From positions 244,501-308,500 of the forward strand of contig NZ_CP050313.1 of assembly GCF_011765625.1 (NCBI RefSeq): a stretch of DNA of 64,000 nt. Reading direction: 5' to 3'. Origin of the DNA: Shewanella aestuarii (GTDB lineage: Bacteria; Pseudomonadota; Gammaproteobacteria; Enterobacterales; Shewanellaceae). The first letter of the stretch is position 1, and each line of letters opens with the position of its first letter. Under the pieces are notes generated by a model that saw nothing but the letters and a program-made list of their open reading frames with translations, did no database searches and had not been told where the DNA came from. Positions 1-64,000 of this stretch are shown here, one piece after another. The position numbers and the translations under genes are program-made.

Positions 1-1355
1 CCAGTCCAGAGGGTGAAGCGCCAATTATTTATGTCGATCGCCATTTAGTGCATGAGGTGACCTCACCACAGGCATTCAGTGGATTAAAGGTGGCTGGCCG
101 TCAATTACGTGCGCCTAAAAAAACCTTTGCGACCATGGATCATAACACATCCACCAAAAGTGCCAGCTTAGATGCATTAAGCTCAATGGCGCGCACCCAA
201 GTAGAGACTCTTGCACAAAATTGTAAAGATTTTGGTGTTCGTTTATATGATATTCATCATCCAAATCAAGGTATTGTCCATGTAATGGGGCCTGAATTAG
301 GTATCACCTTGCCCGGGGCAGTGATTGTATGTGGCGATTCACATACCGCGACTCACGGAGCTTTTGGTGCCTTGGCATTTGGTATCGGCACCTCTGAAGT
401 TGAGCATGTATTAGCAACCCAAACCTTACGTCAATTAAAAGCCAAAACCATGAAAGTGGAAGTGCGTGGCACAGTCACCGATGGTGTGACAGCTAAAGAT
501 ATTGTTTTAGCAATTATTGGTCGGGTAGGCATGGATGGCGGCACGGGCTACGTGGTTGAGTTTTGTGGTGAAGCCATTGAAGCTTTATCGATGGAAGGCC
601 GAATGACGTTATGTAACATGGCCATCGAAATGGGCGCTAAAGCAGGTATGGTTGCACCGGATCAAACGACCTTTGAGTATTTGAAAGGGCGTGAGTTTGC
701 TCCCAAAGGAGCTTTATGGGATCAAGCGGTTGCTACTTGGTCACAGCTTAAAACTGATGAAGGCGCTCAATTTGATGCTCAAGTGGTGCTAGAAGCCAAG
801 GACATTGCGCCGCAATTAACTTGGGGAACAAATCCTGGTCAAGTTGTGGCTATTGATGGCGTTGTACCAGATCCCGCTGATGAATCCAATATTGCTGAAC
901 GCAATAGCATGATAAAAGCCTTAGAGTACATTGCATTAACGCCGGGCACTAAAATGACCGATATTAGCATTAATAAGGTGTTTATTGGTTCGTGCACTAA
1001 TTCACGCATTGAAGATTTACGCTCTGCTGCTGCTCATGCTAAAAATCGTAAAGTAGCAGAAGGGGTGACCGCTATTGTGGTTCCCGGTTCGGGGCAAGTG
1101 AAACTGCAAGCTGAGGCTGAAGGCTTGGATAAAATTTTTATTGAAGCTGGCTTTGAGTGGCGTTTACCTGGGTGTTCAATGTGTTTAGCCATGAATGATG
1201 ACAGATTAGAGCCGGGCGATCGCTGTGCATCAACGAGTAATCGTAACTTTGAAGGCCGTCAAGGCCGTGGTAGTCGTACCCATTTAGTCAGCCCAGCAAT
1301 GGCGGCTGCAGCGGCAATTGCGGGTCACTTTGTTGATATTCGTCAACCATACTAA
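1..1355 (+). CDS. leuC: 3-isopropylmalate dehydratase large subunit (5' partial)
   Basis: LeuC forms isopropylmalate isomerase with LeuD in the cytoplasm and interconverts 2- and 3-isopropylmalate in leucine synthesis. The frame is open to the left edge (frame starting at base 3), reading into the family's conserved [16 protein letters not shown] segment, so only about 20 N-terminal residues lie outside the window. The first internal start-like codon (GTG at 48) is not the real start. The [4Fe-4S] ligands are visible: one Cys in FIGSCTNSR and two in GCSMCLAMN. The C-terminal [20 protein letters not shown] stretch is typical. leuD follows after 19 bases, so the two are co-transcribed. Identification is secure. 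Confidence 0.96.
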
Positions 1356-1374
1356 ACCGAGATAGGAGACTAAC

Positions 1375-1980
1375 ATGCAAGCATTTACTGCCCATACCGG
1401 TTTAGCGGTAACCATTGATAGCACGAATGTTGATACCGATCAGATTATTCCAAAACAGTTTTTATCAAAAGTCACTCGTGATGGATTCGGTATACATTTA
1501 TTTCACGATTGGCGTTATTTAGATGAGGCTGGTGATAAACCTAATCCTGATTTTGTGCTGAATCAGCCACGTTATCAGGGGGCATCAATTTTATTGGCTC
1601 AAGAAAATTTTGGTTGTGGTTCGAGTCGTGAACATGCTCCGTGGGCACTAGCCGATTTTGGTTTACGAGCGATTATCGCCCCAAGCTTTGCAGATATTTT
1701 TTATGGTAATTCGATTAACAATGGTCTCTTACCTGTCAAATTACCTGCAGAACAAGTACAGCAATTAATGGATGAAGTTGCAGCCAAAGAAGGTGCGCAG
1801 ATCACCGTTGATTTACAAGCATTAACTGTTACCTCCCCAACAGGAGTGGTATTTAGTTTTAGTCTTGCCGAGTCAGCGCGCCATAAGTTATTAAATGGTT
1901 TAGATGCAATTGGATTAACTTTATCGTTCGAGCAGCAAATTAGTGATTATGAAGAAAAGATACCTGCATGGTATGCATAA
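1375..1980 (+). CDS. leuD: 3-isopropylmalate dehydratase small subunit
   Basis: LeuD is the swivelling-domain subunit of isopropylmalate isomerase and works with LeuC. The 201-residue length is normal for proteobacterial LeuD. Family motifs are seen: [13 protein letters not shown] near residues 19-31 and [15 protein letters not shown] near 78-92. A GGAG-type ribosome site (ataggagac) sits just before the ATG. It is the last gene of the leu unit, because an intrinsic terminator follows the stop within 25 bases. Confidence 0.97.
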
Positions 1981-2003
1981 TCGAACAATAATTGATTAGA
2001 ATC

Positions 2004-2030
2004 AAAACCCTTCATTTTGAAGGGTTTTTT
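2004..2030 (+). terminator. Intrinsic terminator of leuCD
   Basis: A 9-bp stem AACCCTTCA / TGAAGGGTT closes a TTT loop and is followed by a run of six T. It lies 24 bases after the leuD stop and ends the leucine operon transcript. Confidence 0.9.
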
Positions 2031-2240
2031 ATTGGGCGACTAATACAAATCATAATAAATAATTGATCATTCTAGCTTGTGAAAATACCTGATAACTGGG
2101 TTAGATTTTTTATCACACATTTTTCTACCCTATTTCTGTCCACTTATTTTCTGTGATAGGTATAAAAACTCACTGAACAAAACCAAATGTTAAATATTTG
2201 TTTGATTTTTGTTTTATGGTTGAATAGTGTGTATGACTAG

Positions 2241-2266
2241 TTCAATAGCACTTTGGTGTTATTGAA
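2241..2266 (+). promoter_or_regulatory. Inverted repeat upstream of diguanylate cyclase
   Basis: TTCAATAGCAC and GTGTTATTGAA form an 11-bp arm pair with one G-T wobble around a TTTG loop, 75 bases before the diguanylate cyclase start. No T-run follows, so this is not a standard terminator. It could be an operator or a leader RNA hairpin. The rest of the 2031-2240 spacer is AT-rich with no gene seen. Confidence 0.4.
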
Positions 2267-2340
2267 CGAATAAAAAGTCAGTCTTTTGAGCATTTAATGT
2301 GATGTAACAGTCTAAAAATAATAAAAGTAACGGATCCTTT

Positions 2341-3936
2341 ATGAAATTATCTTTTCGGTTGTCATTATTTTTGGTGATGACTTTGGTGTCTTTAGTGCCC
2401 ATTTTATCTCTTGGTTTTTGGTCAGTTCATTCCTCAGTGGAACAAGAATACCAAACCATCGAAGAAAAACACTTACTGTTGGCGAATCATATTTCACAAA
2501 CGTTAGACCGCTATGCTATTGATGCTTTAGCTATATTTAGACGTGCAACTGAGTCTGTCAGCCAAAATACGATCAATCCTGCAATGGTCAAATTACTGCA
2601 AGATGTTGATGTTATTTCTCTTGGGCAATACAGCCCGCAAGGTGAACGTTTAATGGTCTTGTTCGGCACAGAAAGTAGCCAACCGTTAAGTTTAATTTCA
2701 GAAGATGGACCATTTAAGTTAAGTCATAATATTGCCAATAATACAACGAGTAGCTATTTCACCTCAGTTCACAAAGTGAGTGGTGGTTCACCAAGCTTGT
2801 ATATGATCCGTCAAGACTCGAAAGGTATTTGGCTGGCAGCCCTTCACACCCATTATATTAGCCAGTTGCAATCTGAGGTTAAGCTTGGCCAAAATGGGTA
2901 TGCAGCTATCGTTGATGGGGTGGGTAATGTGCTCGCTCATCCCAATGAACAATGGCAAGCAGAAGCTAGAAATATCAGTGACATTAGTATTATCCAGCAA
3001 ATGATAGCTGGGCAATCTGGTGTTAGTGAGTTTTATTCGCCAGCGGTTGAGGCGGATATGATAGCGGCATACAGCACTGTGCCTAAAACGGGTTGGGGCG
3101 TGATGCTACCGCAACCGATAAGTGAGCTCTATTCTCGCATACAGCCAAAATTAATCTTAATTGGCATATTAGCGGTCACGTCTTTAGTTATTGCCCTATT
3201 AGCATCTTGGTGGCTATCAGGTTTGATTAGTCGTCCGATTAACATTTTGGCGCGTAACTCGAATCAATTAGCGAAAGCAGAGCCTCATTACCATCCATAT
3301 CCTTATTCTGGGGTAAAAGTGTCTGAGTTTATGGATGCATTTGAACAGTTTGATCAAATGGCAGATAAAATACGCCTTAACCAACAAGAGTTGGAACATA
3401 AAGTGGTTGAACGAACTGCTGAAATAGCTAAAGCTAAAGCCGATGTCATTTATATGGCAAACCACGATACGGTAACCGGATTACCTAACCGAATGGCTAT
3501 TCGCCAACAATTACAGCAACAACTTCAAGCTCAGCAAGCATTTGCTGTGTTATTTATTGATTTAGACGGCTTTAAAGTGATTAATGACACTTATGGTCAT
3601 GCTGTAGGTGACGCCATTTTAAATCAAGTCGCCTTAAGAAGTGCTGCGTTATTAAATGCTGATGATGTTATCGCACGTTACGGTGGTGATGAATTTGTGG
3701 TGATGCTACCCAATTCACCCAATACCTTAATGGCGAACAAAGTGGCTAATTCAATTTTGAATAGTATTAAGCGTCCATACGAAATAGAAGGCATGGTGAT
3801 GTCGATAAGTGCCTGTATTGGTGTTGCGGTGGCAACGGAGAATGAATTCAGTGTTGATGCGCTCATTCATCGCGCTGATATTGCTATGTATCAAGCAAAA
3901 CACAATGGTAAAGATCAGGTTAAAATTGCATCGTAA
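2341..3936 (+). CDS. Membrane diguanylate cyclase with periplasmic Cache-type sensor
   Basis: This protein should make cyclic di-GMP from two GTP under control of a periplasmic signal. Residues about 1-30 form a first membrane segment. A long periplasmic part (about 35-270) resembles a double-Cache sensor. A second membrane segment at about 272-293 leads to a HAMP-like linker (SRPINILARNSNQL) and a short coiled coil. The GGDEF domain fills the last 165 residues, with the active loop GGDEF intact at 448-452. The inhibitory RxxD site, five residues upstream of the loop, reads NADD, so product inhibition is probably absent. There is no EAL domain. The gene stands alone; its ligand is unknown. 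Confidence 0.9.
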   Translation: MKLSFRLSLFLVMTLVSLVPILSLGFWSVHSSVEQEYQTIEEKHLLLANHISQTLDRYAIDALAIFRRATESVSQNTINPAMVKLLQDVDVISLGQYSPQGERLMVLFGTESSQPLSLISEDGPFKLSHNIANNTTSSYFTSVHKVSGGSPSLYMIRQDSKGIWLAALHTHYISQLQSEVKLGQNGYAAIVDGVGNVLAHPNEQWQAEARNISDISIIQQMIAGQSGVSEFYSPAVEADMIAAYSTVPKTGWGVMLPQPISELYSRIQPKLILIGILAVTSLVIALLASWWLSGLISRPINILARNSNQLAKAEPHYHPYPYSGVKVSEFMDAFEQFDQMADKIRLNQQELEHKVVERTAEIAKAKADVIYMANHDTVTGLPNRMAIRQQLQQQLQAQQAFAVLFIDLDGFKVINDTYGHAVGDAILNQVALRSAALLNADDVIARYGGDEFVVMLPNSPNTLMANKVANSILNSIKRPYEIEGMVMSISACIGVAVATENEFSVDALIHRADIAMYQAKHNGKDQVKIAS

Positions 3937-4055
3937 GTTTGGATTTGTCTGAGAATATTAAACTTTGGCCGATATTTTTCACAGAATTAGAGTACGTTTT
4001 TATTTTAATGTGATAAAAGTAGGCAAATGTAGTCACTGGTTGATATTGCTCGTAT

Positions 4056-4514
4056 ATGGATAAAAAAGATCTCAAGCTGCTCGATATTTTACAATCTCAA
4101 GGTCGAATTCCAATTTCAGATTTGGCTGATAAGCTGAATATGTCAGACACTCCATGTTTACGCAGAGTAAAAAAACTGGAACAAGATAAGGTTATTAAAG
4201 GTTATTGCGCACAGTTAGACAGTCAAAAGTTAGGCTGGAATGTTACCGTGTATGCTTTTATTCGCTTAACCAACCCGACAGAAGCGGCTTCGGAAGAGTT
4301 TGAATTAGCGATAGCAAAGTTTGCTCAGGTGATGGAGTGTTCAGCGGTGACTGGTGCAGATGATTATCTATTAAAAATTGTTGCTAAAGACCTTGCAAGT
4401 TATCAACGCTTTGAAAAATCAGTACTAGGCTCTTTACCCTGTGTTGCCAACATAAATTCTACTTTGGTATTAAAACAACACCTAAGCAGAACCGGTTTAC
4501 CTCTTAGCGATTAA
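4056..4514 (+). CDS. Lrp/AsnC family transcriptional regulator
   Basis: This is a 152-residue DNA-binding regulator of the feast/famine type. The N-terminal winged helix-turn-helix is visible at about 4-60 (ISDLADKLNMSDTPCLRRVK), followed by a RAM/AsnC_trans ligand-binding and oligomerisation domain. Such proteins usually sense an amino acid. The effector cannot be told from the sequence, and it is not Lrp itself, which is longer and almost invariant. No amino-acid gene is adjacent. A bidirectional terminator follows the stop. Confidence 0.88.
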   Translation: MDKKDLKLLDILQSQGRIPISDLADKLNMSDTPCLRRVKKLEQDKVIKGYCAQLDSQKLGWNVTVYAFIRLTNPTEAASEEFELAIAKFAQVMECSAVTGADDYLLKIVAKDLASYQRFEKSVLGSLPCVANINSTLVLKQHLSRTGLPLSD

Positions 4515-4550
4515 TGCTGCCTTTCGTCTAAGCATTTGGGAATGAGTGGA

Positions 4551-4584
4551 AAAAACAGCATCGCTTTTGGCGATGCTGTTTTTG
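4551..4584. terminator. Bidirectional intrinsic terminator
   Basis: AACAGCATCGC and GCGATGCTGTT form an 11-bp stem around TTTTG, with a T-run on the plus side and an A-run on the other. It separates the converging lrp-type gene and DUF2959 lipoprotein gene. Confidence 0.85.
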
Positions 4585-4616
4585 TTAATGCTATAAGTGA
4601 GACACTACAAGCTAGA

Positions 4617-5267
4617 TTAGCTGCCTTGCTCCATAGATTCGATAAACTTGTTTGATTCAGCAATCGATTTGTTCATTTCATTGATCAAGCTAGAAATGTC
4701 TGATTGTAAGCTTGTAAACTCGCCTTTAATGGCACCGATGGCTTGGGCATTTAAGTTATGTTTTAAGTACAGCATATTGTCTTTCATTGCCGTTAAAATG
4801 GGTGGCATTTTTGCTTCTGCGCGGCGCATGCTTTTAACTAAAGACTGATAAGAGCGCTGAGTTTCTTTTAACTTAGCCGCACTGTTGCGACGTAAACTGG
4901 CTTTGCTTATTTCATCGATTTCAGACTGCCATTCTTCAAAAAGTGCTTGTGCAACATCTTCTACTTTATCTATCCGGTTGCTGACTTCATCGGCGGCAGA
5001 TTGAGCCGATTCATATTCATCGGTGGCTTTGTTGTAGGCTTTTTCTAAATCGCCGCCATCAAAAGCCAGTAAGGCTTGCATTTCTTCCAGGGCTGAGCTG
5101 AATTGCTGTTGCGCTTCTTCTTGCGATTCTTTGGCATCCTGAACGCGATCAACCATGATATCGCGTTTATGGTAACCCACTTTTTCCATCGCGCCGTAAT
5201 AAGCACTTTGACAACCTGCTAAAGCCAAACTGCTGGCTAACAGTGTTGTTAAAACCCATTTGTTCAT
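4617..5267 (-). CDS. DUF2959-family lipoprotein
   Basis: A 216-residue lipoprotein: a signal peptide with the lipobox LAGC puts the acylated Cys at residue 19. The remainder is almost entirely helical and rich in Glu, Gln, Lys and Ala, suggesting coiled coils between about 45-130 and 140-215. The composition and the YGAMEKVGYHKRDIMVDRV segment match DUF2959 proteins, whose function is not established. The +2 residue after Cys is Gln, so outer-membrane sorting is likely. It ends at the shared terminator and has a good ribosome site (gggagaaataag). Confidence 0.8.
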   Translation of the reverse strand: MNKWVLTTLLASSLALAGCQSAYYGAMEKVGYHKRDIMVDRVQDAKESQEEAQQQFSSALEEMQALLAFDGGDLEKAYNKATDEYESAQSAADEVSNRIDKVEDVAQALFEEWQSEIDEISKASLRRNSAAKLKETQRSYQSLVKSMRRAEAKMPPILTAMKDNMLYLKHNLNAQAIGAIKGEFTSLQSDISSLINEMNKSIAESNKFIESMEQGS

Positions 5268-5314
5268 CTTATTTCTCCCAGCTAATTAGTTTGGATTTAA
5301 GTTAGATGTGTATT

Positions 5315-5548
5315 TTAGTTTGGTTTCGACGACGATGCGTATCTAGCGGCATCGATAATGCTCCATAAATGGAAAATACCGCCAATAATAGCTGGAATAA
5401 TTAATACCCAGAAAAAGTAACTCACAACGGTAATGCTAAAAAATAATAGCGCAGCCAAAATGCGCCCTTGTAAAAGTTGCCCTAAACCGGGCCAGAATAA
5501 GCTAGCGATGGCGGCAATCACATTACCAGCAGAACCTTGTTGTGACAT
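5315..5548 (-). CDS. Small two-helix membrane protein
   Basis: A 77-residue hydrophobic protein with a WPGLGQLLQGR turn that resembles TM2-type or related small membrane families. Two membrane helices are evident at about 9-25 and 32-60. The frame continues 13 codons upstream, but the ATG at 5548 is preceded by an AAAGGACGA ribosome site at good spacing, so I chose that start. It lies just upstream of the lipoprotein gene on the same strand and may share its transcript. Function unknown. Confidence 0.7.
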   Translation of the reverse strand: MSQQGSAGNVIAAIASLFWPGLGQLLQGRILAALLFFSITVVSYFFWVLIIPAIIGGIFHLWSIIDAARYASSSKPN

Positions 5549-5701
5549 AAATTCGTCCTTTTGAAATGGCATATCTTCATCTAGCAATAGAAGATGTGTG
5601 GATATATATCAATTGTTAGTGCATTTGTTATAACATTGTACGATGTTGAAATGTGATTACAATGAATATCTTATCTCAGGTTATTCTAAACAAGGATAAA
5701 T

Positions 5702-6727
5702 ATGTCCAACAGTAACCGAATGTTTTCAGTACAGCGTTTTTTTGTCGGTGTGTGGCATTTCTTATTACACCTCAAGCAGCGTTTAATAGAAGACCAAATC
5801 AATATTCGCGCAGGACATTTAACCTACGTCACCTTACTCTCGTTAGTGCCCATGGTTGCCGTAACCATGTCGATGTTATCGGCCTTTCCTGTATTTAAAG
5901 GGATCCGAGAGCACATTGAGAGTTTTATATACGAAAACTTTTTACCTGCTGCGGGTGATACAGTACAAGTGTATATTAATGAGTTTGTCGCCAACGCTTC
6001 TAAAGGCACTTTTGTTGGTATTGCTGCGCTAGTGGTCGTAGCCATTATGCTGATTTCTGCCATTGATAAGTCGCTCAACAGCATTTGGCGAGTAACGGAA
6101 AAACGCTCTTATGTGGTGTCATTTTCAATGTACTGGATGGTATTAACATTAGGGCCTGTGCTCATTGGTGCCAGTATTGCCGCTACCTCATATGTGGTGT
6201 CGTTAAAGCTGCTTAGCGATACAGAGCTTTCTGGTTTGTTACCTTGGCTGGTCAAACGTTTACCTATGATGTTTTCTGTGGCGTCGATATTATTGCTTTA
6301 TATGGTGGTGCCGAATAAAAAAGTGCGCTTTTGGCATGCCCTGTTAGGCGCGATTGTTGCAGCGGTGTTGTTTGAAGCCGGTAAAAAAGGCTTTGCCTTT
6401 TACGTGACACAATTTCCAAGCTATGAAGCTATTTATGGTGCCTTAGCCGTTATTCCTATCATGTTTGTTTGGGTGTATTTATCTTGGATGATTGTGTTGT
6501 TGGGGGCAGTGATCACGGCTGCTTTACCTGAATATTTAGATAAACATGTCGAGCATTTATTGCATCATTTAAAGCCTGAGCATACTACGAATGACGTCGC
6601 TGAAGAGTCGTCAGACACTGGACTAGCTGGTAGTGCTAAATCAAGTTCAGTTGACGCTAGCGCGACTCAATCTAGCATAGCTAAGCAAAACGATACTCGT
6701 CCTTCATCAGAAGTAAACCATGGCTAG
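5702..6727 (+). CDS. yihY: YihY/BrkB family inner-membrane protein
   Basis: A polytopic inner-membrane protein of the YihY (UPF0761, BrkB-like) family. At 341 residues it has about six membrane segments between residues 35 and 275 and a hydrophilic tail of about 65 residues rich in Ser, Ala and Thr. Early family signatures are present: [16 protein letters not shown] at about 37-52 and [19 protein letters not shown] near 240-258. Molecular function is not settled. The stop overlaps the next gene by 8 bases (ATGGCTAG), indicating translational coupling. In enteric bacteria yihY also precedes dtd. Confidence 0.92.
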
Positions 6728-7667
6728 GCTGGCATTTATTGGTCAAAGCTTTATTGAAGTTAATCCGGGCGTGCAATTATCGGTGTCACAATATGGCCTA
6801 ATTGGTGCTAAGCCCGTGGTTTATTTGCATGGTGGGCCAGGAGCTGGATGCCATGCGGCTGATGTGGCCTTGTTTGATAACCTAGACTTGCAGGTTTTTT
6901 TTATTGATCAACGCCATTGTGGGCGATCAACTAAAATGGCTAATTTAGCCTCGCATACTTTAATAGAATTAATTGATGATATTGATACAGTTAGGCGCTA
7001 TTTTGGTGTGGAACAATGGGCGGTCACTGGTGGCTCATATGGTGCAACCTTAGGTTGGCTTTATAGTGGGCTTTATCCTGATCGTGTGAGCGAACAAGTA
7101 TTGTGGGGATTATTTTTAGCCACTCCTAAGGCGCGAGATTGGCTTTACAGTCCCCATGGTGCGGCGCTTTTTTTTGCAGATGACTATGCTGAGTTTATTC
7201 AGCCTCTTTATCAATATTGCTCATGGTTTGAACAAGCAGATGTACAATCCATTTTATCTGGCTATGGGCAGCTTCTGTCATCGATTGATGACAGTATTTG
7301 TGCCGAGTCGGTTAAAGCATGGAACCAATGGGAGTTGACTCTCGCCTCACCAAATCAATCTCGTATTTTTGTTTTATCTAGTGAACTTTATGATTTAGCT
7401 AAAATTGAGCATCATCATGCTGAGCATGACTACTTTAATGCAGTAAGGCTATTTGAAACCGTCACACCATCGATTACCGCTAAAACGACCCTGATACAGG
7501 GTGAGTTTGATTGGATCTGCCCTCAACATTTATTGATGCCATTTTTGGCTAACGTGACACACTCAAATTTAATTTTCGATGAAGTTAAATCCGGTTATCA
7601 CGGTTTAAATGATGCTAAGATGCAAGCCAGAGTGATGCAAAAAATACAATACATGGCGCAAAATTAA
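6720..7667 (+). CDS. Alpha/beta hydrolase, proline iminopeptidase-like (S33)
   Basis: A cytoplasmic 315-residue alpha/beta hydrolase close to proline iminopeptidases. The oxyanion motif HGGPGAG is at about 39-45, the DQR motif at 62-64, the nucleophile elbow GGSYGA at about 103-108 (Ser in the middle), a catalytic Asp candidate in GEFDWICP near 260, and the His in GYHGLND near 300. The elbow is GGSYG rather than the usual GGSWG, so the exact substrate is uncertain. No signal peptide is present. It is coupled to yihY by an 8-base overlap. Confidence 0.82.
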
Positions 7668-7711
7668 CTGCGTCTAACCGAATGTTTCATCAAAGAAAAC
7701 TTGGGAGTTAT

Positions 7712-8278
7712 ATGAAAAAGCTATTCTTATTTGGCTGTTTATTCGCACTAACAGCATGTTCAGCGACATCAACTGACACGACGGTGGCTGCGAGTAATCG
7801 AGCACCGACTCAAGTTAATATGCAAGGGATGAGCAATGAGGATGCAACCGATACATTATTGCAAGCATTGGTAAAAGCTAATTACCTAGCCGACAAAGTG
7901 GGCCCTAATCGTGTTGCGGTGCAATTGGGGGAACGACAGTTTGTCTTACAACCTAGTATGAACCCAGAAGCCATTGATCGTATTTTAGCGAATCGTTTTT
8001 TTGCTGTGCATCCGCAACTGCAAAGCAGTAAAGAGTTGTTGTTATTAATTGGCCAATTAAATCAAAAGCTCAATTTTGCTAAGTTTTTTATTCGTGAAAA
8101 CGGTGCCATTATTCAAGTTCAAAGCAGTGCAACATTTGTTGGTACCATGGAATTGGAAGAGCTACGCCGCTTTTTATTATGGACTGATGAGGGACTACTG
8201 CAAGTGGCGAAGTCCATGCCTGCTGACAGCGAAAAGCTTATTAAACCAATCCCAGTGATGCAACATCCACAAGATTAA
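7712..8278 (+). CDS. Putative lipoprotein, unknown family
   Basis: A 188-residue predicted lipoprotein. The frame is open for ten codons upstream, but ATG 7712 has a gggag ribosome site and begins a proper signal peptide (MKKLFLFGCLFALTAC) with lipobox LTAC and Cys at 16. The mature part has no family motif I recognise; it is mixed alpha/beta with a central region containing several Leu-rich helices. It lies between the S33 hydrolase and dtd with a short gap on each side, so it is part of the yihY-dtd transcript. Confidence 0.75.
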   Translation: MKKLFLFGCLFALTACSATSTDTTVAASNRAPTQVNMQGMSNEDATDTLLQALVKANYLADKVGPNRVAVQLGERQFVLQPSMNPEAIDRILANRFFAVHPQLQSSKELLLLIGQLNQKLNFAKFFIRENGAIIQVQSSATFVGTMELEELRRFLLWTDEGLLQVAKSMPADSEKLIKPIPVMQHPQD

Positions 8279-8295
8279 TGAGCGAATAACTCAAG

Positions 8296-8733
8296 ATGAT
8301 TGGATTAATTCAGCGTGTTAAACACGCCAAAGTTACCGTAGCAGATGAAACCATAGGTGAAATTGATCAAGGGTTATTAGTGCTACTTGGGGTTGAGCGA
8401 GAAGATAACCTCGAAAAAATGCAAAAGTTAGCGACTAAAATCACCAAGTATCGAGTGTTTAGTGATGATGCAGGCAAGATGAATCTGAATGTGGCGCAGG
8501 TGGGAGGTAAATTACTGGTGGTATCGCAATTTACCTTAGCTGCGGATACGGGGCGGGGTTTGCGGCCTAGTTTTTCTGGGGCGGCAACGCCCGAACAAGC
8601 CAATGAATTATATTTAGCATTTGTGGCTTATTGCCGTGAGCTAGGCATAGAAACCCAAACCGGGAGTTTTGGTGCCGATATGCAAGTGTCGCTGGTTAAT
8701 GATGGTCCAGTGACATTTAACTTATCGGTATAA
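8296..8733 (+). CDS. dtd: D-aminoacyl-tRNA deacylase
   Basis: DTD hydrolyses D-amino acids wrongly attached to tRNA, and also Gly-tRNA(Ala). Its length of 145 residues is exactly typical. It starts [15 protein letters not shown]. The two signature motifs are present: SQFTL at about 77-81, and NDGPVT near the C-terminus, which supplies the cross-subunit Gly-cisPro. It is 17 bases after the lipoprotein gene and 16 bases before a YiiD-type gene, the same neighbours as in Escherichia coli. Confidence 0.96.
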
Positions 8734-8749
8734 CTTTCGAAGAGGCACA

Positions 8750-9238
8750 ATGGTGGCAGAGTTAGCATTAATTGAACAGCTTGAAACCACTTGGCATCAA
8801 ACCATTCCATTGAGTGAGTTCATGCAGGTAAAGGTGCATAGGTTTATGCCGCCAAGTGCAGATAAAACCACGCCTTCAGTATTAGTGACGACTGCACCTT
8901 TAGCTCCCAATATTAATCTACATAACACCATGTTTGCAGGCAGTATTTATACGTTAATGACATTAACTGGTTGGGGCATGGTGTGGTTGCAACAAAAACT
9001 AGCCGGTCAGCAAGGCGATATTGTCCTTGCAGATGCACAAGTTAAGTATCTCGCACCTGTTACGCATCAACCAACGGCTAAGGTGATTTGGCCCAGCAAT
9101 GACAAGACAACCACAGATCTAACCGCATTAGCGCGTGGCAAGCGAGTTAAGGTGGCGCTAACGGTCGAGTTATACAGCCAAGATACCTTATGCGCCACGT
9201 TTACTGGGATATATGTGTCTCTGCCAGTTAAGCGTTAG
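8750..9238 (+). CDS. YiiD C-terminal-type hotdog thioesterase
   Basis: A 162-residue protein matching the C-terminal putative thioesterase (hotdog) domain of E. coli YiiD/FabY. The diagnostic segment is NLHNTMFAGSIYTLMTLTGWGM at about 62-83. The E. coli protein has an additional N-terminal acetyltransferase domain that is missing here, so this is the stand-alone form. The start ATG has a gaagagg ribosome site. Context (yihY, dtd, then this gene) matches the enteric order. Its substrate is unknown but probably an acyl thioester. Confidence 0.8.
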   Translation: MVAELALIEQLETTWHQTIPLSEFMQVKVHRFMPPSADKTTPSVLVTTAPLAPNINLHNTMFAGSIYTLMTLTGWGMVWLQQKLAGQQGDIVLADAQVKYLAPVTHQPTAKVIWPSNDKTTTDLTALARGKRVKVALTVELYSQDTLCATFTGIYVSLPVKR

Positions 9239-9424
9239 CTGTGATTCGACTATCCTAAATTCGCAAAATATTATCGATTGCCCACACTGTTAACTGCTGC
9301 GCAAAATCGCTTCAGCCCCCTACAGTTACTGAGAACTTATTTTCCAAGAGGAATAACATTCGATTTAATAGAATTATTTTGGCGATTAATTGCACTTTTT
9401 GTTTTATAAAATCGCAAATAATAT

Positions 9425-9457
9425 AAGTTCATCAAAGCAGGATGAACTGATTTTTTT
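9425..9457 (+). promoter_or_regulatory. Terminator-like hairpin just before azoR
   Basis: AGTTCATC / GATGAACT form an 8-bp perfect stem around AAAGCAG, then GA and seven T. It ends 16 bases before the azoR ATG, so it could either stop read-through from the dtd transcript or act as an attenuator in the azoR leader. The 9239-9424 spacer upstream holds no visible gene. Confidence 0.55.
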
Positions 9458-9472
9458 ATTGAGGGTAGTAAG

Positions 9473-10066
9473 ATGAAAAGTGTATTAATGTTGAAGTCGA
9501 GTATTTTAGGTGATCATTCTCAATCATCAATGTTAATGGATAGCTTGGCCGGCCTTTGGCGAGAGCAAGGCGCTCATATCACTCAGCGTGATTTAGCAGT
9601 AGAAGCAATACCTCTACTTGATGGTGAATTGGCCACAGGCTTACGTGGTGGTGACAATCTGTCCGCGCGTCAGTTAGAAGCCATTACTTTATCCAATGAA
9701 CTCATTGCTGAGCTTAAAGCTAATGACATCATAGTGATTGGTGCGCCTATGTATAACTTTATGATCCCAACCCAATTAAAGGCGTGGATTGATTTCATCG
9801 CTCGAGCGGGTGAAACCTTTAAATATACTGAAGCGGGTGTGCAAGGATTGGTTACCGGTAAGCGTGCCATTGTCGTTACCTCTCGTGGTGGTATGCATAA
9901 AGATAATGGCAGCGATCATCTTGTGCCTTATTTGAAAACCGTACTTGGTTTTATCGGTATTAATGAGGTTGAGTTTGTTTATGCTGAAGGCCTTAATATG
10001 GGGCCGGATAGTGCAGAAGAAGGTATCAGTAGTGCCAAACAAGCACTGCAAAATCTAGCTTTGTAG
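9473..10066 (+). CDS. azoR: FMN-dependent NADH:quinone/azo oxidoreductase
   Basis: A cytoplasmic flavodoxin-like enzyme that reduces quinones and azo compounds with NADH and FMN. At 197 residues it has the AzoR length. Motifs seen: the FMN phosphate loop [12 protein letters not shown] near residues 8-19, the [16 protein letters not shown] block at about 97-112, and RGGMH near 139-143, all typical of AzoR. A gagggtag ribosome site precedes the ATG. It stands alone between two hairpins, and redox or quinone-stress control is plausible but not shown. Confidence 0.94.
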
Positions 10067-10105
10067 TAGAAAATCCACGATTTAACTTGTTGCCCGTAAG
10101 TCCTC

Positions 10106-10130
10106 AAGCCTATTATCCCCTAATAGGCTT
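10106..10130 (+). terminator. Hairpin after azoR
   Basis: A perfect 10-bp stem, AAGCCTATTA / TAATAGGCTT, around TCCCC, 39 bases after the azoR stop. The T-run is poor (gttacttc), so termination may be partial and the next gene may receive read-through. Confidence 0.55.
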
Positions 10131-10148
10131 GTTACTTCGGGGAGTGTA

Positions 10149-10775
10149 ATGACAAAAAAGCATCTGTGGTTAGCAGTATTACTGATAGTACTATCGGTTT
10201 TGTTGGTACCAGCAATAATGCTGGGAACGCAGGTTTTTCAATCTCGTGATAATGCTTCCGTCTATGGACTACAGGTTCCTCATCTTGATGGAGTGTCATT
10301 TCAGTGGACAGATACTTCCCTGCAGCAACACGCTTTTCCTGCAAGTAAGCCCATGTTTAGTTATATGTTTATGGGTTTTCTATCTTGCTCAGAAATTTGC
10401 CCTATTCGCATTAAACAGTTGCATCAATTAGAAGCTGCTATTGCAACCGATCCCATGTTAGCAAGCAAAGCGATTCAATTTTTATTTATTACTATCGATC
10501 CCGAAAACGATACCCCCACAATCCGTAAAGCTGTAATTGATGATCAATCTCCTCGGTTTGTCAGTGCAACGTTACAGGAAGATCAGCTTTTGAGTTTATC
10601 AAATCAACTTTCTGAAAACATTCAATCACATTCAGCTACAAATAATCATGTAGGCAATCTATACTTAATCGCTCCCAATGGAAAAATCGACCGCGTTTAC
10701 ACAGCAAAACACCTCTCGACCGACAAGATGTTAGCCGAACTAAAACAATATATGGACGCCAGTGGTAATAAATAA
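10149..10775 (+). CDS. SCO1/SenC family copper/redox protein
   Basis: A membrane-anchored thioredoxin-fold protein facing the periplasm. A single N-terminal membrane segment occupies about 6-27. The SCO copper-binding set is complete: Cys80 and Cys84 in LSCSEIC and a His at about 167 in NNHVGN. ITIDPENDTP near 114-123 is also typical. SCO proteins deliver copper to cytochrome oxidase or act as thiol-disulfide reductants. No oxidase genes are near, so a general copper or redox role is as likely. At 208 residues the length is normal. The start codon has a gggga ribosome site. Confidence 0.88.
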   Translation: MTKKHLWLAVLLIVLSVLLVPAIMLGTQVFQSRDNASVYGLQVPHLDGVSFQWTDTSLQQHAFPASKPMFSYMFMGFLSCSEICPIRIKQLHQLEAAIATDPMLASKAIQFLFITIDPENDTPTIRKAVIDDQSPRFVSATLQEDQLLSLSNQLSENIQSHSATNNHVGNLYLIAPNGKIDRVYTAKHLSTDKMLAELKQYMDASGNK

Positions 10776-10880
10776 TGTCAGTAAGGCAAGCTCGGGGTTA
10801 ACATTCGCCTTACGTGTCTTTGCTTGAAGATGTGCACATGGTTACCACGCAAATAATAAATCGAGCTAAGGTACCTTTTT

Positions 10881-12383
10881 ATGACTGATGCGCAAACGAC
10901 TCAATCATTTTTAAAAAATGATGCTTATATTTATAAAATTTTGATGTTACAAGCCCCATTACTGTTAGTGAGCGGCTTTTTAGGCGCTAAAATGCTTACC
11001 TTTAGTGTTATCTCTGCAATAGCGATAGCGATTTTGGTGCAAGTGGCGTACATGGCATTAAAAGGCACAGCGTTGTTTGGCATTGTGGCTGCCGTGATCA
11101 TGATGACGGTGTCAGCAATATTGATTCAAAGCCAAATGGGTATGATTGAAATGCACTTTCATATCTTTGCTTCAATGGCTATTTTTCTTATCTACCAAAG
11201 TTGGCAACCTTTACTTGCGGCATTATTAACGGTTGCAGTGCATCATTTACTGTTTACCTATATCCAACTTGCTGAAGGCAGTATGTTTGATACGCCTTTG
11301 ATGATTTTTGCGGGTAATTGTTCATGGAGCATCATGTTGGTTCACGCTTTATTTGCAGCGGCTGAAACCATAATTTTAATTCGTATCTCGTTATTTATGC
11401 GGGCCGAGTCTTCGGCGAACTTACGTATAGCTTCTGCAATTCAGCATATATCAGCCAATAAAGATTTATCCATTCGCTTAAGTCCTGCGCAAACCAATGC
11501 TGAACAATCTTTTAACTTAATGCTTGAAGAATTAAATCAACTATTTACCGATTATCGCAATATTGCGCTAAAGATGACGGATACCTCAGAGCAATTATTG
11601 ACACTAAGTGAGCAAACTCAAGCTGCGGTGCTACATCAGCAGCAACAAGCTCACTCTATTTCACAAACAGCGCAAAGTGTGATTCAGTATTTTCAGCAGG
11701 TGACAGAAAATAGTCAGCAATCGGCAGAGCAAGCCAAACTGGCCGCTTCCTCAAGTGTACAGGATAGACAAAGCGCCTTGGGTATTATGCATGACATGCA
11801 ATTATTAGAAACCAACACCACAAGCGTGACGACTTCACTAACCGATTTAACTAAAGATGTCAGCGCCATCACCACACTGCTACAGGCCATTCGTAGTATT
11901 TCAGAACAAACCAATTTGCTAGCCTTAAATGCAGCGATTGAGGCCGCAAGGGCAGGGGAAAGTGGACGAGGTTTTGCCGTTGTGGCTGATGAAGTACGGG
12001 CATTAGCCCAACGCACGAGTCAATCTACTGATGAAATCGAAACTGTTTTAAGTCGCTTAAATTCCAGTATGTTGAAAACCGTTGAGTCGATGGATGAAAG
12101 TAAGCAGCGCACTACCGACAATGTTCAGCATACGAATAATATTGCCAGCGGCTTAGCTGAGCGTGCGACTCAAATTGACAGTGTGGCCAGTTTAAGCCGT
12201 GAAGTGGCTGACGAAGCGCAGCAGCAAGGCACTCAATTAACCCATATTGGTAGTGAAATTATTGAAAATGCTAACACAATGAATCAATTGTCGGAGCAAG
12301 TTGAAAAGTTGACCGTAGGGGTCAACCAAATGAAACAAATCACTCAAGAGTATCAAACCAAAGCTGCAATTTATCAGCTTTAA
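10881..12383 (+). CDS. Methyl-accepting chemotaxis protein with polytopic His-rich sensor
   Basis: A 500-residue chemoreceptor. The hairpin tip sequence [18 protein letters not shown] with [11 protein letters not shown] (about 335-375) is the standard signalling core that contacts CheA/CheW. Instead of a periplasmic domain it has a block of about six membrane helices (20-175), with MHFHIF near 93-98, VHH near 120-122 and further aromatic residues. No clear HAMP is seen; a short linker joins the membrane block to the coiled coil. Such His-rich membrane blocks recur in chemoreceptors and GGDEF proteins, and metal or haem sensing is a guess. It is preceded by an AAGG ribosome site and followed by a hairpin. 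Confidence 0.9.
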
Positions 12384-12391
12384 CGGTTGTA

Positions 12392-12420
12392 ATAATGGGC
12401 CAATATTATGAGCCCATTAT
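12392..12420. terminator. Weak hairpin between chemoreceptor and ape operon
   Basis: ATAATGGGC / GCCCATTAT, 9 bp perfect with an 11-base loop, sits between the converging chemoreceptor and the last gene of the ape unit. No T-run follows on either strand, so termination strength is doubtful. Confidence 0.45.
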
Positions 12421-12456
12421 ATAACCATGACAGAACTGCTAAGCTGATTTGAAAAT

Positions 12457-13200
12457 CTAGTAGTAACTTTTAAGATATTTTTTGGCGTATCTTTGAAGTT
12501 TTTCTTCAGGCGCAGATTCAGATAACGTAACCAGTATTGATTTGAACTTTTCATCGCCTGAAGATGCTAGCGCTTTAGCGAGCCATGCATAGGTATCAAT
12601 CGATAGTTTGGTGTGCTGTAATTGATCTAGACTGGTTAATTGTTCTGCAAGTTTTTGTAAAATGTACTCATTATAAATTCGCTCGTTGGTAATTTTTTTA
12701 GCGGCAATCCGTTTAAGCTCTAAGTCACCGCTAGCAATAGCATTAGCAAGTACATTAAGTTGGCGAGGTTGGCTTTCGTCAAAATGGTTTTTATTATTTA
12801 AAATCGGGTTCCAAAGGGCAAATTGACTAATATTTGTTAGCCCTTCTTGTGCATATTTACGTAGCTTTTTATGGTAGTTGCCATTAACAACTCCTTGCAA
12901 AGTGGGTTGATATTTCTCATTTCCTGAATAGCCTAAAGACTTCGCTAACCAAGATGAATAATCGATACTATTTTTTGTCGTTGCAAGTGGCAAGCTTGCC
13001 GTCAATTTAGCTTCAATATTGTCAAATATGCTGGGGTCATCAAAGCCAGATAAGATAAGTGACTCCATAGCTTGCCGTTGCTGTTGTTTATTATCACCTT
13101 GAAAAACAAGTGAGTAGTCTTCTAAAGTCAGCGTACTTGCAAAGCCAGCAGTGGTAAAGAAACTACTGCTGAGCACGAGTGCTAGGGCGATTTTTTTCAT
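12457..13200 (-). CDS. Secreted alpha-helical repeat protein of unknown function, end of ape operon
   Basis: A 247-residue protein with a Sec signal peptide (cleavage probably near AGFA-S at 21-22). The mature part is helical with two similar blocks: WLAKSLGYSGNEKYQ (about residue 84) and WLAKALASSGDEKFK (about 205). Each is followed by a Lys/Arg-rich Tyr-Ala helix (KLRKYAQEGL and KLQRYAKKYL). This looks like a HEAT-type or related duplicated solenoid. It follows apeR by only 15 bases, so it is co-transcribed. I cannot name a family. Periplasmic location fits a role near the export or envelope steps of the pigment pathway, but that is inference from position only. Confidence 0.72.
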   Translation of the reverse strand: MKKIALALVLSSSFFTTAGFASTLTLEDYSLVFQGDNKQQQRQAMESLILSGFDDPSIFDNIEAKLTASLPLATTKNSIDYSSWLAKSLGYSGNEKYQPTLQGVVNGNYHKKLRKYAQEGLTNISQFALWNPILNNKNHFDESQPRQLNVLANAIASGDLELKRIAAKKITNERIYNEYILQKLAEQLTSLDQLQHTKLSIDTYAWLAKALASSGDEKFKSILVTLSESAPEEKLQRYAKKYLKSYY

Positions 13201-13215
13201 GTCATGTCCTTATGT

Positions 13216-14445
13216 TTATTGCCAGCGTTTGAAAATCAATGATGTATTGATGCCACCAAAAGCAAAATTATTACTCATTACATAATGTGTGTCTAAGTAG
13301 CGCACATCATCTCGAATATAATCCAGTGAAGCGCATTCAGGGTCTACGTCAGTGAGGTTAAGGGTTGGGGCAAACCACTGCTCATTCATCATTTGAATGG
13401 TTACCCAAGCCTCTAGTGAGCCACAGGCACCAAGTGTATGCCCGGTATAGCTTTTTAATGATGAGATAGGCATGGATGAGCCAAATACAGCATGGGTGGC
13501 AGATGTTTCTGCAACATCACCTCTATCGGTAGCTGTGCCATGAGCATTGACATAGCCAATTTTATCAGCAGTTAAGTGAGCATCTTTTAGCGCTAAGCGA
13601 ATTGCCACTTCCATTGTTTCCGCGTTAGGTTGAGTTACGTGCAAGCCATCAGAGTTAGTACCAAAACCAACTAGTTCGGCATAAATATGTGCTCCCCTGG
13701 CTTTGGCGTGTTCGAGCTCTTCTAAAATTAAGGTGCAAGCTCCTTCACCAATAACTAAGCCATCACGATTGGCATCAAAAGGCTTTGGGGTTGTTTTTGG
13801 GGCATAATTAAGTGTACTTGTGGCAAATAGCGTGTCAAAAACTACGGCTTCCGTCGGGCAAAGTTCTTCGCCACCTCCCGCCAACATTACCGTTTGTTGC
13901 CCGTATTTTATGGCTTCATATGCATAACCAATACCTTGGCTTGCCGAGGTACATGCGCTGCTGGTGGTATGGATGCGGCCTTTTAAACCAAAAAATACGC
14001 CAATATTGACCGCAGTTGTATGTGCCATCATCCGAATATAGCTAGTCGCGGTTAGCCCCGACATAGAACCAGATTTAAGCATTTCACCAAATCCTATGAT
14101 GGGATCAGTACTACCAGTTGATGAGCCGTAAGCAACACCTGTTTCACCAGAGGTGAGAATTGGGTTAGCGAGTAAGCCAGCATCTTCAAGAGCCAGTTCA
14201 CTGGCACGAGTTGCCATCAATGATACTCGTCCCATTGAGCGAATTTTTTTACGGGAATAATGACTTGGCACTTCAAAGTCGGTAACGGGCGCAGCTAAGC
14301 GAGTGTTGAGTTCTGGATATTTATCCCATTCTTCCATCTTGATAACACAATTTTTTCTTGCCAGTAAATTGCTTTTGATGGTTTGCCAATCATGGCCGAG
14401 TGCAGAAATTCCGCCCATTCCAGTAATGACAACTCTCCGGCTCAT
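13216..14445 (-). CDS. apeR: APE beta-ketoacyl-ACP synthase (ApeR type)
   Basis: A 409-residue thiolase-fold condensing enzyme for polyene elongation. The active-site Cys is in SSACTSASQG at about 165-174, and the two His lie in NAHGTATDRGD (about 300) and KSYTGHTLGACG (about 338). In the Xenorhabdus APE system ApeR acts as a homodimeric ketosynthase alongside the ApeO:ApeC pair. The assignment rests on its place at the end of the apeO-P-Q-R series. It starts inside the apeQ stop (ATGA overlap). Confidence 0.85.
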   Translation of the reverse strand: MSRRVVITGMGGISALGHDWQTIKSNLLARKNCVIKMEEWDKYPELNTRLAAPVTDFEVPSHYSRKKIRSMGRVSLMATRASELALEDAGLLANPILTSGETGVAYGSSTGSTDPIIGFGEMLKSGSMSGLTATSYIRMMAHTTAVNIGVFFGLKGRIHTTSSACTSASQGIGYAYEAIKYGQQTVMLAGGGEELCPTEAVVFDTLFATSTLNYAPKTTPKPFDANRDGLVIGEGACTLILEELEHAKARGAHIYAELVGFGTNSDGLHVTQPNAETMEVAIRLALKDAHLTADKIGYVNAHGTATDRGDVAETSATHAVFGSSMPISSLKSYTGHTLGACGSLEAWVTIQMMNEQWFAPTLNLTDVDPECASLDYIRDDVRYLDTHYVMSNNFAFGGINTSLIFKRWQ

Positions 14446-15167
14446 ATCATGCCTCCGTTTACTGATATCACTTGGCGCGTTATGTAAGCAGCATCGTCAG
14501 ATAATAAAAATTTGGCCAGTCCAGCAATTTCATTTGGCTTACCCATTCGCTTCATTGGTACCATTTGGTCAACAATTTCTTTGGGAAAATCACTAACCAT
14601 GTCGGTTTCAATGAGGCCGGGGGCAATGCAGTTTACCGTAATTTTTCGTTTGGCAAGTTCTAATGAGAGTGCTTTAGTCGCGCCAATAATACCTGCTTTT
14701 GAAGCACTATAATTGACTTGTCCACGATTCCCCGCAATGCCCGAAACTGAAGCCAAGGTAATAATTCTCCCACCTTTTCTGCTTTGTACCATAGGCATAA
14801 TAGTAGGATGAATAACATTATAAAAGCCGTCTAGGTTAGTATGGATCACACTGTCCCATTCTTGCTCTGTCATCGCTGGAAAGGCGGTATCACGGTTAAT
14901 GCCAGCATTTAGAATTACGCCATAATAAGCACCATGTTCACTGATATCTTGTTCAATAGTTTGTTTAACGGTTACTCGGTCAGCTACATCAAACTGTAAT
15001 AAGCTCACTTTGCTGCCCAAAGCGTTCAGTTCATCTTGGGTGGCTTTCGCTGCGCTGATGTTGCTGTGATAATGCAGCGCAATATCATAGCCTGCAGCTG
15101 CTAATGAAATGGCAATTGCTTTACCTATTCCACGGCTTGAGCCCGTGATTAAAACTCTTTTATTCAA
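14442..15167 (-). CDS. apeQ: APE 3-ketoacyl-ACP reductase
   Basis: A short-chain dehydrogenase that reduces the beta-keto group with NADPH during polyene extension. At 241 residues it shows TGSSRGIG (cofactor loop) near 8-15, NAG near 85, and the catalytic Ser with YSASKAG (Tyr and Lys) at about 146-152. The frame is open six codons further, but the TTG at 15167 has a GGAG ribosome site seven bases upstream, so I chose that unusual start. The stop overlaps apeR by four bases. Confidence 0.85.
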   Translation of the reverse strand: MNKRVLITGSSRGIGKAIAISLAAAGYDIALHYHSNISAAKATQDELNALGSKVSLLQFDVADRVTVKQTIEQDISEHGAYYGVILNAGINRDTAFPAMTEQEWDSVIHTNLDGFYNVIHPTIMPMVQSRKGGRIITLASVSGIAGNRGQVNYSASKAGIIGATKALSLELAKRKITVNCIAPGLIETDMVSDFPKEIVDQMVPMKRMGKPNEIAGLAKFLLSDDAAYITRQVISVNGGMI

Positions 15168-15205
15168 GGTTGTTCTCCGTAACAAGATGGTATCAAGGTG
15201 TAGCC

Positions 15206-15697
15206 TTATGTAGTTTGGCTCTGCTTGATGTATTCATGGGTATCATCAGGTTGAAATACATTTACATTTGCAGATGCGACCAATGTTTGCTCGTGAAAAA
15301 TGGCACAATCAAATACCGCTAAGCCACTGTCTTCTTGATATAAACGAGTGATTTGGGTGCGGTATGACACGCCATTTGCAAAATAGGGGATGTGCATTTG
15401 TAGTTTGCGACTTCCCAATAAAAAGCCAACACGAATAGGTTGGTTTTGCATTTTAGCCTCTACGCCAGCTAATGCGGCAATGCTTTGCGCCATGTATTCA
15501 ATGCATACATAGTTTGCAACGCCGTTTAACGATTCATTAAAGTAAGGACTTTGCGGGGTGATATGGATAAGTGTGCTTAACCCATCTGGCTGATGAGATA
15601 AAATTTCATTCACTAAAATCATCGGTGAACGATGCGGAATAAAGTTGCTGATATCTTGTGCCAATAACGTTGGACTGGCTTGTTGTTCCTGTGTCAT
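15206..15697 (-). CDS. apeP: APE hotdog dehydratase ApeP
   Basis: A 163-residue FabA/FabZ-like hotdog protein that dehydrates beta-hydroxyacyl-ACP. The catalytic His is in FIPHRSPMILVNE at about 19-31, and the acidic partner in CIEYMAQSIAALAG at about 67-80. In APE systems ApeP works with the smaller ApeI, whose gene lies upstream in this operon (and is frameshifted here). The gene begins 11 bases after apeO. Confidence 0.82.
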   Translation of the reverse strand: MTQEQQASPTLLAQDISNFIPHRSPMILVNEILSHQPDGLSTLIHITPQSPYFNESLNGVANYVCIEYMAQSIAALAGVEAKMQNQPIRVGFLLGSRKLQMHIPYFANGVSYRTQITRLYQEDSGLAVFDCAIFHEQTLVASANVNVFQPDDTHEYIKQSQTT

Positions 15698-15708
15698 TTA
15701 GCTGGTCC

Positions 15709-16911
15709 TTAGGTGAGGCAGTTTGGGTTTTTCATAAAAATGAGGCTGGCATTACTGCCGCCAAACGCGAACGAGTTGCTCATCACATATTGTAGTTTTG
15801 TACAAGCCTGATGTGGGATCACTAATGGCAGTATTGGATCATTTGGATCTTGTTGATGGTCCCAGCGTTGTGGTGGTAATAGGTTGCCTGGGTTTAGCTC
15901 GCTTAATAATAGATAACAAAAAGCTGCTTCAATTGCGCCTGCTGCACCTAATAAGTGCCCCACCAGTGGTTTAGTTGAGCTACAAGGTGGAATGCGGTGT
16001 TTGAACAGGGCATTAAGAGCACGAGACTCCATCGCATCATTTTTAGGTGTCGCGGTGCCATGTAGGTTAATGTAGTCAATACTATCAGTATCTATATTGG
16101 CATCATCAAGTGCTTGTTGCATTGCTGCAATTGCGCCCAAACCTTCGGGGTGTGGCGCAGATATATGATGTGCATCAGCCGATTCCCCCGTACCAGCAAG
16201 CATGACTGAGCTTGTCCCTTTTTCAAGTGTGAATAATATCGCACCTTCACCAATGTTAATGCCATCTCGGTTGATGCTAAAAGGATTACAGTTGTTCTTA
16301 GACACTGACTCTAATGCATCAAAGCCATTTAAGGTCAGTTGACACAAACTATCCACTCCACCCACGATCACCATGTCGCACAAATCTGCTTGTAATAGTC
16401 GCTTAGCAGCAGCAAAGACTTTAGCACTTGATGAGCAGGCGGTTGAAATGGTGTAGCATGGGCCGCTTATCTGAAATAATGCCTGCAAATAATAGCTTGT
16501 GCTGCCAAGCTCTTGCTGTGAGTAATGATAACTTGGTGGGAAATGACCATGCTCGGCGCGATGTTTAAGCGCAGCTTCACCTTTTGATATTCCTGAAGTG
16601 CTTGAGCCTAAAATAACACCAATTCGGTCAGCACCATATTGCTGTTTTGCATTTTCAACCATATCAGCAATTTGCATTGCCGCAGTGTGTAATAAGCAAT
16701 TGTTGCGGCATGAAAATTCTTTTAAATGTTCGGGTATGGTTAACAGCTGGCTATCATTCACCATCCCAACTAAGGTCCGGGTTTCAAATAACAGATCGTC
16801 ACGCCATTGCATGGCGCTATTGTCTGCTGAAAGTAATTTAGTTAACACGGATTCTGGCGTATTGCCCAGTGGGGTACACAATCCTATGTGTTTAATGGCG
16901 ATGCCTGTCAT
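15709..16911 (-). CDS. apeO: APE beta-ketoacyl-ACP synthase (ApeO type)
   Basis: A 400-residue ketosynthase. The nucleophile Cys sits in STACSSSAKVF near 157-167, the first His in NLHGTATPKNDA near 280, and the second in LVGHLLGAAG near 314. In characterised APE systems ApeO pairs with the chain-length factor ApeC, here encoded at the 5' end of the operon. It is followed closely by apeP. The 59-base gap to apeN upstream has no terminator, so the operon continues. Confidence 0.85.
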   Translation of the reverse strand: MTGIAIKHIGLCTPLGNTPESVLTKLLSADNSAMQWRDDLLFETRTLVGMVNDSQLLTIPEHLKEFSCRNNCLLHTAAMQIADMVENAKQQYGADRIGVILGSSTSGISKGEAALKHRAEHGHFPPSYHYSQQELGSTSYYLQALFQISGPCYTISTACSSSAKVFAAAKRLLQADLCDMVIVGGVDSLCQLTLNGFDALESVSKNNCNPFSINRDGINIGEGAILFTLEKGTSSVMLAGTGESADAHHISAPHPEGLGAIAAMQQALDDANIDTDSIDYINLHGTATPKNDAMESRALNALFKHRIPPCSSTKPLVGHLLGAAGAIEAAFCYLLLSELNPGNLLPPQRWDHQQDPNDPILPLVIPHQACTKLQYVMSNSFAFGGSNASLIFMKNPNCLT

Positions 16912-16970
16912 TATTGTGTCTTTATGTGCGTTGGTTAATTTAGGTTGAATGAGCTAAAGGTTAATCTTGA

Positions 16971-17597
16971 TTATTGTAGCGTTTGAATCATGATATTCAC
17001 ATCAGCTTGTTTTATCTCAACAGTGATATTAGCTAACCATGGATTATATTGGCTGTATTCAACCGATATGATACTTAATGGTTGATTGTTATCGGCATGA
17101 GTATTAATAAGCTGGCTACATCGTTTGGTGCCGCAAATCTGTGTTTGCCATGATCCAGCAGATAAATGGTTATTAACAATGTCTACCGGCCAATAAACCA
17201 ATTGCATTATTGCCATCAAGTATTCTGCTTTAAATTGTTCTCCAAGTAAGCTGCTTTGTTGACTAATTAATGCGTGTCCATCGTAAACAATGGTAAACAA
17301 GGCTTGCCCTAATGGCGCGAGCCCAACTAATGTCATGCTATTGCCATCGATTTGTAGCTCAGTAATAAGTTGGTGGCTGATACCATTGCGACTAAAAGTA
17401 ACCATCTGGCTAATAGAGTCATTAACATTATGATTTGCTACTGGTGGCGCTAGGCAGTAATTAATATTATCCGCCAATGCAACGCAGGTCTGTCGTTGTA
17501 ATTGCTGACTGCAACCTGTAATAGTGCTGATACTTAGCAGCACAAGCCACATAAACCCCAGACTTGTGTATTTTAAGCGAGAAAAAAGCTTATGCAT
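16971..17597 (-). CDS. apeN: DUF3261 lipoprotein of APE cluster
   Basis: A 208-residue predicted lipoprotein. The frame is open 28 codons further upstream inside the flavoprotein gene, but the ATG at 17597 overlaps that gene's TAA (ATGCATAA) and opens a lipoprotein signal peptide with lipobox ITGC. DUF3261 proteins are regular members of APE clusters and are thought to take part in placing the lipid-linked pigment in the outer membrane together with ApeL and ApeM; no activity is known. Four Cys remain in the mature protein, two in QICGTKRCS. Confidence 0.75.
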   Translation of the reverse strand: MHKLFSRLKYTSLGFMWLVLLSISTITGCSQQLQRQTCVALADNINYCLAPPVANHNVNDSISQMVTFSRNGISHQLITELQIDGNSMTLVGLAPLGQALFTIVYDGHALISQQSSLLGEQFKAEYLMAIMQLVYWPVDIVNNHLSAGSWQTQICGTKRCSQLINTHADNNQPLSIISVEYSQYNPWLANITVEIKQADVNIMIQTLQ

Positions 17598-18852
17598 CGT
17601 TTGGCTCTTTGCATAGTTCAACAATGGTGTTAAGGCGGCGTTCTGATTCTGCAACAAAAGGGTTGTTTTGATCCCACGCATAGCCAGCTAAAATGGAACA
17701 AATCATTTGTTTGATTGCGGGGTTAGCCTGCTGATAAAAAATAACATCTTGAAAACGTCCATCATACCAAGCCTGCACGAAAGTTCTGAATGTATTAACC
17801 CCTTTCATTAATGGCTCGGCGTATTCTGTTTGCCAATTAATGGTTGCACCATTAAGCTGTTTTACCAAGCTATTTACTGCCATTGTGGCAGATTGCATTG
17901 CTATGGTCACACCGGATGAAAACACGGGGTCTAGAAACTCTCCTGCGTTGCCCAATAATGCAAATTTATCTGTAGCAAGTGTGCTCACATTAGCTGAGTA
18001 ACCTTGTAAAGTTGCACAGTCTTGGATGACTTTAGCATTGACGAGTAGCTGTTTTAGTCCTGGCTCTTGGTGCACTATAGTCATTAATTGTTGTTCTAAA
18101 TTGCCTTCTAGATTTGCGAGCAAATGAGGCTCACCCACAACACCAATAGAGCTGCGATTATCACTAAATGGAATTAACCAGTACCAAATATCTTTATGTT
18201 CAGGATGTACGCTTATCAAAATTTTATTTCGATCAAAATTCGGATCATTAATATTGTCTTCAATATGAGTAAAAATCGCACTGCGTAAGGGCAGGTTAGA
18301 GGGTTTTTCTAAGTTTAGTAGTCGAGGCAAAACACGCCCAAAACCACTCGCATCTAGAACAAATTTAGCTTGGACTTGATATATTTCATCTAGCTCGTTT
18401 GACACTGTGAGTAAAGGTGAATCAGTTAAGTTAATCTGTTTTACGCTGTGGCCGTAACGTATCTCTACCCCTTGTTGTATAGCCGTGTCTGCTAATAACT
18501 TATCAAATTTTCCACGCTGAACTTGAAAGGTTGTCCCAGGTCCAGGAGTAAACTTATCGGTAAAATCAAAGGTGGTGTAGCGGTCTTGGTGACGAAATGC
18601 GGCACCATCTTTAAATTGAAACCCCGCTTGGTTAACCGCCTCTAACATGCCTGCTTGTTCTATAAACTGCATACAGCAAGGAAGTAAGCTTTCACCTATT
18701 GAAAAGCGTGGAAAGTATTGTTTTTCAAGTACCACCACATGTTTACCTAGTTGGTTTAGCAAACTAGCGGCAATCGCGCCTGAAGGACCTGCACCAATAA
18801 TCGCAACATCAACAGATATGTTGTTCACTTGATTAGATTGATTCTTGTGCAT
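17590..18852 (-). CDS. FAD-dependent oxidoreductase, halogenase-like
   Basis: A 420-residue flavoprotein of the group containing FAD monooxygenases and flavin-dependent halogenases. The dinucleotide-binding motif GAGPSG is at about 20-25, RFSIGESLLP near 49-58 is shared with tryptophan-halogenase-like proteins, and GNAGEFLDPVFSSG near 305-318 is the second FAD motif. A WYWLIP segment near 223 resembles the halogenase W-x-W-x-I-P signature. The usual Lys in the halogenase active site cannot be assigned by eye. It sits between apeM and apeN with tight spacing. It may modify the aryl head group or polyene. Substrate and reaction are unproven. Confidence 0.75.
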   Translation of the reverse strand: MHKNQSNQVNNISVDVAIIGAGPSGAIAASLLNQLGKHVVVLEKQYFPRFSIGESLLPCCMQFIEQAGMLEAVNQAGFQFKDGAAFRHQDRYTTFDFTDKFTPGPGTTFQVQRGKFDKLLADTAIQQGVEIRYGHSVKQINLTDSPLLTVSNELDEIYQVQAKFVLDASGFGRVLPRLLNLEKPSNLPLRSAIFTHIEDNINDPNFDRNKILISVHPEHKDIWYWLIPFSDNRSSIGVVGEPHLLANLEGNLEQQLMTIVHQEPGLKQLLVNAKVIQDCATLQGYSANVSTLATDKFALLGNAGEFLDPVFSSGVTIAMQSATMAVNSLVKQLNGATINWQTEYAEPLMKGVNTFRTFVQAWYDGRFQDVIFYQQANPAIKQMICSILAGYAWDQNNPFVAESERRLNTIVELCKEPNDA

Positions 18853-18855
18853 TTA

Positions 18856-21225
18856 TTAAAATTTCCTTGAAATGAGTGTCATAAAGGGGGCGATCAGGAA
18901 GGTAAAACCAATACCAAGTAATAACGTTAAGCCAAAAAAATGAATCGCATGAGTTTGGCTTAATGCCAATAGCCCAAAGGCGAGCAATGTTGAACAGGCT
19001 GACATAAATATTGCCATCATAACCCCTCGACTTGAATGCTTGGCTTCGGCAAAAAATAAGCTGTAGTCTATGCCGATCCCTAAAATTAAAATGAGAGCTA
19101 ATGCGTGAAACAAGCTCAATGGTGACTGTGACAAGCCCAAACTGCTGAGGGTTAATAAAATCGCTAAGCTAGGTACACCAATGACCGCAATAGCCAATTT
19201 TACTGGGTATTTAACGCAAAAAATAATTCCTGCAATGATGAGAACTGCGAGCAATAAATAAAGGGTGAGTTGACGGTAGTGCCCCATTAACTGGGAGATA
19301 TCACCCACTTTATCGATCAATTGCACTTGCCCCACAGGTAGCTGTGTTTGTGTTAGTAGCTGTTTTAATGCCGGTAGATTATTTATACCAGTTAGTAAAA
19401 TAATTGCGCCTAACTCATTTTGCGTATTTTCTACCCACAATCCAGATAGCTCATTGCCGCTAATGGTCAGTAAATCTTTAATATTCAAATAGTGGTCTTT
19501 GGCATATTGATAATTTACTAATAGTGGTCGGCTAATTGCATTGCTTGTATTGTCTAATCCTAAGGTATCAATAATTTGTGGTAAATTTTGATAGATTTTT
19601 GCTTGTAACTGATAGTTTTGCTGTTGTTCAGCATGACTAGGTAGTAACTGTGCAAGGCTAAAATACTGGTTGAGTATCTTGCTAGATATGGCTTGTTCAA
19701 GCACAGGATTAAGCTGATGTAAGTTATCTATCAGTTGGTTTTCTGAGGTAGCCGAAACGAGTATAAATTGGTTATCAGTACCACCATTTAGCCATTGTCG
19801 CAGCTCATTTTCTTCATCGGTAATTGCCTGCGGGCTTTGCTGTAAATTACGAATGTCGTCATTATGTGTGACTTGAGGCAGACCAAAAACAAGTAACAAT
19901 AACATTAGCAATATGACACTTGATAATAAGGCGGGTTTGTTTGCACAGCGCTCTATTAAGTTTAAATAAGCTTGCGACCAAGTTAATGTTCGGGTGGATT
20001 TTAGTGGTCGATTTGCCAGCAGTGGGAAGGCTAGTACTAATGTTATATAAGCACCCATAAGTCCGGCTGTGCAAAATACGGCTACTTGTTGCATGCCTGG
20101 AAATGGGGTAAATCCAACGCCAATAAAGGCTAAAGAACTGGTTAATAATGCTAAGCTCATTGCAGGCAAAATACGTTGAATAATTTGTGCTGCATTATTT
20201 TGTGGGCTGTTGAGTTTATCGCAGTAGAAATGAAAACTGTAATCTATGGCGATTCCAATTAAGCTGGTTCCAAAGACTAATGTGAGTAAATGAATCTCTG
20301 TAAAGATGGCAAGGGTAGCAACTATTGCCATGACAAAGCCACTTGTTAATGTTAACAATGCAAGTGCCAATGGCACTAAGCTTTTAAAACCTAACCATAC
20401 TAAAGCCATTATCCCTAACAGTGAACAGCCACCAATCAAACTGATTTCAAACTTTGCTGAAGCTGTCGCGGCTTGTGCATGAAACAAAGCACCGGCTTTA
20501 AGTATGGTAACCTTGTTATCTGTTACTTGGCTAAATGCCACGTTTAATGCTGCTAATTGTTGCTGTTGTCCATCAGGATTAAATGCACTTTTGCGCCCCT
20601 TGGCGCTAATGATGGCTGCGACTTTTCCTTGATGCTGATTTAATAAAATATCTTGCTCGACCGTTAATTGTCCTTTTGGGCTCAGTGCCAACAAGTTATC
20701 GGTAAACAGTAGTAAAGGGTCTTGGCTAATTAATTGGCTATTGGCCACACCAAAAGCGCTATAGAGTTGTTGCTGAGTTTTTAAAATCAGTGTTTGAATA
20801 TCATCATTTAATAGCGACTGCTGTTGAGTGGGGGTGAGAAGATGAAAACGATGCTCAAAATACCATTTACCGATTTGATTATAGTTTGTGTCCCCTGCAC
20901 TAGTAATGTCACTAAAGGGGTGGCCCGGATTGTTTTGTAAGCTGTCGATAATGCTTTTGGCTGATTGAATTGCTGTCGTTTTATCATCGGCAATTACTGC
21001 AATATAAACACGATCCGCTAAGCGTTTTTCCACCTGATTGAGAGCCGTTTCAGCGAGTTGATTTTGGCTATAGTGAGGTAGCATCGCTAGCATGTCGCTT
21101 TGGATTTTTGCCCCCGATTGCCATAAAAACAAGCCATAAAAAGCAACTACGCTAAATAATAGAACCCAAAGACTAAAGCGCCATTTAGCAGATATGGTGT
21201 TTAGCTTGTTCAGCCATGTTGTCAT
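18856..21225 (-). CDS. apeM: MMPL/RND-type exporter of APE cluster
   Basis: A 789-residue inner-membrane protein with two repeats of one helix, a large periplasmic domain and five helices, giving about 12 membrane segments. Membrane stretches are obvious near 18-34, 260-400 and 440, and again near 665-785. Paired IGIAIDYSFHF and LGIGIDYSLFF segments mark the duplicated transmembrane helix 4, with Asp as in RND pumps. It probably moves the APE lipid across the periplasm, handing over to ApeL. It starts directly after the apeL stop. Confidence 0.88.
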   Translation of the reverse strand: MTTWLNKLNTISAKWRFSLWVLLFSVVAFYGLFLWQSGAKIQSDMLAMLPHYSQNQLAETALNQVEKRLADRVYIAVIADDKTTAIQSAKSIIDSLQNNPGHPFSDITSAGDTNYNQIGKWYFEHRFHLLTPTQQQSLLNDDIQTLILKTQQQLYSAFGVANSQLISQDPLLLFTDNLLALSPKGQLTVEQDILLNQHQGKVAAIISAKGRKSAFNPDGQQQQLAALNVAFSQVTDNKVTILKAGALFHAQAATASAKFEISLIGGCSLLGIMALVWLGFKSLVPLALALLTLTSGFVMAIVATLAIFTEIHLLTLVFGTSLIGIAIDYSFHFYCDKLNSPQNNAAQIIQRILPAMSLALLTSSLAFIGVGFTPFPGMQQVAVFCTAGLMGAYITLVLAFPLLANRPLKSTRTLTWSQAYLNLIERCANKPALLSSVILLMLLLLVFGLPQVTHNDDIRNLQQSPQAITDEENELRQWLNGGTDNQFILVSATSENQLIDNLHQLNPVLEQAISSKILNQYFSLAQLLPSHAEQQQNYQLQAKIYQNLPQIIDTLGLDNTSNAISRPLLVNYQYAKDHYLNIKDLLTISGNELSGLWVENTQNELGAIILLTGINNLPALKQLLTQTQLPVGQVQLIDKVGDISQLMGHYRQLTLYLLLAVLIIAGIIFCVKYPVKLAIAVIGVPSLAILLTLSSLGLSQSPLSLFHALALILILGIGIDYSLFFAEAKHSSRGVMMAIFMSACSTLLAFGLLALSQTHAIHFFGLTLLLGIGFTFLIAPFMTLISRKF

Positions 21226-22026
21226 TTAAGGAGTCATACCTTGTGTCGCAGCGTCAAACCAAGCCTGTTGTTGAGTGCTAAAGGCAAGGCTATTAAGCTC
21301 TGAAAACTGGATGTCAGTGATGTCGTTTTGTCCTTTATTACTTGATGATCCTCTATTACTGGGTAGCTCACGAAGCATTAATATGCGATTAATTTGGATA
21401 TTGCCCTGAATCACTAAATATCCTAATGCTTGACGCAGATAATCATCTTTAGCGACTAATCCTAGTGACCAAGATGGATTCTCAATCTCGGTCTCTTGGT
21501 TGTCGTAATACAAGTTAAAATCTTGTTGTAATGTCAATAAGTCACCGCTGAGCATCGCTTGCAATAATGCTGGAATTTGACTTGCTAAAGGGTTATCTGA
21601 CTGTTCTGATTGTGTTTGTTGCTGTAATTCCCCTTTGCTATCAAACTGACTGATTTTGTTTTGCTGCATCACCATGGTGGTTTCAAATGGTGTTTTCTGT
21701 TGCCATAACATTCCTATTGAGGGGTGAAAACTAAACTCTCCCATACTTTTTAATGGTTTTTTTAATACAGCTAAATAACGCGTCTGAATAAACTTTCCTT
21801 GTGTATACTGCTGATTTAGCTGTGCATATTGGTTAAGGTATTGGAGATCTTTTTCGGTGGCGAGTTGCTGAAATAGCGAGCTAACAAATTCAGGTTCTAG
21901 CATTGGTGCCGTCTTAGCTTGAGCCTGGCCGATGATAATAAGTGCTATGACGAGGTTAAATGTTGTCAGCGCCCGCACAAACTTGCTTTGTAAGCGCCTA
22001 TTTAAAAATGATGTCATACGAGTCAC
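21226..22026 (-). CDS. apeL: LolA-like outer-membrane lipid carrier protein
   Basis: A 266-residue periplasmic protein with a Sec signal peptide (hydrophobic stretch about 20-36, cleavage near QAQA-K). The mature part has the LolA-like half-barrel character, with FSFHPSIGMLWQQKTPFETTMVM near 95-117. LolA proteins carry acylated molecules through the periplasm, and in APE clusters this member is taken to carry the pigment. The spacing to the exporter gene is zero, so the two are coupled. Confidence 0.8.
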   Translation of the reverse strand: MTRMTSFLNRRLQSKFVRALTTFNLVIALIIIGQAQAKTAPMLEPEFVSSLFQQLATEKDLQYLNQYAQLNQQYTQGKFIQTRYLAVLKKPLKSMGEFSFHPSIGMLWQQKTPFETTMVMQQNKISQFDSKGELQQQTQSEQSDNPLASQIPALLQAMLSGDLLTLQQDFNLYYDNQETEIENPSWSLGLVAKDDYLRQALGYLVIQGNIQINRILMLRELPSNRGSSSNKGQNDITDIQFSELNSLAFSTQQQAWFDAATQGMTP

Positions 22027-22027
22027 C

Positions 22028-22465
22028 TTAATTTGTCACATCTGAAGAGACTAATAATGGTCGAATTTTATTTTGAAATACCTCAGGAGTAACAAAACAT
22101 AGCTCTTTAGTATTAATATTTACCGCAGCTTGAATGGTGTAACCTTTGGTGATTCGCGTTCCTGTTTGGGTATCAATGATTTGATAGGTGATTTTTAGAC
22201 GATTTTCCCACTCGACTATGCTTGCCCTGACAGTTACCGACTGATCGAAGGTACTACTTTTAACATACTTAACCTGCACATCAACGATAGGCCAAGCGAA
22301 GCCAGAGGCTTGCATTTGACGATAGTTGTAGCCAAGTTTGTCTAATAGTTTGCAGCGAGCAACCTCAAAATAACGCAAGTAGTTACCATGCCACGTAATT
22401 CCCATTGAATCGACATCATGAAAGGGGATGTTCATCTCCATGTCGATACTTAGGATGGTCTTCAT
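22028..22465 (-). CDS. apeK: Acyl thioesterase (4HBT hotdog family)
   Basis: A 145-residue 4-hydroxybenzoyl-CoA-thioesterase-type hotdog protein. The catalytic Asp is in HDVDSMGITWHGNYLRYFE near residues 14-32, the common signature. The frame is open five codons further, but the ATG at 22465 overlaps the ammonia-lyase stop (TAATG) and has a GGAGG ribosome site. In APE clusters ApeK is thought to release or edit acyl chains on the carrier proteins. Confidence 0.83.
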   Translation of the reverse strand: MKTILSIDMEMNIPFHDVDSMGITWHGNYLRYFEVARCKLLDKLGYNYRQMQASGFAWPIVDVQVKYVKSSTFDQSVTVRASIVEWENRLKITYQIIDTQTGTRITKGYTIQAAVNINTKELCFVTPEVFQNKIRPLLVSSDVTN

Positions 22466-24030
22466 TAGCAAACCTCCCATTGTGCTTGTTGAATTTTCTC
22501 AACAGTTTGGCGCAACACAGATTCAAGCGGCCTATCTTCAACCAGTAATTCAAAGTCTTGATTTACCTGAGCTAAGGTTTTTGCCAATGACGGTGTTAAG
22601 CTACTTTCATCCAACTCATTTTGTTTAATTCTTAGTTTTATACCTTGGCTCATCGCTAATAATGCCGCTGCCGCAACTTGTTCAGTAAGTTGTAATACGC
22701 GCATACAATCTCGAGCGGCAATGGTACCCATACTGACTTTATCTTGATTATGGCATTCTGTAGAGCGTGAAAAAACACTGGCAGGCATAGTATTTTTTAA
22801 TGCTTCAGCTGTCCAAGCGGAAACGCCAATTTGTACCGCCTTAAAGCCATGGTTTATGGCGCGGCGCTCTCCTGTTGAGGCCGAAAGGTTGGCTGGCAAG
22901 CCATTATTAAATTTAGTGTCCATGACTAATGCCATTTGACGATCAATTAGATCAGCGATATTGGCAATGGTGTTTTTCATTGAATCCATCACAAAAGCAA
23001 TGTGCCCACCGTAAAAGTGGCCTCCGTGTAAAATATGCTCGCCTTGTGCATCAACAATTGGGTTGTCATTAGCACTGTTCAGTTCGGTTTCTATAAACTG
23101 GCGCATAAATGGAAGTGCATCTTGTAATACGCCAATGATATGTGGTGCACAACGAATGGAATATCTGTCTTGCAAGCGGTCTGAATTACGCGGATGGGTG
23201 TGATGATTTAGATCATCGCGGATCCAGCTTGCTACTTGGCTTTGGCCCGGGTGAGGTTTAGCGGCAAATAAAATATCATCAAAATGATTAGAGTTACCCT
23301 TTAAGGTAAGTGATGCCATTGCAGTAATACGGCTAGATAAGCGCGCTAAATACTGGCCACGGTCAAAAGCTAAACAAGCTAGCGCAGTCATCACTGCGGT
23401 GCCATTCATTAGTGCTAAACCTTCTTTTGGGCGTAACGTTAATGGATTGACATTCAGTTGTTTATAGACTTCAGCCGTAGGGCGTCGCTCACCTTGGTAT
23501 ACCACTTCTCGCTCGCCAACTAACACTGCGGCAAGATAAGATAGTGGAGTTAAGTCTCCACTGGCACCCACTGAACCTTCTTCTGGAATTACAGGGGTGA
23601 TATTATGATTGAGTAACCATTCGATACGTTGTAACAATGCATAACTGACGCCTGATTTACCGACCGCAAGCGAATTTAAGCGGCATGCCATTACAGCGCG
23701 CGCCTGCATTGGACTTAATACATCTCCCAAGCCACAGCCGTGAAATCGTGATAAGTGTAGTGGTAATTCATGGACTAACTCTAGGCTGACATTAACAGTA
23801 CAAGAATCACCGTAACCAGTCGTGACACCATAAACCACGCCTTCTTCATGTAATAAACTGTCAATAAAACGCGCCCCCTTTTCAATGTAGTGTTGATACT
23901 CAGGGCTGTCATTGAGTTTGATGGGGGCCCCTTTTGCGATCGCAACAACTTGCTCAATATTCAATTGCCCTTGATAAAAGTCGATATGGCCTAAATGAAT
24001 GGTTTCGTGTTGCGAAATCGAATGGGTCAT
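22465..24030 (-). CDS. MIO-type aromatic amino acid ammonia-lyase
   Basis: A 521-residue histidine/tyrosine/phenylalanine ammonia-lyase family member. The Ala-Ser-Gly triad that forms the MIO cofactor is at 156-158 (GSVGASGDLTPLS). The lid-loop Tyr lies in VTTGYG near 73, and NSANDNP and YGGHIAF are conserved. The residues at the substrate-selectivity position read Phe-His (96-97), unlike Ser-His of histidase, His-Leu of bacterial TAL or Phe-Leu of PAL. No histidine-degradation genes are near. Position between apeJ and apeK suggests it makes the aryl-acrylate starter, probably 4-coumarate from tyrosine, for the polyene. Substrate is inferred. Confidence 0.85.
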   Translation of the reverse strand: MTHSISQHETIHLGHIDFYQGQLNIEQVVAIAKGAPIKLNDSPEYQHYIEKGARFIDSLLHEEGVVYGVTTGYGDSCTVNVSLELVHELPLHLSRFHGCGLGDVLSPMQARAVMACRLNSLAVGKSGVSYALLQRIEWLLNHNITPVIPEEGSVGASGDLTPLSYLAAVLVGEREVVYQGERRPTAEVYKQLNVNPLTLRPKEGLALMNGTAVMTALACLAFDRGQYLARLSSRITAMASLTLKGNSNHFDDILFAAKPHPGQSQVASWIRDDLNHHTHPRNSDRLQDRYSIRCAPHIIGVLQDALPFMRQFIETELNSANDNPIVDAQGEHILHGGHFYGGHIAFVMDSMKNTIANIADLIDRQMALVMDTKFNNGLPANLSASTGERRAINHGFKAVQIGVSAWTAEALKNTMPASVFSRSTECHNQDKVSMGTIAARDCMRVLQLTEQVAAAALLAMSQGIKLRIKQNELDESSLTPSLAKTLAQVNQDFELLVEDRPLESVLRQTVEKIQQAQWEVC

Positions 24031-24034
24031 CGCG

Positions 24035-25719
24035 TTATTTTTCCTGCTGATAAGTTGTTATGTTGCGTTGGCTTTGACTGTCTTTACGCCAAAAGTCATA
24101 GAAATTAAACCATTGTGATGGTGCAATTTTGGCGAAGTGTTCTAAACGTTGACTGTATTTTGTCATCGCGAGAGTTAAGCGTTCGGTTCGGCCTTTTCTT
24201 GGGCCCTTTAAGGTAGTAGCTAATTGCTCTACATGTACTTGATAGCGTCCATTTTGTTTAATGCAAAACATGGTAAATACTGGACAGTCTAATAAGCTAG
24301 CCAGAATAAAAGGGCCTTGAGGGAAGGGGCTGGCTTACCTAAAAAGGGAAGATCGATCACACGACCTTGGCTGTTCGCTGAGGTTCTATCGGCAGCTATG
24401 ACGACCAACTCACCTTGTTCTATTTTCTGTTGTAATAACATGGCAGTGCTAGGGTCTAGCTCATTTACTTGAATTAAATTTAAGCTGCTTTTTGGATTAA
24501 GCTGTTGCAGCACCTTGTTAAAGTTTTCTGCATGGTGAGTGAGAACCATGACATTAACTTTAACTCTTTTCTGGTGGATTGATATTGCCCTGCATAGCTC
24601 TAGATTACCTAAATGTGATACCAATAATACTGCGCCTTTACCGGTTTCAATTTGTTTGGCAAGAATTTGTCGATCAGCAAAATCAACTTCACTGAGTTTA
24701 ATGCGATCGCACCAAGCATCTATTCTGTCTAATGCCGCATTACCAAAGGATAGAAAATGATTCAGGCTATCTTGCCAACTAATTTTCTTAGTGCTGTCAC
24801 TAATATTTTGTACTTGCTGTAAAAAATCGATCGAGGCCTTACGTGCCGTGCTGCCAGTTAAGAAGAAATAGCCAATAACCGGGTACATGATGGCGCGACA
24901 TAACCAATGACCTCCAAAGCGGTAGCTTTCGGCTAATAGCTTTATTCCCCAATAACTGCCACGCTCTTGCATTGTTGACCAATGGCGATTGTCATGATGA
25001 CTTGCTCGTTTTTGTGGAAGACGTTTAAGCATGCCGAAAAATAACTTAGTGTGCATCCAGCTGATACGCAAATTATCCTGGAACCCCTGAAAGTGACTGA
25101 TGCCATTTTCAGGGTAAATAACTTTAGTCGGTATTTGAATAACTGGCGTTTTTTTCCAATAAAGCTTGACCATGATTTCAATATCAAAATCCATTCTTTC
25201 ACCTAAAGATTCATACTGAAATAAAGCTTCCGTTGCGGCCAGAGGATAGATTCTAAAGCCACACATGGAATCTTGAATGTCGAAGCTTAGGGTTTCAATC
25301 CATACCCCAAAATGCGTGATATAACGGCCGTATAATCGCCCTTTAGGAACGGAGTCATCATATTCAGGCTTACCAGATATTAATGCTAGTGGGTTAGCTT
25401 GAGCACAATCTATCATATTTGGTATGTCTGCAAGATTATGCTGCCCATCAGCATCAATCTGTAATGCATGACTAAAGCCATCAGCAAAGGCGGCGCGCAA
25501 ACCAGTGATAACCGCAGCGCCTTTGCCACGGTTAAAAGGATGATGGATTAAAGTTACCCACGGAAACTTATCTGCCATCTCTTGCAGCACGTAGCGGGTT
25601 TCATCTTGGCTGCCATCATCAATTAAATAACAAGGTAGATTAAATTGCGCCAGTTGTGTGAGTGTTTGCTCAATAACCTGATGATGATTGTAATTGGGGA
25701 TAATCAACGCCAATTTCAT
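24035..25719 (-). pseudogene. apeJ: apeJ: glycosyltransferase-acyltransferase fusion, one-base frameshift
   Basis: Two adjacent frames together make the ApeJ fusion. The first part (24289-25719) has a family 2 glycosyltransferase domain (IPNYNHHQVIEQT, DDGSQDET, DADGQH, residues 1-235) followed by an LpxL-like acyltransferase (VSHLGNLELCR near 365). It runs out of frame at GKPAP and stops at 24289. The second part continues as FPQGPFILASLLDCPVF into MFCIKQNGRYQVHVEQ and ends at 24035. Adding one G to the G4 run at 24326-24329 (C4 on the coding strand) restores 561 residues and the LPFLGKPAPFPQGP motif of LpxL-type enzymes. Sequencing error or true mutation cannot be separated here. The end lies 5 bases from the ammonia-lyase start. 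Confidence 0.85.
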
Positions 25720-25722
25720 AAA

Positions 25723-26096
25723 CTACTCGCCTTGCATATTGGTGGATTGTTTTGCCAGTACGATGCGACCAGAGGCGAAGCGCTTATCGGCGTCGTTATA
25801 TTGAAAAGTTAACTTGGCTTTGCTTGGACTGTGGCTAATAGTTAAATAAACATATTGGTCAGGAAGCAATAATTGTTGAAACTTTAGCACTTCAACACTG
25901 GCAACTTGTGGTTCATAACCAAATGCTTTGCAACCAAGTTGAATGGCCCAATCAAGCTGAGTAACACCAGGCAAAACAGCTTGCTCAGGAAAGTGGCCTT
26001 TAAAAAAATCTAACTGGGCCCCACAAATATGTACCAAGTGATACTATCACCTTGCTGCTGTTGGCTAATAATGGTCGGTAGTATTGATTTAATCAT
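25723..26096 (-). pseudogene. apeI: apeI: small APE dehydratase, one-base frameshift near 5' end
   Basis: An ApeI-type hotdog dehydratase (GHFPEQAVLPGVTQLDWAI, with His in GHFP). The clear ATG at 26096 overlaps the apeH stop (ATGATTAA) and reads MIKSILPT into QQGDSIT, but then shifts frame and stops. The main frame resumes as LVHICGAQLDFFKGHF. One extra A at 26036-26037 (T on the coding strand) joins them into 124 residues, the usual ApeI length. As given, the long frame could start only at a TTG (26037) with no visible ribosome site. It pairs functionally with ApeP. Broken either by mutation or by a read error. Confidence 0.8.
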
Positions 26097-27456
26097 GGTA
26101 AAACAACGAAACCAGCTCTGCTTGAATTCGTTTTCCTTCTGAGTTTTGAGGGATTCTAACCGGGTAACGCCAGCGCCTTGGTAGCGTCACGCGCTCAAAC
26201 TGGCTGAGTAAATGCTTTTTAATTAGGTTGTTGACAGCTAGTTTACCTTGCTCTGCTAATAAAGCCTGTCCTTCAGGAGTTAATTCAATTATCGCACCTA
26301 ACATTTGTCTTGGTTGGGTTAAAAATGAAATTGCTGCATCATGAATTAAAGGGTGACTGCATAATAAATGCTCCATTTGCGCCATTGAAATGCGTTTTTC
26401 TTCAATTTTAACTATGCGATCTACACGATTAAGTAAATGAAATTGATGTGAGCTGATTAAGTCAATACTGTCGTCGCAGCGATACCATTGGTCACTGTTT
26501 TCCAAATAAGGTGATTTGATGCAAAGTACACCGTTATTACCAGTTTGTTTTATGCTAATCGCAGAGAATGTTTGCCAAGGCTCTTGTTGAGTTAATTGTC
26601 GTCGATGTGCTATTCCGCCTGTTTCTGTGCTACCAAAAATTTCAATAGGAAGTTGGCCATAACAGTGCAGGATATCATTGGCTGCTTGATAGCTTAACGG
26701 ACCCCCCGAGCTAAAAATTAAGCTAGGACGATTATTCTGTGGTTGATTTTCAAGTGCTTCTGGTAATCTAGATAATTGAGCCGGGCTACTTACTAAACAG
26801 AGGTTTGGCATAATGGCCAAGTAATAGCTTAAGGTTTCAGGGTACTCAATTTGATCGCTTAAAAAGGGCCTTTGTGCTGCCAGAGGCCATAGAATTTTAA
26901 ACAGTAAGCCGTAAATATGTTGATGAGATACTGTGGCGAGGACTGAGCAGTGTGGTAAATGTGCAGCAAACGTATGATCTAATATCGATACTTCTGCATC
27001 CAGTTGAGTGATATTTTTACGAATTGCTTTAGGCTCACCACTACTGCCAGATGTAAATAAAATTAACTCACCAAATTTGGTAACTTTGGGCCACTTACCC
27101 GCAGGTAATGCTAGTTCATGTGTCAGCGAAATAAAGGCTTTAATTTCACAAATAGGGCTGTCAGCAATAACAGCATCAAATTGATGATTGAGCTCGCTGA
27201 TTGTTCCAGGTTGGGTATTTGCTGGTAGAATAATAGTTTTACCAGCAAGAAGCCCTGCGCAAAGCGCAGCTGCAAATAAGTCGCTTTGCTTGGCGGCTAA
27301 CAACCATCTTTGGCTATTATGGCTAATAAGTTGATGGTAGAGGAAGGCTACCTGGGCAGTAAAACGTTCACTGGTCACAATGTCGTGATGATTGAAACTA
27401 ATTAATTGCTGAGTATTTGGTCCGTTTTTAAACCAATTGAGTAATAAATTATCCAT
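26089..27456 (-). CDS. apeH: AMP-forming acyl-ACP synthetase of APE cluster
   Basis: A 455-residue ANL-superfamily ligase. The P-loop ILFTSGSSGEPKAIRK sits near residues 130-145, and the adenylate motif FGSTETGG near 267-274. In APE systems ApeH activates the aryl carboxylic acid starter and loads it on the acyl carrier protein ApeE. It lies downstream of the two carrier genes and apeG, with an 8-base overlap (ATGGATAA) with apeG. Confidence 0.85.
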   Translation of the reverse strand: MDNLLLNWFKNGPNTQQLISFNHHDIVTSERFTAQVAFLYHQLISHNSQRWLLAAKQSDLFAAALCAGLLAGKTIILPANTQPGTISELNHQFDAVIADSPICEIKAFISLTHELALPAGKWPKVTKFGELILFTSGSSGEPKAIRKNITQLDAEVSILDHTFAAHLPHCSVLATVSHQHIYGLLFKILWPLAAQRPFLSDQIEYPETLSYYLAIMPNLCLVSSPAQLSRLPEALENQPQNNRPSLIFSSGGPLSYQAANDILHCYGQLPIEIFGSTETGGIAHRRQLTQQEPWQTFSAISIKQTGNNGVLCIKSPYLENSDQWYRCDDSIDLISSHQFHLLNRVDRIVKIEEKRISMAQMEHLLCSHPLIHDAAISFLTQPRQMLGAIIELTPEGQALLAEQGKLAVNNLIKKHLLSQFERVTLPRRWRYPVRIPQNSEGKRIQAELVSLFYHD

Positions 27457-28000
27457 GTTGTTTTAACCAAAAAGTGCGGTAAATCCATTCTCCACCCAAT
27501 AACCCGCCAATCAATAAATACGCAATTAAGCCATTATAGATAGTCCATATTGTTATATCGGTAGCCATTGCTGTGTAGAGCGCCATCAAACCGTTAAAGA
27601 CAAATAATCCACACCATATTTTTGTTACCTTGATTAAATATGGTGTGGCTTGTGAAGGTAAATCAGGTTCTTTTAGCCTTGCTAAGCGTTCAATCAAACT
27701 TGGTCCTTGGATTAATGAAAAACCAAACAAGGCCAACATACTCAAATTAATGACAACAGGGTAATACAATAACCAGTCATTACGCTGGGCTATAAAGCTT
27801 GCGCCTGTAAGTAATATTCCAATGACTAGCGGCACTAGCATTGGCTTTAATTGATTTTTATTAAGTGATAATCGGATGATTAATAACCCACATAAAATCA
27901 AGCCAATTAACCCATTAGGTAAATACTGCAAGCCAAAATAAACGGCAATGGGGTAGCCCATTACTGCGAGTATAGACAGTACTTGCACAAAGGCTTTCAT
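27449..28000 (-). CDS. apeG: APE cluster membrane protein (COG4648 type)
   Basis: A 183-residue integral membrane protein with about five or six hydrophobic helices spread over the full length and few charged residues outside loops. It corresponds by position and type to ApeG, the conserved COG4648 membrane protein of APE clusters, function unknown. Its start overlaps the apeF stop (TAATG) and its stop overlaps apeH. Confidence 0.72.
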   Translation of the reverse strand: MKAFVQVLSILAVMGYPIAVYFGLQYLPNGLIGLILCGLLIIRLSLNKNQLKPMLVPLVIGILLTGASFIAQRNDWLLYYPVVINLSMLALFGFSLIQGPSLIERLARLKEPDLPSQATPYLIKVTKIWCGLFVFNGLMALYTAMATDITIWTIYNGLIAYLLIGGLLGGEWIYRTFWLKQHG

Positions 28001-28248
28001 TATTGCTTCATTAAACCATCAATGGCGATTACCACATCATTTACAGTGCGAACAGCTTTAAACTCTTCAGGTTGAATTTTTTTTCCTGTCAATTGCTGTA
28101 ACTTAATGACTAAATCAACAGCATCAATACTGTCTAAATCTAATTCTTCATATAGGGATGCATCAAGGCTAATATCATCACGCTCAACTTCAAATTCATC
28201 GACTAAGATGCCACATAGCATTTCATAAATTTGTTCACTGCTTTGCAT
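28000..28248 (-). CDS. apeF: Acyl carrier protein ApeF
   Basis: An 82-residue acyl carrier protein. The phosphopantetheine attachment Ser is in the classic DSID motif (ELDLDSIDAVDL, about residue 37). The whole protein is a single acidic helical carrier. It is the second of two carriers encoded in tandem, and ends at the apeG start. Confidence 0.9.
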   Translation of the reverse strand: MQSSEQIYEMLCGILVDEFEVERDDISLDASLYEELDLDSIDAVDLVIKLQQLTGKKIQPEEFKAVRTVNDVVIAIDGLMKQ

Positions 28249-28256
28249 GTCGACTC

Positions 28257-28514
28257 CTAAACTTGCTGTGACTCAATAAAACTTGCCAGACTGGCTACGC
28301 TATGAAAATGCGCTTTAGTTGCTTCTGAGTTAGCTTCAATTTTGATATCAAATTGTTTTTTTATTGCTAAACCAAGCTCAAGGGCGTCAATTGAGTCTAA
28401 ACCTAGGCCTTCACCGAAAAGTGGTGCATTGGTGTCAATATCTTCGATTGTTATATCTTCAAGATCTAAACAATTAATAATTAATTCTTTGATTTCATTA
28501 TTTAAGTTTTTCAT
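28257..28514 (-). CDS. apeE: Acyl carrier protein ApeE
   Basis: An 85-residue acyl carrier protein with the modified Ser in GLGLDSIDALEL (about residue 40). In characterised APE systems ApeE is the carrier used for starter loading by ApeH and chain extension. Its start overlaps the apeD stop by one base (TAATG), and an 8-base gap separates it from apeF. Confidence 0.9.
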   Translation of the reverse strand: MKNLNNEIKELIINCLDLEDITIEDIDTNAPLFGEGLGLDSIDALELGLAIKKQFDIKIEANSEATKAHFHSVASLASFIESQQV

Positions 28515-29344
28515 TAATTTTTCTTATTGGTTGTTTGTATTACGGGGGTTACTAATTGTTGTATATAAAATTGTTCAAGTTCTCGGGTGAGTTGCCGGGC
28601 TTTTTTTGATTCGCTGTCAGCCAACTCATTGTAATCTTCACAAGAGAAAAGTTTGCCGACTTCAACGGACATATTAATCGTTTGCCGAGGAATTTCATAC
28701 CATGATTGTTGTTTGGTTAACCCAGCAACATCAGTCCTTAAAACGATAGGTAAAATACTTGTGTTAGTTCGAATGGCAATATTTGCAGCTCCACGAGCAA
28801 AAGGGTTAATTATGCGGCCTGTGATTGTTCGTGTTCCTTCAGGAAAAATAATTAAATTGGTGCCGCTATCTAATACCTGCTGACAATCTTGTAACAGTAA
28901 GTCAGCCCCTCTATTGGGGATATAGCCTGCGCCAGATAAAATACTACGGATTAATGGGTTACGCCAAAGCCCCTGCTTGACTACACAACTCACATTAGGC
29001 ATTAAGCTAATGAGCACTACTACATCTACTAGGGTAGGATGATTGGCTATTATAATAGTGTGTTGGCTGTTTACTAATGAAGCTAGGTTTTGTTGTTTAA
29101 CTTTGATGACACCTGTAAATGTCAGCATCGCGACGAAAAATTTAAACATCAAACTGACGGTTTTTTGTACTCGTGCAACTTGCTTTGCCTTGGAGCCTGA
29201 TAATAGATAGATGAGCGGTAATATGGTTAGCGAACAAACTAGTCCACCTAGGCCAAAAGTGATATAGCATGCAACACCGCCCAACCATCTAGGAATATAA
29301 TCAAGGCCAGATAGTTTTTTAGCGGTTACTACGCTATTAGGCAT
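28514..29344 (-). CDS. apeD: 1-acylglycerol-3-phosphate-type acyltransferase of APE cluster
   Basis: A 276-residue LPLAT/PlsC-family membrane acyltransferase. The H-x4-D catalytic motif is HPTLVD and the phosphate-binding motif FPEGTRT; both are intact. Two hydrophobic helices lie near 25-75. I chose the ATG at 29344, which overlaps the apeC stop (ATGCCTAA), over an upstream ATG at 29380. It probably links the aryl polyene chain to a lipid or glycerol head group. Confidence 0.85.
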   Translation of the reverse strand: MPNSVVTAKKLSGLDYIPRWLGGVACYITFGLGGLVCSLTILPLIYLLSGSKAKQVARVQKTVSLMFKFFVAMLTFTGVIKVKQQNLASLVNSQHTIIIANHPTLVDVVVLISLMPNVSCVVKQGLWRNPLIRSILSGAGYIPNRGADLLLQDCQQVLDSGTNLIIFPEGTRTITGRIINPFARGAANIAIRTNTSILPIVLRTDVAGLTKQQSWYEIPRQTINMSVEVGKLFSCEDYNELADSESKKARQLTRELEQFYIQQLVTPVIQTTNKKN

Positions 29345-30065
29345 AATGATGTAAATTCCATTGCCAATGACACATTTCACCCTGAATATTCTTTCCTGAT
29401 GCGATATGGTGGATTAATTCACTCAAGCATATTTTATTGTCGGTAATGTTCGGCTTTGCTGAATCAATCGTTAATTGAGCAATCGCGTTAGCTGATTTTG
29501 TTGCGCTTGCATCTAGCACTAAACCTAATGCAATGGGTAATTCGACTTCGTTAATAAACTCATTATAAACAGGCGGTACAGGATCATCACCAAACACTAA
29601 TAATATAGGTTGTTGATATTGTTTTATTTGTGCAAATGTTTCGATTAATGCTTGAGGTAAGCTTTGTGCGCCAGCGGCAATTGATGTGGAGCAGGCCGTG
29701 TTGTTATTAACAATGCCATAAATACCACTGGCAGTATTGTGCACTGATTGGCTAAAAGCCATGGGAGACAGAGGCGTTTTGCTAATCACATCTTCGAGTA
29801 AGCCAATAGTACGATTTAATTCGCCATGACGAGAAGCGAACACGCTGCGTAACTGAGTCGCTTGGCACTCAAACGCGACAGTCAACATCATTTTTGTTAA
29901 CCGACTAAAGCGTCTACGCTGCATTGCAGGCACTTGAACTAGTGAGGGTGAAACTGAATTGAGATCAGAAGATTGATTTGCTGATTGCCAATGGCACCAG
30001 CTTTCATTGTCTTGAAAGTCAGGAGTCCATCCTCCCCAAGATAAAATATCGAATGCTAGTTGCAC
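29337..30065 (-). CDS. apeC: Chain-length-factor-like ketosynthase partner
   Basis: A 242-residue short beta-ketoacyl synthase-like protein (ketoacyl-synt_2 type), the first gene of the ape operon. SVHNTASGIYGIV near 107-119 is the family hallmark. In characterised systems ApeC has no condensation activity and pairs with ApeO as chain-length factor. Here the elbow reads TACSTSIAAG, with a Cys where the ketosynthase nucleophile would be. The start is GTG with an aagagg ribosome site. No terminator separates it from the genes that follow, so it is the likely first gene of a run of about 19 genes. Confidence 0.82.
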   Translation of the reverse strand: MQLAFDILSWGGWTPDFQDNESWCHWQSANQSSDLNSVSPSLVQVPAMQRRRFSRLTKMMLTVAFECQATQLRSVFASRHGELNRTIGLLEDVISKTPLSPMAFSQSVHNTASGIYGIVNNNTACSTSIAAGAQSLPQALIETFAQIKQYQQPILLVFGDDPVPPVYNEFINEVELPIALGLVLDASATKSANAIAQLTIDSAKPNITDNKICLSELIHHIASGKNIQGEMCHWQWNLHHYA

Positions 30066-30215
30066 TTCTTTGCCTCTTAAACGCCTAGGAATCCTTTGCT
30101 AAGTGTTAATCACAGCAATTCACTTTATCTCGCGTTGCGAAAAGTTATTATTAAATGTCAATTAACGCGGCAATTGTACACTAAAATATTACTAGCAAAA
30201 AAGCGATATTGACGA

Positions 30216-30253
30216 AAAAGCAGCGTTAAGTTTTTGGGCTTACGCTGCTTTTT
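30216..30253 (-). terminator. Intrinsic terminator between DUF3014 gene and ape operon
   Basis: AAAAAGCAGCG and CGCTGCTTTTT arms with a further TAAG/CTTA pair (one bulged base) enclose a short loop, and the minus-strand transcript ends in a T-run. It stops the DUF3014 transcript, so the ape promoter should lie within 30066-30215, where a TTGACA is visible on the minus strand but no convincing -10 at standard spacing. Confidence 0.8.
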
Positions 30254-30270
30254 ATTGTTAGTTTTTCGGG

Positions 30271-31146
30271 CTACTTAGGTAATAGCGGCTGTAATCGCTT
30301 AATGGCATTTTTAATTTTACGGGTATTCTCTGGCCCCATTCTAATTAGAAACTTTTGTGCGTTGGGTAGGGCTTCTAAATTGGGGTCAACAAATTGATAG
30401 TTGACCGAAATTGAGCTTAATTCAATGGGGTCTTCGATAATCGGGGTATCGGCTATCATGTTAAATGCTTGCTGCATTCTTTGGTCAAAAGACATGTCTG
30501 GGTAACCTAACTCATCAAAAGCCTGTTCAAATAGGGGTTTTAGTTCACGGTAAGTTGCAGCAAGCTGCTCATTGTTTAAACCATCAACAAAATCAGCATA
30601 TAAGTCATAACGGTGATAGCTATCAGGATTTAAGTAGGTTTTATTGGTAATTTCGCTGACGGTGAAGTTAGTTTCAGGGCCTTTGAGTGGGCTGGCTTTG
30701 CGGATTAACTCACCTTGTGCCAAATTATCTACAAATACCACAAATTGGCGCGCCATATCTTTTTTCAAAATAAGTGGCTCAATTTTCATGCCATCGGCAA
30801 CGGTTAGTGCTTTTTTCTCAACAAAATCATCTGATTCTGCTAATGCAGGTAAAGGCTCAACGATTTCTTCTGGCTCACCAAGTGGCACAATGTCACTATC
30901 TTCTGCTAATTCATCAACTATAGGTTCTTCAATAGGGATTTGCTCTATAGGCTTCTCGGGTAATATTTCTGGCAGTTGCACCGGTTCAGGTATGCTTGGC
31001 TCAACAACCGTTGGCTCATCATTGCTGAGGTAGAGATACCCTGCACCAGCTATTAGCGCAACCGCAACCATGCCGATGACCGTGGCATTGCTACTTTTTT
31101 TAGGCGTTGAAACGGGAGTCGCTCTGTCTTCTTGATTCACCTGCAT
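30271..31146 (-). CDS. DUF3014 membrane-anchored protein
   Basis: A 291-residue protein with one membrane helix at about 24-43 and a Pro/Glu/Ile-rich spacer (about 48-105). A C-terminal domain matches DUF3014 (LADSDDF... KALTVADGMKIEPL... YHRYDLYADFVDGLN... MGPENTRKIKNAIKRL). The C-terminal domain is likely periplasmic, with the Pro-rich stretch spanning the envelope. Function is not known. It begins 114 bases downstream of recG and stands as a single-gene unit with its own terminator. Confidence 0.82.
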   Translation of the reverse strand: MQVNQEDRATPVSTPKKSSNATVIGMVAVALIAGAGYLYLSNDEPTVVEPSIPEPVQLPEILPEKPIEQIPIEEPIVDELAEDSDIVPLGEPEEIVEPLPALAESDDFVEKKALTVADGMKIEPLILKKDMARQFVVFVDNLAQGELIRKASPLKGPETNFTVSEITNKTYLNPDSYHRYDLYADFVDGLNNEQLAATYRELKPLFEQAFDELGYPDMSFDQRMQQAFNMIADTPIIEDPIELSSISVNYQFVDPNLEALPNAQKFLIRMGPENTRKIKNAIKRLQPLLPK

Positions 31147-31259
31147 GTTGATTCCTTAGCGTTAAAATGGCGGCAACGGTTAATCTGCGTCTTGTTTACA
31201 TTGTGCAAGATTGGTTTTCATTGTCTAGGGGCGAATTCAAATATAAACAAAAAATCATC

Positions 31260-33335
31260 TTAAGCTTGTACGTATTGCTGTCTTTCACCTAACCAGCGCT
31301 GGATGATAGCCTCGACATTTTGGGGGGCTTGTTGATGAATATGCACGGCGAGCTTTTGAATGCAGGGAATGAGGTGTTGGTCTCGAATTAAGTCGGCGAT
31401 TTTAAGCTCCGCTAGACCGGTTTGTTTGGTACCCAATACTTCACCTGGACCACGGATTTCGAGATCTTTTTGTGCAATAACAAAGCCGTCATTACTATTG
31501 CGCAGCACTCCTAAGCGTTTAGTAGCTGTGTGCGATAGTGGCGCTTTATAAAGTAAAACGCAGTGGCTGGCAACGGCTCCTCGACCGACTCGACCACGTA
31601 ACTGATGCAGTTGAGCAAGGCCTAAGCGCTCTGGGTTTTCAATAATCATCAAGCTGGCATTTGGTACATCAACACCCACTTCAATGACAGTGGTTGCTAC
31701 CAGCAAATTTAACTCACCCGCTTTAAATTTGGCCATAATTTCTTGCTTTTCAGCACTTTTCATTCTGCCATGCACCAAGCCAATTTTAAGCTCTGGTAAC
31801 AACTCGGTTAGCTCGGCAGCGGTATCTTCAGCAGCCTGGCACTCCAGCACCTCAGATTCTTCAATTAAGGTGCAGACCCAATAAGCTTGCCGGTTATCGT
31901 TTATGGCGGCTTGTCTTACGCGCTCAATAACGTCATTACGGCGGCTATCCGATACGGCAACCGTGGTAATTGGTGTTCTGCCTGGTGGCAGTTCGTCGAT
32001 AATCGAAGTGTCTAAATCGGCGTAAGCTGTCATGGCTAAGGTGCGTGGAATTGGAGTGGCGGTCATGATCAACTGATGTGGATGAAAGCCTTGTTTGACG
32101 CCTTTTTCACGTAACCCTAAGCGCTGATGAACACCAAAGCGATGCTGCTCATCAATAATGATTAGCGCGAGTTGGTTAAATTCAACTTGCTCTTGAAATA
32201 TCGCATGGGTGCCAACGACCATTTTAGCGCTACCTGTTGCGATATCTTCTAATGACTGTGCTCTGGCTTTGCCTTTTAATTTGCCTGCAAGCCAGCCAAC
32301 TTTTACTCCTAAAGGTTCAAACCACGCTGTAAAATTAGACGCATGTTGCTCGGCTAATAGTTCGGTTGGCGCCATCATCGCTACTTGGTAACCGTTTTCA
32401 ATGGCTTGCAATGCAGCCATTGCCGCAACTAAGGTTTTACCTGAGCCGACATCACCTTGTACAAGGCGCATCATCGGATGTGGTTGTTGCAAGTCATTCG
32501 CTATGTCAGCAACCACTCGCTGCTGTGCGCCGGTCGGCTTAAAAGGTAATTGCTTTAAAAATGGGTTCAGCAGCTGCCCGCTGGCTGCCATAGAGACGGC
32601 GTTGTCACGTTGTGCCCGCTGTCTTAGCTGCAACATACTTAAATTATGTGCTAATAACTCTTCTTGGACTAATCTCTGCTGTGCTGGGTGTTGACCTTGC
32701 TCTAAGGTAAAAGGATCCACTTGGTTATGTGGCCGATGCAAAATATGTAGTGCTTCATGAAGGCTTAAATTATTGGGTTGCAGACTGGCTGGAATTAATT
32801 CTTGTAAGCCGCCTTGATCGAGCATTAATAAAGCTTGATCTGTCAGTTTGATCCAGCTGGCTTGTTTTAAGCCTTCTGTGGTTGGATAAATGGGGGTTAA
32901 GGTGTCACTGAGGCTGATGTCTTCTCCGTCGTGAATAATCTTGTATTCTGGATGAACGATTTCAGCATGGTGATTACCACGACGAATTTCACCATATGCA
33001 CGAATTATCGCGCCTTGTTGCATTGCATTGCGTTGCGCTATTGAGAAATTAAAAAAACGCAGTGTCATGGGGCCGGTATTATCGCGTACATTGCAGACAA
33101 GCATTCTGCGGCGACCTTGAATAATTTGGGTAGATTGTATTTCAGCTTCAATGGTGCCATAGCTGCCAAAGGAAAGCGTGGCAATAGGATAGATTTGAGT
33201 ACGGTCTTCATAGCGCAATGGCAAATGAAACAGTACATCTTGTACGGTTTTAATGCCTAATTTATGTAGCTTATCAGCGACTTTTTTGGCTACACCTTTT
33301 AGTTCGGTGATTGGCATTAAATCTAGACGCGACAA
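31260..33335 (-). CDS. recG: ATP-dependent DNA helicase RecG
   Basis: RecG remodels stalled replication forks and Holliday junctions. At 691 residues it has the N-terminal wedge/OB-fold region (about 50-150), the P-loop GDVGSGKT near 293-300, the DEQH box (IIIDEQHRFGVHQR) near 395, TATPIPRT near 428, and a helicase C-terminal domain with GRVGRGA near 577. All are intact. It is preceded on the same strand by a 323-base stretch with no intact gene. Confidence 0.97.
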   Translation of the reverse strand: MSRLDLMPITELKGVAKKVADKLHKLGIKTVQDVLFHLPLRYEDRTQIYPIATLSFGSYGTIEAEIQSTQIIQGRRRMLVCNVRDNTGPMTLRFFNFSIAQRNAMQQGAIIRAYGEIRRGNHHAEIVHPEYKIIHDGEDISLSDTLTPIYPTTEGLKQASWIKLTDQALLMLDQGGLQELIPASLQPNNLSLHEALHILHRPHNQVDPFTLEQGQHPAQQRLVQEELLAHNLSMLQLRQRAQRDNAVSMAASGQLLNPFLKQLPFKPTGAQQRVVADIANDLQQPHPMMRLVQGDVGSGKTLVAAMAALQAIENGYQVAMMAPTELLAEQHASNFTAWFEPLGVKVGWLAGKLKGKARAQSLEDIATGSAKMVVGTHAIFQEQVEFNQLALIIIDEQHRFGVHQRLGLREKGVKQGFHPHQLIMTATPIPRTLAMTAYADLDTSIIDELPPGRTPITTVAVSDSRRNDVIERVRQAAINDNRQAYWVCTLIEESEVLECQAAEDTAAELTELLPELKIGLVHGRMKSAEKQEIMAKFKAGELNLLVATTVIEVGVDVPNASLMIIENPERLGLAQLHQLRGRVGRGAVASHCVLLYKAPLSHTATKRLGVLRNSNDGFVIAQKDLEIRGPGEVLGTKQTGLAELKIADLIRDQHLIPCIQKLAVHIHQQAPQNVEAIIQRWLGERQQYVQA

Positions 33336-33640
33336 ATGGAACCTACCCAGTGATTACTGTAAATATATACATGTGTTTTGGCTTATCTTAGCAGAGTTTA
33401 TCGCTAAGGCAATATTAGGGTTAAGGTGATGAATAGCTTGTGGTAAATCAGCAGGGTTTTGGTTGACAATTTCAAGCCCAGTACAAGCTTCAAACTGTAC
33501 GTTGTTATTACTGATATCACCATGGCCTAACCGTGTTGCATGAGGGCTAAATTATCGATGGCAATTTTCATCAATCGATCATAATCATCAAACAAAGGTA
33601 GAAGTAATTAGGGACTAAAGGTTTTATTACTCCCTAATTA
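33336..33640 (-). pseudogene. Possible gene remnant upstream of recG
   Basis: This 300-base stretch has no intact gene. On the minus strand one frame reads FDDYDRLMKIAIDNLALMQHG and then stops; about 20 bases further, another frame reads on for about 60 codons (GHGDISNNNVQFEACTGLEI...), ending near 33356. Both pieces look protein-like in composition and would join if one T were added in GGTTAGG at about 33533. I cannot name the family, and it may be only chance open frame. Confidence 0.25.
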
Positions 33641-33643
33641 CTT
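33602..33643. repeat. 13-bp perfect inverted repeat downstream of exchanger
   Basis: AAGTAATTAGGGA (33602-33614) and TCCCTAATTACTT (33631-33643) pair perfectly across a 16-base loop, 16 bases after the exchanger stop. There is no T-run on the minus strand, so it is either a weak terminator or an RNA-stabilising hairpin. Confidence 0.5.
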
Positions 33644-33658
33644 GAAAAATCATCTTTA

Positions 33659-34591
33659 TTAGCTAATAACTTGAGCCACAAGGTAACTGGTGTAGCCTAG
33701 ATATGCTGCAAGTAAAACACCGCCTTCCCGCCGACCAATACGTAAACCACTCCATGCAAATGGCAGTACCATAAAGGCTAAAATCAGCATTACTATAAAA
33801 TCGATGTCATTAAACCCTTCTGCAGATACCGGATGAATTAACGCGGTTGCTCCTAGAATACCTAAAATGTTGAATAGGTTAGAGCCGACCACATTACCAA
33901 TTGCAATATCACTTTGGCCTTTTAATGCAGCAATGACTGATGTAACCAGTTCAGGCATACTGGTGCCAATAGCAACAACGGTTAAACCGATTATGACCTC
34001 GCTTATGCCAAATAGCTTGGCTAAATCTACCGCGCCATTTACAAATAAAATGCCACCACCAACTAACATGGAAATGCCAATTATAATTAACGTAACTGAC
34101 AATAAGGGATTTTGCGGGCTGGTATCAACATCAAGATCTTCAGGATTATTTTTGCTATTAAAGTAACTAAAAACTAAATAGCTCACTAATAAGCTAAATA
34201 GAATGAAGCCATCGAAAAAACTGACAATACCGTCAAGCAGTAAAAACCACACAAATATCGATGCGCCTATCATGATAGGAATGTCACGTTTAACCATTTG
34301 TGATTGAATTTTTATGGGGCGAATAAGCGCCGTTACCGCCAAAATAAGACCAATATTGACAATATTTGAACCAACGACGTTACCTAATGCTATGCCTGGA
34401 TTACCGGCTAAAGCCGACTTTACACTGACCGCCAGTTCAGGCGCGCTGGTACCAAAAGCGACAATGGTTAAGCCAATAATGAGCGGCGCAATACCTAATC
34501 GCAAAGCGACAGCGCTTGCACCACGTACAAGGGCTTCTGCACCCAAGGTTAAAATAACAAAGCCGCCAATAATGGCCAGTACAATCAACAT
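33659..34591 (-). CDS. Calcium/sodium antiporter (CaCA family)
   Basis: A 310-residue inner-membrane exchanger with about ten helices. The two alpha-repeat signatures of the CaCA family are both seen: TIVAFGTSAPELAVS near residues 41-55, with GNVVGSNIVNIG, and TVVAIGTSMPELVTSV near 204-219, with GNVVGSNLFNILG. The paired Glu residues that bind the ions are intact. It resembles YrbG-type exchangers, which exchange Na+ or Ca2+ across the membrane. The gene stands alone. Confidence 0.93.
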   Translation of the reverse strand: MLIVLAIIGGFVILTLGAEALVRGASAVALRLGIAPLIIGLTIVAFGTSAPELAVSVKSALAGNPGIALGNVVGSNIVNIGLILAVTALIRPIKIQSQMVKRDIPIMIGASIFVWFLLLDGIVSFFDGFILFSLLVSYLVFSYFNSKNNPEDLDVDTSPQNPLLSVTLIIIGISMLVGGGILFVNGAVDLAKLFGISEVIIGLTVVAIGTSMPELVTSVIAALKGQSDIAIGNVVGSNLFNILGILGATALIHPVSAEGFNDIDFIVMLILAFMVLPFAWSGLRIGRREGGVLLAAYLGYTSYLVAQVIS

Positions 34592-34693
34592 AATAGTCTC
34601 TATTTACTTAACGAAGTGGCTAGCACAACAAATTTAACTTAGGCTACGTTTGGTTAACCTAAGTAACTGGCGCGTATACTGTCATATTATGTC

Positions 34694-34725
34694 AAAAAAA
34701 TACACGCATTAAGCGTGTATTTTTT
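34694..34725 (-). terminator. Intrinsic terminator of acyl-CoA ligase gene
   Basis: AATACACGC / GCGTGTATT around ATTAA, flanked by an A-run on one side and a T-run on the other, 23 bases after the ligase stop. It is symmetric and works on the minus strand. Confidence 0.85.
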
Positions 34726-34747
34726 CTGGTGACTTAAACTAGTTGAA

Positions 34748-36421
34748 TTAAAGCTCTTCTTCCCAGCGCACCTTGGCTCCGCGAAGGCCCTCAACCTTGG
34801 CACTAAAGGCTTTTTCAAGCACATGGCGTTTAATTTTCAAGGTGGGTGTTAATACATCATTTTCAATTGTCCAAGGCTCTTTTACTACCACAATAGCATC
34901 AACATGTTCATGAGATTCAAGATTAGGATTAATGCTATCCAGTGTTGCTTTTAATGAGGTGCGCACTTCTTCGCGAGGCTGTAATGTTGCGCCTTCTGAA
35001 AGTTGTACTAATGCAATAGGATGCGGTAGGCCTGAACCTATCACGCAGATTAATTCAACATGTGAATCCTGCGCCAGTTTACGCTCAATTGGCACTGGAG
35101 CAACATACTTACCTTTAGAGGTTTTGAAATTATCTTTAACGCGACCAGTTATATCGATATAACCATCACTGTCAATTTCACATAAATCACCTGTTTTGAA
35201 AAAGCCGTCTTCATCAAAAGCCGCTGCGGTAGCTTCTTCCTGTAGATAGTAACCTTTCATTACGCCAGGGCTTTTCACTAACAGCTCGCCTTCTTCAGTG
35301 CGGCGCACTTGGCAACCTTCAATTGGGCGGCCGACCGAACCTATTTTATCGACATTAAAAGGGTAATTTATGATGGAGTAGGCGCAGTTTTCTGTCATTC
35401 CCCAGGCTTCACAGATATTCATCCCAATACTGTGATACCACTTAAGTAAGCTTGGCGGAATAGGGGCAGATCCTGAACCTAATAAACGGCAATGTTCTAA
35501 ACCTAAACCTTTTTGAATTTTACGTTTTACTATACTGCTTATAATTGGCACTTTAAGTAGGAAGTTAAGTTTGCTTTCACCAATTTTATTAATGATGTTG
35601 AGGTGGAATAAGGTCCATAAACGCGGTACAGAGAAAAATACTGTCGGCCGACAACGTTGAACGTCAATCACGAAACTATCAAGACTTTCAACAAAAGCAA
35701 CCGATGAGCCTGAGTAGAACGAAGAGCCTTCCATTGCAACACGTTCAGTAATGTGAGCTAGCGGTAAGTAGGATAAAAGACGGTCTGTTGTATTGGTTTG
35801 TAAATCACGCACTACTGCTTCGCAGGTCCAACTATAGTTAGCGAAGGTTTGAATCGCGCCTTTAGGTTTGCCCGTTGAGCCAGAGGTATAAATGATGGTC
35901 ATGGTTTGATCTGGCTGCGGCGTATCTGCCACAACTAATGGCTGACCTAGATTTAATAGTTGCTCCCAATGATACTGTGCTGGCATGGTGTCATAAGGCA
36001 TAGCTAAGCGCAGTAACTCACCTGAAACCCCTTCTTCTTGATCTGCCCAATAGTCTAGTTTGCCGATGAAAATGGCCTTGCTGCCACTGTGCTCTAATAC
36101 ATAACGAATGGTATCGGCGTTAGCAGTTGGGTAAATTGGCACACTAATATAGCCACCATGCATTAAGGCTAAATCGGTGATAAACCATTCGGCACAGTTT
36201 TTTGATAAAATGGCGACCTTATCGCCTGGTACTAAGCCTAGATGACGCAAGGCTCCAGCAATTTGGTGTACTTTTTGTTGTACTTCTCGCCATGTGTAAT
36301 CGACATATTTACCGTTAATAGGCTGGCGAAGATAAACTTGGTCGCCTTGGGTGTCTACCCAATGAGCAAGCATTTCAACTGGATTTTTCATGATATTTTC
36401 CATCGACAGTTCCGTGTTCAT
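34748..36421 (-). CDS. Long-chain acyl-CoA synthetase (AMP-forming)
   Basis: A 557-residue ANL ligase. The P-loop is IIYTSGSTGKPKGAI near 179-193, the adenylate motif EAWGMTENCAY near 340, and the C-terminal hinge TGDLCEIDSDGYIDITGRVKD near 420. The catalytic Lys is likely in TPTLKIKRH near 527. It resembles FadD15-type fatty acid-CoA ligases. Alternative in-frame starts exist at residues 7 and 11; I keep the first ATG, with low certainty. The gene has its own terminator and is separated from ridA by 246 bases that hold a terminator and AT-rich sequence only. Confidence 0.9.
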   Translation of the reverse strand: MNTELSMENIMKNPVEMLAHWVDTQGDQVYLRQPINGKYVDYTWREVQQKVHQIAGALRHLGLVPGDKVAILSKNCAEWFITDLALMHGGYISVPIYPTANADTIRYVLEHSGSKAIFIGKLDYWADQEEGVSGELLRLAMPYDTMPAQYHWEQLLNLGQPLVVADTPQPDQTMTIIYTSGSTGKPKGAIQTFANYSWTCEAVVRDLQTNTTDRLLSYLPLAHITERVAMEGSSFYSGSSVAFVESLDSFVIDVQRCRPTVFFSVPRLWTLFHLNIINKIGESKLNFLLKVPIISSIVKRKIQKGLGLEHCRLLGSGSAPIPPSLLKWYHSIGMNICEAWGMTENCAYSIINYPFNVDKIGSVGRPIEGCQVRRTEEGELLVKSPGVMKGYYLQEEATAAAFDEDGFFKTGDLCEIDSDGYIDITGRVKDNFKTSKGKYVAPVPIERKLAQDSHVELICVIGSGLPHPIALVQLSEGATLQPREEVRTSLKATLDSINPNLESHEHVDAIVVVKEPWTIENDVLTPTLKIKRHVLEKAFSAKVEGLRGAKVRWEEEL

Positions 36422-36600
36422 TATTGTTATTTTCGTTACTTGTTAAGAATGAGTATGGCTATATTTGTGACTTGGCGCAAACGATATGCCTAAAATACAC
36501 CCCAAAACCAAACCTTCTTAATGTGAAGTAACCTAGCAGAATATAGCTTTAAAACAACTTAAAAGGAGTAAAAACTCTAAAAGTGACGTTTTTCAGGTAT

Positions 36601-36624
36601 AAAAAAAGCGCATTGTGCGCTTTT
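36601..36624 (-). terminator. Intrinsic terminator of ridA
   Basis: AAAAGCGCA / TGCGCTTTT around TTG followed on the minus strand by T7; 44 bases after the ridA stop. It ends the gmk-rpoZ-spoT-ridA transcript. Confidence 0.85.
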
Positions 36625-36667
36625 AGTCTATTTACTTCGAAAATATCACCGATAGCTGAATTGGAAA

Positions 36668-37051
36668 TTAAATTTCCATAACGCCATCCATTTCAACCAA
36701 TGCGCCTTTAGGTAACTCTTTTACGCCGATTGCCGCACGTGCAGGATAGGGTTGATGAAAGTAACGGCTCATGATTTCATTGACGGTAGCAAAGTGAGAT
36801 AAATCGGTTAAGAAAATATTTAACTTAACAATATCCGCCATCGTGCCGCCAGCAGCTTCGCATACAGCAGTTAAGTTTTCAAAAACTTGTACGACTTGGG
36901 CTGAAAAATCATCGCTAACCATTGCCATGGTTATTGGATCTAACGGGATTTGGCCTGATAAATAAACCGTATTACCGACTTTAACCGCTTGTGAATAAGT
37001 TCCAATTGCTTGTGGGGCTTTGTCTGTTGCGATGATAATTTTATCTGCCAT
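36668..37051 (-). CDS. ridA: Reactive intermediate/imine deaminase
   Basis: RidA hydrolyses 2-aminoacrylate and related enamine/imine intermediates formed by PLP enzymes. The length of 127 residues is standard. Hallmarks: [12 protein letters not shown] near 13-24, LSGQIPLDP near 32-40, and [20 protein letters not shown] near 101-120, with the catalytic Arg. It follows spoT by 29 bases, the usual place in this group. Confidence 0.96.
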
Positions 37052-37080
37052 GATGTTATCTCTAGTTGTTAATGTTGAAT

Positions 37081-39177
37081 TTAGCGATTACGAGAAGTAC
37101 GCAGTACTTCTGGTAGAACCCGAATACGTCGCATCACATTCGCTAAATGTACTCGATCATTGACTGAAATACGTAAGTTAATGAGATACACGCGACCATC
37201 ACGCTCTTCTGTGCTGAGGTTGTGAATGTTAGACCCCGCCGAGGCGATAATTGAGGTGATTTTAGCCAATGCGCCTTGATGGTTAACAATCTCAACTCTG
37301 AGGTTAGCTTGGTATTCAATCCCTTCGGTGTTATCCCAATGCACTGAAATATACTTGTCTGGCTCACCTTGATAACCACGAATATTGGCACAGCTTTCCA
37401 TGTGAACGACAAGTCCTTTACCTGGACTCACGTGTGCAATAACCGCATCACCTGGAATTGGGCGGCAGCAATTAGCATATGTGACTAACATGCCTTCAGC
37501 ACCACGAATGGGCATCATGTTATTGTCAGCGGAATCCAGTTTATGACCCAGTAACCGTTGTGCAATGACAATGCTCATAGCATTACCTAGACCAATATCT
37601 GCCAGTAATGAGTCTAGGCTGTTGTGTTTAGTCTCTTTGATGATTTTATCAACTAAATCTTTTGGTAGATCATCGATTTTGGTTTCGCCAAGTGCATGGT
37701 TTAATAAACGACGACCCAGTGCAATTGCGTTATCGCCTTTAAGGCTTTTCAAAAATTGGCGAATTTTCCCGCGTGCTTTACCTGTTACGACAAAGTTCAG
37801 CCATGCCGCATTAGGTCGAGCACCCTTGGCGGTAATAATTTCAACGGTTTGACCAGAAATAAGTGGCTGACTTAATGGATAGGCTTGGCGGTTTACTCGT
37901 GCTCCTACACAGGTGTTACCCACATCTGTGTGTACTTCATAAGCGAAATCTACAGCAGTGGCATTGACTGGTAATTCAAGAATGCGGCCTTCTGGCGTAA
38001 ATACATAAATTTCATCAGGGAACAGTTCGGTTTTAACGTTCTCGACAAATTCGAATGAGCTAGATGCGCTTTGCTGTAACTCCAACAAGCTTTGCATCCA
38101 TTTACGTGCTCTAACTTGAGTGGTACTTTGTTGTGATGCATCGGTTTTGCTTTTATACATCCAATGCGCAGCAACCCCTTTATCAGCCATTTGATCCATT
38201 TCTTCGGTACGAATTTGGACTTCTACTGGCACAGCGTGTGGGCCAAATAATGACGTGTGCAATGACTGATAACCATTAGCTTTGGGGATAGCAATATAAT
38301 CTTTAAAGCGGCCAGGGTGAGGTTTGTACAAGCCGTGCATTGCACCTAATACGCGATAGCATGTGTCGATACTATCCACGATCACTCTGAATGCGTAGAT
38401 ATCCATTACCTCTTCAAATTGCAGTTCTTTGTTATGCATTTTGCGGTAGATGGAATAGAGGTTTTTTTCTCGGCCTTTGACTTTGCCCTTGATACCGGCA
38501 TCGTCTAAGCGAGTTTTTATCGCACCTTCAATGCTGTTGATCAGTTCTTTACGATTGCCCCTAGCCGATTTAACTACCTCTTTAATTACTCGATAACGCA
38601 TCGGGTAATAAGCCTGAAAACCTAAGTCTTCAAGTTCAATTTTGATATTGTGAATACCAAGGCGATTCGCAATTGGCGCATAAATTTCAAGGGTTTCGCG
38701 GGCAATTCGACGGCGCTTATCAGGCCGTAAGGCGCCGAGCGTACGCATATTATGGGTACGGTCGGCTAACTTGATTAGAATGACGCGAATATCTTGCGTC
38801 ATTGCCATCATCATCTTACGAAAGTTTTCAGCTTGGGCTTCTTTCTTGTCGCGAAATTTGATTTTATCAAGCTTTGATACACCTTCGACGAGTTCCGCCA
38901 CATCAATTCCAAAAAGCTCAGCAAGCTCTTCTTTTGTGACGGGAGTGTCTTCAATGGTGTCATGAAGCAGGGCTGCCATCAGCGTCTCATAATCAAGACG
39001 CATGTCTGCTAGGATGCGGGCGACCGCAACCGGATGGGTAATGTAAGGCTCGCCACTTGTGCGCATTTGCCCTTCGTGGGCGTCTCGCGCAACCAAATAG
39101 GCCTGCTTGAGTAATTCAACGTGCTCTGGCCCTAAATAGGCCGAAGCAGACTCCTTGAGACCTTCAAACAGATACAA
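37081..39177 (-). CDS. spoT: Bifunctional (p)ppGpp synthetase/hydrolase
   Basis: SpoT makes and degrades the stringent-response signal (p)ppGpp. At 698 residues the order is HD hydrolase (HDTIED near 71-76), RelA/SpoT synthetase ([21 protein letters not shown] near 290), TGS (VYVFTP-type region near 385) and a C-terminal ACT domain. The HD residues are intact, so hydrolysis should work. Genes gmk, rpoZ and spoT run in this order with short gaps, as in enteric bacteria. Confidence 0.97.
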
Positions 39178-39190
39178 GTGACGCTACTCC

Positions 39191-39469
39191 TTAAATTACA
39201 TGGCCTTCCGCAATGGCAGCTACAGCAGCAATTTCAGCTGCTTCGCGCTCACGCACGGTTTGACGCTCATCAGCGTCTAAAGTGTTAGAGGTGACTAAAC
39301 CTAATTCGATTTCACGTAATGCGATAACCGTTGGTTTATCATTCATCTCTTCTACCATAGGGTCTTTACCTTGCACGGCAATTTGGCGTGCACGACGCGC
39401 CGCAACCAAAATCATATCAAAGCGGTTGCCGATTTGTTCTACAGCGTCTTCTACAGTTACGCGAGCCAT
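39191..39469 (-). CDS. rpoZ: RNA polymerase omega subunit
   Basis: Omega helps assemble RNA polymerase and is part of a ppGpp binding site. The 92-residue length and [20 protein letters not shown] start are typical. [11 protein letters not shown] near 23-33 and [13 protein letters not shown] near 45-57 are family features. It sits 13 bases upstream of spoT and 61 bases after gmk, an apt neighbour set for stringent control. Confidence 0.97.
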
Positions 39470-39530
39470 GGTGTGAAACTCCAGTGTTATCTATGGGAAA
39501 AAAATGACGCAAAATTGTACACTAAGACAA

Positions 39531-40154
39531 TTAATCTGCCAATAGATCGACAAGCATATCATTGTGAGTATAGCTCTGACTAGCACAGGTTAGTCTTTGG
39601 CTACGAATGATTGCTTGTAAATCCGCTAAAGCTTGGTCGAAATCGTCATTTACAATGACAAAATCGTATTGTTGATAATGTGACATTTCTGACACAGCTT
39701 GTGCCATTCGGCTATCGATAACTTCTTGGCTGTCTTGGCCTCTGCCTGTTAAACGACGAGCTAATTCTTGCTTAGATGGAGGTAAAATAAATACCCCAAT
39801 AGCTTCAGGCATGAGCGCTTTTACTTGCTCGCCACCTTGCCAGTCGATATCCAAAAAAACATCTATACCGTTTGCTAATGTCTGCTCAATCACTGTGCGG
39901 GAAGTGCCATAATAATTACCAAACACTTCAGCCCACTCAAAAAAAGCATTTTCAGCGATCAATGCTTTGAATTGATCAACAGTGACAAAGTGGTAGTGCT
40001 GGCCGTTTACTTCACCTGGGCGAGGTTGGCGTGTCGTGTGAGAGACAGAAACTTGCATATCGCTGGGTTGGTCTTTCAATAGTGCTGAGATCAAAGATGA
40101 TTTTCCAGCGCCACTAGGGGCTGACACAATAAAAAGATTTCCACGACTACTCAT
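39531..40154 (-). CDS. gmk: Guanylate kinase
   Basis: GMK phosphorylates GMP to GDP. At 207 residues it has the P-loop [11 protein letters not shown] near 11-21, [20 protein letters not shown] near 36-55, the [12 protein letters not shown] segment near 95-106, and a C-terminal lid. It heads the gmk-rpoZ-spoT-ridA unit and starts divergent to a membrane-protein gene. Confidence 0.97.
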
Positions 40155-40312
40155 ATTTTAGGGCTCACACAGTACAGTTAACAAAGATTAATATTATAAC
40201 CTAAAAATCCCTCAAGATGAGTCATTATTGGTACTCTCTTTTTTGGGCTATCCATATTAAAATACTTGCCCGCAAATATATTGCGTTATTTTTATTTTTT
40301 CTAGGACTTTAC

Positions 40313-41536
40313 ATGCAGTTTAACACTCTTTGGTGTCTTCAAGGTCGTGACAATCCGCTACGCTTTCTTATCGTAATGTTGGTTAGTTTACTTTTGTTAT
40401 CTTTAGTTACGTTAGTCTTTCCTCAATCAGTATTAATATTGATGATTGGAGTGGTGCTTATTTTGGTGCAGAGCGCTTCTACTATGCGTCGGTTACGAGA
40501 TGCAGCGAAATCTAAGCGATTGATGCTTATGGTGATGGTGCCAAGTTTTTTGCTTGTGCTCAGCTGTTATTTTGCTCCAATCGGCGTGATTGCTGGTTTA
40601 AGTTTGTTGACCCTTGCCAGCAGTGTTTATGTTGGGTTATTCGCATCTGACAATAAAAAGCGTAACTATATTGAGGGTTACAACGGTCCGGCATCTTATG
40701 AAAAAGTTGAACTGGGTAATGTCAGACGTCGACAAGAACCGCAAGTTTTTGGTGAGCACAATCAGCAAGTAACAACGGGTATCGATGCATCAAGTCATGA
40801 TGCCTACTCAGAAACGCAAGCTATTTTTGCAAGTGCGCCTAAGCAGGATAAAACAGCAACAGACACAGGTGAATTGGATGGGCTACAGGCTGAGCCGATG
40901 ACCAAATCATCCCTCAAGCAATCATTTCAGCAGTTTGAACGTTTTGATGTTGATCAAGATGACTTAGCGTCTGGCTCTGTGACTGAGTTGGTCAAGTCTT
41001 GGGTTAATAGTGCTAAAACCCATGAAAAATCAATTTTGTTTGGTGCTAAGGTTGCTGGGGTATTCGTTATCTCCGCTTTAATCGTGTGGGCTATGGTGAG
41101 TTTTAGTCAATTAAATTCTGATGATGAACCAAGTTCTGCTAGCGTCAAATCTAATGAGCACTCTATCGCTAACCAGCGAGTGTCGGTAAAACTTCCTGAT
41201 GGATTTTGGGTTGTAATGCAGAACAAAATTTTAACTGTGCGCTGGTTGGGTGAAGATGCAGATGCCAAACGTTTATGGCAACTTGCGACAGCAGAGGGTG
41301 ATCAAACCTGTAGTGAATTAGTATTCAACGATGGCAGTCGCTATCGCCCTATCAGTGTCGAATTAATGAACGATGGTGGAACTGAGGCGACTTTTTCACC
41401 TTTAGATAACAAATCTATTATTAATCATATTGCAATGCGTGGTAGTTTTAAACTTTGTGGTTATGACTTTAGTTTAAAAGGCAGCCAAGCCACCTTAATG
41501 CAGCATCATGTATTTTCAGATTATTTAGTGCAATAA
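40313..41536 (+). CDS. Membrane protein of unknown function
   Basis: A 407-residue protein. The open frame begins at 40217, but ATG 40313 has a ctagga ribosome site, so I chose it. It has about four N-terminal membrane helices (about 15-115), a hydrophilic middle (about 120-235) rich in Gln, Ser and Asp, a further membrane helix at about 243-262, and a periplasmic C-terminal domain of about 130 residues containing two Cys (CSELVF and KLCGYDF). I recognise no family. The distribution of charges suggests the middle is cytoplasmic and the end extracytoplasmic. It is transcribed away from gmk. Confidence 0.7.
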   Translation: MQFNTLWCLQGRDNPLRFLIVMLVSLLLLSLVTLVFPQSVLILMIGVVLILVQSASTMRRLRDAAKSKRLMLMVMVPSFLLVLSCYFAPIGVIAGLSLLTLASSVYVGLFASDNKKRNYIEGYNGPASYEKVELGNVRRRQEPQVFGEHNQQVTTGIDASSHDAYSETQAIFASAPKQDKTATDTGELDGLQAEPMTKSSLKQSFQQFERFDVDQDDLASGSVTELVKSWVNSAKTHEKSILFGAKVAGVFVISALIVWAMVSFSQLNSDDEPSSASVKSNEHSIANQRVSVKLPDGFWVVMQNKILTVRWLGEDADAKRLWQLATAEGDQTCSELVFNDGSRYRPISVELMNDGGTEATFSPLDNKSIINHIAMRGSFKLCGYDFSLKGSQATLMQHHVFSDYLVQ

Positions 41537-41600
41537 AAAAGTATCGTGTTTAAAAATTAATTGATTTATGGATCATAGCGTTTAGAAATGGAGTGTGTAA

Positions 41601-42668
41601 GTGAGTGATTTTATTAGGCAGCAGGTGTTGCCTCATTTTGGTATTAGTTGTAAAAATCTCACTATATCAACACTTGGAAATGGACATATCAACCGTACTT
41701 ATCTTGTTCGTTGGGCTGAAGGTGAGTTTGTATTACAAAAAATCAATACTCATGTTTTTCCTAAGCCGCAAAATTTAATTAACAATGCTTGTTATATTAG
41801 TGAGCATTTGCATCAACAGCAGTGTTTTGGGAGGTATCATTTAAAGGTTATTGATCCTATAGCCGCTGTGAATGGTCAATTTGCTGTTGATTTGGGTGAG
41901 CATGGATTTTGGCGAGCCATTAGTTATTTAGCGAACAGCCATACTATTGAAGTTGTTAGTGATAGCGCGCAAGCGCAAATGGCCGCCAGCGCATTTGGCC
42001 ATTTTGCTGCAGCATTAAGTACTTTAAATCCTGATTGCATTGAAAATGTAATTGATAACTTTTTAAACTTACCGTTTCGAATTAAACAGCTTAAACAAGC
42101 AGTAAAGGACAATAAAAATAATCGATTAGATGGCTGTCAACACTGGGTAGATTTGATTTTGAAGCAAACAGCCTTATTTGACGAGCTGAATCAAATTGAA
42201 CCCAAATTGCCGCTTCGGGTATGTCATAACGACACCAAAATAAACAACATGCTATTTGATAAACGTGATATGAAAAGCATGGCAGTAATCGATTTAGATA
42301 CCTGCATGAAAGGCTATTTAATGTATGATTTTGGCGACATGGTACGGGCATTTTGTTCTCCAGAAGAGGAAGATTCTACCGCATTAGATAAAGTGGTCGC
42401 CCGCCCCGAAATTATTGCCGCTGCAAGTAAAAGTTACATTGATGAATTAGCCGACATTATTACGCCTTTAGAAAAGCGTAGTTTGTGGTTGGGTATTAAA
42501 GTGATGGCTTTGATGCTAGGCAGCCGTTTTTTAACGGATCATATTAATGGTGATATTTATTTTGCCATTAACCGCTTAAATCATAATTTAGATCGTGCTG
42601 CAAACCAGCTAACTATCTATCAAAGTTTAATTGCACAAGAATCGCAGTTAATGACTTTATTTGAATAA
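41601..42668 (+). CDS. APH-fold phosphotransferase (sugar or choline kinase-like)
   Basis: A 355-residue protein with the aminoglycoside-phosphotransferase fold. The catalytic loop HNDTKINNMLF lies near 210-220, and the metal-binding DLDT near 232-235 is followed by YLMYDFGDMVRAF. The N-terminal lobe has GNGHINRTYLV near 26-36. It resembles N-acetylhexosamine kinase-type proteins more than resistance enzymes, so a sugar substrate is likely. The start is GTG with an atggag ribosome site. It precedes a nucleotidase gene by 32 bases, so the two may share a transcript. Confidence 0.82.
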   Translation: MSDFIRQQVLPHFGISCKNLTISTLGNGHINRTYLVRWAEGEFVLQKINTHVFPKPQNLINNACYISEHLHQQQCFGRYHLKVIDPIAAVNGQFAVDLGEHGFWRAISYLANSHTIEVVSDSAQAQMAASAFGHFAAALSTLNPDCIENVIDNFLNLPFRIKQLKQAVKDNKNNRLDGCQHWVDLILKQTALFDELNQIEPKLPLRVCHNDTKINNMLFDKRDMKSMAVIDLDTCMKGYLMYDFGDMVRAFCSPEEEDSTALDKVVARPEIIAAASKSYIDELADIITPLEKRSLWLGIKVMALMLGSRFLTDHINGDIYFAINRLNHNLDRAANQLTIYQSLIAQESQLMTLFE

Positions 42669-42700
42669 TCCATGCCGCTTAGAAATAGGAATGCGATTTA

Positions 42701-43381
42701 ATGCAATTATCTAAATACCAATGGATCTTATTTGATGCCGATGAAACCTTGTTTCATTTTGATGCTTATGCTGGGCTAAAATTGATGTTTTCTAAATATA
42801 ACGTTGAATTTAGTCAGGATGACTTTGCGCAATATCAAACAGTGAATAAGCCACTTTGGGTTGATTATCAAGATGGTAAAATTGACGCCAAAACATTGCA
42901 AACAACCCGCTTCAATACATGGGCAGAGAAGCTATCTGTTTGTCCACAAACACTCAATAGTGACTTTTTGTTAGCCATGGTCGATATTTGCCAGCCTTTG
43001 CCAGGCGCCAAAGCGCTTGTTGATGCCCTTAAAGATAAAGTCAATTTGGGGATTATTACCAACGGTTTTACTGAGCTTCAAAGTTTACGTTTACAAAAAA
43101 CGGGCATGCAAAGTTCATTTTCGCAGGTGATTATTTCAGAGCAGGTAGGTAAAGCTAAACCTGATAAAGCAATTTTTGAGCATGCATTTGAACGCATGGG
43201 CCAACCCAATAAACAACAGGTATTGATGATAGGCGATTCATTAAGCTCAGATATTCTTGGTGGGTTAAATTATGGTATTGATACTTGCTGGTTGAATCAG
43301 CAAGGGGTAATTGCTGATAAGATCACACCGCATTTTCAGGTCAGCTCATTAATCGAATTGCATCAACGCTTATTGGGCTAA
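42701..43381 (+). CDS. HAD-family nucleotidase, YjjG-like
   Basis: A 226-residue haloacid dehalogenase-like phosphatase close to YjjG (pyrimidine 5'-nucleotidase). Motif I FDADETLFHFD is at 11-21, motif II ITNGF near 111-115, motif III Lys in GKAKPDKAIFEHAF near 150, and motif IV MIGDSLSSDI near 176. YjjG-type enzymes remove phosphate from non-canonical or ordinary pyrimidine nucleotides. It follows the APH-fold kinase. A bidirectional terminator follows. Confidence 0.88.
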   Translation: MQLSKYQWILFDADETLFHFDAYAGLKLMFSKYNVEFSQDDFAQYQTVNKPLWVDYQDGKIDAKTLQTTRFNTWAEKLSVCPQTLNSDFLLAMVDICQPLPGAKALVDALKDKVNLGIITNGFTELQSLRLQKTGMQSSFSQVIISEQVGKAKPDKAIFEHAFERMGQPNKQQVLMIGDSLSSDILGGLNYGIDTCWLNQQGVIADKITPHFQVSSLIELHQRLLG

Positions 43382-43423
43382 GCAAACGTCTATTGCCTAT
43401 GCCTTTCTATCTGTGCCACAAAT

Positions 43424-43464
43424 AAAAAAGGCAGATGTTGAAAGCTCAACACCTGCCTTTTTGT
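43424..43464. terminator. Bidirectional intrinsic terminator
   Basis: AAAAGGCAG-A-TGTTGA and TCAACA-C-CTGCCTTTT (one A-C mismatch) around AAGC, with A-run and T-run flanks, between the converging nucleotidase gene and mrcA. Confidence 0.85.
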
Positions 43465-43475
43465 TGCGATCTGAT

Positions 43476-46082
43476 TTATTGGAATAAATCTTCCGCGGAA
43501 TTGTCGATAAAAATTTCGTCAGCTTCTTGGATTTCTCTGACGTATTCTTTTGGCTCGGTCCCCTCAACAAAATATTCAAATGCTGTTGTGTGATCAGTTC
43601 TACGAGTTAATTTACCTGTTTCAAGATCAATCCGAACCGTTACTATACCTTTTGGTGGTTCAGCGATTATTTCTGGTGTACCTTTAAGAGCTTGATTCAT
43701 AAAATCATTCCAGCCAGGGCCTGCCGTTTTAGCTCCTGCTTCGGTACCTGAAATTTGATCTGGTGCGCCGTTTGCCATCCAGCTTGTTCGACCCAATTGA
43801 CGACCGTGATCATCAAAACCAACCCAAAAAGTGGAGGTTAAAGTGGGGTTGAAACCACTGAACCAAGTATCTCTTGATTCATTCGTTGTACCTGTTTTAC
43901 CTGCAATGTCATGACGCTTGATTAATTTAGATGCGCGCCATGCCGTGCCGTTCCAGCCTGTACCCTTACTCCAATCACCGCCACCCCAAATGACACTTTT
44001 CAACGCATCAGTAATTAAAAATGCAGTTTGCTCAGAGATTATTTGCTTAGCGTAACGCGCATTTTGGCGATTGCAAATTAACTCTCCTTCCTCTTCATGA
44101 GTGTAATCAAGCTGGGCGGCAACATCTGCTTGTGTATCTTTGGGAGCAGATAATTGTGCTAATTCGTCATTCATGGCCGCAAAAGGATCATCATTTAAGC
44201 TATCTTGTTGATCATGGTTAGATGGATCTTCTTCATTATCACTTGGTGAGCAAGCCAGCGTTGGAGAAGCTTGCTCGATAACATTGTCGTACCCATCAGT
44301 AATGTGATCGATAAAATAGGGCTCTACCAAGTAGCCGCCATTGGCAAACACGTTAAACGCGGTGGCAACTTGAAGTGGTGTTACTGAAGGAGAACCTAAA
44401 GCTAAAGATTCATTGCGGGGTAAATCACCTGCATCAAAGCCAAACTTCACTAGTTCATTGATGGTGTTATCTAGTCCCGCATGACGTAATGCTCTGACCG
44501 ACATGACGTTAATTGACTGTGCAAGTCCAACTCGTAAACGGGTTGGGCCACCATAAATATCGGGTGAGTTTTTAGGTCGCCAAGCAGTACCTTGACGCGT
44601 GTCGGGTTTATTGATTGGGGCATTGTTAATAATGGTTGCTAAAGTCCAGTCTTGCTCAAGCGTGGTTGCATAAATAAAAGGTTTTATGTTTGAACCTAAT
44701 TGACGCTTAGCTTGTGTTACCCGGTTAAATTGACTTTGTGAAAAGCTAAAACCACCTACCAAAGTACGAATGGCGCCGTCAAATGGGTCTAAACTAACTG
44801 TTGCACTTGATACTTCAGGAATTTGTGACAATTGCCAAAATTCGCCATTATGACGTACCCATACTTGTTGGCCTGTTTGTAGGATATCGCTGGCGAGTTT
44901 TGGCGGTAAACCTTGACGTTTATCAGTGATATATTTACGAGCCCATTTAAGTCCTGGCCACTCAAGAGTCATTTTGCTGCCATCAGTTAACATCACCGTG
45001 GCTTGTTGTTCTGCCACATCTAATACCGCAGCAGGTACAATGCCTTGCATTGGGGTGACCTTGGCGAGAACAGTGATGATATCGTCTTGATTTAATGGAG
45101 TATCAGTCCACAATTGTTTAATTGGGCCACGGTAGCCATGGCGTTGATCGTAATTAAATACATTATTACGTAATGCGTCCTGAGCCATTAACTGTAGCTC
45201 AGATGAGATAGTCGTATAGACATTATAGCCATTGGTGTAGGCTGCTTCTTCGCCATACTTTTGGATCATATAGTCACGCGCCATTTCTGAAATGTAGGGT
45301 GCATACAAATCAATTTCAGCACCATGATATTTGGCGGTAACGGGAGCATTGATGGCTTGCTGGTATTCAGCTTCAGTGATATTTCTCTTTTCCAACATCC
45401 TGCTTAACACCCAATTACGACGAGCAATGGCTCTGGTTGGGTTGCGAATAGGATTGGCTGCAGATGGTGCTTGGGGTAAACCTGCAATCATGGCCATTTC
45501 TGGCAGGGTAAGTTCATTTAAATATTTGCCGTAATAAACCTGTGCCGCAGCTCCAACTCCGTAAGCTCGATTACCTAAAAATGAACGATTCAAATAAAGT
45601 TCTAGAATTTCTTCTTTGGTTAATGCTTTTTCAATTTTTAGAGCTAAGAAGATTTCTTTAATTTTACGGATATATGTTTTTTCATTTGATAAGAAAAAAC
45701 CACGAGCGACTTGCTGGGTAATGGTACTTGCGCCTTGGCTTTTTTTACCTGTGGTGATTAATATTGTTGCTGCGCGGACAATACCAATAGGATCTATGCC
45801 TTTATGTTCAAAAAATCTAGCGTCTTCGGTATCAAGAACAGCATTAATTAACTGTGGTGGTACATCTTTATATTCAACCGGTATGCGACGTTTTTCGCCA
45901 AATTGTGAAATCAATTTTCCATCGCTGCTATAAATTCGCAACGGGGTTTGTAGTTGTACCGTTTTCAGAGAATTAACATCTGGAAGTTCTGGTAGAACAT
46001 AAAAGTACGCAGCTGTAATTGCAGCAATACCAAGTAGTGCCAAGCTAAAAACAGCAATAAGTATTCTTTTAAACCACTTCAC
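43476..46082 (-). CDS. mrcA: Penicillin-binding protein 1A
   Basis: A bifunctional peptidoglycan synthase of the inner membrane. An 868-residue product starts at GTG 46082 (MKWFKRIL...), which matches the family better than the upstream TTG. A membrane helix lies at about 7-27, the GT51 glycosyltransferase domain follows with EDARFFEHKGID and QGASTITQQVARGFFLS, and the transpeptidase domain has the nucleophile motif SNIK, then SIN and KTGTT. All are intact. An acidic insertion lies near residue 630. It is divergent from the pilM operon, the standard arrangement. Confidence 0.96.
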   Translation of the reverse strand: MKWFKRILIAVFSLALLGIAAITAAYFYVLPELPDVNSLKTVQLQTPLRIYSSDGKLISQFGEKRRIPVEYKDVPPQLINAVLDTEDARFFEHKGIDPIGIVRAATILITTGKKSQGASTITQQVARGFFLSNEKTYIRKIKEIFLALKIEKALTKEEILELYLNRSFLGNRAYGVGAAAQVYYGKYLNELTLPEMAMIAGLPQAPSAANPIRNPTRAIARRNWVLSRMLEKRNITEAEYQQAINAPVTAKYHGAEIDLYAPYISEMARDYMIQKYGEEAAYTNGYNVYTTISSELQLMAQDALRNNVFNYDQRHGYRGPIKQLWTDTPLNQDDIITVLAKVTPMQGIVPAAVLDVAEQQATVMLTDGSKMTLEWPGLKWARKYITDKRQGLPPKLASDILQTGQQVWVRHNGEFWQLSQIPEVSSATVSLDPFDGAIRTLVGGFSFSQSQFNRVTQAKRQLGSNIKPFIYATTLEQDWTLATIINNAPINKPDTRQGTAWRPKNSPDIYGGPTRLRVGLAQSINVMSVRALRHAGLDNTINELVKFGFDAGDLPRNESLALGSPSVTPLQVATAFNVFANGGYLVEPYFIDHITDGYDNVIEQASPTLACSPSDNEEDPSNHDQQDSLNDDPFAAMNDELAQLSAPKDTQADVAAQLDYTHEEEGELICNRQNARYAKQIISEQTAFLITDALKSVIWGGGDWSKGTGWNGTAWRASKLIKRHDIAGKTGTTNESRDTWFSGFNPTLTSTFWVGFDDHGRQLGRTSWMANGAPDQISGTEAGAKTAGPGWNDFMNQALKGTPEIIAEPPKGIVTVRIDLETGKLTRRTDHTTAFEYFVEGTEPKEYVREIQEADEIFIDNSAEDLFQ

Positions 46083-46224
46083 ACGCCATATTCCCAAAAA
46101 CCTAAATAGATATAATAGTATATAAGCGACAGGCTTGTTGGTGAAGCAAAAACGTGTAAACTCAAAATACTATTTGTAAAAAACAGAAACATTTTGTACA
46201 AATAAGTGTAACGAGATGATTTTG

Positions 46225-46233
46225 TGCTAATAT
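46225..46233 (+). promoter_or_regulatory. Putative extended -10 promoter of pilM operon
   Basis: TGCTAATAT is an extended -10 match (TG-N-TAATAT), 37 bases before the pilM ATG in the 187-base gap with mrcA. No good -35 was seen at normal spacing. Confidence 0.4.
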
Positions 46234-46269
46234 CTTTTAATAACAATAATAGAATTGTGACGATGGACT

Positions 46270-47349
46270 ATGCTTTCTAAACTATGGAAGCGTCAGGCTC
46301 CTCAAATGGTCGGGATCGATATCGGTTCTCACGAAGTAAAAGCCATATTGTTGAGCAAGACTGCAGATGGATATAAAATTCAAAATTATGCGACCGTGCC
46401 TATCAAAAAGGGCGCTGTTGTTGATCATGACATTCGAGACTCTGAAGCGGTAATAGAATCTTTAAGGCAAATTAAGCGGTCTTTACCAAAAGGGGTGAAG
46501 TTTGCGTCTGTTGCTGTGTCTGGTTCTGCTGTAATGACAAAAGTGATTTACATGGATGCTTCATTAAATGAAGAAGAAATGGAAGCGCAAATTGAAATTG
46601 AAGCAGATAACCTAATCCCTTATTCACTTGATGAAGTGAGTATCGACTTTGAGACTTTAAGCCCCAATACCACAGACCCAACTAAAGTCGATGTACTGTT
46701 AAGTGCTTGTCGAACCGAAAACATCGACTCTCGAGTAGATGCGCTTATTGAGGTCGATCTTGACGCTAAAGTGGTTGATGTTGAAGGTTATGCTTTAGGG
46801 CGTTCAGCTGAGCTTATTTATGCGCAACTTCCTGAAGGCGCGAAAGCTAAGACCATCGCTATGGTTGATATTGGTGCCAATATCACTACTTTTGCTGTTG
46901 TGGAAAATGGTGAAACCACTTTTATTAGAGAGCAAGCATTTGGTGGAGAGTTATTCACCCAATCAATTCTATCTTTTTATGGTATGCCATATGCTGAAGC
47001 GGAATTGGCTAAAGTCAGTGGCAATCTTCCCCGCAATTATATGTTTGAGGTTTTATCTCCTTTTCAAACCCAATTATTGCAGCAAATTAAACGTACCTTA
47101 CAAATATATTGCACTGCAAGTGGCCGTGACAAAGTTGATTATGTGGTGCTGTGTGGTGGAACTGGAAAAATTGAAGGAATGGCAAAAGTATTAACCGACG
47201 AGCTTGGTGTATACACAATTGTCGCCGATCCATTTCAAGGCTGTTTGCACGCCGATGAAGCAATTAAAACTCAATTGCAACCATCAATTAATAAGTTCAT
47301 GGTCGCAAGCGGCCTAGCGCTAAGGAGTTACGCTCAATGGCGAACATAA
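46270..47349 (+). CDS. pilM: Type IV pilus inner-membrane assembly protein PilM
   Basis: An actin-like (FtsA/MreB fold) cytoplasmic ATP-binding protein which binds the N-terminus of PilN and links the alignment complex to the pilus motor. At 359 residues it shows VGIDIGSHEVKAILL near 14-28, AMVDIGANITTFAVVENG near 197-214, and CGGTGKIEGM near 295. It overlaps pilN by 13 bases, so the genes are translationally coupled. The operon continues through pilQ. Confidence 0.95.
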   Translation: MLSKLWKRQAPQMVGIDIGSHEVKAILLSKTADGYKIQNYATVPIKKGAVVDHDIRDSEAVIESLRQIKRSLPKGVKFASVAVSGSAVMTKVIYMDASLNEEEMEAQIEIEADNLIPYSLDEVSIDFETLSPNTTDPTKVDVLLSACRTENIDSRVDALIEVDLDAKVVDVEGYALGRSAELIYAQLPEGAKAKTIAMVDIGANITTFAVVENGETTFIREQAFGGELFTQSILSFYGMPYAEAELAKVSGNLPRNYMFEVLSPFQTQLLQQIKRTLQIYCTASGRDKVDYVVLCGGTGKIEGMAKVLTDELGVYTIVADPFQGCLHADEAIKTQLQPSINKFMVASGLALRSYAQWRT

Positions 47350-47921
47350 ACTTATTACCCTGGCGTGAAGAAGCTAGGGAAAAACAAAAACGTGACTTTA
47401 TTGGTATTTTGGCACTCGTATTTCTTGTGACCTCGTTATTGGTGTATTTGTTTATTAGTTACTTGGAATTAGTGACCGATGATCAACGTCAGCGCAATAA
47501 TTATTTACAGACAGAAATTAGTTTATTAGATACCCAAATTGCAGAAATTAAAAAAATTACTGAACGTAAAAAAGATATCGAAAGGCGAACAGAAATTATT
47601 TTAGGGCTTCAGCAATCTCGTAACTTGCCAACCCACGTTTTAGATGAGCTTGTTAGAATCGTGCCGCCGGGAATTTACCTTTCAAGTGTTGATAAGAAAG
47701 GCAGTATTTTATGGATTGAGGGTCGAAGCGAATCTAACAATAACGTAGCTAATATGATGCGTAAGGTTAAAACTTCAAGTTATTTAAATGACCCTAGTAT
47801 GCAATCCATTGTTACTCAAAATGAAAACTTACGTCAGTTGCAACGATTTAAGTTAAGAGTAACGATAACTGATGAATTTGGTAATCAAGCCCTTGATATG
47901 CAGCAAGGAGCGAAAAAATGA
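47337..47921 (+). CDS. pilN: Type IV pilus biogenesis protein PilN
   Basis: PilN is a bitopic inner-membrane protein. The conserved cytoplasmic tag INLLPWR lies at residues 4-10, the membrane helix at about 25-44, and the coiled-coil and ferredoxin-like periplasmic part after it. The INLLPWR tag binds PilM. At 194 residues, length is normal. It overlaps pilM by 13 bases and pilO by 4 (ATGA). Confidence 0.95.
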   Translation: MANINLLPWREEAREKQKRDFIGILALVFLVTSLLVYLFISYLELVTDDQRQRNNYLQTEISLLDTQIAEIKKITERKKDIERRTEIILGLQQSRNLPTHVLDELVRIVPPGIYLSSVDKKGSILWIEGRSESNNNVANMMRKVKTSSYLNDPSMQSIVTQNENLRQLQRFKLRVTITDEFGNQALDMQQGAKK

Positions 47922-48538
47922 ATTTAGATTTAGATCAATTCAATGATATTGATTTTGAAAATATCGGTGCATGGCCAAAATTAGTTAAAATCGTTTTTGC
48001 TGCCTTTTTGTCAATATGTGTTATTGGTGCTAGTTATTATTTATTTATTGCAGATACCATTGCTGTGATGGAATCAGAGCAAAACAAAGAAATCGAATTA
48101 AAAGCAGATTTTGAAACGAAATATCGATTAGCTGCTAATCTAAAATTATATCGAGAACAATTAGTGGTTATGGAAGCGCAGTTTGCTGAATTATTAAAGA
48201 TGCTGCCTTCAGAAAATGAGATGCCCGGACTACTCGATGATGTCACCTTTGTTGCAACAGACGCAGGTTTAAAAATTAACAGTTTAGATTGGGATAACGA
48301 AATAGAACGTGATTTCTATATTGAGTTCCCTATTCGTTTAAATGTGGAAGGTGACTATCATCAAATTGGTAATATGGTAAGTGGTGTTGCAAAGTTACCT
48401 CGTATCGTCAGTTTGCATGATTTTACCATTACTCATAAAGAGAATGGTGGGTTATCTATGGCTATATTGGCAAAAACCTACCGCTTTAAAGAGGGGGCTG
48501 AGTTAGCCAAAGATCCAAAAAAAGGGGGGAAGAAATAA
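47918..48538 (+). CDS. pilO: Type IV pilus biogenesis protein PilO
   Basis: A 206-residue bitopic protein with an N-terminal cytoplasmic tail, a membrane helix at about 24-47 and a periplasmic coiled coil plus ferredoxin-like domain. It forms a heterodimer with PilN and contacts PilP. Location between pilN and pilP in a tightly packed unit is the main evidence, with the length and the IGAWPKLVKI segment as support. Confidence 0.93.
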   Translation: MNLDLDQFNDIDFENIGAWPKLVKIVFAAFLSICVIGASYYLFIADTIAVMESEQNKEIELKADFETKYRLAANLKLYREQLVVMEAQFAELLKMLPSENEMPGLLDDVTFVATDAGLKINSLDWDNEIERDFYIEFPIRLNVEGDYHQIGNMVSGVAKLPRIVSLHDFTITHKENGGLSMAILAKTYRFKEGAELAKDPKKGGKK

Positions 48539-49057
48539 ATGAGATCCCTACCCGTATTAATAGGAGCTAGCTTATTGCTAACAGGTTGTATTGGTGATCA
48601 CAGTGACTTAGAGTTATTTGTTACTACCACTAAAGCACAGCATGTAGCTCGTATACCACCATTAAAAGAGACGCCTAAGTTTGAGCATTTTGCCTATCAA
48701 GCAGAACTTATGCGTAGTCCATTTGTTCCGCCATCAAGGGAATTGACGGAAGAAGTTATTGATACTTCAAAAGATTGTTTACAGCCAGATTTAAAGCGTC
48801 GTAAAGGGCGTTTAGAAACCTATGCTTTAGATAATTTAAGAATGCGCGGAACGTTGAGTGAAGACGATACAATTTGGGCATTGATCGAATCTGCCGATTC
48901 AAATGTTTATCGAATGGGCGTGGGTGAATATTTAGGGCTTTATCATGGTCGCATTTCAAATGTAACGCCCCAATATATCGAAATTATAGAATTAATTCCT
49001 GATGGTTCAGGTTGCTGGGCAGAACGTCCAAGTAACTTAGAATTATCTGGCAAGTAA
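48539..49057 (+). CDS. pilP: Type IV pilus pilotin-like lipoprotein PilP
   Basis: A 172-residue inner-membrane lipoprotein (signal peptide with lipobox LTGC, Cys at 17) which connects PilN/PilO to the secretin PilQ. The C-terminal beta domain (about 70-165) is recognisable from RLETYALDNLRMRGTL and VGEYLGLYHGRISNV. It starts immediately after the pilO stop, with no spacer. Confidence 0.93.
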   Translation: MRSLPVLIGASLLLTGCIGDHSDLELFVTTTKAQHVARIPPLKETPKFEHFAYQAELMRSPFVPPSRELTEEVIDTSKDCLQPDLKRRKGRLETYALDNLRMRGTLSEDDTIWALIESADSNVYRMGVGEYLGLYHGRISNVTPQYIEIIELIPDGSGCWAERPSNLELSGK

Positions 49058-49078
49058 CGTGCGAAGGATGAGGGAATA

Positions 49079-51127
49079 ATGAAATCTTCTGCCGCGATGA
49101 AAGCATCAATGACGAGTTCATCAACTTTTAAAGCCTTTTTTGGGGCTGCATTATTAATATGTGCGCTGCCTAGTGCTGTAGCTGCAAATCGTCTATTAGA
49201 TGTCAAATACCATACAGTTGTCGATCATCAATTAGAATTAGAGTTGGTTTTTGAATCAGATATTACTTCACCAGAAGTTGATTTATCTGCTGACCCAGCT
49301 GAAATAATTTTAAATTTTGATGACAGCATTTCTAATTTACCAAAAGATCGGCTACCAATTGACAATGTAGGGGTTAAGCACTTAACGGCGCAACAACAAG
49401 CAGACAATTTGTCAATTATTGTGGCGCTAGAAAGTGTAAAACCTTACCAAGGTAAAATTGAAGGTAATCGTTACAGATTAACTATTAATGATGCAACTTC
49501 AGGGCCCTCAAGTGCAGATAATCCTTTTGTTAATACAGTTAATAGCATCGACTTTAAGCGTAATAGCAAAGGTGGAGGCGAGCTATTATTCAATCTTAGC
49601 AATCGTTCTGTCGCTGCCAATGTTGAACAGATTGGCGCAAAATTAGAAATTAAATTATATAACACCAACATGGGTGACGATTTACTATATGTAATGGACG
49701 TGCAAGATTTTGCTACGCCAGTCAGTAGTTTTGAAACATTCAAAGAAGACTTAACATCGCGCATTTTAGTCGATGTAAAAGGCAACTATGAATACAACTA
49801 TCAGCAAGATGGTAATGTATTTAAGGTTAATATCGACAAAGTTGAGCGAGTCTCTGTTGCCAAAGAAGCTAAGAAATACAATGGCCGTTCATTATCATTA
49901 AACTTCCAAAATATCTCAGTGCGTACGGTATTGCAGATTATTGCTGATTATAACAATTTCAATTTGGTGACCAGTGATACTGTTGAAGGTAATATTACTT
50001 TACGCTTAGATGATGTGCCATGGGACCAAGCGTTAGATTTAATCCTGCAAACCAAAGGGTTAGATAAGCGTATTGAAGGCAATATTTTAATGGTTGCCCC
50101 AAGTGAAGAATTAGCAATCCGTGAAAGTAATGATTTAAAGAACAAGCAAGAAGTGAAAGAGCTTGCGCCGCTTTATTCAGAGTTTTTGCAGATTAATTAT
50201 GCCAAGGCAGTTGATATTGCCGAGTTGCTCAAAGGTAGTGATTCAAGTTTACTTTCATCTCGTGGCACAGTGGCGGTTGATGAGCGTACCAATACACTAT
50301 TAGTGAAAGACACGGCTGAAATTTTAGAAAGCGTTCATCGTTTAATTGAAGTGCTTGATATTCCAATCAAACAAGTACTGATTGAATCACGCATGGTGAC
50401 AGTGAAAGATAATGTGTCAGAAGATTTAGGTATACGCTGGGGGGTAACTGATCAGCAAGGTACTAAAGGTACATCAGGCTCGCTTGAAGGAGCGGAAGGT
50501 ATTGCTGGTGGATTAATTCCAAGTATGGATGACCGCCTAAATGTGAATTTACCTGCAGCGGTTTCAAACCCAACGAGTATTGCTTTCCATGTAGCCAAAT
50601 TAGCCGATGGTACTGTGCTTGATTTAGAGTTAAGTGCACTTGAGCAAGAAAATAAAGGTGAAATTATTGCAAGTCCACGGATCACGACTTCAAATCAAAA
50701 GGCAGCATACATCGAACAAGGTATCGAGATACCTTATGTTGAGTCAGCATCAAGTGGTGCAGCAACTGTACAGTTTAAAAAGGCAGTATTATCGCTGCGG
50801 GTAACGCCACAAATTACCCCTGATAATCGTGTGATTTTGGATTTAGAGATAACCCAAGATTCACAAGGTCAGACGGTTGATACCCCTCTTGGTCAGGCTG
50901 TATCGATTGATACCCAACGCATTGGTACTCAGGTATTGGTTAATGATGGTGAAACCATCGTTTTAGGCGGAATCTACCAGCAAAACTTGATAAGCCGAGT
51001 GAGCAAAGTGCCAGTCTTGGGGGATATTCCATTAGTTGGATTCTTGTTCCGTAATAGTACTGATAGTAATGAGCGCCAAGAGCTATTGATATTTGTTACA
51101 CCCAAAATCATATCTGATGAATTATAA
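49079..51127 (+). CDS. pilQ: Type IV pilus secretin PilQ
   Basis: PilQ forms the outer-membrane channel for the pilus. The 682-residue preprotein has a long signal peptide (cleavage near VAA-N at about 36), two AMIN-type cell-wall domains (about 40-250), an STN/N0 domain near 275-350 (SLNFQNISVRTVLQIIADYN), an N1 domain, and the secretin core to residue 675, with VPVLGDIPLVGFLFR near 643-657. It is the last gene of the operon before a strong terminator. Confidence 0.96.
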   Translation: MKSSAAMKASMTSSSTFKAFFGAALLICALPSAVAANRLLDVKYHTVVDHQLELELVFESDITSPEVDLSADPAEIILNFDDSISNLPKDRLPIDNVGVKHLTAQQQADNLSIIVALESVKPYQGKIEGNRYRLTINDATSGPSSADNPFVNTVNSIDFKRNSKGGGELLFNLSNRSVAANVEQIGAKLEIKLYNTNMGDDLLYVMDVQDFATPVSSFETFKEDLTSRILVDVKGNYEYNYQQDGNVFKVNIDKVERVSVAKEAKKYNGRSLSLNFQNISVRTVLQIIADYNNFNLVTSDTVEGNITLRLDDVPWDQALDLILQTKGLDKRIEGNILMVAPSEELAIRESNDLKNKQEVKELAPLYSEFLQINYAKAVDIAELLKGSDSSLLSSRGTVAVDERTNTLLVKDTAEILESVHRLIEVLDIPIKQVLIESRMVTVKDNVSEDLGIRWGVTDQQGTKGTSGSLEGAEGIAGGLIPSMDDRLNVNLPAAVSNPTSIAFHVAKLADGTVLDLELSALEQENKGEIIASPRITTSNQKAAYIEQGIEIPYVESASSGAATVQFKKAVLSLRVTPQITPDNRVILDLEITQDSQGQTVDTPLGQAVSIDTQRIGTQVLVNDGETIVLGGIYQQNLISRVSKVPVLGDIPLVGFLFRNSTDSNERQELLIFVTPKIISDEL

Positions 51128-51144
51128 GGTTTAGAAAATATATT

Positions 51145-51178
51145 AAGGCCAGCAAACACCATGCTGGCCTTTGTTTTT
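51145..51178 (+). terminator. Intrinsic terminator after pilQ
   Basis: AAGGCCAGCA / TGCTGGCCTT (10 bp perfect) around AACACCA with TGTTTTT after it, 17 bases past the pilQ stop. It separates the pilus operon from aroK; the aroK promoter should lie in 51179-51361. Confidence 0.92.
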
Positions 51179-51361
51179 AAGCATTTTGACAGGCTTTATT
51201 TAATAAAATGGTTATAAATTGTCGCCATCACTTGCCAGCGGTAGGCCTAAACTGAGATAATCCCGCGTCAAGTCTCAATAGAGCAAGGTAATAATTTAGT
51301 TGGTCGACGCTATCTTTCGTCGATCTGGCATTCTTCAATATAAGATTCAGACGTATACGCA

Positions 51362-51877
51362 ATGGCTGAAAAACGTAATATTTTTCTAGTAGGCCCTATG
51401 GGCGCAGGTAAAAGCACAATTGGCCGTCATTTGGCTCAAATGCTGCATTTAGATTTCCACGATTCAGATCAAGAGATAGAGCAACGTACAGGTGCTGATA
51501 TCGCTTGGGTATTTGATGTTGAAGGTGAGGAAGGTTTCCGTCGTCGTGAAGCACAAGTCATTGCCGATCTTTCAGAGAGGCAAGGAATTGTATTAGCAAC
51601 GGGTGGTGGTTCTGTTCAAAGTAAGGACATCCGCAATTACCTTTCAGCACGTGGTATCGTGGTTTACTTAGAGACGACAATCGACAAGCAAGTTGCTCGT
51701 ACGCAACGTGATAAGCGTCGTCCTTTACTACAAGTTGATGATCCTCGTGAAGTGCTCGAAAGCTTAGCTGAAATCCGTAATCCTTTATATGAAGAGATTG
51801 CAGATGTCATCGTTAAGACAGATGAGCAAAGTGCGAAAATTGTCGCCAATCAAATTATTGAGCAACTCGGTTTTTAG
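51362..51877 (+). CDS. aroK: Shikimate kinase I
   Basis: AroK phosphorylates shikimate with ATP in chorismate synthesis. At 171 residues it shows the P-loop [11 protein letters not shown] near 11-21, the shikimate-binding [14 protein letters not shown] near 34-47, and GGGS near 79-82. Spacing to aroB is 9 bases, as in the enteric aroKB-damX-dam unit. Confidence 0.97.
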
Positions 51878-51886
51878 GAAAAAAAC

Positions 51887-52963
51887 ATGCAACAAATTCA
51901 GGTTGAATTAGGTGATAGAAGTTACCCCATTTATATAGGCCAGAATTTGATGTGTGATGGCGACTTATTTAGTCGCTACCTAGCAAACAAGAATGTACTC
52001 ATCGTAACCAATGACACTATTGCCCCTTTGTATTTAAACACATTGGAACAGGCAATGGTGTCTTGTGCGTGTGTTGAGCATATTATTCTTCCCGATGGTG
52101 AAAAGTTTAAGAACTTACAGCATCTCGATGACATTTTTTCTGCATTATTAGAAAAAAACTTTGCCCGAGATTCAGTTCTTGTGGCACTTGGTGGCGGTGT
52201 GGTTGGTGATATGACAGGCTTTGCTGCTGCATGTTATCAACGGGGCATTGATTTTGTGCAGGTGCCAACTACTTTGTTATCACAAGTTGACTCGTCTGTC
52301 GGTGGTAAAACGGCGGTTAATCATCTTTTAGGTAAAAACATGATTGGTGCTTTTTATCAGCCTCAATCAGTGGTGATTGATACCGATTGTTTATCGACCT
52401 TGCCGGCAAATGAATTTGCTGCCGGAATGGCGGAGGTCATTAAGTATGGCATTATTTGGGATAGTGAGTTTTTTGAGTGGCTTGAGCAAAATGTCGCAGC
52501 ATTAAAAGGCTTAGACACCCAAGCACTTGAATATACCATTGCCAAGTGCTGTCAGATTAAAGCCGATGTTGTTACTCAAGATGAAACTGAACGCGGTGTA
52601 CGTGCACTATTAAATTTAGGCCACACCTTTGGCCATGCGATTGAAGCTGAAATGGGCTATGGCGAGTGGCTGCATGGTGACGCTGTTGCCGTAGGCACAA
52701 TTCTTGCTGCTCAAACAGCACAACAACTAAATTTAATCGACGAGTCAATAGTTTGTCGAATTCGGGATTTATTCATCGCGTTTGATTTACCCGTCAATGC
52801 GCCGGATTCTATGGATTTTGACAGTTTTATAAAGCACATGCGGCGTGATAAGAAAGTGCTAGGGGGAAAAATCAGATTGATTCTTCCTACTGCTTTAGGT
52901 CAAGCAGATGTCTTCAGTGATGTAACTGAAGCCATGCTTGAACAGGTGATCAGCCGCGCATAA
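51887..52963 (+). CDS. aroB: 3-dehydroquinate synthase
   Basis: AroB converts DAHP to 3-dehydroquinate using NAD and a metal. At 358 residues it has the [20 protein letters not shown] signature near 104-123, then [19 protein letters not shown] near 128-146, and the metal-binding Glu and His in [12 protein letters not shown] near 243-254. The gene continues the aroK-aroB-damX-dam order. Confidence 0.97.
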
Positions 52964-52981
52964 ATAACGTGTGGTAGATCT

Positions 52982-54478
52982 TTGAGCTCAGAATTATTAT
53001 TACTCCCCAGCCAAGACGCCTTGATTCAAAGGCTGCAACATATTGCTAGCTATAGTGAGCAATTATTATTGCTTTGTGGAGTCAAAGGTTCAGGAAAATC
53101 CACTTTAAGTATTGCCTTAGCAAGCGAGCTTGATGAGTATAATTCTGCGCTGGTTTTATGCCCGCAACATGCTGAACCTTGTGAAATTCGCCGTAAAATC
53201 CTCGTTCAGCTTATTTCGTCTCCCATTTTTGATGATGATGTACCTCTGATTGAGACTTTTGTACGTATTCAATCTACTCTAACCAAGCCATTACACATCA
53301 TTATTGATGATGCACATTTACTGCCAAAAACATTATGGGCAGAATGTATTTTGCTATCGCAAATGATGTGCGCAGGGGCAAAAGTTAGCGTTACTATGGC
53401 GATGGACTCAAGTTACTACCCCACATTAGTGGCGGAGTTATCGGAGTCGATGCGGGATAATTTATTGCCAATCACTATAGAAGCTTTGCCTGTGAGTGAG
53501 CGTAATGGCTTATATCAAAGTTTATTGTTACGCACAGGTCAAACCCCCTTTACTCCGCGAGATATCATTTATCGTCAATTAGAAAAGCAAACAGGCACAC
53601 CTGCAGAAGTTGTCGATCTACTGGCATTGGCACTTGAAAAGCCAGAAGTTGAAGTTAATAAGTGGTCTTGGCAAGTAAAAACAATGCTGATTAGCGTTGG
53701 TATCTTGTTGGTTATTGGGAGTATTTATTGGTTTAACCGCGGCCAATTGGAAAGTTTTTTTAGTCAACCACAAGTAGAAAAACAACTCACCGTATTACAA
53801 CTGCAACACAAACAACAAGCCAATCGCTTTCTTGTTGAGCATGGGCGGAAGTTAGTATTCGCTGTGGTGAATAAAAATAGCCAAGATACCAATTTCGGCG
53901 CTTCAGAGACTGCAAAGCAATTAAAGCCGTTGTTAGAGCAAGTTGAGACTCATGCGTCTCAATATCCATTAAATAGTGGCATATTGATAACTAAGATTGA
54001 CTCGCATGACGAAGTTACTATAACCAGTACAAAAATCAGTAAAAACGATACTCAATCAGCCACAACTTTTGCGCCTATCAAGACTCAAAAAGTCTCTGCA
54101 AATATAGAAAACACGCTATTGAGCGATAAAATAAATATCGCTGAAATTCATCAAGCTGTACAGCCAGCAGCATTTAAAGAGGCAGACTTAACTGCCCCCT
54201 CTAAAATACCACCTGGTAAGCCACAAGGTTTTACCTTGCAAATTGCCAGTGTGAATAATCAAAAGTCTCTCGATGTGATTATTGCCAAACTTTCCCGCGA
54301 GCAAAATTTGTATCTTGCTAAACATCAATCTCGATTTGTGTTGCTGCTAGGTCAGTTCAACTCTACTGAGCAAGCGCAAGCTGTAGCCAAACGAATACAG
54401 CAATTAGGTTTAAGCGCCCCTTGGGTGAGAAAATGGCAAGATTTAGATGAATACATTATTGAGCGGGAAATTCGATGA
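52982..54478 (+). CDS. damX: Cell-division protein DamX (AAA ATPase plus SPOR domain)
   Basis: A 498-residue inner-membrane protein. An N-terminal ATPase-like domain shows a Walker A GVKGSGKSTLS near 33-43 and an IIIDDAHLL Walker B near 103-111. A membrane helix sits at about 235-253. A C-terminal SPOR domain (about 418-490, QGFTLQIASVNNQ) binds denuded septal glycan. The only nearby start is TTG 52982, because an in-frame stop lies 21 bases upstream, and its ribosome site is weak. It is 18 bases after aroB and 61 before dam. Confidence 0.92.
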   Translation: MSSELLLLPSQDALIQRLQHIASYSEQLLLLCGVKGSGKSTLSIALASELDEYNSALVLCPQHAEPCEIRRKILVQLISSPIFDDDVPLIETFVRIQSTLTKPLHIIIDDAHLLPKTLWAECILLSQMMCAGAKVSVTMAMDSSYYPTLVAELSESMRDNLLPITIEALPVSERNGLYQSLLLRTGQTPFTPRDIIYRQLEKQTGTPAEVVDLLALALEKPEVEVNKWSWQVKTMLISVGILLVIGSIYWFNRGQLESFFSQPQVEKQLTVLQLQHKQQANRFLVEHGRKLVFAVVNKNSQDTNFGASETAKQLKPLLEQVETHASQYPLNSGILITKIDSHDEVTITSTKISKNDTQSATTFAPIKTQKVSANIENTLLSDKINIAEIHQAVQPAAFKEADLTAPSKIPPGKPQGFTLQIASVNNQKSLDVIIAKLSREQNLYLAKHQSRFVLLLGQFNSTEQAQAVAKRIQQLGLSAPWVRKWQDLDEYIIEREIR

Positions 54479-54539
54479 TATATCAGTATAAACAGAGTAC
54501 AATCATCAGCTTTGATTTTAACGGCAATTAACTAACTTT

Positions 54540-55382
54540 ATGATAAAAAAGCATAGAGCCTTTCTTAAGTGGGCGGGTGGCAAGTTTAAACTCGTCGATG
54601 AATTATCTAAGCATTTACCAGAAGGGCAGCGTTTAGTTGAACCTTTTGTGGGTGCTGGCTCAGTGTTTTTGAATACCGATTATGAAGAGTATTTATTGTG
54701 CGATATTAATCAGGATTTGATTAACCTTTATCAGATTGTGCAGCAAAAACCACAGGCTTATATTAATGCGGTAAAGGCTTTGTTTGTGCCTGAAATGAAC
54801 CAAAAAGAAGCCTATTACAAAATCCGTGAACAATTTAATTTAAGCCGCGACCCTTTTGAGCGCTCGGTGTTTTTCTTGTATTTAAATCGCCACGGTTTTA
54901 ACGGCTTATGCCGTTATAACCGTAACGGTGGTTTTAATGTGCCTTTTGGATCTTATAAAAAACCGTATTTTCCTGAACAGGAAATTTTGCATTTTTCGCA
55001 AAAAGCACAAAAAGCTACCTTTAAGTGCATTAGTTACGAAGCTGCATTTGATTTAGCGGTTGATGGTGATGTGATTTATTGCGATCCACCTTATGCACCG
55101 TTATCCACCACCGCCAGCTTTACCACTTACGCAGGCCCAGGCTTTAGTTTGGATGATCAAGCTTTGTTAGCGCGCTATTCTCGTCAAAGTGCGCATAAGC
55201 GTAATATTCCGGTGCTGATCAGCAACCATGATATTCCGCTAACCCGTGAGCTATATCGTGGTGCTAAATTAGCAACCATTGCTGTGCAACGTAATATCAG
55301 TCAAAAAGGTTCATCCCGTAATAAAGTGGATGAAATCATGGCGCTATATGATCACCATTATTTTGACGAAAACGACAATTAA
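54540..55382 (+). CDS. dam: DNA adenine methylase Dam
   Basis: Dam methylates adenine in GATC using S-adenosylmethionine, and marks strands for mismatch repair. At 280 residues it has KWAGGKFKL near 10-18 (the FxGxG region), PFVGAGSVF near 37-45, and the catalytic DPPY motif near 180-183. It is preceded by damX. The gene ends 41 bases from the converging mutT, and no clear terminator is seen in the gap. Confidence 0.96.
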   Translation: MIKKHRAFLKWAGGKFKLVDELSKHLPEGQRLVEPFVGAGSVFLNTDYEEYLLCDINQDLINLYQIVQQKPQAYINAVKALFVPEMNQKEAYYKIREQFNLSRDPFERSVFFLYLNRHGFNGLCRYNRNGGFNVPFGSYKKPYFPEQEILHFSQKAQKATFKCISYEAAFDLAVDGDVIYCDPPYAPLSTTASFTTYAGPGFSLDDQALLARYSRQSAHKRNIPVLISNHDIPLTRELYRGAKLATIAVQRNISQKGSSRNKVDEIMALYDHHYFDENDN

Positions 55383-55423
55383 TCCGTTAAGCTTAAAAGT
55401 GGGCATAACCGGCTTGCACTCGA

Positions 55424-55822
55424 TTAGGTTAGCTCACTAAGTATTTTATCGACTATTGGTTTATTGGCTTCTGGAAAGTCGTAATCAACAAGTTGGCTAA
55501 ATGGCACCCATTCGATTTGCTGTTGTTCCATTCCTTTAGCTTCATTACTAAAATCAGTCACTAAATGAATGTCTAAACGAACATGTTTGTCAGGATAATT
55601 ATGGCTGATGTCCATAAAAGGGGATGAGCTAACCACATCTAAGTTAACTTCTTCTTTAAGCTCCCTAATCAGCGCTTCAGTTACCGTTTCGTTCTCTTCT
55701 ACCTTACCGCCCGGAAACTCCCATTTACCGCCTTGGTGAAGGTGTCCGTGCCTTTTGGCCAGTAATATCTGCTGATGCTGGTTAATAATCACCCCAACAG
55801 CAACATGAATTCTTTTTTGCAT
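55424..55822 (-). CDS. mutT: 8-oxo-dGTP diphosphatase MutT
   Basis: MutT removes 8-oxo-dGTP from the nucleotide pool and so prevents A:T to C:G changes. At 132 residues, the Nudix box (GGKVEENETVTEALIRELKEE) lies near 39-59 with all catalytic Glu residues. It is followed by dam in tail-to-tail arrangement and preceded by yacG. Confidence 0.95.
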   Translation of the reverse strand: MQKRIHVAVGVIINQHQQILLAKRHGHLHQGGKWEFPGGKVEENETVTEALIRELKEEVNLDVVSSSPFMDISHNYPDKHVRLDIHLVTDFSNEAKGMEQQQIEWVPFSQLVDYDFPEANKPIVDKILSELT

Positions 55823-55842
55823 TGTTTACTTAAACCTTGGTG

Positions 55843-56058
55843 TTAGTGTTCATCTTTAAAAAAGGGGGCGTCGTCATAACCGATATCATCAAACATATCA
55901 GGGTCTAATTCAGGCTTAACCGGAATAGCGTGCTTTTCGTCGGCCCAATCACCTAAATCAATGAGTTTACAGCGTTCGCTACAAAAAGGTCTAAATTGGG
56001 ATTCGGCAACCCATTTAACGGGGGTTTTACAAATAGGGCAATCTACAGAAAATGACAT
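55843..56058 (-). CDS. yacG: DNA gyrase inhibitor YacG (zinc-binding)
   Basis: A 71-residue zinc protein (E. coli YacG inhibits gyrase). The four Cys ligands are seen in CPICK and CSERC, and [16 protein letters not shown] is the family signature. The frame starts at TTG 56076, but ATG 56058 begins [11 protein letters not shown] and is chosen; its ribosome site is weak. It sits between zapD and mutT, matching the usual order. Confidence 0.92.
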
Positions 56059-56105
56059 AATCTGTTTACTCAGCAATGATAAAAATTTATGGGATAGTAA
56101 ATTTT

Positions 56106-56840
56106 TTAGCTACAAGTAGCCAGTAAGAATTGAATCGTTTTGTCTGTATGGCGTTGTTGGTCAAAATCGACAAAATGAATCGCATAACGATTCCGATGGC
56201 CACTGATGGTTGGATAACAACCGTACTTGGCATCAATTTTAACTCGGATCAATGCCAGTGCTTGGCTACTATCACTTTGATAAAACCCAGCATTTGCATC
56301 AGCTTGATTAAATTCAGCGGTATTGCGGATAAGTTCCAATAGCAGTGATACTGGGGTAAGTAAGGGCTCAAATTGATCAATCCAACATTGAATGTCTAAT
56401 TGTCTTTCTTGCCATGATTTTGCTAACCAAAAATGTAATTGGGGTAAATCGAAGTTGCAACAAGCACCGGGCATACCAAATCGCTGTCGCAAAGCACAGA
56501 TGAATTTTTCTTTTTTAAGGTGCACACCAATTCTGTCTGGGGTTTGCAAGGGCGCCTTTGCTTGTATGAGTCGATTAATGATGTGGTGAACTTGATCTTT
56601 ATGCACCTCAGGTTGTTCAAGCCATTTAGAGAGCAAAATAATATTGCGATCAATATCTTTTAATACATCGGAGCGATAATCACATCTATCAGTAAGTTCA
56701 CACAATGAGAAAAGCGGGTAAAAACAACGATGTTGAAGATCTTCAGTGAGGTTTTGCTGTAATTGAGCCGACAAGTATTCTAAACGTAAATAACTGCGAA
56801 TTTTTTCATTTAGTGGTTGTTCGTATATGAGTTCAGTCAT
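56106..56840 (-). CDS. zapD: Cell-division protein ZapD
   Basis: ZapD crosslinks FtsZ filaments in the Z-ring. At 244 residues the family's start [18 protein letters not shown] near 5-22 and the conserved [26 protein letters not shown] block near 108-133 are evident. It overlaps coaE by 8 bases (ATGACTGA) and is followed by yacG. Confidence 0.95.
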
Positions 56841-57456
56841 TGTGCTTGGTTTCGTATAAGCTCGCTTGGGCTAGATATTTATCGTGTAATAACGCCACCT
56901 GACTTTGTAACTCAGCTAATTCTCCTTGATTATTGATTACAGCATCGGCTTGCTGTAATCGTTTCTCGCGGGAAATTTGGCTGTTAATAATGTGCTCAAC
57001 TTGGGTTGGTGCGACATTATCGCGTTGACTCGTCCGTGATACTTGCAACTCAGGTGAAACATCCACCACTAAAGTTGTATTGACTAACCTATCTAACCCG
57101 TTCTCAAATAGCAAGGGCACAACTAAAATTACATATTCAGAATCAGCAATTTGTACTTGTTGCAGCATAGTTTGCCTGATTAAGGGATGTAACAGATTAT
57201 TTAACCATTCAAGCTGACTTTTATCTGAAAATATAATCTCACGCAGCGCAGCGCGGTTCAATTCACCGCTGGCTAAACAAATCTTATCACCGAAGTGGGC
57301 TTTTATTTGCTCAAGCCCACTCGAACCAAGGGCAACAACCTCGCGCGCGACAATATCGGCATCAACCAAGGTAATGCCAAGTTCGGCAAATAAATTGGCT
57401 ACAGTGGTTTTACCGCTACCAATGCCACCGGTTAAGCCAACAATGTACTTAGCCAT
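56833..57456 (-). CDS. coaE: Dephospho-CoA kinase
   Basis: CoaE performs the final step of coenzyme A synthesis, phosphorylating the ribose of dephospho-CoA. At 207 residues it has the P-loop GLTGGIGSGKTTVA near 8-21, DADIVAREVV near 33-42, and VVPLLFENGLD near 110. The gene overlaps zapD and follows pilD by a 92-base gap. Confidence 0.96.
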   Translation of the reverse strand: MAKYIVGLTGGIGSGKTTVANLFAELGITLVDADIVAREVVALGSSGLEQIKAHFGDKICLASGELNRAALREIIFSDKSQLEWLNNLLHPLIRQTMLQQVQIADSEYVILVVPLLFENGLDRLVNTTLVVDVSPELQVSRTSQRDNVAPTQVEHIINSQISREKRLQQADAVINNQGELAELQSQVALLHDKYLAQASLYETKHND

Positions 57457-57548
57457 AAGTCACCTGTATTAATTTAAGTCGCCAACGCGGTTTGGAGTCA
57501 TCGTTATAATGAGCTATTGCCTTCACATGGGCTAGCGATTACAAGCCT

Positions 57549-58475
57549 TCAGAGTGTGCCCAAATACCAATTGATAATGTCATTGCCCCATAACAAGGCA
57601 ATCCAGCCTGCTGCGGCTATGTATGGGCCAAATGGAATGGGTTTACCGGCATGAAGCTTTTTAGTGATGATCATGGTGATCCCCACCACCGCGCCAACTA
57701 ATGATGATAGCAAAATAATTAACGGCAGCATTTGCCAGCCTAACCAAGCGCCAAATACAGCAAGAAGCTTGAAATCGCCATAGCCCATACCTTCTTTGCC
57801 AGTGACGAGCTTAAATAACCAGAACACGCTCCACAAACTTAAATACCCGGCAATGGCACCAATGATTGCATCAGTGGGGCTGATAAACACACCTTGCAGG
57901 TTTATTAATAAGCCTAGCCATAATAGTGGTAGGGTGAGCTGATCGGGCAATAGCATTTCATCTAAATCGATACCGGTTAATGCCACCAGAAAAAAGGTTA
58001 ATATGGCAGCAAACAAAAACTGCACGCTTGGGCCTAAGTGCCATGCCAAGGTAGCAACCAATAAGCCGGTGAGTAACTCAATTATTGGGTAGCGGGCAGA
58101 GATACTGGTTTGGCAATTGGCACATTTGCCTTTCAGCATCAGCCAGCCTAAAACCGGTAAGTTATGCCAAGGTTTAATGTTAGCGTTACATTTTGGGCAG
58201 GCAGAGCCGGGCACCACTAGATTGTATTTTTCAGGAAAGACATCTATAGGTTTGTTTAAGCGCTTTTCACCCACTTGTTCGACAATATCAGGATGATATT
58301 CGTTTAAGTAGAAGTTACATTCCGCTTGCCATTCACGTTTCATCATCACAGGTAAGCGATGAATTACCACATTTAAAAAGCTGCCAATGGTGGCAGCAAA
58401 CACAAAACTAACGGCAGCAAACAGCCAAGGGTTTTGGCTCATGCTGGCGGTAAAGGTAGAGATAAATTCGGACAT
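57549..58475 (-). CDS. pilD: Prepilin peptidase/N-methyltransferase PilD
   Basis: An inner-membrane aspartyl protease which cuts the type III leader of prepilins and N-methylates the new end. At 308 residues, the cytoplasmic zinc-binding domain has CPKCNANI and CANCQTSI near 93-100 and 118-125. The catalytic Asp residues are in GIDLDEMLLPDQL near 164 and GYGDFKLL near 228. About seven membrane helices follow. The gene order pilB-pilC-pilD is standard. Confidence 0.96.
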   Translation of the reverse strand: MSEFISTFTASMSQNPWLFAAVSFVFAATIGSFLNVVIHRLPVMMKREWQAECNFYLNEYHPDIVEQVGEKRLNKPIDVFPEKYNLVVPGSACPKCNANIKPWHNLPVLGWLMLKGKCANCQTSISARYPIIELLTGLLVATLAWHLGPSVQFLFAAILTFFLVALTGIDLDEMLLPDQLTLPLLWLGLLINLQGVFISPTDAIIGAIAGYLSLWSVFWLFKLVTGKEGMGYGDFKLLAVFGAWLGWQMLPLIILLSSLVGAVVGITMIITKKLHAGKPIPFGPYIAAAGWIALLWGNDIINWYLGTL

Positions 58476-58496
58476 TATTATTCTTTTATTTTAATA

Positions 58497-59768
58497 TTAG
58501 CTGCTAACAATATTACCCATTTGGAAGATAGGTAAGTACATCCCCACAATTAAGCCGCCTACTAGGCTACCGATGACCACCATCATTATGGGTTCAATCA
58601 GGCTTGAAAGCCCATCAACCGCATCATCGACTTGCATTTCATAAATGTTAGCTAACTTGTTAAGCATGTCATCTAATCCGCCTGATTCTTCACCTATCAT
58701 TACCATTTGAATCAGCATGTCGGGGAATAAGCCTGTGGTGCGCAAGGCCACATTCATCTGCATGCCCGACATCACCTCTTGGCGCACTTTAAGTAAGGCT
58801 TTTTTATACACGGCATTACCGGACGCACCGGCAGCAGACTCTAAGCCATCAATTAACGGGACACCTGCGGCAAAGGTGGTAGCTAATGTTCTAGCGAAAC
58901 GTGCCATAGATGCCTTGTGCAAAATATCCCCGATAGCTGGAATTTTTAACACGGTTTCATCGACTTTATCACGTACCATTTGCGAGCTTCTATGTGCTCG
59001 ACGAAAAAGCCAAATACCACCGATAATAGCAATTGCAAAAAAATACCAAGAAGCTTGCAGCCAACGGGAAATATTTACAATTAATTGAGTAAAGGCCGGT
59101 AGTTCAGCGCCAAAACCCTTAAAAATACTTTCAAATTGTGGCACCACAACCAGCAATAATAGTGTGGTAACGGCTATCGCTACGACAACTACAGCAGCAG
59201 GATAAAACATGGCTTTTTTTATTTTTGATTTAAGTGCTTCTGCTTTTTCTCGATAGGTTGCAATACGATCAAATACCGCATCGAGCGAGCCAGAGTGCTC
59301 ACCTGCGGCTACTAAATCGACATACAAATCATCAAAATATTGCCTATGAGGTCTTAAGGCATCTGATAGCGGAATACCCGATTGCACATCGGATAAAATA
59401 CTGCCAAGCAATTCACGTACTTTCGCCTTTTCATGGCCTTTACCTAATAACTCGATGGTGGTCACTAAAGGAACCCCAGCTGCAAGCATAGTAGCCACTT
59501 GGCGAGTGAACATGGCAATGTCCATCGCGGTGACTTTTTTTTCTGACTTGAAAAGTGGTGTCGCCTTTTTACGGACATTTTTCGGGGTCACCCCTTGGGC
59601 TTTTAAGGTGCTGCGGATTTCAGCGATGGAGCTACCACGAAGTTCACCCGCGGTTTTCTGACCATCACGGTTTACCCCTTTCCATTCAAAGGTAAACACT
59701 TTGGGTTGGTGCTTTACCTCTTTTTTTGTTTTAGGTTTTCTTTTTACTGCCGCGGTGGACATGTTCAA
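58497..59768 (-). CDS. pilC: Type IV pilus inner-membrane platform protein PilC
   Basis: PilC is the platform which turns motor rotation into pilus assembly. At 423 residues it has two GspF-type cytoplasmic domains (about 85-205 and 290-405, with FTRQVATMLAAGVPL and FARTLATTFAAGVPL at the start of each) and three membrane helices near 190-210, 240-258 and 395-415. The N-terminal poly-Lys tail is unusual but common. It is preceded by pilB. Confidence 0.95.
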   Translation of the reverse strand: MNMSTAAVKRKPKTKKEVKHQPKVFTFEWKGVNRDGQKTAGELRGSSIAEIRSTLKAQGVTPKNVRKKATPLFKSEKKVTAMDIAMFTRQVATMLAAGVPLVTTIELLGKGHEKAKVRELLGSILSDVQSGIPLSDALRPHRQYFDDLYVDLVAAGEHSGSLDAVFDRIATYREKAEALKSKIKKAMFYPAAVVVVAIAVTTLLLLVVVPQFESIFKGFGAELPAFTQLIVNISRWLQASWYFFAIAIIGGIWLFRRAHRSSQMVRDKVDETVLKIPAIGDILHKASMARFARTLATTFAAGVPLIDGLESAAGASGNAVYKKALLKVRQEVMSGMQMNVALRTTGLFPDMLIQMVMIGEESGGLDDMLNKLANIYEMQVDDAVDGLSSLIEPIMMVVIGSLVGGLIVGMYLPIFQMGNIVSS

Positions 59769-59854
59769 ATCCTTTTATTTATTCCGTTAACTGCTTTATT
59801 TTATGAATTCGTTAAAGCTATTTTAATTGGGTTGTTAATTCGCTTATTCATGGT

Positions 59855-61563
59855 TTAATTAAAGCTGGTTACTCGGTTTATTTCAGCAATACTGGTCACC
59901 CCTTGGGTGACTTTTAATAATCCAGACTGGCGTAAATCTCGCATACCTTGCTCTTTTGCTTGACTGGCTATTTGTAATGAATTACCACCTTCCATAATGG
60001 TTCGGGCAATTTCATCGGTCATTTTCATAACTTCATAAATACCGACACGCCCCTTATAACCGCCTGAGCATAAATCGCAGCCACAAGGTTTATAAACGGT
60101 AAAGCCACGCTGGATATCTTGTTCAGTAAAGCCTAAACGTTGTAATTCTGCAACTGGGATATCTTCTGGTTGCTTGCAAGCCGGGCATAAACGACGCGCA
60201 AGACGCTGAGCAATAATTAAATTAACTGAACTGGCAATGTTATAACCCGGTACCCCCATATTGATTAAACGGGTCAGGGTTTCAGCGGCCGAGTTGGTGT
60301 GCAGGGTTGATAACACTAAGTGACCGGTTTGTGCTGCTTTAATGGCAATTTCAGCGGTTTCTAAGTCACGGATTTCACCAACCATCACCACATCAGGGTC
60401 TTGACGTAAAAATGAGCGCAGCGCAGAAGCGAAGGTTAAGCCGGCTTTTAAATTAATATGAACTTGGTTAACCCCTTCAAGGTTAATTTCAACCGGATCT
60501 TCTGCGGTAGAAATATTGCGTTCTTCAGTGTTTAATATATTTAGGCCGGTGTAAAGCGAGACGGTTTTACCTGAACCTGTGGGGCCAGTAACCAGAATCA
60601 TGCCTTGAGGTTTGGCTAGCATTTCTTCATAAAGTTTACGTTGATCATCTTCATATCCGAGCTTTTCAATGCCCAACTGCGCTGAAGATGAGTCTAAAAT
60701 ACGCATTACAATTTTTTCGCCCCATATAGTGGGTAAGGTGCTGACACGAAAATCAATTGATTTGGTGCGCGACAGCTTCATTTTAATGCGACCATCTTGT
60801 GGCACACGGCGCTCAGCAATATCCAGCTTCGACATTACTTTTAATCGGGCTGATATTCTGCCGCCTAAATTGACTGGTGGTTCAGAAACTTCATGTAATA
60901 TGCCATCAATGCGAAAACGGATCCGGTAGCGTTTTTCGTAAGGTTCAAAATGTAAATCTGATGCCCCTTTGCGAATGGCATCGGTCAAAATTTTATTAAT
61001 ATAAATAACAATCGGTGCATCATCACTGCTGTCACCGGTGGGCTCATCATTTCTTTCTGTTTCAGAAATTTCCATATTAGCCAGTGCTTCTTGGTCAGCA
61101 CCTGCTAAATCCAATCCTGAAATATCTTCTTCAATAATTTTTTCTAATACTTTATGCAGTTTATCATCTTCAACAAGAATCGCTTCAGCGTGTAAACCTA
61201 GGCTAAATTGAAAGTCTTCTAATGCTGCAATATTGGTGGGATCTGATGTCGCAATATACAAACGATTGCCTCGTTTAAAAAGAGGTAAGCATTTGTGTTT
61301 CTCTATGAGCTTTTTGTTGAGTAAATCTTCAGGAATTGATGAAATATCAAATTCACTTAAATCTAGAAGGGGGTACCATATTCTTCATAACATAATTCAG
61401 CAATTTCTCTAGCTGAGATTTTTTTTAATTTTATCAGAGAGGTGACAAAAGGTTGTTTAGATTTTCTTGATTCTGAGATCGCGGAAGATATAGCTTCTTC
61501 ACTAAGTAGCCCTTTTCTGATCAATAAGCTCGATAATCCGAGATTAAGGCTGGAGTTTGGCAT
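59855..61563 (-). pseudogene. pilB: pilB: type IV pilus extension ATPase, one-base frameshift near 5' end
   Basis: Two frames make the assembly ATPase. The first (61363-61563) reads an MshE-type N-terminal domain: MPNSSLNLGLSSLL, ending EEYGTPF and a stop. The second covers the rest: Walker [11 protein letters not shown], Asp and Walker B boxes (GEIRD), and zinc Cys pairs CPAC and CDLC. Adding one C to the C5 run (G5 at 61369-61373) joins YGTP to [11 protein letters not shown] and gives 569 residues, normal for PilB. As printed, the longer frame has a start at 61261 that lacks part of the N-terminal domain. Either a read error, a real lesion, or a C-tract switch. Confidence 0.88.
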
Positions 61564-61573
61564 ATATATCCCA

Positions 61574-61612
61574 TAAAAAAATTAAGCGTTAACAGCATTG
61601 TTAACGCTTAAT
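61574..61612 (-). terminator. Strong intrinsic terminator between pilA and pilB
   Basis: ATTAAGCGTTAAC / GTTAACGCTTAAT pair perfectly over 13 bp around AGCATT; on the minus strand the transcript continues with T7. It lies between the pilA stop (61628) and the pilB start (61563), so most pilA message ends here while some may read on to pilB. Confidence 0.92.
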
Positions 61613-61627
61613 ATTAAAGGTTTCACT

Positions 61628-62017
61628 TTAAATCGTACAGCCTTTTATCGCCACAGCACCAGTTCCTGATATGACGCATCCCCAAGTAATATTTTGTCCA
61701 ATAGAAGCGGGTGCAGTAGGCGTTAAAGTTGCGGTTATTCCATCATAAGTAAAGGCTAACACACCACTACCAGAACAGTTTGGGATTGCAACACCATCGC
61801 TAGAACAACCAAGTGTAGATGTTGTGGCGTATGCTTCAGCTACTTTAATTTTTTGGCCACCTAAAGAAGCTAGGGCATTAGATGCTTTAGCTTTTGCTGT
61901 ATAATCCTGATAAGCAGGCAATGCGATTGCTGCCAAAATACCGATGATCGCAACTACGATCATTAATTCAATAAGGGTAAAACCCTTAGCGTTTTTGATT
62001 TGATTGATACCTTTCAT
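61628..62017 (-). CDS. pilA: Type IV pilin PilA
   Basis: The major structural subunit of the pilus. The frame is open far upstream, but ATG 62017 has a GGAGAG ribosome site and starts a proper class III leader, [12 protein letters not shown], cut before [20 protein letters not shown]. The Glu at position 5 of the mature chain is present. The 129-residue preprotein is short. Two Cys pairs are seen near the C-terminal half (CSSDG, NCSGSG, WGCVIS, KGCTI), giving two possible disulfides. A long 740-base gap lies upstream. Confidence 0.95.
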
Positions 62018-62757
62018 TTTTTCTCTCTCCGTAAATGTGCGTGGGCTTATCAATCCTCGATGCTGCGCTGCAGTGGGCGAGTTAGCAGTGGTAACTGTGA
62101 CATCGCATTGTACAGTGCAGTGGCTCCATTGTTGCCACAGCCTTACGGGCACACATAAATTGTTATTTGCTGTTTTTAACCAATCCAAACGAAAAATTGG
62201 TCAGTTAAGTTATCATTTTAGTTGAAGGTTAAAATTTGTACTGATTATTTTTATAAACAGGTTTAAAAAAAGGTTCAGTAAAATTTTACCTCAGCTTATT
62301 CATGACATTTCGGCTGAGTTGTCACATTCTAGAGTATTTATTTCAGTAAACACAATTTTGTAACAAGTAAGGCGGCGTTACAAAATTTATGCTAGTGAGC
62401 AAACTTCTAAGTTAATGTTACAGATTCTGACCGAAAGGTCACTCGCCTACTGTAAACGTTAGTATAAAGTTACCTAAAATGGAATACTTTTGTGGGCTGA
62501 AATGAAAATAAATGTAGAAATTTTCAATACTTGGCTTTTTTGTATGGTTATAAAGGCGTATTTTTTTTGACAAGTAGACAGTTAGATTTATTTGTTGACT
62601 ATTAAATGTTCTGTGTCATTTTTTTGGCATGAAAAGTGGGTGTTTGTGTTGTACATTTTTTTAACAATTGTTATGTGGGAGCATGGTTGAGAGACGAGTT
62701 GCGAACGAGTAAACCTGTCACTTAGTTCTTCTCGTCTCTGGCTGTTAATCGCTTTTA
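62018..62757. other. 740-base intergenic region between nadC and pilA
   Basis: No gene was found. It should hold the pilA promoter and leader. Visible structure: TAACAATTGTTA palindrome at 62662-62673, a small GACC-GAAA-GGTC hairpin near 62430, and the larger inverted repeat at 62690-62739. I could not find a convincing sigma-54 site for pilA by eye. Confidence 0.6.
62690..62739. repeat. Imperfect stem: 9-bp inverted repeat with nested 4-bp pair
   Basis: AGAGACGAG (62690-62698) pairs with CTCGTCTCT (62731-62739), and inside it GAAC (62703-62706) pairs with GTTC (62725-62728). It lies 18 bases after the nadC stop, with no T-run on the minus strand. It could be a terminator-like fold or one copy of a dispersed intergenic repeat. 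Confidence 0.5.
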
Positions 62758-63657
<900 letters not shown>

Positions 63658-63810
63658 TCAGGCGTGAAGAACAAAATTTATGACTGTAGATTATCATAGA
63701 TGTATTTTTTGTTTTATAGCCCGTCAGGTTTTGTTTTATCGTTTAAGCCATTTTTGTTGTTTAACGCTAGGTAGATAGCTGTTACATTGGCTCACTTAAG
63801 ATGTTTATTT

Positions 63811-63968
63811 AACCTGAGCTGCGCATAACAACTTGCTTTCTAGAGCCTATTTTTACTGATAACTGCGTTAAATTTGTTCTAAGCAAAAATACCTCTCTAG
63901 AAATGTACTTGCAAGTAAAAATCTTATGAATCAGTATATTAGCTAATCTCTTATACGCAGCTCAGGTT
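63811..63968. mobile_element. MITE-like element with 18-bp terminal inverted repeats
   Basis: AACCTGAGCTGCGCATAA (63811-63828) and TTATACGCAGCTCAGGTT (63951-63968) match as inverted repeats in 17 of 18 positions. A second inner pair, TTTCTAGAG (63837-63845) and CTCTAGAAA (63895-63903), lies inside. ATTT flanks both ends and may be a target duplication. The 158-base interior has no coding frame. It sits in the gap upstream of nadC. No family named. Confidence 0.5.
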
Positions 63969-64000
63969 ATTTAGTTAAATTTTAGTATTTAGAAATTGTT

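What the first reader, a model, noticed from the sequence alone, without database searches (positions are those of the whole stretch)
12457..30065. Aryl polyene operon with an ammonia-lyase and a halogenase-like flavoprotein inserted
The gene order from 30065 downwards follows apeC to apeR of characterised aryl polyene (APE) systems, but has two extra genes: an MIO ammonia-lyase between apeJ and apeK and a flavoprotein between apeM and apeN. With the loading enzyme ApeH and carriers ApeE/ApeF, this predicts that the operon makes its own aryl-acrylate starter and perhaps modifies the head group. The order and families are seen; the chemistry is inference.
Basis: partly seen in the sequence, partly recalled or inferred. 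Interest (0 to 1): 0.72.

Follow-up and report, generated by a model that had tools for sequence, protein, structure and literature searches.

The report
Standard Shewanella aryl polyene pigment operon
This is a Shewanella gene cluster for a membrane pigment of the aryl polyene class, and the two genes that looked inserted are ordinary parts of such clusters in Shewanella and in Vibrio relatives, so the finding is mostly routine.

Summary
In detail: apeC to apeR lie in order on the minus strand (30065 to 13216), with an MIO-type aromatic ammonia-lyase between apeJ and apeK and a halogenase-like flavoprotein between apeM and apeN. Both are extra relative to E. coli clusters, but not peculiar to this genome. 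All 31 Shewanella loci examined that hold the lyase have apeJ-lyase-apeK, and 29 of 31 have the flavoprotein in the same slot. Of 80 Vibrio-type loci (the best kept of 289), 75 have apeJ-lyase-apeK, Aliivibrio fischeri among them; 55 of 80 have the flavoprotein, there upstream beside apeB. A cluster-encoded lyase that supplies 4-coumarate is already shown for flexirubin (FlxA). Sequence signatures favour an aromatic (probably tyrosine) ammonia-lyase over a histidase. The flavoprotein has the halogenase-type motifs checked, but its chemistry is unproven. My idea that it replaces the methyltransferase ApeB was refuted by the Vibrio loci. New here: apeI and apeJ are frame-broken while the three nearest relatives are intact, no apeA/apeB lies beside the cluster, and the 12457 ORF is not an ape gene. 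Verdict: member of a known kind; low interest.

The parts
29337..30065 (-). apeC, chain-length factor partner (Ketoacyl-synt_2)
   Evidence: PF13723 E 2.7e-63
28514..29380 (-). apeD, lysophospholipid acyltransferase
   Evidence: PF01553
28257..28514 (-). apeE, acyl carrier protein
   Evidence: PF00550; NF006617
28000..28248 (-). apeF, acyl carrier protein
   Evidence: PF00550; NF003757
27449..28000 (-). apeG, membrane protein
   Evidence: profile match shared with E. coli apeG; no Pfam hit
26089..27456 (-). apeH, acyl-ACP synthetase (AMP-binding)
   Evidence: PF00501
25723..26099 (-). apeI dehydratase, frame-broken: the N-terminal part lies in another frame; break between about 25989 and 26013
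   Evidence: PF22818 on the 104-aa 3' part; two-frame tblastn match to the relative's intact ORF
24035..25719 (-). apeJ glycosyltransferase/acyltransferase, frame-broken near 24325-24331: a 476-aa ORF and a displaced 78-aa ORF
   Evidence: PF00535, PF03279; two-frame match; E. coli ApeJ is one 558-aa gene; nearest Shewanella ApeJ 565 aa
22465..24030 (-). aromatic amino acid ammonia-lyase (MIO type), probably tyrosine ammonia-lyase
   Evidence: PF00221 E 1.5e-160; motif counts; comparison with own HutH
22028..22480 (-). apeK, 4HBT thioesterase
   Evidence: PF13279
21226..22026 (-). apeL, LolA-like carrier
   Evidence: PF03548 and NF053544 below cut-off
18856..21225 (-). apeM, RND/MMPL-type exporter
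   Evidence: weak HpnN/MMPL matches; profile match shared with E. coli apeM
17590..18852 (-). FAD-dependent halogenase-like flavoprotein
   Evidence: PF04820 and PF01494; 3nix over residues 13-414, E 9.3e-108; motifs
16971..17681 (-). apeN, DUF3261 LolB-like lipoprotein (true start probably inside the ORF)
   Evidence: PF11659
15709..16911 (-). apeO, ketosynthase
   Evidence: NF006618 over cut-off
15206..15697 (-). apeP, dehydratase
   Evidence: PF22817 E 2.5e-20
14442..15185 (-). apeQ, ketoreductase FabG2
   Evidence: TIGR01831 over cut-off
13216..14445 (-). apeR, ketosynthase
   Evidence: NF006587 over cut-off
12457..13200 (-). secreted-looking 247-aa protein of unknown family after apeR; not an ape gene
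   Evidence: no Pfam/NCBIfam match; a homologue is seen in 13 of 31 Shewanella loci, some of which may be cut short of it

Best explanation
An aryl polyene (APE) cluster in its Shewanella form, of the type also found in Vibrionaceae. Shown: gene families, order, conservation at one place across the genus, and the same lyase slot in Vibrio and Aliivibrio. Inferred: the lyase deaminates L-tyrosine to 4-coumarate, ApeH loads it on an ACP, ApeR, ApeO-ApeC, ApeQ and ApeI/ApeP elongate it into the polyene, ApeD/ApeJ/ApeK anchor or release it, and ApeL/M/N carry it to the outer membrane. The flavoprotein tailors the aryl group, perhaps by halogenation (less sure, about even). In this assembly apeI and apeJ read as broken, so the pathway may be impaired here unless these are sequencing errors.
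For: Families and order. Conservation: of 31 Shewanella loci chosen because they hold the lyase, 31 have J-lyase-K, 30 the DUF3014 neighbour, 29 recG and 29 the flavoprotein between M and N. Linkage: in 274 gammaproteobacterial genomes the lyase (56% identity or more) occurs in 13; all 13 also have an ApeP match (36 of 274 overall), 12 of 13 within 7 kb on one strand. Flavoprotein at 40% identity or more in 15 of 274, 13 of 15 within 3 kb of ApeP. Lyase: Ala-Ser-Gly in 52 of 52 aligned rows (window included); Gln429 stands where the genome's own HutH has Glu, Phe96-His97 where HutH has Ser-His. Flavoprotein: Lys, WxWxIP and FxxPxxSxG in 42 of 42 rows, GxGxxG in 41 of 42 with one row incomplete (30 rows are Shewanella, no Vibrio row is in this count). 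Precedents: FlxA/FlxY; halogenase genes in xanthomonadin-type clusters; a lyase in the F. johnsoniae APE gene set.
Against: ApeH shows no coumarate signal over E. coli ApeH. The genome has a chorismate lyase UbiC match, the 4-hydroxybenzoate source of E. coli. The lyase's selectivity pair (Phe-His) fits none of the classic patterns exactly. The A. fischeri cluster has the flavoprotein as well, yet from memory its reported pigment is methylated and not halogenated. Two of 31 Shewanella loci lack the flavoprotein and three of 35 same-genus genomes lack a lyase of this type. The two frame breaks may make this copy inactive.
Confidence: 0.7

Rival explanations
1. The polyene starts from 4-hydroxybenzoate as in E. 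coli and Xenorhabdus; the lyase makes coumarate or cinnamate for another purpose or as an alternative starter.
For: UbiC match in the genome; ApeH no closer to a 4-coumarate ligase than E. coli ApeH.
Against: The lyase lies within 7 kb of ApeP in 12 of 13 survey genomes that have it and keeps one slot over Shewanella and Vibrionaceae; FlxA precedent.
Confidence: 0.2
2. The flavoprotein is not a halogenase but a hydroxylase or other FAD monooxygenase or oxidase that acts on the aryl group or polyene.
For: Best solved relative is 3nix, named only flavoprotein/dehydrogenase; present in A. fischeri, whose pigment is, from memory, not halogenated; among the 120 proteins listed the NCBI names are mostly NAD(P)/FAD-dependent oxidoreductase, a minority tryptophan halogenase.
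Against: The four halogenase-type motifs checked are kept in 42 of 42 rows bar one incomplete row; the next solved relatives are halogenases (7fco ChlB4, 5buk, 5dbj PltA, 3i3l CmlS), the first three acting on carrier-bound pyrroles (recalled).
Confidence: 0.45
3. The two frame breaks in apeI and apeJ are sequencing or assembly errors and the operon is intact.
For: Both lie near short homopolymer runs (seen by eye); among roughly 31 further ORFs compared outside the window one more is broken in this genome, so the rate is not clearly special to this cluster.
Against: Two adjacent genes of one pathway are hit and none of the other 41 comparable ORFs of the window (some of these ORFs are antisense shadows).
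Confidence: 0.55
4. The lyase is a histidase duplicate unrelated to the pigment.
For: Same superfamily; HutH models are among its NCBIfam hits, below cut-off.
Against: A HutH over both NCBIfam cut-offs exists elsewhere in the genome; the cluster lyase is 32% identical to it and has Gln for its Glu.
Confidence: 0.04

Closest known systems
APE cluster of Vibrio (Aliivibrio) fischeri, APE_Vf type (here A. fischeri emors.2.1, L253)
   Same: apeC-J, lyase, apeK-R in the same order; lyase 66% and flavoprotein 61% identical. PMC8253772 states that the ES114 cluster was expressed heterologously and holds all genes needed for APE (passage); I compared another strain, not ES114.
   Different: There the flavoprotein sits with apeB in a divergent upstream unit; the window lacks apeA/apeB and has the flavoprotein between apeM and apeN.
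APE cluster of E. coli CFT073 (apeA-R; table in PMC8253772) and of E. coli M-17 and TUM13936
   Same: Core genes C-R in the same order.
   Different: No lyase, no flavoprotein; has apeA and apeB; whole apeI and apeJ.
Flexirubin cluster of Chitinophaga pinensis (FlxA tyrosine ammonia-lyase, FlxY 4-coumarate-CoA ligase)
   Same: Cluster-encoded ammonia-lyase starting an aryl polyene (PMC3992019, passages).
   Different: Bacteroidetes; dialkylresorcinol ester; the window lyase scores 340 bits on the FlxA model against a cut-off of 700.
Xanthomonadin-type clusters with a halogenase gene
   Same: Halogenase gene in an aryl polyene cluster (PMC3949708 and PMC3691225, passages).
   Different: Starter from chorismate (XanB2-type); orthology of those halogenases to this flavoprotein was not tested.

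Membership tests
Aryl polyene (ape) cluster | KS plus chain-length factor (ApeO/ApeC), ApeR, ketoreductase ApeQ | tested here: met
Aryl polyene (ape) cluster | ApeI/ApeP dehydratase pair | tested here: inconclusive
   ApeP whole; ApeI recognised but frame-broken
Aryl polyene (ape) cluster | Two ACPs, ApeH-type acyl-ACP synthetase, LolA/RND/LolB-like export genes collinear with E. coli | tested here: met
   apeL and apeM only by weak hits and profile match
Aryl polyene (ape) cluster | Yellow cell-bound aryl polyene carboxylic acid product | not testable with these tools
   needs extraction and mass spectrometry
Tyrosine ammonia-lyase (MIO family) | Ala-Ser-Gly triad that forms MIO | tested here: met
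   52 of 52 aligned rows
Tyrosine ammonia-lyase (MIO family) | Not the histidase Glu at the second selectivity site | tested here: met
   Gln429 against Glu of the own HutH; the meaning of the site is recalled and fits the use of motif 2 in PMC3992019
Tyrosine ammonia-lyase (MIO family) | Classic TAL pair His-Leu at the first selectivity site (recalled) | tested here: not met
   Phe96-His97 here; FlxA, a proven TAL, also lacks the TAL/PAL motif there
Tyrosine ammonia-lyase (MIO family) | Activity on L-tyrosine | not testable with these tools
   needs an enzyme assay
Flavin-dependent halogenase | GxGxxG, catalytic-type Lys, WxWxIP, FxxPxxSxG (motif names recalled) | tested here: met
   42 of 42 for the last three, 41 of 42 for the first with one row incomplete
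Flavin-dependent halogenase | Halogenating activity | not testable with these tools
   needs an assay; closest solved relative 3nix carries no halogenase name
Flexirubin tyrosine ammonia-lyase FlxA (NF053541) | Curated score of 700 bits | tested here: not met
   340 bits; the own HutH scores 333

The most novel reading that the evidence does not exclude
Gammaproteobacterial APE clusters switch between two starter routes: tyrosine-derived 4-coumarate (lyase-bearing, common, perhaps ancestral) and chorismate-derived 4-hydroxybenzoate (E. coli type), through repeated loss of one gene at the apeJ-apeK junction; and a conserved flavoprotein, itself gained, lost or moved several times, halogenates carrier-bound aryl polyenes in marine bacteria.
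Probability: 0.25. Interest if true: 0.45.

Novelty: new member of a known kind. Interest (0 to 1): 0.2.

Why it matters
It corrects the picture that the E. coli apeA-R set is the full standard: a lyase in the apeJ-apeK slot is the usual state in the Shewanella genomes examined and common in Vibrionaceae, which makes the starter unit of many marine APE pigments a testable question. The flavoprotein is an APE-linked accessory of unproven chemistry that could be assayed directly.

Tried and rejected
Rejected: the idea that the flavoprotein replaces the methyltransferase ApeB. In the first set (60 unnamed loci, two E. coli loci and the window) none of the 42 rows with a flavoprotein over 150 bits held apeB in the fetched stretch; the one hint against it, a 48-aa edge fragment beside apeB in L088, I first overlooked. 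In the 80 Vibrio-type loci all 55 with the flavoprotein over 150 bits also have apeB, which refutes the idea. In the class survey G220 also carries both, on different contigs.

Rejected as evidence: the 4-coumarate-CoA ligase model hit of ApeH, because E. coli (75 bits), A. fischeri (95) and a lyase-free cluster (82) score higher than the window (68).

Led nowhere: Cimermancic 2014 is not held, so the A. fischeri pigment structure is recalled. Searches for aryl polyene with ammonia-lyase or tyrosine ammonia-lyase listed few papers; of the five I looked at passages of two: PMC11596576 only lists hutH and aryl polyene clusters apart, PMC5932025 names a histidine ammonia-lyase in the F. johnsoniae APE gene set. 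No described Shewanella case turned up in these listings; that is no proof that none is in print. Passages of PMC9966250, PMC11573776, PMC10837877 and PMC8041823 held nothing on the lyase in APE clusters. Orthology with xanthomonadin halogenases was not tested. The frame-break background is small because the two genomes are not collinear beyond the window: the 400-kb comparison gave only 3 comparable ORFs.

An ApeR tree (34 rows chosen by hand out of 142 loci in hand plus the window, short search, 11 of 31 inner branches open) needs 6 changes of lyase presence and 8 of flavoprotein presence; lyase presence is not more clustered than shuffled labels (185 of 500 shuffles as low), so the ancestry of the lyase is not settled. 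Two labels are loose: L088 was scored flavoprotein-positive on a cut-off fragment, and L102 lyase-positive although its lyase is 57 kb away.

Full report
The window lies in a genome of 4.47 Mb (window = G000:C1:244501-308500) whose nearest named proteins are from Shewanella, such as S. gaetbuli and S. holmiensis. From 30065 down to 13216 on the minus strand the genes match apeC, D, E, F, G, H, I, J, then an aromatic ammonia-lyase, then K, L, M, then a flavoprotein, then N, O, P, Q, R (profile comparison with E. coli clusters). apeG, apeL and apeM have weak or no database hits of their own and rest on profile match and position. The ORF at 12457-13200 has no Pfam or NCBIfam match and is not an ape gene.

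The two extra genes are real relative to E. coli: the clusters of M-17 and TUM13936 and the table for CFT073 in PMC8253772 (passages, sections 5 and 6) lack both. That does not make them unusual. Of 35 same-genus genomes searched, 31 hold a lyase at least 77% identical; all 31 of these loci have J-lyase-K, 29 have the flavoprotein between M and N (L082 and L085 lack it), 30 have DUF3014 and 29 recG in the fetched stretch. The other four genomes: G017, G020 and G026 have no lyase of this type, and G023 has a 59%-identical one in a cluster that carries apeA and apeB. Of 20 other lyase loci (L086-L101, L103-L106), 19 have J-lyase-K (L087 is a 6.5-kb contig). A scan with a Vibrio-type lyase found 289 relatives, of which the best 80 loci were kept; 75 of these have J-lyase-K, among them Aliivibrio fischeri. 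The other five are four loci with few recognised ape genes and one with I-lyase-K.

Linkage was tested without choosing by cluster. In 274 gammaproteobacterial genomes the ApeP family matches in 36 (28 over its cut-off), the lyase at E 1e-80 or better in 13, and the flavoprotein at 40% identity or more in 15 (47 at E 1e-20 or better; the rest are distant kin). All 13 lyase genomes have ApeP, 12 of them within 7 kb on the same strand (G307 is 57 kb apart). Of the 15 flavoproteins, 13 lie within 3 kb of ApeP (G108 on the other strand); G182 has no ApeP match and G296 has it on another contig. Seven genomes have both genes. So both are ape-linked and can occur apart.

The lyase keeps Ala-Ser-Gly in 52 of 52 aligned rows. 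A second lyase of the genome passes the HutH models (742 and 680 bits against cut-offs of 524 and 539); against it the cluster lyase has Gln429 for Glu and Phe96-His97 for Ser-His, and it stays below the HutH cut-offs. PMC3992019 (passages) reports that FlxA, a tyrosine ammonia-lyase with 1010-fold preference for tyrosine over phenylalanine, also carries a histidase-like first motif and a TAL/PAL-like second one, so this pattern fits a tyrosine or phenylalanine lyase but does not settle which. Loading of coumarate by ApeH is inferred. The 4-coumarate ligase model scores this ApeH at 68 bits, E. coli ApeH at 75, A. fischeri at 95 and a lyase-free cluster at 82, so it gives no support. UbiC is present, so 4-hydroxybenzoate should be available as well.

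The flavoprotein is closest to 3nix, named flavoprotein/dehydrogenase (residues 13-414, E 9.3e-108; from Cytophaga by recall), then to halogenases such as ChlB4, 5buk, PltA and CmlS. The Lys, WxWxIP and FxxPxxSxG motifs (names recalled) are kept in 42 of 42 rows and GxGxxG in 41 of 42; 30 of these rows are Shewanella (window included) and no named Vibrio locus is among them. Halogenase genes are reported in xanthomonadin-type clusters (PMC3949708, PMC3691225, passages). Against a simple halogenase role, A. fischeri has the gene while its pigment is, from memory, dimethylated and not halogenated. I first thought that the flavoprotein replaces ApeB; the Vibrio loci, where all 55 with the flavoprotein also have apeB, refute this.

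In the window apeJ and apeI are each split over two frames. Of 43 comparable ORFs of the relative G035, these two alone are broken in the window; the reverse comparison finds 0 of 44. With further stretches 3 of 74 are broken in the window's genome, the third outside the window (L141), and 2 of 84 in G035, both at one place. So the background is not negligible, and errors at homopolymers remain possible. No second strain of the same species was seen in the 120 best ApeJ hits listed: the nearest are 81-85% identical and 565 aa long. In E. coli, deletion of apeJ left partial pigment and most core deletions abolished it (PMC8253772 section 6).

Conclusion: a normal member of the ape family in its Shewanella form, with a plausible tyrosine-derived starter and an unproven halogenase-like tailoring step, possibly damaged in this strain.

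Noticed in passing
window 24035-24271 and 25723-26099: apeJ and apeI are frame-broken here but whole in the three nearest relatives; real decay or assembly error is open.
   Followed up: partly
window 12457-13200: A 247-aa secreted-looking protein without a known family follows apeR; a homologue is seen in 13 of 31 Shewanella loci.
   Followed up: partly
L082 (G001): A Shewanella ape cluster that looks decayed: apeL and apeM in pieces and no flavoprotein.
   Followed up: no
L093 (G023): A same-genus genome whose lyase is only 59% identical and whose cluster carries apeA/apeB as in E. coli and Vibrio; possibly acquired from outside the genus.
   Followed up: no
L101 and L102 (G307): An ape cluster split into two parts 57 kb apart, the lyase with one half and the flavoprotein (one stop inside the match) with the other.
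   Followed up: no
L096-L098, L108-L111: In several lineages apeJ is two ORFs of about 250 and 340 aa, a different split from the break in the window.
   Followed up: no
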